Source: Candidatus Acidiferrum typicum (lineage in GTDB: Bacteria; Acidobacteriota; Terriglobia; Acidiferrales; UBA7541). From it: a stretch of 44,376 nt of DNA. Below the pieces are notes generated by a model. It searched no databases, was not told the DNA's origin, and worked only from the letters and a program-made list of their open reading frames with translations. The DNA lies in contig JAOAPV010000068.1 in assembly GCA_025463055.1 (NCBI GenBank), positions 1-44,376 on the forward strand, given 5' to 3'. A program made the translations under genes and the position numbers. Numbering within the stretch: the first letter of the stretch is position 1; each line of letters begins with the position of its first letter. Positions 1-44,376 of this stretch are shown here, piece by piece.

Positions 1-83
1 TCGTCTGATTTTGTCAAACTTTTATAGACGCAAGCGACAGCGATGGAGTTATCACCTTGACAACTTTAGGATTTGGTGGTATC

Positions 84-314
84 ATGATTATAGTTAAGCA
101 TCAGGAAGTGCGCATCTTCACTCGGCGCATGCCAGACGATTTCCCGCGTCCTGCGGGAAGCCCGTTGGTTCCTTACGATGCGGCTCGATTCAATCGAGCA
201 AACTTTTTTCAGGACAAAAAGAAAGACAAGCGCGGAGTGTGTCTAGTTGTTTGCACGCACAAAGCGCAGCATGGCGCAGCGCCGGGCGGATCGGCGCAGA
301 AAGAGCAGAAATGA
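84..314 (+). CDS. hypothetical small basic protein
   Basis: An open frame of 76 codons from ATG 84. It could extend upstream to a TTG at 57, but the region before ATG 84 is the more natural initiation context. The product is rich in Arg and Lys and matches no family I recognise. Its TGA (312-314) overlaps the ATG of the next small frame (311) in an ATGA arrangement typical of coupled translation, which is the main reason to believe it. It heads a series of three overlapping frames leading into the 616-residue protein gene. The true start may be elsewhere because the window edge is close. Confidence is low. Confidence 0.35.
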   Translation: MIIVKHQEVRIFTRRMPDDFPRPAGSPLVPYDAARFNRANFFQDKKKDKRGVCLVVCTHKAQHGAAPGGSAQKEQK

Positions 315-424
315 CTGGAATAGAAGAGTTCGTAAGAATTAGACGGGCGACGGCAAGCCTATCGAAGCGTATGCAAGGCGAGAAGACGAAAAAACCAAAT
401 GACGACCGCGCCCAGTCGATTTAG
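311..424 (+). CDS. hypothetical 37-residue protein, overlapping neighbours
   Basis: A 37-codon frame beginning at ATG 311, which overlaps the stop of the preceding frame by 4 bases, and ending at TAG 422-424, which lies 26 bases inside the next gene (ATG 399). The product is short, charged and helix-prone, starting MTGIEEFVRIRR. No family is recognised. The tight overlap on both sides is phage-like and suggests translational coupling, but the frame is short enough to be chance. Confidence 0.3.
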   Translation: MTGIEEFVRIRRATASLSKRMQGEKTKKPNDDRAQSI

Positions 425-2249
425 ATTCTGTCCGAAGCATAAGAAGCCGCTTCCATGCAAGCATTGCGAAATGATCGCGAGTGCGCCGAAGCCTGTCCAC
501 GCCGCGGCACGGCAGCAAATTCCGTGTGCAGTTGATGGATGTGGTGAAGCCTACGTTGTGCCGGTTGGCACTGTGGTGTCCAAAGACTTCAAGTTTGTTT
601 GCAAGGGTCATACACCACAGACAAAACGTGCAGGGGCTAAGGGTGTTCGTCCATCTGCGATCAGTCCCGAGGTTCGTAAACAGATCAAACAACAATTGGC
701 CGCGCCTCCTGCAATACGGGAACCACAGAATTCCGTGGAGATGGTGGAGACTTCTCAGGGAACAAAAACTGTTACTGCCGGGCCTGATGGGAGCGTCGAT
801 GTAGACGATGCCGCGGACAGCACCGATAAAAATATAAGGAAGAATACACGAGCTATACCTGGACCACCCAGAAGACAGCCTTCAAAGCAGCCTGCGTACT
901 TGAAGTCCGTCGCGCAGTCTGTTGTTAAGTCATGGGACCCGGAAGCACCGTATGGACGCGATGAAGAGAACCGTCCTATCAAAGCGATGCGAACGGACCA
1001 AGAACTAGCGGTTCAATTGCTCGCAAAAGATTGGGACGCACCCGGATCAGCAGACCCCTGCAATTGCAATCAACCTCTCTGCAAGCACTGCCATCCAGAA
1101 AACATAGTACAAACTGATGTTCTTCGGGTTGCTCCAGTGCAGATGGATATCGAGGAGGATCTTCGGAATCAATTCGGATTATCAAAACGCCTGCCTGTAA
1201 GGGTTGCGCCAAAGAAGTTCGATTACTTCCCTGAAATTCTAGGCATATCACGAGGGGCGCTCTTCTATCTCTTGTTAGATGGCATAGTGGGAACTGAAGT
1301 CGTCCGCATTGGGCCGGGGACGAAGACCAAGGTGAAGAAGACGACTCGGTTAGTCGAACAGCAAATAGCGAAGCTCACCGCAGAATTGGAAGCAGCAAGA
1401 AAAAGAATATCCGAACTGAAGCGATTGATCGCCGAATCGGAAGACATCGTTCATGGTCTAGGCAAGAAAGTCATGGATAGCCGTCGCGCTGAAAACCCGG
1501 ACGACATCCTTGACAAATCGACCCGCGAGAAATTCAAGCGCGAGGAGAAAAAGAAGATTGTTGCCTGTGAGCAGGAAAAGCGCGAGCTTGAGACTCGTTT
1601 GCGCGAATCGAACCTAGAAGACCTTCAGCAACGTTTGGCAAATTGGGGTTCGAGTCCAGATGATTACGACCATGTTGAGACGGCGGAAACGCGGGAAGTT
1701 CCTGTCATCTTTAAGGAGAAGTTTAAGGAACCTGAAGACGAGATTAAGGATACAAGTGAGGAATATAACCAGCTACGGCTGCTCCGCGTTTCAAAGACCG
1801 ATGCATACATTAGTCTGCTCAGTTCGGTGAAATACGAAGGACTGAAAAGCCTATGCCGTCGTCATCCACTGCTCAGTGCGTGGAGATATTTTGAGAATGA
1901 AATTGTGCTCCAAGCTATCGGATGGAAGTTGATTCATCCGACCAAACATGCATTTCTGAAATATCCCGAATTGAATAAATGTTTGTCTCCGTCCGATGAG
2001 GAGGATGAGTACGTTCCGGATGACACCGAGAACGCGCTGATCATCAAGACTGGTGGAGCCCAGATCGGCGCTAGTATTTACGGTGGCGGAACAACATGGG
2101 GTGGCAAACAACGATCCGTCACTAGCTTTGATAAGACCGTAGCTTATGGAAACAAGGACGCAGGGGAAGCTGCAGGGCAATTCGCGCCGCCCGGCGAGTT
2201 CTTCGGTGATGTTGACTCCGGTGACTTCGCCGAACGCTACGAAGAATGA
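399..2249 (+). CDS. hypothetical Cys-rich coiled-coil protein of the integrated element
   Basis: A 616-residue protein with no family I can name. Three Cys/His clusters look like metal-binding knuckles: CPKHKKPLPCKHC near residues 11-23, a CAVDGCG...FVCKGH ribbon-like pair near 43-71, and CNCNQPLCKHC near 222-232. The first and third share the PL(P)CKHC signature, as if duplicated. A strongly charged coiled coil rich in E, K, R and Q spans roughly residues 320-430. The C-terminus is acidic with a Gly-rich patch (GASIYGGGTTWGG). It is the largest gene at the left of the element and ends before a terminator-like hairpin at 2357. The zinc-knuckle and coiled-coil layout would fit a DNA- or protein-binding scaffold, but this is inference only. 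Codon use and composition look coding throughout. Confidence 0.8.
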   Translation: MTTAPSRFRFCPKHKKPLPCKHCEMIASAPKPVHAAARQQIPCAVDGCGEAYVVPVGTVVSKDFKFVCKGHTPQTKRAGAKGVRPSAISPEVRKQIKQQLAAPPAIREPQNSVEMVETSQGTKTVTAGPDGSVDVDDAADSTDKNIRKNTRAIPGPPRRQPSKQPAYLKSVAQSVVKSWDPEAPYGRDEENRPIKAMRTDQELAVQLLAKDWDAPGSADPCNCNQPLCKHCHPENIVQTDVLRVAPVQMDIEEDLRNQFGLSKRLPVRVAPKKFDYFPEILGISRGALFYLLLDGIVGTEVVRIGPGTKTKVKKTTRLVEQQIAKLTAELEAARKRISELKRLIAESEDIVHGLGKKVMDSRRAENPDDILDKSTREKFKREEKKKIVACEQEKRELETRLRESNLEDLQQRLANWGSSPDDYDHVETAETREVPVIFKEKFKEPEDEIKDTSEEYNQLRLLRVSKTDAYISLLSSVKYEGLKSLCRRHPLLSAWRYFENEIVLQAIGWKLIHPTKHAFLKYPELNKCLSPSDEEDEYVPDDTENALIIKTGGAQIGASIYGGGTTWGGKQRSVTSFDKTVAYGNKDAGEAAGQFAPPGEFFGDVDSGDFAERYEE

Positions 2250-2356
2250 CCTATCTCACAGAAAACAACTAGGTTGCAGCAGAACGTAGAAGCCTCTGGA
2301 AAACGTAACGTTATATATGAGGGGTAGAACCCTCTTCATCGTTCCAAAATCCTCCA

Positions 2357-2397
2357 AAGCCGGAGCGGACCTTGCATAACGCTCCGGCTTCTCTTTG
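2357..2397 (+). terminator. rho-independent terminator-like hairpin
   Basis: A perfect 10-bp inverted repeat, AAGCCGGAGC (2357-2366) and GCTCCGGCTT (2381-2390), with a 14-nt loop, followed by a short pyrimidine-rich run (CTCTTTG). It lies 108 bases after the stop of the 616-residue gene and before the HTH gene, so it probably separates two transcription units. Confidence 0.6.
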
Positions 2398-2441
2398 TGC
2401 CTGTAGAAGTTACGAAGAAATTTTTCTGTATCAGGAGTTTT

Positions 2442-3014
2442 ATGTTTGCATCGCTTTCAATTGAGTCGGCAATCTCCGCGGTGACTGCTGAACACAAATT
2501 TTCTGCGGCGTCATTGGCTGCAATTGATGGCGGCATCAGTTCGCCGACTCTGAGTAAAGTTCTCGCCGGACAAAGCAGATTGTCACCGGACAAAGAGGAA
2601 AGTTTGAAACTTACGCTGGAAGCGATCCGCCAGTTGATCGATGAGTTTCCGGTGCCGATTGATTTCAACCAGGTCGTGCGGGTGAAGCCCTTGATTGACC
2701 AGCGTCGTGCTCAAATACGTGAAAACATCGATCCAATTGTCCACAGGTGCTTGCTGATCCGCATTTCAGGAACAGGTTTCTTTTTGACGATGCGTGGCGG
2801 CGAAGTCGTTACCACTCCATCCGAAACTTTGGCCGCTGCATTCGAAAATCCCGATACAGCGAATGAAGTTATCCGCCAACTGGCGAAGCTTGGGGCGAAA
2901 GCATGGATCGATTCGTTTGGTGCGTTCCGTAGAAAAAGCACGATGTCGCACAGCTTGATGGAAGTTGGCTTCACACCGGAGCCTGCTACTGCCGCTGTTG
3001 AGGAACCGGCATGA
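2442..3014 (+). CDS. HTH-type regulator-like protein
   Basis: A 190-residue protein. ATG 2442 is chosen because AGGAG at 2433-2437 sits at proper spacing. An in-frame start further upstream would run into the preceding hairpin region. Residues about 10-60 (AISAVTAEHKFSAASLAAIDGGISSPTLSKVLAGQSRLSPDKE) resemble a Cro/C1-like helix-turn-helix with a putative recognition helix around SPTLSKVLAG. The C-terminal half is unassigned. The stop overlaps the next ATG (3011). A role as replication or lysogeny regulator is inferred from position ahead of the cold-shock and primase-like genes and is not shown by the sequence. Confidence 0.7.
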   Translation: MFASLSIESAISAVTAEHKFSAASLAAIDGGISSPTLSKVLAGQSRLSPDKEESLKLTLEAIRQLIDEFPVPIDFNQVVRVKPLIDQRRAQIRENIDPIVHRCLLIRISGTGFFLTMRGGEVVTTPSETLAAAFENPDTANEVIRQLAKLGAKAWIDSFGAFRRKSTMSHSLMEVGFTPEPATAAVEEPA

Positions 3015-3202
3015 GCGCGTCGATGATTCGGCTGGAGCTATTGAAACATTTTTGGGAGCGTAAGATGTCGGCAATCGAATTTCACAACGACCAGCATCCG
3101 CTTGATATTGGACCGCTCGGAACGACTTTGTTGTTCAAGGATGGGGTTCGAATCCTAGCGGAGCAGTTTCATAAATCATTGTATTTGAAATTTCCTGATT
3201 AA
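3011..3202 (+). CDS. hypothetical small protein, coupled to the HTH gene
   Basis: A 63-residue frame beginning at an ATG that overlaps the TGA of the HTH gene by 4 bases (ATGA). A second ATG at 3065 has GGGAG at good spacing and would give a 45-residue product starting MSAIEFHNDQ. No domain is recognised. The coupling and the GGGAG site are the support. The length keeps confidence moderate. Confidence 0.5.
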   Translation: MSASMIRLELLKHFWERKMSAIEFHNDQHPLDIGPLGTTLLFKDGVRILAEQFHKSLYLKFPD

Positions 3203-3205
3203 CTT

Positions 3206-3218
3206 TACCCCTTAGGGC
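3206..3218. promoter_or_regulatory. CCCTTAGGG-type palindrome, possible operator
   Basis: The sequence TACCCCTTAGGGC occurs here in the gap before the cold-shock gene. A close match, TACCCTTAGGGC, occurs at 5465-5476, and the reverse-oriented element TTAGGGGTATCC at 5574-5585. Recurrence of one palindromic word in two intergenic regions of the element suggests a shared protein-binding site, perhaps for the HTH protein encoded at 2442. That link is inference. Confidence 0.3.
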
Positions 3219-3287
3219 CGTCCGGCCAGCAGGGTTCCCGCCATAGAGGCGATCAAAGTAGCAAACCGAGACTCAGAGAGTCGAGGT

Positions 3288-3575
3288 ATGCCCATTCGGG
3301 CAAAGGTAGAAACGAAGGTGAAAGATACAGGAATTGTAATGACGTGGTTTGAGACCAGAGGTTTTGGGTTCATCCATAGCATCGTGGACGGTGAAGTTCG
3401 TTCTTATTTCGCGCATATTTCGCAGTTTCATGGGCAGCCAAGAGTAGGGGCCACCGTTCTCTTCAACGCCGCCGCTGGTAAAGGGTCGAAAGGTCCGGTC
3501 GCACGCAATGTTGAAGTTGTAACTGAAATTCAGAAAGGGGTGGCTGCACTTGCAGCGGGCGAGGTGCGGTCATGA
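3288..3575 (+). CDS. cold-shock domain protein
   Basis: A 95-residue protein with a single-stranded nucleic-acid-binding cold-shock (OB) fold. Residues about 13-70 show the family pattern: GIVMTWFETRGFGFI corresponds to the GxVKWFN...KGFGFI strand with RNP1, and RSYFAHISQF to the RNP2 strand (VFVHxSA). The RNP1 core GFGFI is intact. Unlike housekeeping CspA proteins (about 70 residues), it has N- and C-terminal extensions. It directly precedes the primase/helicase-like gene and its TGA overlaps that ATG (3572), so the two are probably translated together. A role in handling single-stranded DNA or RNA during element replication is plausible by context. Confidence 0.82.
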   Translation: MPIRAKVETKVKDTGIVMTWFETRGFGFIHSIVDGEVRSYFAHISQFHGQPRVGATVLFNAAAGKGSKGPVARNVEVVTEIQKGVAALAAGEVRS

Positions 3576-5368
3576 GTGCCACCTCAGAGGAATTGATCCA
3601 GCAGGTCAATCAGGTGTGCCCGCCGCTGCCAATAACATTGGTCAGTGCGAATGATATTCCGGTGAGTGAAGCTTCGAAGGAAATTCCAGACGCTGAAGAG
3701 ATACGTCATCTGGAAGCTGCCAATAAAGAATTGATGAATTCGCTGGATGAATCATTAGAACTAGGTTTACACGAAGTCCCTGATGATCCGTTCGGAAAAC
3801 TTCAAGCACTGAAGTGCAACAACGAAATCTTGACAGAAGCACTGAACGCTCCTGAAGCCTTACCGTCTAAGCCCAAGTTTGGCAAGACTGACGGGCCTAT
3901 CATTTCAGTTCACGTAAAGAGCAAGCCGGAGCCAATCTGGATCGACAAGGACGGAGTAAACGTCGATACAGGCGAAAGAGTCCAGCTGCCGCCTAGCGTA
4001 ATCGAGAAACTAGATCAGGAAGGTGCGAGAAGGGCTGCGGAATGGCTTGAGAAGAGCGATGCCCCGGTTGAGCAATACAAGCATTACGCAATGACCAAGG
4101 AAGAGTTCGACCTGGAGAACGAAAAAGAATATCCAGTGCGTCCTCTTCCAAAACAGCCCGGCCCAAAGTGGGACGACTCCATTCTTTACGGGTTATCTGG
4201 AGACGTGATCCGCAAGGCGGGACAGTATTGCGAATCACATCCGGCAGGCATGCTTGTGGACTTCCTTGTTTCCATCGGCTCGATCATAGGCCGCGGGCCT
4301 TACTTCAATATTGGTGCGACTAAGCACTACACGAATGAATTCATGGCGCGTGTTGGCGACAGTTCGAAGTCTCGTAAGGGCACAGGACGCGATGCTGTCG
4401 ACGCAATCCTAAAGCTTGTTGACCCCGGCTGGCATTCAGATCGAATTGAGTCTGGATTTGGCTCGGGTGAAGCAATCATCAATCGCGTCCGTGACACGGT
4501 GATGGAGCCTCGTCGCAAGAATGGTGTGACAGTCTACGAAAGTGTTCCAGGTGTAGACGACAAACGTTTGTGTATTCGTGAAGGCGAGCTAGCGTCTATC
4601 TTTGTTCTCGCTGGCAAGCCGGACAGTCGTGCGGACATCATCATTCGTGATGGATGGGACGGCAAAACACTGCGCAACATCGTCAAAGGAAAAGGCAAGG
4701 ACGGCTCATCTAACTCTGCAAAGTGTGAAGAGCCGCATCTTTCTATCAGTGGGGACACGACTGTAAGTGAGTTGCGCATGAAAATGCCGGACGGCGCAGA
4801 CGAAAACGGATTCGGAAATCGCTTCATTTACGTCTACGTTTACCGTGTAAAGGATTGCCCGCAAGGTGGCCCCGAGATCGATTGGTCTCAGGAGATTGTG
4901 GACCTTCATCAAGTCATACAGTTTGCGAAAACGGTTAAGCATGTATCGATGACTGTTTCAGCCAGAAGGTGGTGGAATAACCATTACTCCGAATTCGAAC
5001 ATCAAGGGCCGGACGGACTGGCGGGCAAGATGACGACGAGAGCTGCAGCTCACATCCGCAGGCTGGCGATGATCTACGCTTTGCTAGACCAGGCGGACGA
5101 GATAAACCTGGATCACTTTTATGCTGCCAAGCGTCTTTGGGATTATTGCTCTGACTCAGCGATGTTCATCTTCGGGGGAGTCACCACCGAGCAACTGAGG
5201 ATCGTGAACTGGATCGGTCAGCGAGGCTCGGGGACGTATAAGCAGATTCGCGATGAGCTGTACCAGCGTCACAGGTCCGTAGTCGAGATCAAGGCCGACC
5301 TGGACGTGCTGGTCAAGCAGCGGAAGCTTCGCCTGGACGGGGAGAATTACGTGAAAATGGGGAATTGA
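3572..5368 (+). CDS. DUF3987-type primase/helicase-like replication protein
   Basis: A 598-residue protein. Residues 1 to about 190 are an acidic poorly conserved region. From about residue 195 it follows the layout of DUF3987 proteins of phages and mobile elements, which have a RecA-like fold. A Walker-A-like loop, GDSSKSRKGTG, lies near residues 261-271; the GK(S/T) order is altered to RKGTG, as in many DUF3987 members. It also contains SIFVLAGKPDSRADIIIRDGWDG and SISGDTTVSELRMKM. A winged-helix-like tail occupies residues about 545-597 (LRIVNWIGQRGSGTYKQIRDEL). It is coupled to the cold-shock gene by an ATGA overlap and followed immediately by a repeat-dense AT-rich region. Together these suggest a replication module. 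Whether the ATPase is active is unknown. Confidence 0.82.
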   Translation: MSATSEELIQQVNQVCPPLPITLVSANDIPVSEASKEIPDAEEIRHLEAANKELMNSLDESLELGLHEVPDDPFGKLQALKCNNEILTEALNAPEALPSKPKFGKTDGPIISVHVKSKPEPIWIDKDGVNVDTGERVQLPPSVIEKLDQEGARRAAEWLEKSDAPVEQYKHYAMTKEEFDLENEKEYPVRPLPKQPGPKWDDSILYGLSGDVIRKAGQYCESHPAGMLVDFLVSIGSIIGRGPYFNIGATKHYTNEFMARVGDSSKSRKGTGRDAVDAILKLVDPGWHSDRIESGFGSGEAIINRVRDTVMEPRRKNGVTVYESVPGVDDKRLCIREGELASIFVLAGKPDSRADIIIRDGWDGKTLRNIVKGKGKDGSSNSAKCEEPHLSISGDTTVSELRMKMPDGADENGFGNRFIYVYVYRVKDCPQGGPEIDWSQEIVDLHQVIQFAKTVKHVSMTVSARRWWNNHYSEFEHQGPDGLAGKMTTRAAAHIRRLAMIYALLDQADEINLDHFYAAKRLWDYCSDSAMFIFGGVTTEQLRIVNWIGQRGSGTYKQIRDELYQRHRSVVEIKADLDVLVKQRKLRLDGENYVKMGN

Positions 5369-5371
5369 ACC

Positions 5372-5650
5372 TTGCGCAAATTGGGGTACGAAAATGGAAG
5401 AAATGCTTTCGCAAATTTTAGAGCGAAAACAAATCGTACCCCTTTTTGCGCGTTGCGCAGTGGATACCCTTAGGGCTGATCTCGTTGTTATATATAGTAG
5501 TTGTTGAATGTGTGTTTGATTTTCAATCCCTTTTTTGCGCAGCCCTCAATTCATGATTCAATCTGCTTTTGGATTAGGGGTATCCGGTGCGCAAAGCGCA
5601 AACGGGTGCCATTTTTGTTTTCGTACTCTTTTTTGCGCAGGCTTTTGGAT
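5372..5650. other. repeat-dense AT-rich intergenic region, candidate replication origin
   Basis: This non-coding stretch follows the primase/helicase-like gene. It contains GGGGTACGA (5383-5391) paired with TCGTACCCC (5434-5442), enclosing TTTCGC/GCGAAA. It contains a 28-base arm at 5446-5473 whose inverse occurs at 5574-5601 with 23 of 28 bases matching (core TTGCGCA and GGATACCC). It contains direct repeats TTTTTTGCGCAG (5531-5542 and 5630-5641) and GCTTTTGGAT (5564-5573 and 5641-5650). A second, outer pairing joins TTGCGCA...GTACGAAAA at 5372-5394 with its inverse at about 5619-5639. The centre near 5480-5530 is AT-rich. Iteron-like words plus dyads next to a replication gene are what plasmid and phage origins look like. 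A regulatory region or a small RNA with terminator is the alternative. Confidence 0.45.
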
Positions 5651-5911
5651 AGCCGATTGGCCCGGCGATCCAGCGTTCGTGTCCGGCGTTTTCTGGAATT
5701 CTCTTTCCGCGACCCTGAAAACGTAAACTTTCGTCGAAAGTTATGCAAATTGAGCCGATTTCTCCCTAACCTAATGATAAATATAGGTTTGCTGTAAGAT
5801 AAACCTCAATGAGGGGAAAATGGGCGCAAGTCAGGAAAATTAATCGGGGAACACGGCAGGAATGCTTCAGGCAACGCGCAGGGAAGGCACAGGAGACGAT
5901 AAGGACGACGG

Positions 5912-6022
5912 ATGAACTCGGAAGATTATCGGGCGGGCCGCGGGGCTCACCGAGGCTCTAAAACGAAAGCTACATTTCGGGAGTTTTTAACCCACCCGTT
6001 AGGTTATCAGATGTCTTTTTGA
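5912..6022 (+). CDS. possible 36-residue protein
   Basis: A short frame from ATG 5912 to TGA 6020-6022. It has AAGGACG just upstream and an ATGA overlap with an even shorter frame (ATG 5862, 17 codons) that itself follows GGCAGG. The product is basic (MNSEDYRAGRGAHRGSK...). No family is recognised. The rest of 5650-6076 shows no better candidate. This may be chance. Confidence 0.2.
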   Translation: MNSEDYRAGRGAHRGSKTKATFREFLTHPLGYQMSF

Positions 6023-6076
6023 GAGTTCTCAGAAGGACAGCAAATTGGGGCGAAAGCGGCCAAGAAAACAAGACGG

Positions 6077-6661
6077 TTACGCCGCTTGTTCCGACAGGGT
6101 TTTATGGACAAGACTTCGGCTGCAACGCAGGGTCAGGGCGATCTCGCGCATGGTCAAACCTTCCAAACGCATTGTGGCGAGCCTGGAGGCGTCGAGAACG
6201 ATAGGTTTACGGCCAACGCGGAATCCTTTGGCACGACGATTGGATATTCCAGCGCGTACCCGCTCGCGGATCAAATCCCGCTCGAATTCAGCCATCGCAG
6301 AGATGATCCCGAACATTAAGCGGCCAGCAGGCGTGGTCAGGTCCAAGGACTCCTTCAGGCTGATAAAGGCGATCCCGAGTGATTCGAATTCAGCCAGCGA
6401 ATTAACAAGGTGTTTGAGTGATCGTCCGAAGCGGTCGAGCTTCCAAACTAGGACAGCGTCAAGCTTGCGTCGATGAGCATCGGCTAAGAGTTTGTTGAGT
6501 TCTGGCCGTGAATCCTTCGATCCGCTAACGCCAACATCGACGTATTCGCCAATGATTGTCCAACCGCGTCGTTGGCAATGTTCGCGCAGTTCGCGCAGTT
6601 GCATCTCGGGATCTTGGCCCTTGTCTGATGTGGAAACCCTTGCGTACAAAGCAGTTCTCAC
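6077..6661 (-). CDS. serine recombinase (resolvase/invertase family)
   Basis: A 194-residue small serine recombinase. The catalytic domain covers residues 1 to about 140: ALYARVSTSDKGQDPEMQ with the nucleophilic Ser near residue 10, the VWKLDRFGRS active-site arginine strand, and the E-helix FGIISAMAEFERDLIRERVRAG. A C-terminal helix-turn-helix lies near residues 155-192 (LTMREIALTLRCSRSLVHKTL). Length is normal for Tn3-type resolvases and DNA invertases. The GTG start overlaps the TGA of a 41-codon frame. It could resolve dimers of a replicating form or invert a segment. No clear paired inverted target was found, although the 10-mer CCGTTAGGTT flanks the unit at 5996-6005 and 6803-6812. Confidence 0.95.
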   Translation of the reverse strand: MRTALYARVSTSDKGQDPEMQLRELREHCQRRGWTIIGEYVDVGVSGSKDSRPELNKLLADAHRRKLDAVLVWKLDRFGRSLKHLVNSLAEFESLGIAFISLKESLDLTTPAGRLMFGIISAMAEFERDLIRERVRAGISNRRAKGFRVGRKPIVLDASRLATMRLEGLTMREIALTLRCSRSLVHKTLSEQAA

Positions 6662-6783
6662 GGCTTCGCCTTTCGCGGGCGACCGCCGAGCTTACCGTTT
6701 GCCGCAGAAGATTTTGCTTTCTTCTTTGACTTTCGGCTGCCGAGCAATCGCATGGCTTCGGAGATTAGCTTCTTCTGGTTCAC
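6658..6783 (-). CDS. small basic protein coupled to the resolvase
   Basis: A 41-residue frame from GTG (6783-6781) to TGA (6660-6658). The stop overlaps the GTG of the resolvase by 3 bases, a tight coupling. An in-frame TAG just upstream limits the start. The product begins MNQKKLISEAMRLLGSRKSKKK and ends with a GGRPRK-type basic tail resembling an AT-hook. No Shine-Dalgarno sequence is obvious. It may help DNA binding or act as a coupled leader. The function is unknown. Confidence 0.5.
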   Translation of the reverse strand: MNQKKLISEAMRLLGSRKSKKKAKSSAANGKLGGRPRKAKP

Positions 6784-6835
6784 GTTTGGAGTGTAAAGCT
6801 ATCCGTTAGGTTTGGCAAGACAAATCCGCAACCCG

Positions 6836-6851
6836 GCAAGGAATTCCTTGC
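6836..6851. promoter_or_regulatory. perfect 16-bp palindrome upstream of the resolvase unit
   Basis: GCAAGGAATTCCTTGC is a perfect 16-bp palindrome about 50 bases upstream of the small basic gene and resolvase, the position expected for an operator or a recombination half-site. The rest of 6784-7146 holds no convincing gene. It contains CCGTTAGGTT at 6803-6812, repeated at 5996-6005 on the other side of the resolvase. Confidence 0.4.
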
Positions 6852-7146
6852 AACGAAACCATTCGCAATGAAAGGCTTCGCTGACGTTCACCGCGAGAAT
6901 TCTTAAACCGTGAACCGTAGTCGATCCGAATGCGAAGCAAGATCGGATGCCGAAGTTGAATGTAACAAGTTAAATCGTCTAGGGAAGTTAGAGCCGTTTG
7001 CAAAGGCCGGGCGGTGGAACCCCAGGCGGTCATCGTCCGCCCGCTTTCGCATCCGCAACGCGACATCACATTAAAAATAAAAGTTTCCGTAAATTTGCTG
7101 ACAACTTTTCGCGCAGCAACCGGGGTCTACCCGATAGAAGGAACGT

Positions 7147-7617
7147 ATGAACACAGAAACAGCAGAATGGACTTTCACAAGCGAGCCAGTCAACATCGCG
7201 GAACTTTCATCCGACACGATTCGGAAGCTGGTGCGATTCGCGGACGTAGCGCCAGCGTATCATTTCAGCAAGCGAATAATCTGGGTGTTCGACACTGGTC
7301 CAAGTTGCTGTGTGACTTATCCGCCCGAAGTCATGATCGGCTACCTCAACGCCTTCGAGGACTTAAAGACGATCCCCGAGCCCGAAGTAAAGTTTTTCGT
7401 GGAGAATGCCGACCTGGCCACGAAGACGGAAGAGATTCAGGAGCGTAATCATAAGGCCGACCTGGCCACGAAGACGGAAGAGATTCAGGAGCGTAATCAT
7501 AAGGCCGACCGGGAACCATCTGACTGGGAATTCGAAATGGTTCGGGACGAGTGCCAGAATTTCGAACGTGAGTTAATCGTATTAGGCGAGCGCATCATGA
7601 GAACGCCGAAGCAGTAA
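7147..7617 (+). CDS. hypothetical protein with a tandem 16-residue duplication
   Basis: A 156-residue acidic, Glu-rich protein. ATG 7147 is preceded by AGAAGGAACGT, a good ribosome site. Residues about 88-119 are two identical 16-residue units (ADLATKTEEIQERNHK twice), encoded by an exact 48-bp tandem repeat and predicted to lengthen a helix or coiled coil by one unit. The N-terminal half (FTSEPVNIAELSSDTIRKLVRF...) is not recognised. It lies directly upstream of the terminase large subunit gene, with a terminator-like hairpin between. A small terminase subunit often occupies that slot and often contains helical oligomerisation segments, but no HTH is evident and I do not assign it. Confidence 0.7.
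   Translation: MNTETAEWTFTSEPVNIAELSSDTIRKLVRFADVAPAYHFSKRIIWVFDTGPSCCVTYPPEVMIGYLNAFEDLKTIPEPEVKFFVENADLATKTEEIQERNHKADLATKTEEIQERNHKADREPSDWEFEMVRDECQNFERELIVLGERIMRTPKQ
7408..7503 (+). repeat. exact 48-bp tandem duplication in frame
   Basis: Copy one is 7408-7455 and copy two 7456-7503, identical at all 48 bases and starting GCCGACCTGGCC. The third unit begins with GCCGACC and then diverges. Perfect identity including third positions implies a very recent slippage or unequal exchange, or an assembly artefact. Confidence 0.97.
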
Positions 7618-7640
7618 TCGAATACAAATCTAAAGTAGCG

Positions 7641-7672
7641 AATGCCTGGACTTGTTCCGGGCATTTCTATTT
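7641..7672 (+). terminator. terminator-like hairpin before terL
   Basis: AATGCCTGGA (7641-7650) pairs with TTCCGGGCATT (7655-7665) with one T-G wobble, followed by TCTATTTT. It separates the 156-residue gene from terL. The upstream in-frame ATG of terL at 7642 is inside this hairpin, which argues for the internal start at 7693. Confidence 0.6.
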
Positions 7673-7692
7673 TCACCTACGAGGGAGAAAGG

Positions 7693-9942
7693 ATGACCGA
7701 GCAAGAAGTCGTAACCCAGACCACAGTCGATATTGTCGAAGTCACTGCGCCAAAGAAAAAGGCGGGCAGACCAAAGAAATTAGCACCCAAAGGAACACCC
7801 GAGCGCAGGGAATATCAAAAGAAGGCCACTCAGGGAACCAGGGCACGGGCTGCTGAAGCAGAAGATCAGGCCGCGCAGCAGATCGGTTCGGATAAATCAC
7901 CCAAGGATGATGAAGCAAAGAAAATTCTCCGCGCCGAAGGAATCAAGAATCCACACGTTCAAGATGTGTTGATCGAGAATGCCAAGATAGCCGCTGTTCA
8001 CTACCAAATTCCTTATAACCGATACCTACTCAAGAACGGTCTTCGTAAGACTCTCGCGGAATTGAAGGGCGAGGCATTTGAAGCGCCCGTGATCAGCGAA
8101 GGCGAGCTAGTTGACGGCGAAATCCTTTTTAAAAAAGACCTTCACTATCTTTGGGACTTCGGATACTTCCGCCAGCCTGTAACGTTCGAACAATGGTTGG
8201 AGATTCGATTCAAGGCGAAGTCATCGGCTTTTTACTTAGGCCGAGAGATTTTGGGGATGGACTTCCACGAGTTGCATCAAGCTTGGACCGAATTCTTTCC
8301 TCAGTTCGATCCTCGTGGACTGAAGCCCTTATTCTCAATGGAAGACGCTAAGGCATGGCTGGCTCGTCAGTCCGAGAAGAAGACCTTCGTCCTTCAATGC
8401 TCCCGTAACAGCTATAAAAGTAGCTTCGCGGCGATCCTGGCTTTGACGATCATCCTTTGTCAGCCGTCAATCCGAATCCGCTTGGTTTCCGCGACCGATG
8501 ACCTTGCGTCAGATTTCGTTGCAGCTATCCGAAGATACTTCGTCATTCAGATTCCTGACTCGCCGAGTTTGTTCGTACAACTCTTTAGCGAATACTGCAT
8601 TCCGCCAGATGAAGGCCAGGAGTCGATGTATGAGTGCCCCCTCGCACATTTAAATTTGGTAGCCGCGACCTGTGAGGCGTCAAGTATTTCTTCAAAGCAA
8701 GCTGGGAGACGTGCCGATGTCTTGCTCTGTGACGATGTCCAGGAAGAAGGCTCAGTTGCAACGGACAATTTGCGCGAAAAAGGTATCACCAGATTTGACC
8801 TCCTTCAAAAATTGATCGAGGTCGGGGGTTACACAATTTCACTTTCGACGCCTTGGCATAAGAAAGACATAAGCGGCGTCTTGATTGAGAGATCGGAAAA
8901 TGATCCAAGTACTTTGACCGCGGTGCGGATCGATCCTGCGTGGGAAGTCCTTCCTCATGCCCACAACACTCCGATTCTCGAATTGAAGGAAGCCGACGTT
9001 AAGCTAGTTTTTCCTGAGCGCCTAACGTTCCAATTCCTGGTTTCGGAAGCTAGAAAGAACATCAAGCAGTTTTTGAGCCAGAACCTTTGTATCTTTCCTG
9101 ACGATGCTGATTCTTCAAAGCTCAAAGTTCACTTTGATTTGGACGTGCTCCACGGGGCTGTGCGTTCGTACGCATTCTTCGATCAAAGAAACCCCGCTTT
9201 ACAACTAGTTGGAACCTACACGGGGCTGGACTCTGCATGGAGCACGGAACGCTACGCGGACTTTTCCGCCTTGATCACTTGCAAAATCTTCAAGGAAATC
9301 AAAAGTGGCCGATTCATTATAGGCGTCACGGACATTCGTCTCTTCCAGCTTCGAATCCAGGAGTTAGCGCAAGAAGTCATCCGCTGCTTCCGCGACAACA
9401 GACCAGACAGGGTAGTGGCAGAACGTTCTGGCTCTTGGCAGTCGTTGGCCCAAGCGATAAATATTGAAGCTAGAGAACGCCAGTTGTTTCCGGCTCCAAA
9501 TATTTACTGGAAGCATGTCTCTTCGGGCGCGGGGGATAAGAAAAGCAAGGCCGCACGAATCAAATCTTTGGAGGCTCCGCTCGCTACGGGACAGTTGGTG
9601 TTCATGCAGCACCCGATGTTAGAGGAATTATTCACGCAATTTGTGAACTATACCGGGGCTCGTTCCACCCAACAAAAGAAAGACGATGGACCTGACGCAT
9701 TGGCGGCTGCCGCGGAGCAATACTTCTTCCCTTTATTCAGTAGGGTAGAAAAAACAGAAGAAGAAATTCAAATAGAAAACGACATCGCAAAGAGAAACAC
9801 GATGTGGGGTGAATATGACATGTACTTCGGGACTGCTCCGAATACAATTCCTCATTCACTCCCATCCGCGCCGCAGCCCGCGCCGACCAACCCATTGACC
9901 AGCCATTTATCGCGCTTCGGCATGGTTCGGCCCAGAGCGTAG
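7693..9942 (+). CDS. terL: phage terminase large subunit
   Basis: A 749-residue DNA-packaging motor protein with an ATPase plus nuclease layout. ATG 7693 is chosen because GGGAGAAAGG precedes it. An upstream in-frame ATG at 7642 falls in a hairpin. The N-terminus is a basic extension (PKKKAGRPKK). The Walker-A-like loop is CSRNSYKSSFA near residues 236-246, Walker B ADVLLCDDVQEE near 339-350 and the coupling motif STPWHK near 384-389. The nuclease acidic residues are seen in GLDSAW (about 511), ERSGSW (about 577) and DDGPDALAAA (about 664-673). It is longer than many TerL proteins because of the first 150 residues. It marks the element as phage-derived, yet no portal or capsid gene follows. 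Confidence 0.92.
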   Translation: MTEQEVVTQTTVDIVEVTAPKKKAGRPKKLAPKGTPERREYQKKATQGTRARAAEAEDQAAQQIGSDKSPKDDEAKKILRAEGIKNPHVQDVLIENAKIAAVHYQIPYNRYLLKNGLRKTLAELKGEAFEAPVISEGELVDGEILFKKDLHYLWDFGYFRQPVTFEQWLEIRFKAKSSAFYLGREILGMDFHELHQAWTEFFPQFDPRGLKPLFSMEDAKAWLARQSEKKTFVLQCSRNSYKSSFAAILALTIILCQPSIRIRLVSATDDLASDFVAAIRRYFVIQIPDSPSLFVQLFSEYCIPPDEGQESMYECPLAHLNLVAATCEASSISSKQAGRRADVLLCDDVQEEGSVATDNLREKGITRFDLLQKLIEVGGYTISLSTPWHKKDISGVLIERSENDPSTLTAVRIDPAWEVLPHAHNTPILELKEADVKLVFPERLTFQFLVSEARKNIKQFLSQNLCIFPDDADSSKLKVHFDLDVLHGAVRSYAFFDQRNPALQLVGTYTGLDSAWSTERYADFSALITCKIFKEIKSGRFIIGVTDIRLFQLRIQELAQEVIRCFRDNRPDRVVAERSGSWQSLAQAINIEARERQLFPAPNIYWKHVSSGAGDKKSKAARIKSLEAPLATGQLVFMQHPMLEELFTQFVNYTGARSTQQKKDDGPDALAAAAEQYFFPLFSRVEKTEEEIQIENDIAKRNTMWGEYDMYFGTAPNTIPHSLPSAPQPAPTNPLTSHLSRFGMVRPRA

Positions 9943-9949
9943 GAATGAA

Positions 9950-10441
9950 ATGGCCTCAAGGACACTGAGCCGCGCCTCAATGCGACGGCTTGCCAACAAC
10001 TATGATCCGAAGCCGTATCGTGTTTCCGGAACGATCCGGCGCGTGGACTTTGATCGACAGCTTGTAAAGATCACGTCAGACCAAGGGACGTACAGCGCGT
10101 TCACGAGTCGGATCAATGCACGAAATGGTCATGGATGCATCGTTCGACCGGGTGACCGTGTCACGTTCGGAGTGATTGAAGATACGAACCATGCAGTCGA
10201 TATCAACTTCGTTGATCCGCCAGATGTTCAGCTCCCTGAAGAGGAAGTTTCGCGGATCACCAGAATTGCCGAGATGATCTTCGCAAAGCGGGTTGAACCG
10301 AACTGTCGTTGCCCAATCTTCATTGGGCTCGCCAATAGTTTCCCGGAGCTTCAAGTCGGGGACAAGATTCACCACACGGTTGGTAAGGATCAAGCTGGCA
10401 AACCAATCGCGACGAACATTCGAAAGCTAGAAACCAAATAA
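9950..10441 (+). CDS. tandem cold-shock/OB-like domain protein
   Basis: A 163-residue protein starting 8 bases after terL. Residues about 21-87 (YRVSGTIRRVDFDRQLVKITSD...GDRVTFGVIEDTNHAVDINFV) have the strand pattern of a cold-shock domain, including the closing VRPGDRVTF...A.(D/N)I. The C-terminal portion, about 118-160 (CPIFIGLANSFPELQVGDKIHHTV...GKPIATNIRKLE), repeats the second half of the same fold, so it may be a degenerate double domain. The aromatic RNP residues are largely missing, so binding to nucleic acid is uncertain. It sits where portal or accessory packaging genes would be expected. The assignment rests on pattern only. Confidence 0.65.
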   Translation: MASRTLSRASMRRLANNYDPKPYRVSGTIRRVDFDRQLVKITSDQGTYSAFTSRINARNGHGCIVRPGDRVTFGVIEDTNHAVDINFVDPPDVQLPEEEVSRITRIAEMIFAKRVEPNCRCPIFIGLANSFPELQVGDKIHHTVGKDQAGKPIATNIRKLETK

Positions 10442-10450
10442 GTTTGGTTG

Positions 10451-10477
10451 CCGGAACATTGCGCAATGTGATTCCGG
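10451..10477. other. intercistronic hairpin
   Basis: CCGGAA (10451-10456) and TTCCGG (10472-10477) enclose CATTGCGCAATG (10457-10468), itself a perfect palindrome, with a 3-base bulge. No T-run follows, so it may be an RNA processing or protein-binding site rather than a terminator. The following word CGATCACGGG (10478-10487) recurs at 12318-12327 before another gene of the element. Confidence 0.5.
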
Positions 10478-10540
10478 CGATCACGGGCCGACGAACCTCC
10501 GCGTTGGCCCAAAAGATTCACGGAGGAATTAGGAGAAACA

Positions 10541-11395
10541 ATGAGTAGAACGGAAATGAGATACACCCGAAACGAAATGATCGAAGCGATCCAAGCGATC
10601 TTCAAACCCCAAAATGGTTCTCGCTGGCTCGAACAATTAGATGTCGTTAATTTGGAGCAGCTAATGGACAAGTCGGCGGATGAAATCGACCTGTTCTATC
10701 GACGCTGCGCATTGTCCCAACAGAAGGCCGCAACAAACCGTCAGCGCGAGATGTTGGCTATCTTTCATTATTCTGGTTTGAAGTCTCCATCACCAAGGAA
10801 CGAAGCGGCGTTGGATCAGGTTTTTCCTGGCCCGACTTTGAGTTTGGAGAACTTCCGTAGTTATGTTCAACAGAATCCAGATGTTGCTAGACAGCGTTTC
10901 GAGTGGGCCAGTGAGCCGTTCGCCCAGGTCGAACAAGCGGCAGCAGCACGACTGGCCGGTGAAAAGCGGTTGTTTGCCGAATTCTGCCGGAAGAACAGTG
11001 TCGGCGAGAACCAAGCTAATTTCGGAATATGGCGTGAAACGCATTCTACTGCCGGATTAGCTCCAGCGTCTCAGGAGGAACTCGACCAGTGGAACCAGGA
11101 GCGAATTGAGCAGCGCAATAATTTTCTGCTCGGGGCGGACAACCAAACCCTCCGAAACATAGCTCGTCGAGAGGGAGCGGAGAGACACCACGCTGCTGTA
11201 CAGGAGGAAACAGATCGTCAGCTTCAGGCGAGTCAAGCTCGCGATGCCGCTATTGGTTTCCCTCCGCTACCTGCGGTCTGGAAAGGTGAACCGCTGGACC
11301 CTGGTTTCATTAAGGGAGCCGCCTCCGAGACACTTCGTTTATTAAATAGACGTTTTGGCGCAGCCGCTGTTAATGCTCGTCTTTGCGGGAAGTAA
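10541..11395 (+). CDS. hypothetical protein of the phage-like element
   Basis: A 284-residue protein. ATG 10541 follows a strong ribosome site (GGAGGAATTAGGAGAAAC). It is rich in Gln, Glu, Arg and Ala and predicted mostly helical (for example QVEQAAAARLAGEKRLFAEF and ERHHAAVQEETDRQLQASQA). No signal peptide, membrane segment or known domain is recognised. The helical, Gln/Ala-rich composition resembles phage scaffolding or internal virion proteins, but that is a weak resemblance and no function is assigned. It is followed 28 bases later by another unknown gene in the same direction. Confidence 0.75.
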   Translation: MSRTEMRYTRNEMIEAIQAIFKPQNGSRWLEQLDVVNLEQLMDKSADEIDLFYRRCALSQQKAATNRQREMLAIFHYSGLKSPSPRNEAALDQVFPGPTLSLENFRSYVQQNPDVARQRFEWASEPFAQVEQAAAARLAGEKRLFAEFCRKNSVGENQANFGIWRETHSTAGLAPASQEELDQWNQERIEQRNNFLLGADNQTLRNIARREGAERHHAAVQEETDRQLQASQARDAAIGFPPLPAVWKGEPLDPGFIKGAASETLRLLNRRFGAAAVNARLCGK

Positions 11396-11423
11396 ACGCG
11401 CATAGCGCGATAGGAGATTAGAA

Positions 11424-12164
11424 ATGGCACGTACATCAACAGAATTTACACAAGCCGAACGAAACGCGTTCGAAGCATTCTTTGTGAAGAATCATCTGGT
11501 CATTGATGGCGCAGTCGGCCACAAGAATGGTGAAATCCTCGCTGATTTTATCGCGAATAAAATGAATTCCGATATCACTGCGGAGACCCTGGCCGCGGCG
11601 GTCAAGGTTGTGAAGGGGCTAGTGTTTAAGACGGCAGCCCAAAGAGAATTCGACACAGCAATTTCGGGAATGAGTGAAGCTGAGAAATCCGTAGTCAGCA
11701 AATGGCTAGAGCGCCAAAAGCAACTCGTGCTAGACGGCGACCCTGGCTTCGAAAACTTCTCAATCATTGTCGGTTGGCTCCGCGCTCGGAACTATCCGAT
11801 CTCGGAACAGAACCTCAATATGAGTTTGACGAACGTCATCAACAACAGTTGCCAGCGTTCCCTGCATTGGAAGGCAGCGCCAGCACACGAGGGTGGATAT
11901 GGCCGCCACAGTGGTAAGAAGTTTGACAGCAAAAATGAACCGGAAGAAGAACGCTTGTATGTCGGTGGGAGGTTGAACCACTCACATAATCCAGGGTACG
12001 CACCAAAGCCAAAAGAGACTTCAACATCAGCCGACGAAGCACGCTGGCGTCAAATGGCGGAAAATTTGCGCGCCAATACCCACAGCAGGACAGCGGAAAT
12101 ACAAAAAATCATGCGACCGACATGGCGTGAAACCTTTGAGGCGCGAAACAAAGCGTTGTCATGA
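11424..12164 (+). CDS. hypothetical protein of the phage-like element
   Basis: A 246-residue protein starting at ATG 11424 after GGAGATTAGAA. The N-terminal part (residues 1 to about 130) is helical, with a repeated style of segment, EFTQAERNAFEAFF and EFDTAISGMSEAEKSVVSKW. The C-terminal 110 residues are polar, rich in Gly, His, Asn and Glu, and probably disordered. No family is recognised. Shared composition and direction with the previous gene suggest a two-gene unit ended by the hairpins at 12245-12410. Confidence 0.75.
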   Translation: MARTSTEFTQAERNAFEAFFVKNHLVIDGAVGHKNGEILADFIANKMNSDITAETLAAAVKVVKGLVFKTAAQREFDTAISGMSEAEKSVVSKWLERQKQLVLDGDPGFENFSIIVGWLRARNYPISEQNLNMSLTNVINNSCQRSLHWKAAPAHEGGYGRHSGKKFDSKNEPEEERLYVGGRLNHSHNPGYAPKPKETSTSADEARWRQMAENLRANTHSRTAEIQKIMRPTWRETFEARNKALS

Positions 12165-12244
12165 AGCGCGGAACGTACAAGCGGAGTTGAACTCGTCAAA
12201 GTTGTTTTGGCTCGCCCCTCCATAGCGACCCAGGGCAAAGTCTG

Positions 12245-12356
12245 CCGAGATTAAACATCCAGGCGATACCGATCTAGCCTAATGGCCTGAAATCTCGGTT
12301 TCGTACCTAGTCCTGGACGATCACGGGGCTGCTCAAATTCGAATGAGCCGTGATCG
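12245..12356. other. non-coding stem-loop cluster
   Basis: Two strong dyads lie in the gene-free stretch 12165-12438: CCGAGATT (12245-12252) with AATCTCGG (12291-12298), enclosing AGGC/GCCT (12261-12264 and 12277-12280), and CGATCACGG (12318-12326) with CCGTGATCG (12348-12356), enclosing CTCA/TGAG. With the terminator at 12370 this makes three consecutive stem-loops. They could be a structured RNA, a leader or an operator cluster. I see no open frame there worth calling. Confidence 0.4.
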
Positions 12357-12369
12357 CGAGACAGCCAAG

Positions 12370-12410
12370 AGGACGTTCGTCATTGCAATGGCGGGCGTCC
12401 TTCTATTTTT
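12370..12410 (+). terminator. rho-independent terminator-like hairpin
   Basis: AGGACGTTCGTCATT pairs with AATGGCGGGCGTCCT (stem 12370-12401, about 13-15 pairs including G-T wobbles) followed by TTCTATTTTT. It lies just upstream of the glycosyltransferase gene and downstream of two unknown genes. Confidence 0.62.
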
Positions 12411-12438
12411 AGCGGCTTGAGCCGCGAAGGAGCAGTTT

Positions 12439-13056
12439 GTGGAAGTAAATATTCTAGTTGCGGTTCCATGTTTTGGCGGGCTTGTGCAAAGCAGGACGAT
12501 GGGCTCGTTGATTGAGTTGGACCGCTGGTTCTACGGAAATAAAATCGAACATACGATCTCGACTATCAGTAACGAGAGCCTCGTTACTAGGGTCCGAAAT
12601 CGTTTTGCCAGCATAGCTGCCTTCGACAGGGATTCGCAGGGGCGGCAATTCAGCCATTTGCTTTTCGTCGATGCAGACCTAGTGTTTACCGCGCAAGATG
12701 TCCTGACTATGATTTAGGCAAATAAGTCAATCATAGGACTACCTTACGTTCGCAAAGACTTGATGTGGGTATCGGTCGGGGCCGCCGCACGTGCAGGCGT
12801 CCCAGACGATATGTTGAAATATTTTGCGGGGGACGTTTGTCTGAACACCAGCAGGGCGTTGCCAATTAACGAGATCACCCAAGTCGATCAGCTAGCTGGC
12901 GGACTAATGCTCATCGAGTCGAAAGTTTTTACTGCACTAGCCGACCGATATCCAGAACGCAAATACACACTGTATGACGGCGAACTAGAATCCAAGTTCA
13001 ATCGCGGTCGGACTTTTGCGTATGAATTTTATCGAAGAATTTGCGGACCTACTTAA
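12439..13056 (+). pseudogene. glycosyltransferase-A-like gene interrupted by an in-frame amber codon
   Basis: GTG 12439 has an excellent ribosome site (AAGGAG at 12427-12432). The frame runs 92 codons to TAG 12715-12717, then stays open in the same frame for 113 more codons to 13056. Read through the TAG it is one protein of about 205 residues with a nucleotide-sugar transferase look: VAVPCFGGLVQS at the start, FVDADLVF with a DxD metal-binding motif near residues 74-81, and a downstream QLAGGLMLIESKVF segment. The amber codon falls between the DxD motif and the GLPYVRKDLMW segment, both of which are needed. It is therefore a recent nonsense mutation, a sequencing error or, less likely, a suppressed stop. 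Neighbouring genes also end in TAG, which argues against recoding. Confidence 0.72.
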
Positions 13057-13279
13057 GACCCTCATTGAAGACTGGAACGCAGCGGGGAAATCGACAGAAT
13101 CTGAAGCCGACGAGGTTATTCGGATAATCGCTCTGTCGCTTTGTGAGATCGACCCTGAATTCGGACCTTCTCTCGATTCACCTGAATTACACGATTTTGT
13201 TTTCGGGCACGAAGATGAGATCGGTTCAGCGAGTAAGCCCTTATTCGCAATGTTGAAACAGACGATGATTGTTCACTAA
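13022..13279 (+). CDS. hypothetical acidic protein
   Basis: An 85-residue frame (ATG 13022; an alternative ATG lies at 13016) overlapping the 3' end of the interrupted glycosyltransferase by about 35 bases in another frame. It is strongly acidic and helix-prone (MNFIEEFADLLKTLIEDWNAAGKS...) and stops just before a terminator hairpin at 13305, a sensible end for an operon. No Shine-Dalgarno sequence is clear and no family is recognised. Composition looks like a real protein, but the overlap keeps confidence moderate. Confidence 0.45.
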   Translation: MNFIEEFADLLKTLIEDWNAAGKSTESEADEVIRIIALSLCEIDPEFGPSLDSPELHDFVFGHEDEIGSASKPLFAMLKQTMIVH

Positions 13280-13304
13280 ATCGCAGTTGCACTTTGAAAA
13301 AGGA

Positions 13305-13348
13305 AAACCCCGACTGTGGATTGATCGCAGCCGGGGTTTCTGCTTTTT
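13305..13348 (+). terminator. rho-independent terminator
   Basis: AAACCCCG (13305-13312) and CGGGGTTT (13332-13339), with an inner CTG/CAG pairing, followed by CTGCTTTTT. It ends the left-to-right gene series of the element before the integration module. Confidence 0.68.
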
Positions 13349-13421
13349 GGTTTCGCTATTTGAATACGCCGAGAAAGCAGAAATAGGTCGAAAGTTCCGA
13401 GCACCGAAAGATCGGCCCCTC

Positions 13422-13661
13422 GCAAACTCGAATTTCGCTTGCAAACTCGACGAAATGCTAGTACTATTACTAGGTAAGCCAGCATCTCCCCGATGCATCT
13501 GTTAGTACCGCGCCAGGGCTTGCGATTCGCGCAACTGTTCGGAACATCAGAATTCCTTACAGGGTTCATAAAGGTAGCCAGCGGGCCGAAGATAACACGC
13601 CCCATTCCATAAACTGGCAAGTCAGTCTTCGTGATTCCCTCACTGACACTTCTGAATCACG
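13422..13661. promoter_or_regulatory. repeat-rich control region upstream of the excisionase gene
   Basis: The gene-free stretch 13349-13688 contains a 10-bp direct repeat GCAAACTCGA (13422-13431 and 13441-13450). It also has an inverted repeat CTAGTA-ctat-TACTAG (13458-13473) and two interleaved dyads, GTCAGT/ACTGAC (13621-13626, 13642-13647) and CGTGATTC/GAATCACG (13630-13637, 13654-13661). Such arrays upstream of xis/int genes often bind excisionase, integrase arms or a repressor. This role is inferred from position. Confidence 0.35.
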
Positions 13662-13688
13662 GCGCACAACTGCGCTTTAATTCTGGAT

Positions 13689-13997
13689 GTGTCTGTGGCC
13701 CCACAAAAGAATGCCCCAACAGTTCCCGCAGTAGACGGCGCGATCCCGCCCGAAAATCTCATTCCGATTGAAGAACTGGCGAAGCGTCTTCATACGGACG
13801 AGACATGGGTGCGAGAAAAATGCCGCCGTCGCTGTCCGAACCCGATTCCAGTCCATAATTTGGGCCGTCATCTACTTTTTGATTGGGTTCAAGTTTCGGA
13901 ATGGATTCGCAACAGTCCTAGACCAATCCATGCACCTCACCGTCGTCGGACGAGGAAACAAATTGAGAACGACAACAAGTTGAAGGTGGCAGCGTAG
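13689..13997 (+). CDS. excisionase-like MerR/HTH_17 DNA-binding protein
   Basis: A 102-residue protein with GTG start at 13689 (GTG 13695 is possible). Residues about 25-75 follow the helix-turn-helix excisionase pattern: LIPIEELAKRLHTDETWVREKCRR with the recognition helix, then the wing NLGRHLLFDWVQVSEWIRN. The basic tail (HRRRTRKQIE) follows. It faces the integrase gene convergently, with their stops only 17 bases apart. It probably directs integrase toward excision of the element, or represses its genes. Confidence 0.8.
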   Translation: MSVAPQKNAPTVPAVDGAIPPENLIPIEELAKRLHTDETWVREKCRRRCPNPIPVHNLGRHLLFDWVQVSEWIRNSPRPIHAPHRRRTRKQIENDNKLKVAA

Positions 13998-14013
13998 GGA
14001 AGGGAAGTGCCCT

Positions 14014-15186
14014 TTATGCTTGCTGCCTCGCTTTCTTTTCGATTGCCTTGTACTCCGTTTCGACCTTCTCCAGCGCAGCACGCATGCGCTCCAGAGACGG
14101 TTTGATGTAGTGCCGACCAGCCACGCTCTTAGAGGACTTGGTGGAGTGGCGCAGGATGTGGCTGATAGTCAATTCAGGAATCTCCAGATCATGAAGTACC
14201 GTGGACAATCCACGGCGGAATGCGTGCAACCCGTGCCACTCCACGCCAGCTTTCTTCGCCTTGGGAATCACGACATCCCACACCAGATGACCGAAGTTAA
14301 TCGGACGCTCCGGGCCATTAGGAGCATGGAAGATGTATCCCGTTCCAGTGTTTCTCTCCAGATGCGCATCGAGATACTTCTTCACAATCCCGATCACTGG
14401 CACCGGAGCCTTGCTGCTTGTTGTCTTCGTATCCTCGACCAGTTTGCCGTGTACGATGGTGCGTTTGATGTTCAGAACTCCCTTCTCGCGGTCGTAATCA
14501 GCCCACCGAAGCCCCTTCAATTCTTCCGAGCGTATACCAGTGAACGTTAAGACCATGAAGGCAGCTTGTGCCGTATGATTGTCAACGGCAGTCATCAAAT
14601 CATGAACTTCTTCGAGAGTATAAGCGTGCGTATCGGCCTCGTTGCCTCCGATGCTGTTCGCAGCAGTGACGGGGTTAAAGTCGATCAGTCCAGAACCGAC
14701 AGCCGAGCGAAACGCTCCGCTCAGGAAATTCTTGATGTTGTTGTAAGCACTCTGAGCACGGACGGTATCGCCGTCGTCTTCAATCAGTGCGTCGAATATT
14801 CTGTTGATGTCAGGAGTTCTAACCTGTCGAAGCTGCATGTCGGGGATGAAGTCCGTGATGACGTTATAATCCCGCTTGTAGCTTTCAATCGTGACATCGC
14901 GGAGCTTCCGGCGAGTCTTGCTGCCAACACCAGCGGCCAAGTAGGATTCGAGGTAGGACTTAACAGAATCAGCAGACTGGCCCTGTCCCTGACCGATGTT
15001 GACTCGCGCCAGTTCCAAGTCAGCCAGTGCTTGCACGTCGCCTGGCACCGCGCCACCTTCGTTGTGGCGAACTTGCCGGAGTTTCTTGTAAGAGTCTACG
15101 CGCTTCTTAACGCCGCCCTTCTGGACCCACTCCCGTACCTTCAGAATCCACCACCGACCGTTGACCCTGATATGTCCGCTTTGCAT
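14014..15186 (-). CDS. int: tyrosine site-specific recombinase (integrase)
   Basis: A 390-residue phage-type integrase. The open frame continues 27 codons further to 15267, but the extra residues look non-coding and run towards the tRNA fragment, so ATG 15186 (MQSGHIRVNGRWW) is preferred. An N-terminal arm-binding and SAM-like core-binding part is followed by the catalytic domain with FTGIRSEELKGLRW (first Arg), HAFRRGLSTVL (HxxR) and GRHYIKPSLERM with the nucleophilic Tyr near the C-terminus. It lies beside a 3' tRNA-Cys fragment, the expected product of integration into that tRNA gene. Together with the convergent excisionase-like gene it forms the integration module of the element. Confidence 0.95.
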   Translation of the reverse strand: MQSGHIRVNGRWWILKVREWVQKGGVKKRVDSYKKLRQVRHNEGGAVPGDVQALADLELARVNIGQGQGQSADSVKSYLESYLAAGVGSKTRRKLRDVTIESYKRDYNVITDFIPDMQLRQVRTPDINRIFDALIEDDGDTVRAQSAYNNIKNFLSGAFRSAVGSGLIDFNPVTAANSIGGNEADTHAYTLEEVHDLMTAVDNHTAQAAFMVLTFTGIRSEELKGLRWADYDREKGVLNIKRTIVHGKLVEDTKTTSSKAPVPVIGIVKKYLDAHLERNTGTGYIFHAPNGPERPINFGHLVWDVVIPKAKKAGVEWHGLHAFRRGLSTVLHDLEIPELTISHILRHSTKSSKSVAGRHYIKPSLERMRAALEKVETEYKAIEKKARQQA

Positions 15187-15282
15187 TGGCTGGCCTCTAT
15201 ACCCAATATACTGCGATGTGGGTACTGAATGGGTATAACAATTAGAACCAGCCAAGCAGGCGTGCATTTCTATGGGCTTGAC

Positions 15283-15331
15283 AAGGTCTGCAAAACCTTT
15301 ATCGGCGGTTCGATTCCGCCCCGCGCCTCCA
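15283..15331 (+). other. tRNA-Cys(GCA) 3' fragment, element attachment site (attR-like)
   Basis: This stretch has the 3' two-thirds of a tRNA. An anticodon stem AAGGT/ACCTT encloses the loop CTGCAAA (anticodon GCA, Cys). A 4-base variable region, a perfect 5-bp T-arm (GGCGG-TTCGATT-CCGCC), the acceptor strand CCGCGCC, discriminator T and encoded CCA follow. The 5' side does not form a D-arm. GGCGTGC at 15259 can pair 6 of 7 with the acceptor strand, but only 17 bases remain before the anticodon stem, too few for a normal D region. This is the duplicated 3' end left by integration. The intact tRNA-Cys should lie beyond the left window edge. Confidence 0.8.
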
Positions 15332-15476
15332 AATTCAAATTCGTAGTACTGACATCACCCAGTTTACAAACTCAGTTCACTCACCCTTCACTTCTGTTGC
15401 ATGATCGTTGCAAGATTAGGCGCCGGCCTTTTCGGCGGCGACTAATCGAGCGCATTTACTTGTCATGGGACGCCAG

Positions 15477-16847
15477 ATGATGAAAACCAAATACGTTCTC
15501 CTGGATCTCTCCGTCCTCTTGCTGTTCGGATCTTCAGCTCGCGCTCAGGGCTTCGGCACTGCCCCAACCGCAGCCAGCCATACGTCGATTAACAACGTCA
15601 TTTACGCAGACACGCAACCGGGAACCACGGCGGATGTAAAAATCAACGCCTGCATAGCGGCTCTACCAGCGAACGGCGGGACTTGCGATGCTCGGGGCTT
15701 TGGCTCGACGTCGCAGACGATTGCAGCAAAAGTGACGGTGGGAACAAACTCCAAGACAGTCACGCTCCGGGTTGACCGTACGACAATTTTCAACTGCACT
15801 ATCACCAATGGCGTCGACCCATGTTTCGATCTTGGCCCAGGCTCCGCGATTATTGGAGAAGGCGGGGTAGTGACGCTACCTAATGCCGGAATCACTTTCG
15901 CGCCAAATGCGAACGTGGTGGCAGGGGTTCGCAACGTGCAGCAAAACGGCGGGAATTTTGTGGGCGCGTACATTGAAGGGCTCACAATCATTCCCAATAT
16001 GACGATGACCGTTAAGGACGCTGTCGTTTCGCTGCAAAACCCTTTACAGATCACTCATGTCAAAAACCTAACCGTCGGCGGCAGCGGAGTTGCCGGAATT
16101 CTGCTGAAACTCTATTGCACTACTGGCAAGAGTTGCGGAAACGTGGAGTTTGACAATATCCAGATAGATTGCCTCGGCGGCCCTGGTTGTAAACCCGTCT
16201 GGATCGGCTGCACCAACGCGAACAGCACAGCGCTAGGCTCTTGCGGCGGTATGGGCGGAATCAACTTCCAAGGCCCGAGCGCAATAGCACATCCAGGTCC
16301 GGGCGGAATCCCCATATTCGACGTCGAAGGCGGCAATGGTGCCGGCGGCTGCAATCCGATAGAGGACATCAACTGGTATGGCGTGCAGCTCGAATCCAGA
16401 AACACTGGTGACATTGGAATTTTTCTGAACGGAGTGAACGGTAGCGCGCACGTTTACGGGCTGGTGGCCACGGCGAACACCTACCCGGGCGCGGACGTTA
16501 TACGCATCTCTCAACCGGCTGGCTGCGCCGTGGATGGCATCGATATTCGGGGCGTCAGCAATCAGGCCTCATGGACTACCACGCTCAACAACACGATCAA
16601 CCGACGGACATTTACCGCCGCGGGCGGTTTCGCTCGCCTGAATTACTCCTATTCCGGGCTCAACCGCATTCAGAATATTGTCGACGGCGGGCCTGTTGGT
16701 TATGGGGGCGTCACGTTCGTCAATCTTGGAACGCCGGCCAATGGCACTTTTACTTTCTGCTCAGACTGCACAATCGCAAACCCTTGCGCGGGAGGAGGCA
16801 CCGGCGCATTCGCGAAGCGGTTAAACGGCATCTGGGTCTGTAACTAG
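15477..16847 (+). CDS. secreted right-handed beta-helix (pectate-lyase-like) protein
   Basis: A 456-residue exported protein. ATG 15477 starts a signal peptide (KTKYVLLDLSVLLLFGSSARA) cut near residue 23. Afterwards it contains VKINACIAALPANGGTCDARGFG, the opening typical of pectate-lyase-superfamily beta-helices (D-x-IN-x-CIAALP...GGTCDARG). Irregular strand-turn repeats rich in Gly, Asn and Thr follow, with paired cysteines. The C-terminus (FCSDCTIANPCAGGGTGAFAKRLNGIWVCN in part) is a Cys-rich tail I associate with acidobacterial and phage-tail-like proteins. It may bind or degrade polysaccharide outside the cell. No catalytic residues can be pinned. It is the first chromosomal gene after the attachment site. 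Confidence 0.8.
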   Translation: MMKTKYVLLDLSVLLLFGSSARAQGFGTAPTAASHTSINNVIYADTQPGTTADVKINACIAALPANGGTCDARGFGSTSQTIAAKVTVGTNSKTVTLRVDRTTIFNCTITNGVDPCFDLGPGSAIIGEGGVVTLPNAGITFAPNANVVAGVRNVQQNGGNFVGAYIEGLTIIPNMTMTVKDAVVSLQNPLQITHVKNLTVGGSGVAGILLKLYCTTGKSCGNVEFDNIQIDCLGGPGCKPVWIGCTNANSTALGSCGGMGGINFQGPSAIAHPGPGGIPIFDVEGGNGAGGCNPIEDINWYGVQLESRNTGDIGIFLNGVNGSAHVYGLVATANTYPGADVIRISQPAGCAVDGIDIRGVSNQASWTTTLNNTINRRTFTAAGGFARLNYSYSGLNRIQNIVDGGPVGYGGVTFVNLGTPANGTFTFCSDCTIANPCAGGGTGAFAKRLNGIWVCN

Positions 16848-16859
16848 ATGAGTGGATGT

Positions 16860-18626
16860 CTACACGACCGCGGAGTCTGAGTGCGAAGCCACCACGTCTG
16901 CCACGCGCGGGAGCTTCACCAGCATTACTGTGCCTGTCGCAGACGTGCGCTCCACTCTTACCGTGCCGCCATGATCGCCGACGATCTTGCTCACAATGGC
17001 CAGCCCCAGCCCCGTCCCATTAGGCTTACCCGAACTCACGAAGGGATCGAACACTCGAGCGCGAATATTTTCCGGCACACCGGAGCCTTGATCCATAACG
17101 CGAATCTCGAAAAAATCCTTTCGCGTTTGCACGTTCACGATCACCCCGCTGTCGCCGACGGGTGTGGCTTCGCAGGCATTCAGCACCAGATTGAAAAAAG
17201 CTCGCTCCAGCTTGCGCGGATCGAGCATTCCATCCAACTCGGTGTCAGCGTCCAAAGTGATCGCGTGATTGCGAAACTCCGGGCGCGCGTGCACAGCCTC
17301 GATCGCCCTGCGGATGATTTGCTCGAGATCGGTGGGCTCGGGAGAGATCGTGCTGCGCTGATGCGCCAGCTCGCGCAGCGAATCGATCAAGTCCGTCATT
17401 TGCGTGGAAGCTGTCTTGATCTCCTGGTAGATCTCGCTTTTGTCGAGCTTGAGTTCTTCGGCCTCGTACAAAAATTCCGCGTTAGCCACGACCGCGGCCA
17501 GATAATGCCGCAGGTCATGGGAAATGGAGCTTGCCGCGCGGCCCAGCGCCGCGATCCTTTCCGTTTCAATCTGCTGCCGCTGCGAATCGAGCAACTCTCC
17601 GCGCATCTTCGCGAAGGCCCGGCTCAGTTCCGCCACCTCCGTGGCGCCTTCAGGCGTGATGGAGTAAGTGTAGTTTCCTGTAGCGAGCGCGCGAACTCCG
17701 GAAACGAGATTATCCAACGGCTTGGTGATCCTGCGCGAAACAAAGCCGAACAATAGCGCACCAAAAAGAATAGCCGATGCGCCCAATATGAAAATCGTGC
17801 GATTCAGCCGACTCATGAAACTATTCACCGGACCCAGCGGCATCATCACGTAGCAGCGCACCGGGGACGGCAGCGCGCCATGCAGCAGCACGGAAGAAAA
17901 CGCATAATGATCGGTGTCTAAAGCGATGTCGTGTTTCTCTGGATTCGCCTCCAGGCTCGATTCGCTCAGCCGCCGTTGCATTGCCGCTTCATCTTTGGGC
18001 GGCAGCGTCGAGGCAATTAGCCGGTCCCCGGTGGCCAGGGCAATTTGATTCCCCGCGACCAGAGCCAGATGCTCGGCTACGCTCGCATCCACTTGATAGC
18101 CTATCGCCAAAAAGCCCAACTCCTGCGAACTCGGCCCGGCTCCGGCGGTTATGGTGCGCAAAAATACCTCGTACAGCCGCCCATTGTCATACCACCAGGA
18201 TGCATCTTCGCCCTGTTCGATGGAGCGCTTAAGGTCGCGCTCGGCAGCTTCGGGCGGCCAGCCGAGCTTGGTCACATGAAAGGCGACGACGCTCCGGTCC
18301 GGCATGGCCAGAATGAAAAGGTCGCTGCCCGCCAATTTCCACCAGGAGGTGGACGCGTCCTGAATCGTAAGCGCATGCCCGGTCGTCATCTGTGCTTTCA
18401 CGATAGGAAGATCCGCGAGCATAGCGGCAGTGCGAGAGAGCTGCTGCTCACGCTGATGCTGCACGCTTTCAAATGCGTGGACGGATGCTTCCGTTCCGTC
18501 GCGCACCTGCCGCTCCGTCTCCACACTTACCGTGTAACGGATGATGAGCAGCAACGCACCGGTCAAGCCGCAGATAATCAGCAGCGTGGCGATGAAGAGC
18601 TGCGTGCGCAGCCGGAAATGGGTCAT
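16860..18626 (-). CDS. membrane sensor histidine kinase
   Basis: A 588-residue two-component sensor. The first TM helix spans residues about 9-31, with a periplasmic sensor domain of about 240 residues after it. The second TM is near 278-300 (IFILGASAILFGALLFGF), followed by a HAMP linker to about 350. The dimerisation/phosphoacceptor helix contains SISHDLRHYL with His near residue 370. The ATPase domain shows NLVLNACEA (N box), DQGSGVP (G1) and GTGLGLAIV (G2). The HDLR motif places it in the NtrB/HPK-4-like type. It lies 30 bases downstream of the response regulator in the same direction, so the two form one operon. The block upstream suggests it senses envelope or toxic-compound stress. Confidence 0.93.
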   Translation of the reverse strand: MTHFRLRTQLFIATLLIICGLTGALLLIIRYTVSVETERQVRDGTEASVHAFESVQHQREQQLSRTAAMLADLPIVKAQMTTGHALTIQDASTSWWKLAGSDLFILAMPDRSVVAFHVTKLGWPPEAAERDLKRSIEQGEDASWWYDNGRLYEVFLRTITAGAGPSSQELGFLAIGYQVDASVAEHLALVAGNQIALATGDRLIASTLPPKDEAAMQRRLSESSLEANPEKHDIALDTDHYAFSSVLLHGALPSPVRCYVMMPLGPVNSFMSRLNRTIFILGASAILFGALLFGFVSRRITKPLDNLVSGVRALATGNYTYSITPEGATEVAELSRAFAKMRGELLDSQRQQIETERIAALGRAASSISHDLRHYLAAVVANAEFLYEAEELKLDKSEIYQEIKTASTQMTDLIDSLRELAHQRSTISPEPTDLEQIIRRAIEAVHARPEFRNHAITLDADTELDGMLDPRKLERAFFNLVLNACEATPVGDSGVIVNVQTRKDFFEIRVMDQGSGVPENIRARVFDPFVSSGKPNGTGLGLAIVSKIVGDHGGTVRVERTSATGTVMLVKLPRVADVVASHSDSAVV

Positions 18627-18656
18627 TGCGATTCCATGGTTGTCGACGATTGCGCC

Positions 18657-19394
18657 TCAGGAGTTGGCGCTTGCCGCCGTATTTCCAGGAACAAACTTGT
18701 AACCCGCGCCGTGGATGGTCAAGAAAAAGCGCGGATTGGCAGAATCCGGCTCGAGCTTCTGCCGCAACCGGAGAATGTGATTGTCCACCGTGCGCGTGGA
18801 AGGATAATTCTGGTAGCCCCAGACTTCGTTCAACAGTTCGTCGCGCGTAAGCACGCGTCCCGGGGAGCCGGCGAAAAACTTCAGCAGCTTGAACTCCTGC
18901 GCCGTTAGCGTCACCGGTTTCCCAGCCAGCGAAGCTTCCATGCTCGTGAAATCCACTTGCGCATCACCGAACGCCAAGGTTTCGTGAGTCACGTTCTTCG
19001 AGGGGACGATTGAAACGTTTTGGCCTTTCGCCCCACCTCGTCGCATGGCCCGGCGCACGCGGGCCAGCAGCTCGCGCGGACTGAAAGGCTTGGTCACGTA
19101 ATCGTCCGCGCCCAGCTCCAGCAGCAGTACCTTGTCTTCCACCTCTGCATTGGCGCTTAGCACCACAATCGGCACCGAAGCTGCGATGGTCTTGAACTCG
19201 CGGCACAATTCCTTGCCGGAGAGTCCTGGCAACTTTAAATCCAGCAGCACCGCACTGGGCGGCTGCTTACGAAATGTCTCGAGTCCCGCAATGCCGTCCG
19301 AAGCAATTTGCACCTGCAGTGAATCGGCCTCCAAGAGCCGCTGCAGCGTCCTTTGCATCGCCCGGCTGTCTTCTACCACCAATACTGTCTCCAT
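18657..19394 (-). CDS. OmpR/PhoB-type response regulator
   Basis: A 245-residue regulator. ATG 19394 (METVLVVEDSRAMQ) follows AAGGACG. The in-frame ATG at 19424 lacks a site. The receiver domain covers residues 1 to about 120, with acidic pocket VVEDS, phosphoacceptor Asp in LLDLKLPGLSG, the switch Ser in VLSANAE and Lys in VTKPF. The C-terminal winged-helix domain spans about 135-235 (LTAQEFKLLKFFAGSPGRVLTRDELLNEVWG, TRTVDNHILRLRQKLE, GAGYKF). It is paired with the histidine kinase immediately downstream. It probably controls the RND/porin genes transcribed upstream in the same direction. The inverted repeat at 26422 is one candidate site. Confidence 0.95.
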   Translation of the reverse strand: METVLVVEDSRAMQRTLQRLLEADSLQVQIASDGIAGLETFRKQPPSAVLLDLKLPGLSGKELCREFKTIAASVPIVVLSANAEVEDKVLLLELGADDYVTKPFSPRELLARVRRAMRRGGAKGQNVSIVPSKNVTHETLAFGDAQVDFTSMEASLAGKPVTLTAQEFKLLKFFAGSPGRVLTRDELLNEVWGYQNYPSTRTVDNHILRLRQKLEPDSANPRFFLTIHGAGYKFVPGNTAASANS

Positions 19395-19595
19395 CGTGTT
19401 TTCGTCCTTTTCGCCTGGCTTCATGCCGTCCGCCGGGATTTGTGCATCATGTGAGTCTCCTCAAAGCAATATCAAGGCAAAGACGCGGGATCCTGGCTTA
19501 CTTAGACGGACGCGCCAGTTTTCTCCGGCACGCGGAGCTCAATAATCTGTCTTGAGCGTCTCAGGATCATAATCCTGCCCGTATTTGTTCTTGTG

Positions 19596-20276
19596 CTACG
19601 ACAGGGCTTGCTTGGCCGCCTTAACAACGATAGTCGGTAGAGTCTGATTGTCATTCTGTATCGTGACCTGTCGTTGCAGTGCTTGCAGAAATTCTGGCGT
19701 CGCATTTTCGTACCAAACATGTAGGACATACCGGCCCGGGGCCACTCCGGAGATGGAGTAGCGTCCATTTTTGTCGGTGATGCCAAAAAAGTCTGAATCT
19801 ACCACCAGCACTACGCCGGTCATTTCGGAATGAATGTTGCAAAAAAGGTAGGATGGCCCGATACGGTCAAAGCTCACGGACTTTTTCGCTCCGGCCTGGT
19901 ACAACCCCAGATCAAATCGCTTTCCCCGGTAGAGCGAAAAAACATTGTGAAACCACGGATCGTAATTCGGAAAATCCACCACACTGCCCACCGGCACGAC
20001 GAGCAGACCGGGCTCGAATCGCTTGTTGCGCTGTTGAAGACGGTAATGCGCGCGCGCCGTGGGGGTGCTCACCGGCTGTACCGCATCAATGGGTGTCAGC
20101 CAAGCAACGATCCTGGGCGCGTCCTTAGCTGTGCTCCGCGAACCAGCTGCAATCAGGGTTGCCTCTCCGTTCACGGTAAACGTGGACCGGCTCGCATCGG
20201 GCGGCGTCTCAGCCAACATGCTCGTCGCTGCAGCAGCTACCGCGAACGCCCTCAAAATGTACGTGCGAATGTTCAT
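19596..20276 (-). CDS. secreted cupredoxin-like protein with carboxypeptidase-regulatory-like domain
   Basis: A 226-residue exported protein. ATG 20276 follows AGGTGA; a GTG two codons earlier abuts the stop of the porin gene. The signal peptide covers residues 1 to about 22. The cupredoxin-like core runs about 80-155, with the copper-ligand set of type-1 sites in order: His in WFHNVF, then Cys, His and Met in FCNIHSEM near residues 145-152. A short Ig-like carboxypeptidase-regulatory segment follows (GITDKNGRYSISGVAPGRYVLHVW). Such proteins are annotated as methylamine-utilisation or plastocyanin-like. It may bind copper or shuttle electrons in the periplasm. It is transcribed with the porin gene directly upstream (no gap). 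Confidence 0.8.
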   Translation of the reverse strand: MNIRTYILRAFAVAAAATSMLAETPPDASRSTFTVNGEATLIAAGSRSTAKDAPRIVAWLTPIDAVQPVSTPTARAHYRLQQRNKRFEPGLLVVPVGSVVDFPNYDPWFHNVFSLYRGKRFDLGLYQAGAKKSVSFDRIGPSYLFCNIHSEMTGVVLVVDSDFFGITDKNGRYSISGVAPGRYVLHVWYENATPEFLQALQRQVTIQNDNQTLPTIVVKAAKQALS

Positions 20277-20282
20277 AGTCAC

Positions 20283-21854
20283 CTAAAACAAAAACCCGAC
20301 CGCAAGCCCCACCTGCCCTGCGCTATTCGGCGATCCCGTGATTTCGTAAGTGCGCAGGCGCCGGTACTCCGCGGAAAAGAGCAAGTCCGACCGGGGCCGA
20401 AAAATGTAATTGCCGAATATCATCTCGTTGCGTGCAGGAATGAACGGAGTCGGGAAGCTTGTGCCGAGCGCCTGTCGCAACCCCGCGGAATTGCGTCCAC
20501 CGGTTCCCGCCGCAACGTTGAACTCATGCTGCGCGTTCCACCTGAATTTGAGCTGCGACCATCCGCCGATCACTCCCACATTGGCCAAGAGACGCGCCGT
20601 GAGCGCCGTATAAAGGAATTGATTTTGCAGCGGGTACGGATCTTGCGGCAGACCGCCAAACCCATCGATGCCGCGTCCCGTAAAAAATTGTCCGCTCAGC
20701 TCGGTTCGCGGCAGCAGAGCAAATTTCCAATCCGCCGTTGCCACCCATCCGTCCTGGTGGTAATTGCCAAAGAATTCTTGCGGGGAGTACACTCCGCCCA
20801 CTCCAAAAGACGCCGGACGCGCTTCCGACTTTTTGTTGTACGACACGCGTATCGCATAGGTAGGAATACGCGAGCTTTCCGCCGGGCTAGGCAGGCGCAG
20901 ATTATTAGTGGTCGTGTAGTTGATGTTCGCGGACGGATCAAGGAGGCCCGCCTCCAGCTTGAATGGCGTTCCTGCGCCGCCGAAGCGCTGCTCCACTCGA
21001 ATCGTAGGGGTGTACACCCATAAATTCCCGGCGGACGCAAATCCCGGAACCGCCACGGACATGTACGTAGTCGGCATGTTCGGAGAGAAAAATGGAGTGT
21101 CCAGCCCGGCAATCGCGGACGTGTTCTCCCAATCGAAACGAATCCGCGCAATCCGCAAATTCGCGATCCCGGAAGTCGTCGCCGTATACCCGCTCGGCAG
21201 CCCGCCGTAGAAGCTCATCTGCAAGTCCGCGCTCGTCCGCGCGCCAAAAAGTTGAGGGCCAAATCCCGTCAAGCCGATGATCGACTGCCGAACTGACGCG
21301 CCAACTCCGCCCGAGGGATTTCCCGCAAATTTCGGCAATGCAATCGACGGCAAATCCAGATTGTCCACATTGCCTGCATTGTCAAAAGCATTGAACAGCG
21401 CAAGACCTGATAGCTTCAGCCGAAATTTCGATCCGCTCTCCACTTTCGTTTGACGCTGCTCCTCGACCCGCGCGTTCAGCAAGTCCCAGTCGTCCTGCGA
21501 AATCTGCGCGGCAGGTGCAGCGGCCTCGCCCGTTCCGGCATTTGTCCCCTGCGTAGGCAATACCGTTGCGCCGGCATCCATACGCTTCAGCACCTCTCCC
21601 AACATCGCGCGTAGCTGCTCGATCTCGCTGCGCGACCGCGCCAGTTCCGTCTGAGTCTGCTCCAATGATCGCGTAAGAAGCTCGATCTTGCCGTTAAGCT
21701 CCTGTCCATTAAGCGATTGCGCGCCGGCCCCCGCGTTGGTTGCCGGAGCGGCAGCTTCCGGAGCGTTCTGCGCCAAGCCGTTGCCCGCATTGGTAAGCGT
21801 GCCAAGCACCAAGCAAAGCCCCACAACAAAAGTTTTACGCAAGCGAGACATCAT
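20283..21854 (-). CDS. outer-membrane porin-like beta-barrel protein
   Basis: A 523-residue exported protein. ATG 21854 (MMSRLRKTF) follows GGAGGGTGAAGCC; an upstream in-frame ATG at 21911 lacks a site. The signal peptide is followed by an Ala/Asn-rich linker and a coiled coil at about 50-90 (LTRSLEQTQTELARSRSEIEQLRAML). A long region of alternating strands with aromatic girdles ends in VGLAVGFLF, whose terminal Phe is typical of barrels recognised by BamA. This layout (coiled coil plus barrel) resembles DcaP- or OprP-type porins. It lies between the RND pump and the cupredoxin gene and may be the outer-membrane partner in place of TolC. That function is inferred. Confidence 0.78.
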   Translation of the reverse strand: MMSRLRKTFVVGLCLVLGTLTNAGNGLAQNAPEAAAPATNAGAGAQSLNGQELNGKIELLTRSLEQTQTELARSRSEIEQLRAMLGEVLKRMDAGATVLPTQGTNAGTGEAAAPAAQISQDDWDLLNARVEEQRQTKVESGSKFRLKLSGLALFNAFDNAGNVDNLDLPSIALPKFAGNPSGGVGASVRQSIIGLTGFGPQLFGARTSADLQMSFYGGLPSGYTATTSGIANLRIARIRFDWENTSAIAGLDTPFFSPNMPTTYMSVAVPGFASAGNLWVYTPTIRVEQRFGGAGTPFKLEAGLLDPSANINYTTTNNLRLPSPAESSRIPTYAIRVSYNKKSEARPASFGVGGVYSPQEFFGNYHQDGWVATADWKFALLPRTELSGQFFTGRGIDGFGGLPQDPYPLQNQFLYTALTARLLANVGVIGGWSQLKFRWNAQHEFNVAAGTGGRNSAGLRQALGTSFPTPFIPARNEMIFGNYIFRPRSDLLFSAEYRRLRTYEITGSPNSAGQVGLAVGFLF

Positions 21855-22035
21855 GGCTTCACCCTCCACTGACGCGGTGCCGCGCGAGCCATTGGGCTTC
21901 GATAAGCGCAAGAAATCACTCTAGCGCGAAAACTTGCTCGATGCGCCCGGGAGACGAATAAATGACGGCGTGGTGACACGTTGTTTACAAACAGAACTGG
22001 TCTCGGCGTCTGCGCAGGCAAACGCCGGCGGCTTC

Positions 22036-25000
22036 TTAGTCCGCGGGTTCGGGGATCGGCGCGGTCTGCGTTCTGCGGCTAGGCACGAGGCTGCGCACAA
22101 GCACGTAGAGAACAGGAATGAAAACCAGGTTCAGGGTAGTCGCGGCAATCATGCCGCCGAACACGGTCGTACCCACGGAAACGCGACCCGCCGCGCCGGC
22201 ACCGCGCGCGATTACCAGGGGTACGATGCCCAAGATGAACGCCAGCGAGGTCATAAGGATCGGACGTAGCCGGATGCGCGCCGCTTCGATGGCTGCGTCC
22301 ACGATGCTCATGCCGCGCTCGCGCAGCTGCTCCGCGAACTCCACAATCAAAATCGCATTTTTGCTGGAGAGCCCAATCAGCATGACGAGCCCGATCTGAC
22401 AGTAAACGTCGTTCTGTAATCCACGTAACGCCTGGCCGCCAATCGCGCCGAGCAGCGCCACCGGAACGGCCAGCAACACGATGAACGGGAGCACAAAACT
22501 CTCGTACTGCGCCGCCAGCGTGAGATACACAAAGGTCAAGCCAAGGCCGAACAGCAGCGCAGCTTTGCCACCAGACTCTACTTCTTCCAGCGACAGTCCC
22601 GTCCAGTCAAACGTCATTCCATTCGGAAGCACTTTCTTAGACAGCGCTTCCATCGCCGCCATAGCTTCTCCGGAACTGCGGCCTGGCGCCGCCGAGCCGT
22701 CGATTTCCGCGGAGCGGAACAAATTGTAGTGGCTGATCACCTGCGGGTTCGCGGTCTGCTCGATCTTCACCAGATTGTCGAGGGGGATCATTTTCCCGGT
22801 ATCGGACCGCAAGTAATACTGCGCGATGTCTTTAGCTTTAGCGCGAAACTGTTGATCGGCCTGTACATAGACGCGATACGCACGATTATTGAAGTCAAAA
22901 TCGTTCACATACACCGAGCCCATGTACACCTGCAGGGCATTGGTGATCTGATTCAGCGGCACCTGCAGGCTCTTCGCCTTTTCGCGGTCGATGTGGACAA
23001 GGTACTGGGGATCGTTTGCTGTGAAGCTCGAAAACAGTCCCGCGAGGTCGGGATTTGTCCTGCTCTCTGCTACCAGCCGGTTCGCCGTATCCGCGATCGC
23101 CTGCAGCGTGTTGCGTCCCTGATCCTCCAGTACGAACTGGAATCCGCCGAATTGGCCCAAGCCTTGAATTGCCGGGGGATTGAACGGGATCACCAGCGCT
23201 TCCGGTATGCTCATCAGCGGACCGCGCAGCCGGCCCAGCACCGCAGCCGCCGTGTGCGCAGAGCCTACTCGTTCTCGAAATGGCTTCAAGGGAATAAACA
23301 CAATCGCCCGGTTGGGCGCCGAGCCGGAAAAGCTGAACCCTCCAATCGAAAACACTCCCTCGACTTCCGGAATGTTCGCCGCCGCGGCTTCCACTTTGCG
23401 CATCGCTTGCAGCGTGTACTCCAAAGAGGCGCCTTGCGGAGCCTGCACGATCACGATCAGATAGCCTTCGTCGTCTTCAGGAATGAAGGACCGCGGAACT
23501 TTTTGGTACAGCCAATACGCGCCGCCCAAAGACAATAGGAACGCCGCAAACGCCGCATATCTCCACCCGCCACCGAGCACGCGCCGCACGGAGATTTCAT
23601 ACCAGCGCGTACCAGCAGTCACCCCTCGATTGAACGCCCGGAAAAAGCGTCCCTGCGCTCGCTCTCGGTGACGGCCCAGGAAAATCGCAGAAAGGGCCGG
23701 CGTTAGCGTCAGCGCGTTGAAAGCGGAAATAGCCACGGAAAAAGCAATGGTCAGCGCGAATTGGCGAAACAGGATGCCAGTCGTCCCAGGGAAGAGCGCG
23801 ACCGGCACAAACACAGCCACTAGAACGAGCGACGTAGCCACGACCGCGCCGGCTACTTCCTTCATGGCCACGGAAGCCGCATTGTGCGGTTCGGTGATTC
23901 CCTCAACGATGTGCCGTTCGACGTTTTCAATCACGACAATCGCGTCGTCCACCACCAACCCGGTCGCCAGCGTGATGCCGAACAGCGTCAACGTATTGAT
24001 CGAGAATCCGAAGGCCTTGATGAAAATGAAAGTACCGACGAGAGAGACCGGAATGGTAATCGCCGGGATAAACGTGCTGCGCCAGTCCTGCAAAAATAAG
24101 AAGATGACCGCGATCACCAGCGCGATGGCCTGCAGCAAGGTGATCAGCACGTCGCGGATCGATTCGCTCACCACATTGGTAGTGTCAAAAGCGATCGCGT
24201 ATTTTAGTCCCGGCGGAAAAGTCTTCGAGAGCTTTAGGAATTCGGCCTTTGCGGCTTTGTCTACGTCCAGAGCATTCGCCCCGGGCAACTGCGTTACGCC
24301 CATTCCCACGGCTTCGTGGCCATTGAACCGCAGCCGCGAACCATAATTCTCGGCGCCCAACTCCGCGCGCCCCACATCCTTGACGCGCACCAGCGTTCCG
24401 TCCGTGCCGGTTTTTAAAACGATATTCTCGAATTCCGATGGCTCCGTGAGCCGGCCGATCGCCCGCACGCTGATCTGAAAAGACTGCCCCGTGGGCGTGG
24501 GCGGCTGGCCGATTTCTCCGGCCGCCACCTGCACGTTCTGCTCTTGCAGCGCAGCGAGAATGTTCGTGGCTGTAAGTCCGCGCTGCGCCATTTTCGAGGG
24601 GTCGAGCCATAGCCGCATGGCGTACTTGCGCTCGCCAAAGATGACGGCGTCGGCAACGCCCGGCACGCGCTTGATGGCGTCGCGAACGTACACGTCTATG
24701 TAGTTGCTGAGGAACAAGCTGTCGTACTGGCCGTTTTCTGTGTACACGCCGGCGCCAAACACAAAGCCGCTCGCCTGCTTATTGACGAAAATTCCGGTGT
24801 TCTTGACTTCGTTGGGCAAACGCCCCAACGCTTGGTTAACGCGGTTCTGCACGTCTACCGAAGCTAGATCGACGTCGCGCGAAATATCGAATGTGACCGT
24901 GATGGCGCATGATCCATCGTTTCCGCTAGTCGAAGTCATGTACTTCATTCCCTGAACGCCGTTGATCGCTTGTTCGAGAGGAATGGTGACCGCGGACTCC

Positions 25001-25176
25001 ACGGTCTGTGCGTTCGCGCCAATGTAGAAGCTGCTGACAGTGATTTGCGGAGGCGCCAGGTTGGGGAATTGCGCGACAGGCAGAGTTGGAATAGAAATCG
25101 CGCCGCCCAAAATAATCAGCAGCGCGCAAACCGTCGCAAAGACGGGACGTCGAATGAAAAAATCAACCACCGTCAC
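22036..25176 (-). CDS. RND (HAE1/AcrB-type) efflux pump inner-membrane subunit
   Basis: A 1046-residue proton-driven pump of the AcrB/MexB class. The GTG start at 25176 follows GAGGGTAG. Residues 9-28 form TM1 (FIRRPVFATVCALLIILGG). Proton-relay residues are visible in ATGLVVDDAIVVIENVERH (TM4, Asp-Asp near 400-410) and in GLSSKNAILIVEFAEQL (TM10 Lys). Two large periplasmic loops with porter motifs and the typical C-terminal GGMIAATTLNLVFIPVLYVL are present. Length is normal. The membrane-fusion gene precedes it by 37 bases. The pump probably exports hydrophobic drugs or endogenous compounds across both membranes. The substrate cannot be read from the sequence. Confidence 0.95.
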   Translation of the reverse strand: MTVVDFFIRRPVFATVCALLIILGGAISIPTLPVAQFPNLAPPQITVSSFYIGANAQTVESAVTIPLEQAINGVQGMKYMTSTSGNDGSCAITVTFDISRDVDLASVDVQNRVNQALGRLPNEVKNTGIFVNKQASGFVFGAGVYTENGQYDSLFLSNYIDVYVRDAIKRVPGVADAVIFGERKYAMRLWLDPSKMAQRGLTATNILAALQEQNVQVAAGEIGQPPTPTGQSFQISVRAIGRLTEPSEFENIVLKTGTDGTLVRVKDVGRAELGAENYGSRLRFNGHEAVGMGVTQLPGANALDVDKAAKAEFLKLSKTFPPGLKYAIAFDTTNVVSESIRDVLITLLQAIALVIAVIFLFLQDWRSTFIPAITIPVSLVGTFIFIKAFGFSINTLTLFGITLATGLVVDDAIVVIENVERHIVEGITEPHNAASVAMKEVAGAVVATSLVLVAVFVPVALFPGTTGILFRQFALTIAFSVAISAFNALTLTPALSAIFLGRHRERAQGRFFRAFNRGVTAGTRWYEISVRRVLGGGWRYAAFAAFLLSLGGAYWLYQKVPRSFIPEDDEGYLIVIVQAPQGASLEYTLQAMRKVEAAAANIPEVEGVFSIGGFSFSGSAPNRAIVFIPLKPFRERVGSAHTAAAVLGRLRGPLMSIPEALVIPFNPPAIQGLGQFGGFQFVLEDQGRNTLQAIADTANRLVAESRTNPDLAGLFSSFTANDPQYLVHIDREKAKSLQVPLNQITNALQVYMGSVYVNDFDFNNRAYRVYVQADQQFRAKAKDIAQYYLRSDTGKMIPLDNLVKIEQTANPQVISHYNLFRSAEIDGSAAPGRSSGEAMAAMEALSKKVLPNGMTFDWTGLSLEEVESGGKAALLFGLGLTFVYLTLAAQYESFVLPFIVLLAVPVALLGAIGGQALRGLQNDVYCQIGLVMLIGLSSKNAILIVEFAEQLRERGMSIVDAAIEAARIRLRPILMTSLAFILGIVPLVIARGAGAAGRVSVGTTVFGGMIAATTLNLVFIPVLYVLVRSLVPSRRTQTAPIPEPAD

Positions 25177-25213
25177 CTACCCTCGGAATTTAATCGTGCA
25201 AGACCGTCCATCA

Positions 25214-26362
25214 CTACTGACGAGTTACAGGTTGTGATACCTGCTGCACTTGCTCCATCACCGGCATCCCGTCCTGCAAAAACTGCAACCCCGAAGTAAC
25301 AATGTGGTCTCCGGGCTTAATGCCGTCGAGCACCACGTAATCATTACCCAGCGTGTCGCCCACCTTCAGAAGCCGCTGCCGCGCCACGGTGCCATTGCCG
25401 TCCTTCACTGCCAGAAACGCAAAAAATTGTCCGCTGATCCGCGTGACCGCAAGAATCGGGATGACCGTTCCCTCGTGCGTGGACCACACTACCTGCGCAC
25501 GCAACTGCTGCGCCACGCGCAGCCCGCGCGGATTCTCAAGCATCGCCTTCGCCAGCACCGTCTGTGTTTCCGTATCCACCTGCGGCGAGAGAAAAGTGAT
25601 CCGCGTGTCCACAACCTTGTTTCCGGCGTCATCCGTCAGATGGACCACCAAACCCAGCTTAAGATTCCGGGCACGGTCCGCTGGCACATAGATGTACGCC
25701 TCCAGCGGTCCAGGCTCGTCCACTGTGGTTAGCAGCGTTGTGACACCCACGCGCTCTCCGGTGTGCACAGGGATGTCCCCCACAACGCCGCTCATCGGGG
25801 CTGTCACCCGGTAGTAACGCAACTCCGCCTGCTGCTGATTCACTTGCTCCGTAAGCGCCTTCAGTTGTGCCACCGCCGCATCGTAAGCGGTCTGTGCGTT
25901 ATCGACGTCCTGTTTCGGCACTACGCCCGCCGCGAAAAGCTTGCGTTCGCGGTCCAATTGGATTTCCGCGTAGCGTACGGTGGCTTCCTGCGCCGCTTTC
26001 GCCGCTTCCTGGCTGCTCACAGCGGCTTGTTGCTTGAGTGGATCGATCTGAATCAGCGGTGTACCTGCCGTCACGCGGTCACCCGATTTCACGTAAATCT
26101 TCGTGATGTAGCCTTCCACCTGCGGGTTGATGTTTGCGGAATGACGCGACTTCAGTATCGAGAGATACTCAGTCGTTTCGGGGACGGTCTGGGCTTCCGC
26201 AATCCTCACCTGCACAGGCATGGCCTGCGGCGCACCACTCGTCTTAGGATCGCCGGCTGAAGTCTTGCCGCAGCCCGCGATAACGCACAGCGCTACAGAC
26301 AGCGTCAGCGCCGCACCGAACAACCTAACCGACCTGTTTTGAAGCACCTGAAACCTAGACAT
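25214..26362 (-). CDS. RND efflux membrane-fusion (periplasmic adaptor) protein
   Basis: A 382-residue AcrA-type adaptor lipoprotein. The N-terminal signal carries a lipobox-like segment (CVIAGC near residues 26-31). Order of domains: first half lipoyl (NINPQVEGYITKIYVKSGDRVTAGTPLIQID), an alpha-helical hairpin (about 110-170), second lipoyl (APMSGVVGDIPVHTGERV), a beta-barrel and the membrane-proximal tail. It is first in the minus-strand block. AGGAG lies about 12 bases before the ATG. It links the pump encoded just downstream to an outer-membrane channel. Confidence 0.94.
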   Translation of the reverse strand: MSRFQVLQNRSVRLFGAALTLSVALCVIAGCGKTSAGDPKTSGAPQAMPVQVRIAEAQTVPETTEYLSILKSRHSANINPQVEGYITKIYVKSGDRVTAGTPLIQIDPLKQQAAVSSQEAAKAAQEATVRYAEIQLDRERKLFAAGVVPKQDVDNAQTAYDAAVAQLKALTEQVNQQQAELRYYRVTAPMSGVVGDIPVHTGERVGVTTLLTTVDEPGPLEAYIYVPADRARNLKLGLVVHLTDDAGNKVVDTRITFLSPQVDTETQTVLAKAMLENPRGLRVAQQLRAQVVWSTHEGTVIPILAVTRISGQFFAFLAVKDGNGTVARQRLLKVGDTLGNDYVVLDGIKPGDHIVTSGLQFLQDGMPVMEQVQQVSQPVTRQ

Positions 26363-26421
26363 ATGTCCGTGCGGCTCCTGGAAGTCCCAAAAGTTTACGT
26401 TACACTGGATCGTAGTGATAA

Positions 26422-26437
26422 AGAAGAGAACTCTTCT
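26422..26437. promoter_or_regulatory. perfect inverted repeat upstream of the RND operon
   Basis: AGAAGAG (26422-26428) and CTCTTCT (26431-26437) form a perfect dyad with a 2-base centre, about 60-75 bases upstream of the adaptor-gene start. It is a candidate binding site for the response regulator or another repressor. The rest of 26363-26590 holds no gene. Confidence 0.35.
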
Positions 26438-26590
26438 CTTGATTAGACGCCCGGCAGAGAATTGCGTTACTTATTCCAGCCGCCTTCAGGCAAGATCCTG
26501 GCCTTAGACCGGGGAAGCAAGCCTTTAGAAACCTGTAATAAATCGTGTCTCTAAATAGGCCATTTAGCCCCGGTGATGTTGGGCGCCTAC

Positions 26591-27709
26591 TCAGTACAAA
26601 TCGCGGGTATCAATCGTCTTTCCGGACAGCCCCATTTGCAGCACTTCCATACGGTCGTGCCGGTCAAACACTTTACCGGGCAGCAACCGCTTCGTGAACA
26701 CCCGCAACCCGCCAAAGGCAATTCCTAGCACGATTGCCGCGATCATGAAAATGCCGGTGCCGAAGAAAATGCGATACAGAACCAGCGCCCACGAGGGATC
26801 AGTGGCCGTCTGGCTTGGCTCGTTCCAGGTCACTTGCGTGTGGTAGGTCACTGCGTTCCGTAGAGTATCGGCAAACGCCCGTGAGCTTGGCGCGATCACC
26901 ATGGACAATAGTGACCCATTGCGCTCAATCTTCGTTCCAGCATCCTTCCCACTCTCTGATAGCGCCGTCTCCAAGTGCCGCGAGTGCAATTCCGCGAGCT
27001 GGGGGGTCGGATAATCGATCAGAAGGAGAACACCCGCGTCACGTCCGTGGTGATACTGCGCCAGCATGGCTTCAGCGCCAGACGCGAAGCCAACCGCGCT
27101 GGTCAGGTCCGTGATTTCGGGCTTGCCTACGGACTCCGCCGCCGAGCGTAGCCCAACGGGACCCAGCACGTAGCGTTGCGTGGCATTCACCAAATCTTCC
27201 TTGGGCAGATACTCGCGAATCGGCGGCAGTGGCGTCTTATCCGTGCGGGCCGCAATAATCGAAGTCAGCTCCTGCAAATCCTTTGTGGACACGTTCCTTG
27301 GCTCGTCTACGCCGATCACGACGTCGCCCACGAGAACAAGCAGGCCCTTGTCGTCTACCGCGGTGAAGCGTCCCACCGTGGACGGCTGCATCGTAGGCCG
27401 CAGCAGGGAGGTGTAGACCTCGTACGCGCTGCTTGGGTCGCGGTACTTGCCGGCCCAGATCGTGGCGGTCTGCTTCCCGGAGGTGAACTGGCATTGACGG
27501 AACTCGCGTTCGCCCGCCTCTTGCGACACGGCCGGGCGCTGCGCATTCGCGTCGCAGCTGCTGCTATGCCAGGTTCCGAATGAATCAGGCAGGACCTGCT
27601 GCTGCGCGGAACCAGTTTGCGCCGGAGCGCTCCTTTGCTGGGCGGAGCTGTTCGTCGCGCTCAGAAGAGCGATGAGCGCGGCAAAAAGTAATTGAAAACG
27701 ATGAAAATG
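26591..27709 (-). CDS. DUF6599-type exported/membrane protein
   Basis: A 372-residue protein. ATG 27709 begins a signal peptide (HRFQLLFAALIALLSATNSSA). An in-frame ATG at 27769 overlaps the amidase gene end and is less likely. The mature part contains VLPDSFGTWH near the start, REYLPKEDLVNATQRYVLGPVGL and LLLIDYPTPQLAELHSRHLE, segments I associate with the DUF6599 family, which I know mainly from Acidobacteriota. One TM helix near residues 315-340 (IFFGTGIFMIAAIVLGIAFG) leaves a short cytoplasmic tail. The function of the family is unknown. Confidence 0.75.
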   Translation of the reverse strand, partial: HFHRFQLLFAALIALLSATNSSAQQRSAPAQTGSAQQQVLPDSFGTWHSSSCDANAQRPAVSQEAGEREFRQCQFTSGKQTATIWAGKYRDPSSAYEVYTSLLRPTMQPSTVGRFTAVDDKGLLVLVGDVVIGVDEPRNVSTKDLQELTSIIAARTDKTPLPPIREYLPKEDLVNATQRYVLGPVGLRSAAESVGKPEITDLTSAVGFASGAEAMLAQYHHGRDAGVLLLIDYPTPQLAELHSRHLETALSESGKDAGTKIERNGSLLSMVIAPSSRAFADTLRNAVTYHTQVTWNEPSQTATDPSWALVLYRIFFGTGIFMIAAIVLGIAFGGLRVFTKRLLPGKVFDRHDRMEVLQMGLSGKTIDTRDLY

Positions 27710-27743
27710 CATCCCTGCGACCTTTTGGTTCGACACCAATAGA

Positions 27744-29951
27744 TTAGCGTTGGTTCCGCGATTGTTCAACTGAGGCGCTTACGGAACTGGGAGTGGAGGA
27801 TTTTCCCGGGACGATCATGGTCATGCTGTTGAGGCTTTGAAGGTAGTTTGCCACACCTTGATACAAGCCTTCCGCCACGCGTTGGCGGTGCTCCGGCTTC
27901 TTCAAGAGCTGCTCGTCAGCGGGATTGCTCAGGAAGGAAATTTCCGTGAGGATCGAGGGCATGTCCGCGCCTACCAGAACCACGAACGGTGCCTTGCGCA
28001 CGCCGCGGTCTTTCACTGTCCTGTTCAGCTTCTGGATACGCTTGGCCAGCGATTCTTGAATGTCCGCGGCAAACTCGCGGGACTCGTCTATCTTTTCGCT
28101 GCGCGCGATTTTCTTCACGATATCTTCCAGGTCGTGAATGCTCTCCTGCGCCGTTGCATTTTCGCGAGCGGCAACTTCCATGGCGTCCGGCGAGCCCTTC
28201 AGGTTCAAATAATAGGTTTCGATGCCGCGCGCCGCGTGGTCATGGCTGGAGTTTGCATGAATGGAAATGAAGAGGTCTGCTTTGGATTCATTGGCGACGC
28301 GGGTGCGCTCTTCAAGCGGGATGAAAGTGTCGTCGGAGCGCGTGTACACCACCTCCGCGGCTGGCAAGCGCTGATGAATAATTTTGCCAAGACGCAACGC
28401 CACATCGAGGCAAATGTCTTTTTCCATCAAGCCGGTAGGCCCGATCGTTCCCGTGTCGTGTCCGCCATGACCGGCATCCACCACTATGCGCCCGATCTTG
28501 AGCCCCAGTGCTCGCGTCAACGTGGACTGGCCGTCTCTTGTCGGCAACGCCGCGGTTGCGGGCTGAATCAAGTCCGGCTTGTCCGCCGCGGCGGACTTCG
28601 CACCAAGGGACTTGTTCTTCGACCGCGCTTTGACAGCGCCCGGAGCCATTAAACTCGAATTGCGCGGGGTAGGAAGGGGAGAGCCGGCGGCGACGCCCGA
28701 AGCAACTGATGCGATTGATCCGCTAACCGCACCGCTCTCGGCTGATGCAGGCGGTCCAAACGGTTCGACCCTCGTCGCCGCGGTCGAGACCGCTTGCACG
28801 CCGGCTCGTTCGTCGCGCACTGCCGCGGAGGTGACGGCTGGCTCTTCTAATGGCGCTGGCGTCGCGTTGCGTTTTGCTTTTGCTGCGCGCACGACAGAGC
28901 CGTGCGTATTGGGATACAAATCGATCACAAGTTGCGGCGGATTCGTCAGGAGGGAAGCGGTGTAGTCCTTCACACCATTGATGTTCAACACAACGCGAAC
29001 GATTCCAGACTGGTTCTGCGCTACGCGCACCTCGGAAAGTAACTCGCCTTCTACATGAATATTCTGCCGGGCCAGTTCCGGAGTAAGGCGAGCGGCGTGC
29101 AAATCGAAGAAAATACGATCCGGATTGCGAATGCGCGCTGAGTCGTACTGCACAAGATCCTCGAGATCGATGGTCACGCGCGTCGCATCAGCCGAAGCGG
29201 TGGTACCGATACGCCGCAAGCGCGGCACCCTGCCGGAATTCGCCGCAGCGTAGATAGGGACTGCGCCAGAAGGAACTTTTCGCGCCGATTCGGCGGCCTC
29301 GGCGGTCTTCTCCGCGGATTTACCCGCATCGGAAGCGCTGCCTTCTTTCTTGGGCTCAGCCGCTTCTTCGCCGCTGCGCAAGAGAGCAATTTCCGCAAGT
29401 GACTCTTGCACTTCGCGTTTGCGCGCCGAGTGCGGGTATTTCTTCAAGAATTCCTCTAATGTCTTCGACGCTCCTGCCGCATCACCAAGTTGGTCTTTTT
29501 GCAGCCGCGCCATGCGCAACATGGCGTCCTGGCCGTAATGGCTGGTGGGATAGTCATGCACCAGGAATTTGTAGGTATCCACTGCAACCTGGTAGTAGCT
29601 GCGGCCGAATCGATCGCCCATTTCCGAATAAAGTTCCGCCACCGCGAGTAAAGCATCGGGTACTTCGTTCGCATGCGGTGTGATCAGGTATACGCGGCGA
29701 TAGCTGGAGACGACGAGCTTGTATTCGGAAAGGGCGCGCTGCGCGATTGGCTTACTGTTCAGTTCGGCGCGCAAATCTTCCGCGCGGGCAAACTGCGTGG
29801 AAGCGGCTTCGCGGCGGTTGGCGTTATTGCGCGCGTCGGAATCTTCGCTGGCTAGGGAAGTGTGGGCACAGGAGAAGGCGAGAGCTAACGCAACGAAAAC
29901 CGGCGAAACGCGGGCGAACAGCTTGTGGAAAAAATTTTGGCCTGCCAACAT
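27744..29951 (-). CDS. N-acetylmuramoyl-L-alanine amidase with TPR and AMIN domains
   Basis: A 735-residue cell-wall hydrolase. The frame is open for 125 further codons upstream into the transglycosylase gene, but ATG 29951 starts a signal-like segment (FVALALAFSCAHTSLAS) and GGCGGGG precedes it, so it is preferred. Residues about 40-170 hold TPR/BamD-like helical repeats (ALLAVAELYSEMGDRFGRSYYQVAVDTYKFLV). An AMIN domain lies near 250-340 (DATRVTIDLEDLVQYDSARI...). The amidase_3 catalytic domain runs from about 480 to the end, with zinc ligands in DAGHGGHD, the KADLFISIHANSS strand and LTEISFLSN with the catalytic Glu. It cleaves septal peptidoglycan stems. The N-terminal TPR fusion is uncommon compared with E. 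coli AmiC. Confidence 0.92.
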   Translation of the reverse strand: MLAGQNFFHKLFARVSPVFVALALAFSCAHTSLASEDSDARNNANRREAASTQFARAEDLRAELNSKPIAQRALSEYKLVVSSYRRVYLITPHANEVPDALLAVAELYSEMGDRFGRSYYQVAVDTYKFLVHDYPTSHYGQDAMLRMARLQKDQLGDAAGASKTLEEFLKKYPHSARKREVQESLAEIALLRSGEEAAEPKKEGSASDAGKSAEKTAEAAESARKVPSGAVPIYAAANSGRVPRLRRIGTTASADATRVTIDLEDLVQYDSARIRNPDRIFFDLHAARLTPELARQNIHVEGELLSEVRVAQNQSGIVRVVLNINGVKDYTASLLTNPPQLVIDLYPNTHGSVVRAAKAKRNATPAPLEEPAVTSAAVRDERAGVQAVSTAATRVEPFGPPASAESGAVSGSIASVASGVAAGSPLPTPRNSSLMAPGAVKARSKNKSLGAKSAAADKPDLIQPATAALPTRDGQSTLTRALGLKIGRIVVDAGHGGHDTGTIGPTGLMEKDICLDVALRLGKIIHQRLPAAEVVYTRSDDTFIPLEERTRVANESKADLFISIHANSSHDHAARGIETYYLNLKGSPDAMEVAARENATAQESIHDLEDIVKKIARSEKIDESREFAADIQESLAKRIQKLNRTVKDRGVRKAPFVVLVGADMPSILTEISFLSNPADEQLLKKPEHRQRVAEGLYQGVANYLQSLNSMTMIVPGKSSTPSSVSASVEQSRNQR

Positions 29952-30030
29952 CCCCGCCTTGCGCGCCCTGATGCTGTGGAGCGCTCCCGCAGCCCTTACC
30001 CCATTACGCAGTCCTGAAAAACGAGAAAGT

Positions 30031-30780
30031 TCACTCGTTTGTGAAAATGACTCGGCCGCTCGGATCAGGTTCCTTACGGATTGCGCGCGGATTGCTCCAC
30101 ACGCCTTCCATGCGTCCCGAGCCTGGGCGGAAATAAGCATTCTGAACCTTCTGCACGTAGTCGCGAGTTTCGCGAAAGGCCGGGATACCATGCGCGCGAT
30201 CCACGGCGCCTTCTCCAGCATTGTACGCCGCCAGCGCCAAATCCAGGTTGCCATTGTAGCGTTGTAGCAACGTCTTGAGATATCGAACCCCGGCGTCCAC
30301 ATTCTGTTGCGGGCTGAAAGCGTCATTCACGCCAAATCGCACCGCTGTAGTCGGAATCAACTGCATCAGGCCCAGAGCGCCCTTGCTGGATTTTGCAGTC
30401 GGATTCCATCCGGACTCCGTTTCGATCACCGCACGAATCAGCGCAGGATCGATGTGGTGGCGTTCCGCCGCTTCGCGTACCAGCCTTTCGGCGCCGTCGC
30501 GATCGACGCTCATGGCCGGGCGGCTGTGCCCCGCAAAGGAAGATTCCGCAGGCAAGTAGATGGTTGCGTGGGACTTCGTGGCGCCAAACTTTGTCGCCCC
30601 AAACTTTGTCGCACCAAATTTCGCCGGAGCAAATTTGCTTTGCGGCGGGTCGGAATTAACAAAAAATTGGCGGCCGTTGGTGTCGTCCATAACCTTAGCG
30701 ATTTGAGCGTTTGCGGGCTGGAGGCAGAGAGCTAGCGTTGCCAAACACATGCAAGCCGAGATTGCCGTGCGTCTGCGCAT
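30031..30780 (-). CDS. SLT-type lytic transglycosylase
   Basis: A 249-residue exported murein lyase. The signal peptide covers residues 1-25. A low-complexity repeat (KFGAT three times) occupies about 50-68, and the transglycosylase domain about 105-225: ESGWNPTAKSSKGALGLMQLIPTTAVRFGV contains the catalytic Glu (IETESGWNP) and the GLMQL(I/M)P motif, and LALAAYNAGEGAVDR is the conserved AYNAG motif. It lies directly before the amidase gene in the same direction (80-base gap), so both may serve in peptidoglycan remodelling as one operon. Confidence 0.93.
   Translation of the reverse strand: MRRRTAISACMCLATLALCLQPANAQIAKVMDDTNGRQFFVNSDPPQSKFAPAKFGATKFGATKFGATKSHATIYLPAESSFAGHSRPAMSVDRDGAERLVREAAERHHIDPALIRAVIETESGWNPTAKSSKGALGLMQLIPTTAVRFGVNDAFSPQQNVDAGVRYLKTLLQRYNGNLDLALAAYNAGEGAVDRAHGIPAFRETRDYVQKVQNAYFRPGSGRMEGVWSNPRAIRKEPDPSGRVIFTNE
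30578..30622 (-). repeat. three 15-bp tandem units encoding KFGAT
   Basis: Units at 30578-30592, 30593-30607 and 30608-30622 each encode the five residues KFGAT (or its edge variant) in the linker of the transglycosylase. They differ by a few third-position bases. Such in-frame repeats expand and contract easily and probably vary between strains. Confidence 0.85.
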
Positions 30781-30888
30781 CAGTGCTGGGAAGGTACAAC
30801 TACGTACCTGTGGATTTCGTGTTGCAAAACGCGCTCGGCGAGTCGAGCAAACTGTCTCGCCTTAGACACAACTCAAGCGCAACCGGGA

Positions 30889-33666
30889 TTATAGCAATGG
30901 CTCGAGGAGGGAGGGAATAGACTGCAAGGCACTTTTTAAGGCGGCTGTGTCTTTTCCGCCAGCCTCGGCTAAATCGGGTCTTCCGCCGCCGGAACCGCCT
31001 ACTTGTTTGGCTAGTTGCTGGATCAACTTGCCGGCGTGGACTTTAGCGGTCAAATCCTTGGTAACCCCTGCAATTAGAGCGACTTTGCCGTCTTCGGGCA
31101 TACCCAGGGCGACTATGCCGGAGCCTAGCTTTTGGCGCAGGGAATCGACCAACTGGCGGAGGCCCTCGCGGTCGACATTGGAGACCTCGGCGGCTATAAC
31201 CTTGACCCCTTTGACCATCTGCACTTGGGAGGTTAGGTCATCCAATTGCCCCAGCGCGCCTTTGCGTTTTTGGGCTTCGAGTTCCTTTTCGAGCTGCTTG
31301 GAAGTTTCCGACAGCTTTTCCACAGTTGCTAACACGGCGTCTTCGCCCACGTTAAGTTTGCTGGCGATTTGACTCAGGAGTTGGGCGCGCTGTTGGTAGT
31401 GCTCCAGGGCGCCAACGCCGGTTACGGCTTCGATTCGGCGAACCCCTGCGGCTACGGATTGTTCGCTCACGATTTTTAGGACGCCGATGTCGCCGGCGCG
31501 GTGGACGTGCGTGCCGCCGCAGAGCTCTTTGCTGTAGAAGCCGCGCGGGGCGCGCGGATCGGGGATCGTGACTACGCGGACGTTGCTGTCGGGATATTTG
31601 TCGCCGAAGAAAGCTAGCGCGCCGGAGGCGAGGGCGTTTTCGAGCGAGGTGACGTTGGTTTCGATTTGGCAGTTGACGCGGATTTCGTCGTTGACCTGCT
31701 GCTCGATGTCGCGCAGCTCTTCGGCATCGACGTGGGCGAAATGCGAGAAGTCGAAGCGCAGGCGGTCAGGAGCATTTAGCGAGCCTGCCTGCTTGACGTG
31801 CGTGCCGAGAATGTTGCGCAGCGCGGCGTGTACCAAGTGCGTGCCGGAATGATTGCGCATGATGCGCGCTCGGCGCTCGGCATCGGCTTGCACGGAGATG
31901 CGGTCGCCGACGCGTAGCGTGTCTTTCGCGGTGACGCGGTGCGCGACGAGGCGAGGAACTGGGTAGTACGCGCCACTGACTTCGGCGACGATTTGCGAGC
32001 CGGAGGGATCGTAGAACGCGCCGGTATCGGCCATTTGTCCGCCTGATTCGGCATAGATGACCGTGCGGTCGAGGACGACTTCGCCGGATTCGCCAGCCTT
32101 TAGCTCGGCGACGGGGCCGTTCTTCGTGACGATCGCCTCGATGCGAGCGTCTTTCGAGCTCGTAGCAAAGTAAAAGTCCGGCTCGGTCTTATGCGTCTCG
32201 GCAATCTTCGCGTAAGCCGGATTCGCCGCTTCCTTCGCGGCACCACCCTTCCACGACGCTCGCGATAGGGTACGCTGGGCCTCAAGCTCGGTATCGAACC
32301 GATTCCAATCAACCTGCACACCTACATCGCGTGCTACGTCGCCGATAAAATCGGCCGGCAATCCGTAGGTGTCGTAAAGCTTAAAGACTTCCGCGCCTGA
32401 CAGGATCGGAGCGGATGGTGTTGCCTTTCTTGCGTTGGTGATGAGCGAATCCAGCTTTCCGGACGCGATCTCAATGGTGCGGCCGAATTGGCGTTCTTCC
32501 GCGAGCACGACTTTTGCAACGTTCTTCTCAGATACTCGCAATTCGGGATAGGCAGCATCCATCAGCTCGCGCACCGTCGGAACCATCTCGTACAGGAAAG
32601 GTTCTTTCTTTCCCAAGAGGCGCCCGTGATGTATCGCTCGACGGATGATCTTCCGCAATACGTAACCGCGCCCCTCGTTCGAGGGTAGAACTCCGTCAGC
32701 GATGAGGAAGGTGGTCGCGCGAATGTGGTCGGCGATCACCCGGAGTGACGCCGCCCCGCCGCGGCCTTCTTCTAAAGATTTTTCTCGCTGCAGATCGACC
32801 CCGCAGAGTTCGGCAGCGCGCCCTATGAGCGGACGGAACAAGTCAGTGTCGTAGTTGGAAACGACGCCTTGCAGGACGGCAGTTACTCGCTCTAGCCCCA
32901 TTCCAGTATCGACCGAGGGCTTGGGCAACGGCGTCAAATTTCCAGATGCATCGCGATTCCATTGCATGAACACTAGATTCCAGATTTCTACGTAGCGACC
33001 GCAATCGCAGGGAAATTTGCAGTCGTGGGGGCCTAATTCGGAAGCGTCGGGCCCGAGATCGTAATGAATCTCGCTGCACGAACCGCACGGGCCGGTTTCC
33101 CCCATACTCCAAAAAAGCTCTTTGATTCCCTGAGCTCCTTCTAAAGCGATGACTCGATCCTCGGGTGCGCCGACCTTCAACCAAGTATTTCTAGACAGGG
33201 AATCAAGCCCCACGTTGACCCCTGGCGACAACTCTGCTCCGCCGAAGACCGTAAAGTAGAGTTTGTTTACATCTAGATTGAACCACTCACTGGAAGTGAG
33301 CAGCTCCCACGCGTATTTGATTGCTTCCTCTTTGTAGTAGTCGCCGAAGGAGAAATTGCCGAGCATCTCGAAAAAAGTGTGGTGGCGCTTGGTGAAGCCG
33401 ACATTTTCGAGGTCGTTGTGCTTGCCGCCGGCGCGGACGCATTTTTGCGCGGAGGTGGCCTTGTCGTATTCGCGCTTTTCGAGGCCGAGGAAGACGTCTT
33501 TGAATTGGTTCATTCCGGCGTTGGTGAAGAGCAGGGTGGGATCGCCGTGGGGCACCAGCGAGGAGCTGCGCACTCGACGGTGGCCCTTTCCCTCGAAGAA
33601 GCGCAAGAACGTCTCGCGGACTTCGTTGCCGCTCCAAAACTTTGGCTGTGGTTGCGTGACGCTCAC
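30889..33666 (-). CDS. alaS: alanyl-tRNA synthetase
   Basis: A 925-residue class II synthetase charging tRNA-Ala. GTG 33666 (MSVTQPQPKFWSGNEVRETFLRFF) is chosen: GAGGAC precedes it and the N-terminus matches the family, whereas the frame runs open another 97 codons upstream without homologous content. Motifs in order: HTFFEMLGNFSFGDYYK near residue 90, class II motif 3 region GMGLERV, then the editing domain with HSGTHLVHAALR and CGGTHVHRAGDIG (zinc-binding His/Cys set), a coiled coil, and the DHHA1-like C-terminus with GGGRPDLAEAGG. Length is slightly above the usual 870-880. The gene is essential and chromosomal. Confidence 0.97.
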   Translation of the reverse strand: MSVTQPQPKFWSGNEVRETFLRFFEGKGHRRVRSSSLVPHGDPTLLFTNAGMNQFKDVFLGLEKREYDKATSAQKCVRAGGKHNDLENVGFTKRHHTFFEMLGNFSFGDYYKEEAIKYAWELLTSSEWFNLDVNKLYFTVFGGAELSPGVNVGLDSLSRNTWLKVGAPEDRVIALEGAQGIKELFWSMGETGPCGSCSEIHYDLGPDASELGPHDCKFPCDCGRYVEIWNLVFMQWNRDASGNLTPLPKPSVDTGMGLERVTAVLQGVVSNYDTDLFRPLIGRAAELCGVDLQREKSLEEGRGGAASLRVIADHIRATTFLIADGVLPSNEGRGYVLRKIIRRAIHHGRLLGKKEPFLYEMVPTVRELMDAAYPELRVSEKNVAKVVLAEERQFGRTIEIASGKLDSLITNARKATPSAPILSGAEVFKLYDTYGLPADFIGDVARDVGVQVDWNRFDTELEAQRTLSRASWKGGAAKEAANPAYAKIAETHKTEPDFYFATSSKDARIEAIVTKNGPVAELKAGESGEVVLDRTVIYAESGGQMADTGAFYDPSGSQIVAEVSGAYYPVPRLVAHRVTAKDTLRVGDRISVQADAERRARIMRNHSGTHLVHAALRNILGTHVKQAGSLNAPDRLRFDFSHFAHVDAEELRDIEQQVNDEIRVNCQIETNVTSLENALASGALAFFGDKYPDSNVRVVTIPDPRAPRGFYSKELCGGTHVHRAGDIGVLKIVSEQSVAAGVRRIEAVTGVGALEHYQQRAQLLSQIASKLNVGEDAVLATVEKLSETSKQLEKELEAQKRKGALGQLDDLTSQVQMVKGVKVIAAEVSNVDREGLRQLVDSLRQKLGSGIVALGMPEDGKVALIAGVTKDLTAKVHAGKLIQQLAKQVGGSGGGRPDLAEAGGKDTAALKSALQSIPSLLEPLL

Positions 33667-33792
33667 GTTGTCCTCGGGTAGTTTTCGATTATCGCAGAGG
33701 GCGCCGGGGAGCGCCAACACGCGGGCTGTCGAGTGTCGGGCGTCGAAAGTGGGAGACTCTTCAAGTCGCGCTTGAACGACTGAGCGCCGAGG

Positions 33793-33807
33793 GGGGGTAC
33801 CACCCCC
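33793..33807. other. GGGGGT/ACCCCC palindrome in the alaS upstream region
   Basis: A 6-bp stem (GGGGGT and ACCCCC around a 3-base centre) lies 127 bases upstream of alaS. The gene-free stretch 33667-34094 otherwise holds nothing I can call, apart from the non-homologous open extension of alaS. It could be the alaS leader or a dispersed repeat. Confidence 0.3.
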
Positions 33808-34094
33808 TGTTGACAACAAAAGAGTGCGGAAGCTATTGGAAATGGGCGGGATAGCGGATTCCCGTTGCGCAAAAGAGTGCGTAATTACATGAAACTGCTG
33901 GGGTTCCAAGGATGTGATAGGAGGGAAAGGAGTTGCGCGGCCTCGTCTAGCTAACATAACGGAGCATACGCCTGATTCTCGTATTTGTCAATGGTAAATT
34001 CACCTTTGGGTTACGAGAGTCTCCGACGTTAGGCATACAACGACGGGCCTAGAGGACAGCGAGGTGCGCGCAACCTCGTTCTAAAAAGAACGGG

Positions 34095-34408
34095 TTAGCG
34101 TCTCGTGCCAGTCGTCTCGATCGGTTGCACTTCTCGTTCAACTTTGGCGGCGAGCTCGTCCTCGGCGACCTCCAACTCATAACGGGTTTGTAGATTCATC
34201 CAGAAGGTCGGGCTGTTCTTGAAATAGCGGGCGAAGCGCAGAGCTGTTTCGGCGGTGATGCCGCGCTTCTCGTGACAATATCGGCGATGCGAGTCACCGG
34301 CACGCGCAGGTCCATGGCCATTTTGTTCATGCTCAGGCCGAGCGGGGTCATGAACTCTTCGCGCAGGATCTCTCCTGGATGTATTGGCTTCAGTTTTCTT
34401 CTGGCCAT
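34095..34408 (-). pseudogene. frameshifted HigA-type antitoxin (XRE family)
   Basis: From ATG 34408 the frame reads RRKLKPIHPGEILREEFMTPLGLSMNKMAMDLRVPVTRIADIV, the opening of HigA/VapI addiction-module antitoxins. It then turns to nonsense. Reading the next frame from about 34277 downward restores EKRGITAETALRFARYF, then KNSPTFWMNLQTRYELEVAE, and continues to TAA (34095-34097). One missing base near 34271-34277 explains both halves. No HigB toxin gene is found upstream (34409-34496), where it usually lies, so the antitoxin is orphan as well as broken. It could be a degraded module or a sequencing error in a homopolymer-free context. Confidence 0.82.
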
Positions 34409-34468
34409 AGGAGTACCGCTAGGTTTGCGGAAATAGACTAACACGGAGGACCTGAAGACGAGGCCGGA

Positions 34469-34491
34469 GGCACAGCCAAAATCGCTGTGCC
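34469..34491. repeat. palindromic dispersed repeat (GGCACAGC...GCTGTGCC)
   Basis: GGCACAGC (34469-34476) and GCTGTGCC (34484-34491) flank CAAAATC. It sits in the short gap after the PH-domain-like gene. It is similar in style to the palindromes at 36544 and 37571 and may be one of several intergenic repeat families of this genome. Confidence 0.5.
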
Positions 34492-34496
34492 ACGAT

Positions 34497-35078
34497 TTAG
34501 GCGGCGGGGCGCTGGGAGTGCAGGGCCAGGACTTGCTGGGCTACTTGCTTTACGTTGGGGATGCCGCAGAGGGCGACCTTGATTTGGGAGACGGAGTTAT
34601 TTGTGCGCATGGTGCCGGTGGTCTGAATCACTATGTCGCCGGAGCCGTCTGGGCGTTCGCGGTGCTCGACGCTGAGGATGTCGGCAGGGGTGTAGGACTT
34701 TACGGAAACGTTGCTGCCGCCGGAGATGACCATGACGCGCTGATTGGTTACGGCGTAGACGGTGCTGCGGCCCTTGAGGTATGCCCAGAGCGGCGCGAGG
34801 ACGATGCCGAGGCCGATGAGCAGGAACGGCAAGCCGAAGATTGGGAATACAGTGAAAGACTTGGTGAACGCGTTGTTGGAGGATTTGTGCATGGAGTTCG
34901 TGGCATGGAAGGCGGTGTTCATCCAAAAAAGAGCGAAGCCGGCGAAGGGAATGCCGAAAATGGAGGCGGGAAGCGCGCTGATGGCGGCGCGACCGGGATC
35001 GGCAGTGCCCGTCCAATAGAGGCTTTCGCCGGATTGGAGTTCGGATTGTGCGCGGAGCTGGGCGTCGCCGGGATTCAT
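34497..35078 (-). CDS. membrane protein with bacterial PH-like domain
   Basis: A 193-residue membrane protein with an ideal ribosome site (AGGAGG before ATG 35078). Two predicted TM segments lie near residues 35-55 (ASIFGIPFAGFALFWMNTAF) and 75-97 (FPIFGLPFLLIGLGIVLAPLWAYL). The C-terminal part, about 100-190 (STVYAVTNQRVMVISGG...SYTPADILSVEHRERPDGSGDIVI), is a beta-rich bPH-type domain with the YAVTNQRVMV signature of YdbT/PH_2-like proteins. Its role is unknown. The domain may bind membranes or other proteins. Confidence 0.75.
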   Translation of the reverse strand: MNPGDAQLRAQSELQSGESLYWTGTADPGRAAISALPASIFGIPFAGFALFWMNTAFHATNSMHKSSNNAFTKSFTVFPIFGLPFLLIGLGIVLAPLWAYLKGRSTVYAVTNQRVMVISGGSNVSVKSYTPADILSVEHRERPDGSGDIVIQTTGTMRTNNSVSQIKVALCGIPNVKQVAQQVLALHSQRPAA

Positions 35079-35263
35079 GGGGTGCCTCCTGATTCAAGTT
35101 TAGAGGGCGCCGGCGCGGGGGATTGTCAACAAATCGTATGGATGCTTAAAGGAATACTGAACTAACGGGCAGAGGGCACTGCAGGGTCCACAGGCACAGA
35201 GAGAGACCGAGAAAACGATAATGCAGAGACGCTGAACTCGCCGGAGTTCGCAGAGAAGCGTGA

Positions 35264-36196
35264 CTAGCGGTTCGCGGCGCTTACCGCTACGCCTAACTCT
35301 TTTAACTTCGCACGGGCTTTGCGCTCTTCGTCGGTGCCGGGGTAGCGCTTGACGACTTCACGGAGTTCGCGGACTCCGGAGGTTTTTTGGCCGAGCTCGA
35401 TGAGGGCCATGCCTTTGCGGAGGCGCGCGGGAGCGAGTTTGAAGCTCTTGGGATAGTTGTTGAGAACCTTGTCGAATTCGGAGACGGCCTGATCGTAATT
35501 CTTTTGGGAATAGGCGATTTCGCCAAGATAGAACTGCGCGTTGGAAGCGAGGTCGGTGTCGCCGTAATACTTGAGGTAATCCTGAAATTCCTGGCGGGCG
35601 AGATCGTATTTGCCGCTTGTGATGTCGCGGAGACCGTTGGAATAGAGGGTGTCCGCTGACGGAGCAGGACCGCTTGCGCTTGCGGGCGCCATGGTGCCGC
35701 CTGACGGAGGCTGAGAGCTCAATCCGGCTCCGGGATTCGAGACGCCCGTGGATGGCGCGGTGCCGCCGCCCGAGATTTTCGCGTCGAGGCTTTGCACGGT
35801 GTTCTGCAGATCGACCAGTTGCTGGTTCAACTTGCCGAGGCGGGACTTGATTTCCTCGAGATTATCGGACAGCCCCTGAACTTGCGTGGACATGGTGTCG
35901 AGACGCGCGCCGGAATTGGCCTGAACGTCCTGCATGGATTTTTGCAAGGCGCTCATGGTGCCGTTGAGTTTGCCGACCGTGTCGCCGGACTGCTCGACGA
36001 GCGTCTTCATGACGGTGTGGTCCTGCGTCGTTTGCGTGGACAGATCTTTTTGTCCCTGAAGAATGGAAGTGACGTCGCGCTGGAGCTCGATGATTTCACG
36101 AGCGACGGCTTCGGCAGGGCGCGGACCGATGAGGCTGCCGCCGAGGGCCCCGGCTAAAACGGCGGCGCTGAAAATGGCAATGTTGCGTATACGCAT
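35264..36196 (-). CDS. cpoB: CpoB/YbgF-type Tol-Pal coordinator
   Basis: A 310-residue periplasmic protein. ATG 36196 follows AGGAGGATTGTTC and opens a signal peptide (RNIAIFSAAVLAGALGGSLI). The frame extends 23 codons upstream without a site. An N-terminal coiled coil (about 40-135, with the repeated SLxxxMxxVQ... and IKSRLGKLNQQLVDLQNTV segments) is followed by a Pro/Gly/Ser linker and TPR repeats from about 185 (ADTLYSNGLRDITSGKYDLARQEFQDYLKYYGDTDLASNAQFYLGEIAY partly seen). This is the family layout. It follows pal in the Tol-Pal operon and coordinates PBP1B activity with Tol in E. coli. Confidence 0.9.
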   Translation of the reverse strand: MRIRNIAIFSAAVLAGALGGSLIGPRPAEAVAREIIELQRDVTSILQGQKDLSTQTTQDHTVMKTLVEQSGDTVGKLNGTMSALQKSMQDVQANSGARLDTMSTQVQGLSDNLEEIKSRLGKLNQQLVDLQNTVQSLDAKISGGGTAPSTGVSNPGAGLSSQPPSGGTMAPASASGPAPSADTLYSNGLRDITSGKYDLARQEFQDYLKYYGDTDLASNAQFYLGEIAYSQKNYDQAVSEFDKVLNNYPKSFKLAPARLRKGMALIELGQKTSGVRELREVVKRYPGTDEERKARAKLKELGVAVSAANR

Positions 36197-36543
36197 GAAC
36201 AATCCTCCTGGTGTCCGGCGAGCGACGGCTGAGCCGGAGTCCTGAACGCTGGCGTGATCTGACACAGGCTAGGTGAGAATACTTTTACAGAAGAATGTGA
36301 AACGGTCAATTCCAGGTTCACTTTATAGATAGAGATGTTGCTTGGTTGTGGGGTTGCTCGGGGCGCGGGGCGGTGAATGCGAGTGGAACGTCCGGCCTTG
36401 GGCTGCGCGTAAATTGGAATTTTCGATGCTGTGGCGGAAGGCGCCCGCCACGGTCGGCGGCCGCTACGGGTGCTCGCACGCTGCTTGTTGCCAAGCTTCT
36501 GACGACGGCGCAACGACGCATCGGTAGCGTTCGCCTGGATGTT

Positions 36544-36569
36544 TAGGGGCGCAACATTTTGCGCCCCTA
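36544..36569. repeat. 11-bp-stem palindrome between pal and cpoB
   Basis: TAGGGGCGCAA (36544-36554) and TTGCGCCCCTA (36559-36569) around CATT. It lies in the 412-base gap 36197-36608 between pal and cpoB, which otherwise holds no supportable gene. A perfect intergenic palindrome of this style is often a genome-wide repeat. It may also stop or process the operon transcript. Confidence 0.6.
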
Positions 36570-36608
36570 CGAGGAGGACGCCTCGGGTCCGATGATCCAA
36601 GGCGGAAG

Positions 36609-37364
36609 TTACTGGGCGCGGACGAAGTGGCCGCGGCGATTTTGCTGCCAGCAGGCTTCATTGCTCTGCGTGCAGAAGGGCTTTTCTTTGCCGAAGCTGA
36701 CGGTGCTGATGCGATCGGCGGAGAGGCCCAGCGAGACGAGATACTGCTTGACGGCGCCGGCGCGGCGATCTCCAAGCGCGAGGTTGTATTCCGTGGAACC
36801 GCGCTCGTCGCAATGGCCTTCGATGGTGACGCGAATCTGCGGATAATTGCGCAGGAAGTCAGCGGTCTTGGCGAGAGCTGCGCGGGCGTCAGGGCGAATG
36901 TCTGCCTTGTTGAAATCAAAATAGGCGTCCTGGACTTCCTTGGTGAAAAGCGAATCCACGTCCGCAGAGGGCGCGGGTTCTACCGGTGGCGTGGGGGCGC
37001 TGACGGTGACGCGCGTTGTGGCGTTTGCGGAGCCGCCGGGACCGCTGGCGGTGATGGTGTACGTTGTGGAATCGGATGGCGTCACTTTTGTGGTGCCTTC
37101 GGCGGTGACGGTGCCGACCTCAGGCGCGATGGTGAGCTGCGTCGCGTTGGTGGAGGTCCAGCTGAGCGTGGAAGAGTCGCCTTTGCTGATGGAAGTCGGA
37201 TCGGCGGAAAGCGTGACGGTCGGTTGAGCGGGCGCCGGTGCTGGCGCCGCTTCGTGCGGCGGATTTGCTGGAACAGGTTTCTTCTTGCAGCCAGCGGTAA
37301 AAACGGTGGCTACCAGACCTGCCACCAACAGAGCGCGGTACAACGGACGCGAGACCACAGTCAT
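36609..37364 (-). CDS. pal: peptidoglycan-associated lipoprotein Pal, with Ig-like insert
   Basis: A 251-residue outer-membrane lipoprotein. ATG 37364 follows AGGAGGATAGGA; upstream in-frame starts lack a site. The lipobox VFTAGC lies near residues 18-23. After a Pro/Ala linker come about 75 residues of Ig-like fold (VTLSADPTSISKGDSSTLSW...TYTITASGPGGSA) that E. coli Pal lacks. The OmpA-like domain fills about 130-251, with the peptidoglycan-binding motif FDFNKADIRPDA...VTIEGHCDERGSTEYNLALGDRRA. It anchors the outer membrane to peptidoglycan and works with TolB and TolA. It sits between tolB and cpoB. Confidence 0.95.
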   Translation of the reverse strand: MTVVSRPLYRALLVAGLVATVFTAGCKKKPVPANPPHEAAPAPAPAQPTVTLSADPTSISKGDSSTLSWTSTNATQLTIAPEVGTVTAEGTTKVTPSDSTTYTITASGPGGSANATTRVTVSAPTPPVEPAPSADVDSLFTKEVQDAYFDFNKADIRPDARAALAKTADFLRNYPQIRVTIEGHCDERGSTEYNLALGDRRAGAVKQYLVSLGLSADRISTVSFGKEKPFCTQSNEACWQQNRRGHFVRAQ

Positions 37365-37570
37365 TCCTATCCTCCTCAGACGTACTTGAATTTTTCCCGA
37401 GTTCGACCCACCGAGGCGAATATCGTAACACCGGCAGGCTGGTTCCGGGCGATATCTCGTATCACGATATATTCTACATGCAACGAGCAAAGCCGCTAGC
37501 AAAAGTTCGACCGAAGTGTGTAGACAACATTACATCTTGCAAACTCATCTGTTGGGAGCTAAAAGACGCA

Positions 37571-37601
37571 GGGCTCCGCGGACTCCGCCCTGCGCTACAG
37601 G
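37571..37601 (+). repeat. dispersed palindromic repeat, copy 1
   Basis: A 31-base element in the tolB-pal gap with GCAGGGC (37568-37574) and GCCCTGC (37587-37593) forming a hairpin. It matches 41392-41422 with 2 mismatches in 31. The remaining gap 37365-37655 shows no gene. Confidence 0.85.
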
Positions 37602-37655
37602 ATTTCGCTGGCTGAACTCCACCCGTCTGATGCAGAACGGCGATGCGTTGATTCA

Positions 37656-38999
37656 TTATTTCGGCGACCAGTTGGGCGATTCGTTGTGCCCGTTCATGGT
37701 TAGCTGATGGGCCTGGGAACCGTCGGCGAGCATGGTCCAGATCTGGCGCTGGCCGTTGCGCGTGGATTCGAAGACGATGTGGCGGCCATCAGGCGCCCAA
37801 CTGGGCCGCTCGTTTTTGCCACTGTCGCGCGTGATCTGGCGGATATCACGGCTGGTCGGTTCCATGATGTAAATGTCGAAATTGCCGTCGGGGCGGCGCC
37901 AACTGAAGGCGACCATTTGGCCATTGGGAGACCACGCAGGGTCGATTAGATAGCCCTTGTCGGGCAGCTCGAGTTCGCCGGTGTTGGTGCCGTCGGCATT
38001 CATCATGTACAGCTTGGGAATGCCGCCGCGGTCGCTGACGAAAACGACGGACTGGCCCGTCTTCGGGTTCCAGGTGGGCGAGGTGCTGGCGGCGTTGAAG
38101 TACGTGAGGCGCTTGGGACGGCTGCCGTTGGCGTCGACATCGTAGAGTTCGGGGTTGCCTCCCATCGAGGACGAAAACATGATTTGCGAGCCATCGGGCG
38201 ACCACGCGGGGGCGCTGTTGGAGCCGCGGAAACGCGGGAAGGAGACGACTTTGTTGGCGTCGACCGAGTACATGCAGATTTGCGGGCTGACGACACGCGT
38301 TGGCCCGGCTTCAAAGCAGGTGAAGGCTATACGGGAGGCGTCCGGCGACCAGCGCGGGGTTAGCGAGATGGTGTGCAGGGAAGTGAGCGGATGCTGATTA
38401 GCGCCGTCGTAATCCATGACCCAGATTTCTTTTGTGCCGGTGCGCGAGCTGACGAAGGCGATCTGCGTCGACGCGATTCCCGGTAGCCCGCCGGAAAGGC
38501 GGCTGATGATTTCGTCGGCGAATTGGTGCGCGAATTTGCGGACTTGCGCGTCGGTGGGCGTGCCGCGATAGACCTTGCCGACTACCGCTTGATTGGAGGA
38601 GCTGCGGACGTCATAGGCCCAGGCGGAGATTACGACTTCGCTGGTGGACTCGGTGAGATTGCCGAAGGCTACGAGGTTGGCGTTGATTTGCGGCGTGGTC
38701 CAATCGAGATTGCGTAGCTCGGAAGGAACCGTGGGAGCTTGTGTGGGGTAGAAGCTGGGACTGACTAGATCTAGGATGCCGCTGAATTGCAGGTCGTCGC
38801 GAACGACTTGCGTGAAAAGTTGCGAGTGAGATTTGGCGTTATCGGCGCGCGGCGCGAAATCGGCGACGGCCACGCGCGGCTTCTCTACGCCGAGGCCGGT
38901 GCCGGACGTGAACCAGGCTTGAGCTGCCACCCGACCCGGCAAAAACAAACCACAAAACAGTAATATGCAAACACCAATGTAACGTGAACGATGCACCAT
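37656..38999 (-). CDS. tolB: Tol-Pal periplasmic protein TolB
   Basis: A 447-residue periplasmic beta-propeller protein, exported by residues 1 to about 27 (CILLFCGLFLPGRVAAQ). ATG 38999 has GGGGG and a usable signal peptide. An ATG at 39053 overlaps the tolA stop (ATGA) and would add 18 residues, so the start is uncertain. The N-terminal domain (about 30-160) is followed by WD40-like/PD40 repeats bearing SPDG/SPNG turns (WSPDASRIAF, WSPDGSQIMFSSSMGGNPELY, WSPNGQMVAFSW, WAPDGRHIVFESTRNGQRQIW), five or six blades. It interacts with Pal and TolA in the envelope-constriction machine. Confidence 0.93.
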   Translation of the reverse strand: MVHRSRYIGVCILLFCGLFLPGRVAAQAWFTSGTGLGVEKPRVAVADFAPRADNAKSHSQLFTQVVRDDLQFSGILDLVSPSFYPTQAPTVPSELRNLDWTTPQINANLVAFGNLTESTSEVVISAWAYDVRSSSNQAVVGKVYRGTPTDAQVRKFAHQFADEIISRLSGGLPGIASTQIAFVSSRTGTKEIWVMDYDGANQHPLTSLHTISLTPRWSPDASRIAFTCFEAGPTRVVSPQICMYSVDANKVVSFPRFRGSNSAPAWSPDGSQIMFSSSMGGNPELYDVDANGSRPKRLTYFNAASTSPTWNPKTGQSVVFVSDRGGIPKLYMMNADGTNTGELELPDKGYLIDPAWSPNGQMVAFSWRRPDGNFDIYIMEPTSRDIRQITRDSGKNERPSWAPDGRHIVFESTRNGQRQIWTMLADGSQAHQLTMNGHNESPNWSPK

Positions 39000-39049
39000 C
39001 ACTCTCGCTTCCCCCTTGACGCGGACTGTGCGGCCGGGCATAGCCAGCT

Positions 39050-39871
39050 TCATCGCGTCATAGCCAGATCGAAATCGAAAGTCACGTTGACGTACGAACC
39101 TGAGTAATCGCTGGGCAGCGCCGGCATCGGCGAGGAACTCAGCAGAGCGCGCTGCGCTGAGGTGTCCATGGAATAGTTGCCACTAGTTTGCACGATGCGA
39201 ATATCTTTCACAGTGCCATCGCGAGCAATCGAAAACGTGGCCGTGCACTTGGCAGTTCGCCCCGCGCGAACGGCGGGGTCAATGGTGGACTGCAGCCAAT
39301 TCATACTAATCTTGCGGCGAACGGCATCGATGTACCAGCCATAGCGCGAAGCGAAGTCCCCGCCCCCTTGCCCCTGGACTTTTACGCCGGGTGCCGCAGC
39401 ACCAGCCACGTTGCTTGTGCCGGTCGGAAGATCCATCTTGCCGCCGTTTTGCGCGACCGCATTGTCGGGAACAGGAGTTGGATTGTCGAACGTTTTCGAG
39501 CGGTGCTCGATTTGCTTGGGCGGCTTTTCTTTCTTGAACTCTGGAATCTTAACTTCCGGCTTTGGCGGCTCCGGCGGTTTCGGTTGCGGCGGCGTTTTAT
39601 ACAGGCTGTCGGTAGGGTCGAAGGTCTTACTCTCGGTGACATCGGGCGGTTTTGGCATGGGCAGACCAATGCTGCCGACAAGCTTCACGTTGACCTGGCC
39701 CTCGCTACCGCCTCCGACATCTCCCCAGCGGTTGCCTTGAAAATGGAAAACGATGGATACGATGACTGAGGCTGCGATCGCGGCGTGCAGAATCAAGGAA
39801 TAGATGAGAAAGCGGCGGAGACTCAGTTCGTCTGCGCTGGGGAAAGGCGGATTGGCGGCATCGGCGGTCAT
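39050..39871 (-). CDS. tolA: TolA/TonB-type energy-coupling protein
   Basis: A 273-residue protein with an N-terminal cytoplasmic stretch, one TM helix at about 20-45 (FLIYSLILHAAIAASVIVSIVFHF), a Pro/Lys-rich periplasmic arm (KPPEPPKPEVKIPEFKKEKPP) and a TonB C-terminal-like domain from about 180 (MNWLQSTIDPAVRAGRTAKCTATFSIARDGTVKDIRIVQTSG). By family this is TonB-like, but its position between tolR and tolB identifies it as the TolA equivalent that links TolQR to TolB/Pal. Its ATGA overlap with tolB supports one transcript. Confidence 0.88.
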   Translation of the reverse strand: MTADAANPPFPSADELSLRRFLIYSLILHAAIAASVIVSIVFHFQGNRWGDVGGGSEGQVNVKLVGSIGLPMPKPPDVTESKTFDPTDSLYKTPPQPKPPEPPKPEVKIPEFKKEKPPKQIEHRSKTFDNPTPVPDNAVAQNGGKMDLPTGTSNVAGAAAPGVKVQGQGGGDFASRYGWYIDAVRRKISMNWLQSTIDPAVRAGRTAKCTATFSIARDGTVKDIRIVQTSGNYSMDTSAQRALLSSSPMPALPSDYSGSYVNVTFDFDLAMTR

Positions 39872-39872
39872 G

Positions 39873-40292
39873 TTATTGGGTGCGGGCCCGGTCGGTGATG
39901 GGCTCGGTGACGATGCTGATATTGCCGATGCCGGATTGGCGCAAGGTGTCTACCACGCTGGCGAAGATGCCGAAGGGGACTTTTTCGTCGCAGCGGAGGA
40001 AGACGGCGTCTTGCGGTTTCTTTAGCTGCGCTTTCACTTTGGCGCCGAGCTGGTGAATATTAACGGGATCGTTGCCGAGATACACTTTTTGGGCTTTGTC
40101 GATCGAGACGACGAGGCGCTGTTCGGTGATTTCCTTGACGGAGTGCGTTTTGGGGACGTCGAGCTCGATGCCGGATTGCAGGATGGGCGCGGTGATCATG
40201 AAGATGATGAGAAGCACGAGCACGATGTCGATGAACGGCACCATGTTGATCTCGGAGAGCGACGTCTGCGTGGATTTGGTGAGCGAAGGCAT
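39873..40292 (-). CDS. tolR: TolR/ExbD biopolymer-transport protein
   Basis: A 139-residue protein. One TM segment at about 17-38 (VPFIDIVLVLLIIFMITAPIL) contains the Asp of the conserved FIDIVLVLLIIFM motif that carries the proton. A periplasmic domain follows. It is the partner of TolQ encoded directly upstream (36-base gap). Start ATG 40292. Length is normal. The proton channel TolQR energises the TolA-like protein encoded next. Confidence 0.95.
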   Translation of the reverse strand: MPSLTKSTQTSLSEINMVPFIDIVLVLLIIFMITAPILQSGIELDVPKTHSVKEITEQRLVVSIDKAQKVYLGNDPVNIHQLGAKVKAQLKKPQDAVFLRCDEKVPFGIFASVVDTLRQSGIGNISIVTEPITDRARTQ

Positions 40293-40327
40293 AAGTCACG
40301 TTCTATTAAGCCAAAGAAAGAAGCTCC

Positions 40328-41020
40328 TTAGCTAAAGGTTTTTTCGATTTGGGCGGCTACTTCCAGGGTAAAGGTGTCGAGGCGCTGGGCTAAATCTTTT
40401 ATGTTTTGCAGAAACTGGTTATAGAAGATTACCGCGGGGATCGCGGTGGCCAAGCCGGCGGCGGTGGTCAGCAGCGCTTCGGAAATTCCTGGCGCGACGG
40501 CGCGGAGACTGGCTGCACCCGCGTTGCCCAGGCCGGAAAATGCGTCGATGATGCCCCAAACCGTGCCGAACAGGCCGACGAACGGCGCGACCGAGCCAGT
40601 GGTGGCCAGCCACGACATTCCTTTTTCCACGCGGCGAACTTCTTCGGAGGAAGCTACTTGCATATTTGCGGTTACGGCTTGCAGGCTCTTCAATTTGGGC
40701 GGATGCGGATTGGTGGGCTGACCGCCGACCTGGCTTTGCAGTTCGCGATAACCGGCGGCATACACGGAAGCGAACGGTGAGCCTGCGGAAGCGAGCGCTT
40801 GCGGATTAGCAACACCGCGCGTGGCGCGAAAGATGCGCAAGAACTGATCGCTTTGCCTGCGGACGCGACCGAACAAACCAAGCTTCTGAAAAATCATGGC
40901 CCAGGAAATAATTGAAAAAAGAAGAAGCAGAGCCAGAACACCGCGCGCGACCCAGCCGGTGTTGGCGAGAATGCCTCCCAAATCGATCAGAAAAATACTA
41001 GCTAGCAGAAAAATCGTCAT
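40328..41020 (-). CDS. tolQ: TolQ/ExbB proton-channel protein
   Basis: A 230-residue inner-membrane protein, first gene of the Tol-Pal operon. Three TM helices are seen: about 24-44 (VARGVLALLLLFSIISWAMIFQ), about 140-160 (GMSWLATTGSVAPFVGLFGTVWGII) and about 175-200 (SEALLTTAAGLATAIPAVIFYN). The conserved VAPFVGLFGTVWGI and AIPAVI(F/A) segments of the MotA/TolQ/ExbB family are intact. ATG 41020 lies very close to GAGGGGG, so the true start may be slightly downstream. The gap to divergent miaB (41021-41276) should carry both promoters. Confidence 0.95.
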   Translation of the reverse strand: MTIFLLASIFLIDLGGILANTGWVARGVLALLLLFSIISWAMIFQKLGLFGRVRRQSDQFLRIFRATRGVANPQALASAGSPFASVYAAGYRELQSQVGGQPTNPHPPKLKSLQAVTANMQVASSEEVRRVEKGMSWLATTGSVAPFVGLFGTVWGIIDAFSGLGNAGAASLRAVAPGISEALLTTAAGLATAIPAVIFYNQFLQNIKDLAQRLDTFTLEVAAQIEKTFS

Positions 41021-41276
41021 CCCCCTCAGTTATGACAAAAATTTTCCCAACTTCAGCACCGTAGCACACGCTCTGCACGGAATCAAAGAAAAGTACCGGA
41101 AGAGTGTTGTCGCTTTCACAGCGCTGTGACTCGTTGGCGGAGCGCCCACTCGGCTGGAGATTGGCAGGAACTCAGTGGTGAGATGCTTTTTCGCGTTCCG
41201 AAGTTTGTATACAGGCTCTGGTGTTCGCATCGCCAAAGAGGGTTGTTATGACCTGTGCTAAACTGCCCAGTGGAAG

Positions 41277-42740
41277 ATGGCCGAAACATTTGACATCAGT
41301 TTGAACTCGCTGGCTGGGCGTTCGGCTCCCCCGGAGAACGTGAGCAGCGAATGCATGTCTGAGCTACCTCAATCCCCAAGAAAAAACCGCCGGGCTCCGC
41401 AGACTGCGCCCTGCGCTACAGGGACGCAGGAAGGCGCGACATTTTTCCTAGAAACATTTGGCTGCCAGATGAACGACCACGACTCCGAGAAAGTCGCGGG
41501 CGTGCTGCTCTCGCGCGGATACAAACAGGTGGAATCGCCAGACGCAGCTTCGCTGGTTCTGTATAACACTTGCAGCATTCGGGAGAAGGCGGCGCAGAAA
41601 GTTTTTTCCCGGCTTGGGGAATATCGCACGAAGCAAGCTGCTGGGCAGGTGATCGGTGTGCTCGGTTGTGTGGCGCAGCAGGAAGGCGAAGAAATTTTCG
41701 CGCGCGCGCCGTGGGTGAGCCTGGTGTGCGGTTCGGCGAGCTACCGGAAACTGCCGGAGTTACTGGCGCAAGTGGAGGCAGGGCACCAGCGCGTTACAGG
41801 GCTTGAGACCGATACGGACGAAACGTTTGAGACACCAGTAACAAGGCGCGACAATCCCTGGCGCGCGTATCTGACGATTATCGAAGGCTGCGACAAGGCT
41901 TGCGCGTATTGCGTGGTGCCGTTTACGCGCGGGCCGGAGCGGAGCCGCGCGAGTGACTCGGTACTGAAGGAAGTGCAGGAGCTTGCGGAGTTGGGCTATT
42001 CCGAAGTGCAACTGCTCGGTCAGACGGTAAATTCCTATGCTGATCCGTCTTCCCGCAGGATGCGTTTTTCGGAACTGTTGCTGGCGGTAGCGGATGTGCC
42101 GGGAATGCGGCGCGTGCGGTTCACCACTTCGCACCCGCGAGATTTTGGCGCGGACATTGTCGCGGCACTCGAATCGGAGCCAAAACTGTGCAACCACGTG
42201 CATTTGCCGGTGCAATCCGGCTCGACGAAAGTACTGCGCGAGATGGTGCGAACCTATACGCGCGACGAATATCTCGAAAAGATAGCGATGTTGCGTGAAG
42301 CGAGGCGGCCGATTGCGATCACGACGGACGTGATTGTGGGATTTCCGGGCGAGACGGAAGCGGACTTCGCGGAGACGCTGAGTTTACTCGAGGGAGTTCG
42401 GTACGACAGCTTGTTCTCTTTCAAATATTCGCCGCGGCCGAATACGCCTTCGCTCTCCATGCGGGATGCAATTTCGGAAGAAGAAAAGAGCCGGCGGCTT
42501 ACGTTTTTGCAGGAAAAGCAGCGGGAAATTCAAGGTCAGCGGAATACGAGCATGGTCAATACCAGGTTTGAAGTACTCGTCAGCGGGAAATCTCGACGGG
42601 AAAATCAGTGGAGTGGCCACACTTCTTGTCACCGGGTGATAAATTTCGCTTCCCAACAGCAAAACCTTCTGGGAACCTACGTGCAGGTGCTGGTGACAGG
42701 TGCCGGACCGAACAGTCTGGTGGGCGAGCAAGTGACGTAG
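41277..42740 (+). CDS. miaB: tRNA-2-methylthio-N6-dimethylallyladenosine synthase MiaB
   Basis: A 487-residue radical-SAM methylthiotransferase that modifies A37 of tRNAs reading UNN codons. The UPF0004 domain carries the three cluster-binding cysteines (ETFGCQMN, NTCSIREKA, LGCVAQQ). The radical-SAM motif is GCDKACAYC. A TRAM domain ends the protein (VLVSGKSRRENQWSGHTSCHRVINF). ATG 41277 has a weak site. ATG 41355 is an alternative. The first about 57 residues lie before the conserved FFLETFGC and include a translated copy of the dispersed repeat (RAPQTAPCATG), so the family start is longer than usual. Confidence 0.95.
   Translation: MAETFDISLNSLAGRSAPPENVSSECMSELPQSPRKNRRAPQTAPCATGTQEGATFFLETFGCQMNDHDSEKVAGVLLSRGYKQVESPDAASLVLYNTCSIREKAAQKVFSRLGEYRTKQAAGQVIGVLGCVAQQEGEEIFARAPWVSLVCGSASYRKLPELLAQVEAGHQRVTGLETDTDETFETPVTRRDNPWRAYLTIIEGCDKACAYCVVPFTRGPERSRASDSVLKEVQELAELGYSEVQLLGQTVNSYADPSSRRMRFSELLLAVADVPGMRRVRFTTSHPRDFGADIVAALESEPKLCNHVHLPVQSGSTKVLREMVRTYTRDEYLEKIAMLREARRPIAITTDVIVGFPGETEADFAETLSLLEGVRYDSLFSFKYSPRPNTPSLSMRDAISEEEKSRRLTFLQEKQREIQGQRNTSMVNTRFEVLVSGKSRRENQWSGHTSCHRVINFASQQQNLLGTYVQVLVTGAGPNSLVGEQVT
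41392..41422 (+). repeat. dispersed palindromic repeat, copy 2, inside the miaB 5' region
   Basis: It matches the intergenic element at 37571-37601 at 29 of 31 bases (differences at the tenth and fifteenth positions). It is in frame with miaB if the gene starts at 41277 or 41355, and there encodes residues of the unusual N-terminal extension. Confidence 0.85.
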
Positions 42741-42755
42741 CCGAGGGAGGCCTCG

Positions 42756-43241
42756 ATGGAAGTGGAGATGAAAATCCGTGGCCTGATGATGGACCCCGTC
42801 ACAAACATGCCCATCGTTGTCTTGAAGGATGTGCAGGGGCAAGCGATCCTGCCGATCTGGGTGGGAGTTTATGAAGCGAACGCGATTGCGCTGGAAATCG
42901 AAAAAGTACAGACGCCGCGTCCTATGACCCATGACCTGCTGAAAAATGTTTTGCTCGGACTCGAAGTGCGCGTGCAGAAGGTGGTTGTCAACGATCTGAA
43001 GGACGACACGTTTTATGCACTCATTTGGGTGGAGCGCGACGGCCAGATGATGACGATTGATTCGCGGCCGAGCGATGCGCTGGCGCTGGCGCTGCGCATG
43101 GATTGCCCGATCTTTGTCGAAGACGAAGTACTGAAGAATTCGAAGATTTCCAGCGCTATTTCGGAACGAACTACTAACGAGCAACTGCGATCGTGGCTCG
43201 AGGGACTGTCTGACGACGACCTCGGCCGCTACAAGATGTAG
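42756..43241 (+). CDS. bifunctional nuclease (BFN/DUF151) family protein
   Basis: A 161-residue protein starting at ATG 42756 after GAGGGAGGCCTCG, 15 bases after miaB and probably co-transcribed. It has the family pattern EMKIRGLMMDPVTNMPIVVLKDVQG...LPIWVGVYEANAIALEIEKVQTPRPMTHDLL and VERDGQMMTIDSRPSDALALALRMDCPIFVEDEVL. Members include stress-linked nucleases in plants and bacteria. The activity has been shown for few members. Confidence 0.93.
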   Translation: MEVEMKIRGLMMDPVTNMPIVVLKDVQGQAILPIWVGVYEANAIALEIEKVQTPRPMTHDLLKNVLLGLEVRVQKVVVNDLKDDTFYALIWVERDGQMMTIDSRPSDALALALRMDCPIFVEDEVLKNSKISSAISERTTNEQLRSWLEGLSDDDLGRYKM

Positions 43242-43270
43242 GTCCCTCCGCTGGCGAAAAACTCTGATGA

Positions 43271-44376
43271 TTAAGAAACAGGACTAGCAGGTTGCAGAGC
43301 CGGTTCCTCGTTTCCGGCCATCAGCCTCTTGACCGTGCGGCGCCATGCTAATAGCAGGACGATTCCTATCAAAATTAGGGCGAGGCTTAGGCCGGACCAG
43401 AGGCCGAAGGCGCCCCATCCGCGGCGGAAGCAGAGCCACGCGCCGAGCGGCAATCCGATAATCCAGTAAGCCGTGAAATGGCAGAGCATTGGTGTGCGAG
43501 TGTCGCCTGCGCCGCGAAGCGCGCCGGTGGCGACAGTTTGCAGGCCATCGAAGAGTTGGAAGGCTGCGCCCGCAGCCAGCAGAACAATCGTGGTGTGTAT
43601 GACCGCTTCGTCGGGCGTATACATGCGGGCTATCGCGCGAGGAAAGACGAGCAAGAGCACGCTTGCGGCGAGCATGAAGGCTGCACCCACGAAGATGGCA
43701 GTGTCGCCGGCGTCGGCTGCGCCGGCTGGGTCTTTTCGGCCGAGGGCCTGGCCAACCCGCACCGCGGCGGCAGAGGAGATACCTAGAGGGACCATGTAGG
43801 TGAAGGCGACGGTGTTGAGCGCGATCTGGTGAGCGGCGAGGGGTATTGCACCCAGCCGGCCGATGAGCGCGGCCGTCAACGCGAACACGCTGATCTCGAG
43901 CGTGATCTGCGTTGCGGCGGGGAGGCCGAGAATGATGAGGCGGCGAATGCGGGTGAGATCGATATTGACGGGAGTCTTGAGCAATTCGGTGCGATGACGG
44001 CGATCGTACCAAAGCAAGTAGCCGACGAGAATCATCGCCATATAGAGGCGAGCGAGCGCGGTGGACCACCCGGAACCGACCACGCCCATCGCAGGAAATC
44101 CCCATTTGCCGTAGATGAGCACCCAATTAAAAAGAAGATTGATGAGATTGGCGGTAACGAGCGCGAATGCCACAGGCCGTACCATGTTCATGGCCTGGAT
44201 GCAGCGGCGCACGGCGAAATAAAGCATCAGTGGGAAGAGACCGATGGCCAACGCTTTCATGTACGGAGCGGCGAGGCGCGCAACTACGGGATCGATGTGG
44301 AGCGCTTGTAGCAGCGGACCGAAGAACCAGACCGGAGCCATGAGGAACGGCGTCATGACCAGGCTGAGGTAAATTC
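43271..44376 (-). CDS. MATE-family multidrug efflux transporter, 5' end outside window
   Basis: The C-terminal 368 or more residues of a MATE (NorM-type) exporter. The frame stays open through the right edge (...IYLSLVMTPFLMAP), so the start lies outside. Multiple TM helices are seen, with the repeated family segments MNMVRPVAFALVTANLINLLFNWVLIYG (N-lobe) and ATQITLEISVFALTAALIGRLGAIPLAAHQIALN (C-lobe start). It exports cationic compounds in exchange for sodium or protons. It is convergent with the BFN gene, 29 bases away. Confidence 0.92.
   Translation of the reverse strand, partial: IYLSLVMTPFLMAPVWFFGPLLQALHIDPVVARLAAPYMKALAIGLFPLMLYFAVRRCIQAMNMVRPVAFALVTANLINLLFNWVLIYGKWGFPAMGVVGSGWSTALARLYMAMILVGYLLWYDRRHRTELLKTPVNIDLTRIRRLIILGLPAATQITLEISVFALTAALIGRLGAIPLAAHQIALNTVAFTYMVPLGISSAAAVRVGQALGRKDPAGAADAGDTAIFVGAAFMLAASVLLLVFPRAIARMYTPDEAVIHTTIVLLAAGAAFQLFDGLQTVATGALRGAGDTRTPMLCHFTAYWIIGLPLGAWLCFRRGWGAFGLWSGLSLALILIGIVLLLAWRRTVKRLMAGNEEPALQPASPVS

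Follow-up and report, generated by a model that had tools for sequence, protein, structure and literature searches.

Several soil acidobacteria appear, from their gene content, to harbour integrated virus-like elements that have kept a phage packaging motor and in which no head genes were detected, a combination which suggests that other viruses supply the heads in which they travel. The window analysed here is the whole of contig G000:C65 of Candidatus Acidiferrum typicum, with all of its 44,376 bases, and on balance we favour the interpretation that this stretch includes the right-hand portion of an integrated element, derived from a phage and without a capsid, which belongs to a small family within the genus and works as a phage satellite. 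Members of this family demonstrably occupy either a tRNA gene or a defined position between genes and, judged by sequence matches, combine a shared integrase type with their own replication protein, an AlpA-like gene and an intact large terminase subunit (TerL).

Integration sites and gene content

As the window spans the entire contig, the element is truncated by the contig start. On its right side, GC content changes from 0.509 (positions 1-15331) to 0.583 (16860 onward), and the 3' half of a tRNA-Cys gene matches an intact gene in sister genome G034 at 100% over 50 nt. That intact gene is adjoined by a protein 89.9% identical to the sensor kinase beside the element (Table 1), which demonstrates the insertion at tRNA-Cys that had been proposed in the initial annotation; the attachment core is likely AGGTCTGCAAAACCT at 15284-15298. 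DNA and tblastn searches of the element's own genome for a flank of the G034 type did not locate the left end. With the expected rhodanese and TolC genes, the DNA search gave a single hit on C10 (114 bases, 72%), which was also the only tblastn hit in 86 stretches, some of them overlapping, that total 1,165,624 bases out of 5.33 Mb. An empty-site search with the 460-aa gene at 15465-16847 gave partial matches only. Two candidates for the left side were rejected: the intact tRNA-Cys gene on C6 is flanked by ordinary host genes and is therefore a different tRNA-Cys gene, and around a 22-bp match on C85 no att-like or tRNA structure was noticed in the 501 bases inspected.

Table 1. Features of the window, with the matches on which each assignment is based
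Feature	Position	Strand	Basis or remark
Right part of integrated element	1..15331		GC, att remnant, empty site in G034; left end beyond contig start
616-aa protein, Cys/His clusters and coiled-coil stretches	399..2249	+	ORF
205-aa protein, possible regulator (weak)	2397..3014	+	PHROG repressor family E 0.1 only
Cold-shock-domain (CSD) protein	3288..3575	+	Pfam CSD 2e-6, above cut-off
DUF3987 primase/helicase	3572..5368	+	Pfam DUF3987 1.4e-9; PHROG DNA primase 5e-8
Serine recombinase (resolvase/invertase type)	6077..6661	-	Pfam Resolvase 6.9e-49
156-aa protein upstream of terL	7147..7617	+	ORF; Pfam/PHROGs: no family at E <= 1
Large terminase subunit TerL, intact	7642..9942	+	phrog_38 5e-43
163-aa protein, possible CSD-like fold (weak)	9950..10441	+	CSD E 0.02, below cut-off
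284-aa protein, predicted mostly helical	10541..11395	+	
246-aa protein, candidate scaffold-like domain (weak)	11424..12164	+	
Broken gene, glycosyltransferase only by eye	12439..13056	+	Homologous to intact 258-aa gene of C7 element
AlpA/excisionase-like HTH protein	13689..13997	+	HTH_17 E 0.0057, below curated cut-off
Tyrosine integrase	14014..15267	-	Pfam Phage_integrase 2.9e-10
3' half of interrupted tRNA-Cys gene	15284..15331	+	Second tRNA-Cys gene, not C6 copy
Host sensor kinase gene, outside element	16860..18626	-	Anchor for empty site

Two other genomes of the genus, G006 and G024, encode the same TerL beside the same integrase. The G006 element is complete at 18,425 bp with a 13-bp repeat, lies between korA and sdhC, and its site is uninterrupted in sister genomes G009 and G012. 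The first G024 element measures 38.6 kb, splits a tRNA-Arg gene with a 14-bp core, extends for 27 kb beyond the far side of the primase, and includes matches to restriction-modification and other defence models. G024 also has an element at tRNA-Met, C7, which is about 35.5 kb long and carries a separate TerL lineage. Several of the PHROGs matched in the G024 and C7 elements have no known function. Site-specific integration together with an element's own integrase, regulator and replication gene is present in the window and in its relatives, and Pfam and PHROG matches and homologues bear out the integrase, xis-like gene, replication module and terL that had been read from the window, with the xis-like HTH_17 match staying below the curated cut-off. 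The window integrase is 42% identical to that of the G006 element and 48% to that of the G024 element, and the type occurs in 4 of 36 genus genomes, including all three with TerL. Each of the other three elements has a homologue of the AlpA-like protein (E 2e-10 for the HTH_17 protein of C7, 6.3e-9 and 0.0046), and a homologue of the CSD protein at 3288-3575 lies 5' of the primase in the G024 element (6.5e-6). The protein at 399-2249 matched no Pfam or PHROG family above chance level, and a PDB search with the primase gave nothing useful.

The packaging motor and the search for head genes

In the PDB, the profile of the window TerL hits two terminase sequences. The TerL structure model (mean pLDDT 51.5) matches terminases and RuvC-type nucleases and adds little to this. 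TerL identity between the window and the elements of the two other genomes is 34-36%, and in this alignment the positions assigned to the Walker A, Walker B and nuclease motifs are invariant. The N-terminal part of the window TerL is absent from phages L038 and L039 in the alignments, and its reading as a DNA-binding domain is too uncertain to call. Full-length relatives occur in only two other genomes of the 36 in the genus and in 3 of 89 in the family; across 399 genomes of the class, a search at E <= 1e-20 added only a distant full prophage and the C7 protein. In the TerL tree, the window, G006 and G024 elements form one clade (100/100) and C7 is placed elsewhere. No small terminase and no PICI-type adaptor redirecting a helper terminase was identified among the PHROG and Pfam matches listed for the elements. 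Since no other packaging gene was recognised, TerL could conceivably have been recruited for a non-packaging role, such as DNA processing in defence or transfer; retention of both the ATPase and the nuclease positions, and a surrounding gene set typical of satellites, make this the least probable of the explanations we considered.

The element had been described as lacking recognisable portal, capsid and tail genes, and this held for the ten window proteins scanned, none of which matched such a family in Pfam or PHROGs at E <= 1. Portal and capsid HMMs likewise found none among 721 ORFs (best E 0.076 and 1.4). When left out in turn, 4/4 portals and 4/4 capsid proteins of related phages were recovered by these HMMs; PHROGs found 4/4 portals and 3/4 capsid proteins in the same four phages, missing that of L038. 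Among the PHROG and Pfam matches listed for the relatives (for G006, 25 of 62 PHROG families), there was no named head or tail family, and no tail or lysis family appeared among the element matches listed. The portal and major capsid protein thus went undetected in three bounded relatives and, in the window, in the right part covered. In the related phages, portals measure 689-710 aa and capsid proteins 337-345 aa. Once primase, TerL and integrase are set aside, the G006 element has no frame longer than 277 aa, which is too short for either protein of this kind.

These results bear on two further explanations. The elements might be complete phages whose unassigned proteins form a head too unfamiliar to be recognised, as most proteins encoded after terL lack a family and the L038 capsid protein was itself missed by PHROGs. 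This is highly improbable, given the short frames of the G006 element, the closeness of TerL to phages whose head proteins the HMMs recover, and the want of tail or lysis families among the matches listed. Alternatively, an ordinary prophage might have its head and tail module left of base 1, off the contig, which would accord with the missing left end and with the 27 kb beyond the primase in the G024 element. We regard this as improbable, although less so, because no head module was detected to the left or right of terL in any of the three bounded relatives and because the place directly 3' of terL, where the portal and capsid genes of related phages lie, is taken by other genes in the window. 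The initial annotation had offered three readings: a defective prophage, a satellite, for which a total size under about 25 kb without capsid genes would speak, and a fragment of a larger prophage. The complete G006 relative, at 18.4 kb and with terL but no head genes detected, speaks for the satellite and makes the fragment unlikely, although the window copy itself still lacks a left end.

Genes after terL and their likeness to phage genes

The genes after terL weakly but repeatedly resemble gp4, the gene between portal and capsid in the related phages, and may, from its scaffold-like position, be scaffold-like themselves. Against a gp4 profile (hhalign), post-terL genes took the top four places among 163 ORFs. 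For the window, G006 and G024 proteins the link is weak (hhalign 0.0046 or weaker), and in a domain-HMM search their scores are interspersed with those of some antisense or unrelated ORFs. The protein at 11424-12164 gave E 0.039 with a four-phage gp4 HMM and E 0.0011 with a domain HMM that had a C7 element protein among its seeds, and fell outside the top 15 by hhalign. That at 10541-11395 ranked 11 of 163; its C-terminal end is common to the G006 gene at the same place (38302; blastp E 0.018, phmmer E 0.076), and its structure model is unusable (pLDDT 45). Two earlier assignments in this region were not upheld: the CSD-like protein at 9950-10441 stays below the cut-off, the CSD gene above it being that at 3288-3575, and the supposed glycosyltransferase at 12439-13056 lacks a Pfam match, and an in-frame stop divides it into pieces 57% and 37% identical to the C7 gene (blastp). 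PDB searches with the 9950-10441 protein and with the C7 copy of the broken gene gave nothing useful and no match, respectively, and tblastn with the proteins at 10541, 11424 and 399 in 50,697 phage records gave no match.

In IMG/VR, no relative came up for the window TerL alone or the C7 TerL, for the integrase alone, for the primase pair or for the 10541 protein. With the TerL alignment as query, six contigs were retrieved, of which L038, L039 and L042 have portal and capsid genes after terL and L037 and L040 break off after it; the integrase alignment retrieved nine, none with a window-type TerL in the stretch covered. A search for a helper phage in the element's own genome (1.17 Mb covered) gave recombinase matches only.

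The main rival is that the elements are decaying prophages that have lost their portal, capsid and tail genes, are no longer mobile, and in which terL lingers. The gp4 link fits a satellite that uses another phage's head and also a prophage from which portal and capsid have gone. Further in agreement with decay are the in-frame stop in the window, the gp4-like and gp11-like homologues of the phage head region retained by the C7 element, and the large unassigned share of each element. Nevertheless, in three species and at three different sites the reading frames of TerL, integrase and the AlpA-like protein have stayed open, with TerL identities of 34-36%, the attachment repeats and empty site are clean, and the head genes are missing yet terL is kept in two TerL lineages. 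We therefore consider decay unlikely, if clearly the most serious of the alternatives.

Comparison with known satellites and a proposed mechanism

As phage satellites, the elements would resemble several known groups. Like PICIs and SaPIs, they have an integrase, an AlpA-like gene, a primase and cargo genes, and the capsid genes that those groups lack were likewise not detected in the bounded relatives; PICIs are described as using the helper terminase by means of cos sites, a small terminase or an adaptor of the Rpp kind (PMC10690885), whereas these elements bring TerL, with neither TerS nor Rpp identified among the matches listed. TerL is also encoded by cf-PICIs and the Streptomyces Mulch and Flayer satellites, which according to the same source additionally encode portal and capsid proteins (PMC10690885), neither of which was detected in the bounded relatives here. 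PICMIs share the integrase, AlpA-type regulator and DUF3987-type primase and are described as having no known capsid remodelling gene or packaging-redirection gene and as sitting beside fis (PMC10803314); the present elements lie at tRNAs or korA-sdhC, none beside fis, and carry terL. With P4-like satellites they have in common integration, a dependence on phage heads (here deduced from the genes) and defence cargo. P4 is described as using Sid and the P2 terminase, and no Sid, Psu, Delta or alpha protein family was among the element matches listed. Tunturi_3, described as a podovirus (PMC11924767), and related Acidobacteriota podoviruses have a related TerL (22.6% over 66% of the protein for Tunturi_3), and the C7 element has homologues of phage gp4 and gp11 (5.3e-13 to Tunturi_3); Tunturi_3 differs in having a complete virion with portal and capsid, at 97.6 kb.

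Upon phage infection or prophage induction, such an element would excise via its integrase and AlpA-like protein and replicate with its own primase, after which its TerL would dock on the portal of a helper procapsid and pump element DNA in. By analogy with Sid in P4 and the Cpm proteins of SaPIs, which steer helper head assembly, the post-terL proteins may direct how helper heads assemble or how TerL docks. We tentatively propose, with somewhat less than even confidence, a satellite led by TerL, with its own motor and scaffold-like proteins and neither portal nor capsid, in which TerL drives element DNA into podovirus helper procapsids; this arrangement would have arisen at least twice in the genus, and in one clade the N-terminal part of TerL could pick element DNA in place of a small terminase.

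The satellite families covered by these sources either use the helper terminase (P4, PICIs) or encode TerL plus head genes (cf-PICIs, Streptomyces satellites). If our reading is true, an element with TerL and no head would take hold of its helper by the motor itself, and the fit between element motor and helper portal would therefore set which phage is usable, a helper determinant that is directly testable. Satellites have been proposed in other soil bacteria, and the word "satellite" is absent from the paper on the Tunturi viruses of Acidobacteriota (PMC11924767); the elements described here would bring satellites into view in this phylum.

Gene content and insertion site of the window element

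The window is the complete contig G000:C65 of the source genome (44,376 bases), in which GC is 0.509 at bases 1-15331 and 0.583 from base 16860 on. Read rightward, the element begins with genes for a 616-aa unknown protein, a 205-aa protein, a cold-shock protein and a DUF3987 primase, followed by a serine recombinase on the opposite strand, a 156-aa protein and the terminase large subunit (TerL). Beyond terL lie four genes without a confident family, one of them broken, then an AlpA-like gene and a leftward-facing tyrosine integrase. The initial annotation had described an element at tRNA-Cys with terL and no recognisable head or tail genes, and terL without detected head genes in such an element is now confirmed: the window TerL matches phrog_38 of PHROGs (5e-43), and the 3' half of a tRNA-Cys ends the element (Table). 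Furthermore, searching with a profile of five TerL sequences recovered two terminases of known structure, 8dgc and the maturase 4bij.

ARAGORN detected no whole tRNA in the window. The only whole tRNA-Cys match found in its own genome, on contig C6, is flanked left and right by host genes and represents another tRNA-Cys gene. Candidates for the second type of tRNA-Cys occur at 14 places in sister genomes, and all 13 that were read hold an intact tRNA-Cys(GCA). Because the intact tRNA of sister genome G034 agrees with the window fragment at 100% identity across 50 nt and adjoins the same sensor kinase (89.9% identical to that of the window), this locus is, judged from its sequence, the empty site of the window element. 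A rhodanese gene lies on the other side of the tRNA-Cys in 9 of 13 sister loci and would be expected on the window's left flank, which was not found in its own genome. A gap of 16 bp separates the end of the kinase gene from the intact tRNA-Cys in G034; in the window, the tRNA-Cys remnant is parted from the kinase gene by a 460-aa gene, which may be an independent insertion or belong to an older one. As a separate observation, several sister genomes (e.g. G019:C329, G012:C129, G023:C6, G032:C376 and G018:C311) have incomplete copies of tRNA-Cys close to the intact first tRNA-Cys gene, a pattern that would fit recurrent insertion at that locus.

Bounded relatives and the search for head genes

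Searches for TerL of the window type gave 3 positives among 89 family genomes and 3 among 95 order genomes, while a search of 399 class genomes (E <= 1e-20) returned four, of which the last belongs to a distant full prophage. Two close relatives, in genomes G006 and G024, carry the same integrase type near terL, and their TerL align with that of the window over its length with signature positions kept. The G006 element lies between korA and sdhC, flanked by a 13-bp repeat; among 27 loci fetched around sdhC, korA adjoins in two (G009 and G012), the core region is uninterrupted in both, and the G006 element is therefore 18,425 bp. The G024 element (38.6 kb) splits a tRNA-Arg with a 14-bp core and has an intact tRNA-Arg inside; it could be a stack of insertions, since a further partial tRNA lies near its end. 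A second G024 element, C7, occupies about 35.5 kb at tRNA-Met with 14- to 19-bp repeats near both ends, has a more distant TerL and holds a whole copy of the gene broken in the window. Intact tRNAs of the interrupted type lie just inside the ends of both G024 elements, where further partial tRNA copies suggest stacked insertions. Three of the four elements have a second, short tyrosine-recombinase gene of about 180-220 aa. A fourth integrase of the window type lies near a contig start in G019 (E 2.1e-58, with the match reading through two stops), and an HMM found no TerL near it in the 12 kb read.

Locations of selected features in the window and in other genomes
Feature	Carrier	Location	Match
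tRNA-Cys, 3' half	window	15284-15331	
460-aa gene	window	15465-16847	
Short second tyrosine recombinase	G006 element	G006:C148:34344-35009	
Short second tyrosine recombinase	G024 tRNA-Arg element	G024:C2:265817-266359	
Short second tyrosine recombinase	C7	G024:C7:59428-60045	
Intact tRNA inside element end	G024 tRNA-Arg element (L028)	G024:C2:287606-287682	
Intact tRNA inside element end	C7 (L029)	G024:C7:49796-49872	
Fourth integrase	G019 (L131)	G019:C245:502-1653	
Prepilin-like gene	C7	G024:C7:75219-76351	N_methyl, 2.2e-9
ATP-dependent DNA ligase	C7	G024:C7:82355-83422	
Collagen-like repeat protein, after the post-terL genes	G006 element	L035:15196-15879	Pfam Collagen, 1.9e-5
NikA-like mobilisation protein family, one ORF	G024 tRNA-Arg element	possibly L036:16671-17138 region	Pfam scan, 2.1e-9
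Another ORF	G024 tRNA-Arg element		Peptidase_M41, 3e-6 (same scan)

Non-overlapping ORFs above size limits were scanned against PHROGs (34 in the G006 element, 33 + 33 in the G024 element and 55 in C7), and a Pfam scan covered the G006 element and the TerL half of the G024 element. The named matches listed include integrases, primases, terminase, regulators, methyltransferases, ligase, HNH endonuclease, pilin and CSD, with no portal, capsid or tail protein among them (for G006, 25 of 62 PHROG families; several matched PHROGs are without known function). As a control, PHROGs found the portal in four of four related phages and the capsid protein in three of four. HMMs for portal, capsid protein, TerL and gp4 (our name for the gene between portal and capsid in these phages) were built from the related phages, and each left-out sequence was found (4/4 each). 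Among the 721 ORFs of the four elements, a set that includes the window part, the portal and capsid HMMs reached best E values of 0.076 and 1.4, and the TerL HMM recovered all four element TerL. Only three frames of the G006 element, those of primase, TerL and integrase, exceed 277 aa; in the related phages, portals measure 689-710 aa and capsid proteins 337-345 aa.

The main rival explanation is that these elements are decaying prophages, and the broken gene in the window does argue for some decay of that copy. However, TerL has been kept at 34-36% identity among the window, G006 and G024 elements, which belong to three species and occupy three sites, with no other head gene detected, and the second TerL lineage, that of C7, likewise shows no capsid gene in these searches. 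Both observations argue against simple decay.

Genes after terL and the TerL tree

In the related phages (IMG/VR contigs L038 and L039, G333, and the podovirus Tunturi_3, whose head measures 76.7 nm according to PMC11924767), portal, gp4 and capsid come after terL in that order, in some with small genes between. The gp4 gene is hypothetical in the Tunturi_3 annotation and receives no function from PHROGs. Its position is where scaffold genes often lie. The gp4 HMM ranked two C7 genes immediately downstream of terL first (3.3e-7 and 5.9e-7), with window gene 11424-12164 in third place (0.039); a domain HMM with one C7 seed placed this window gene at 0.0011, and chance-looking ORFs outranked G006 38302. 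When 163 ORFs of at least 120 aa were aligned to the gp4 profile, the top four (C7 67934, C7 68440, G024 253791 and G006 38302) all lay no more than three genes downstream of terL; G024 253338 ranked eighth, window 10541 eleventh and window 11424 outside the top 15. Window 10541 and G006 38302 have a C-terminal end in common (blastp 0.018, phmmer 0.076). Single values for gp4 similarity are weak and it is the positional agreement across elements that counts, making a resemblance of the post-terL genes to scaffold genes a lead rather than a finding.

On the TerL tree, the window, G006 and G024 sequences form one clade (support 100/100) nearest phage L038, with C7 placed among the other phages. 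The capsid-less state requires two changes on this tree of eight rows, which has no outgroup and in which C7 is a long branch; two origins are likely. TerL of the three-element clade also carries about 90 N-terminal residues that L038 and L039 lack.

Comparison with known satellites

Defence models, among them restriction-modification, have matches in the G024 element, and satellites often carry defence genes. Such genes in satellites are likewise the theme of PMC9122126. PICIs are described as redirecting the helper's terminase (PMC10690885), whereas the window element has its own TerL. According to the same source, cf-PICIs carry TerL together with head genes, in contrast to the TerL without detected head genes of window-type elements. 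PICMIs share with the window element an integrase, an AlpA-type gene and a DUF3987-type primase, but PMC10803314 reports that no packaging-redirection gene was found in them, whereas TerL is present in the window element. None of the titles and abstract openings returned by searches of open-licence papers concerned TerL-bearing satellites without capsid, which is weak evidence for novelty. A review takes a terminase gene to suggest mobilisation by phages (PMC11389934).

At the level of sequence, insertion, bounded relatives, an intact TerL and no detected head genes are evident. The initial annotation had included a satellite among its readings; the satellite is the favoured, still putative, reading. 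Such an element would presumably be excised by its integrase and AlpA-like protein and replicated by its own primase, after which its own TerL would package element DNA into the heads of a helper.
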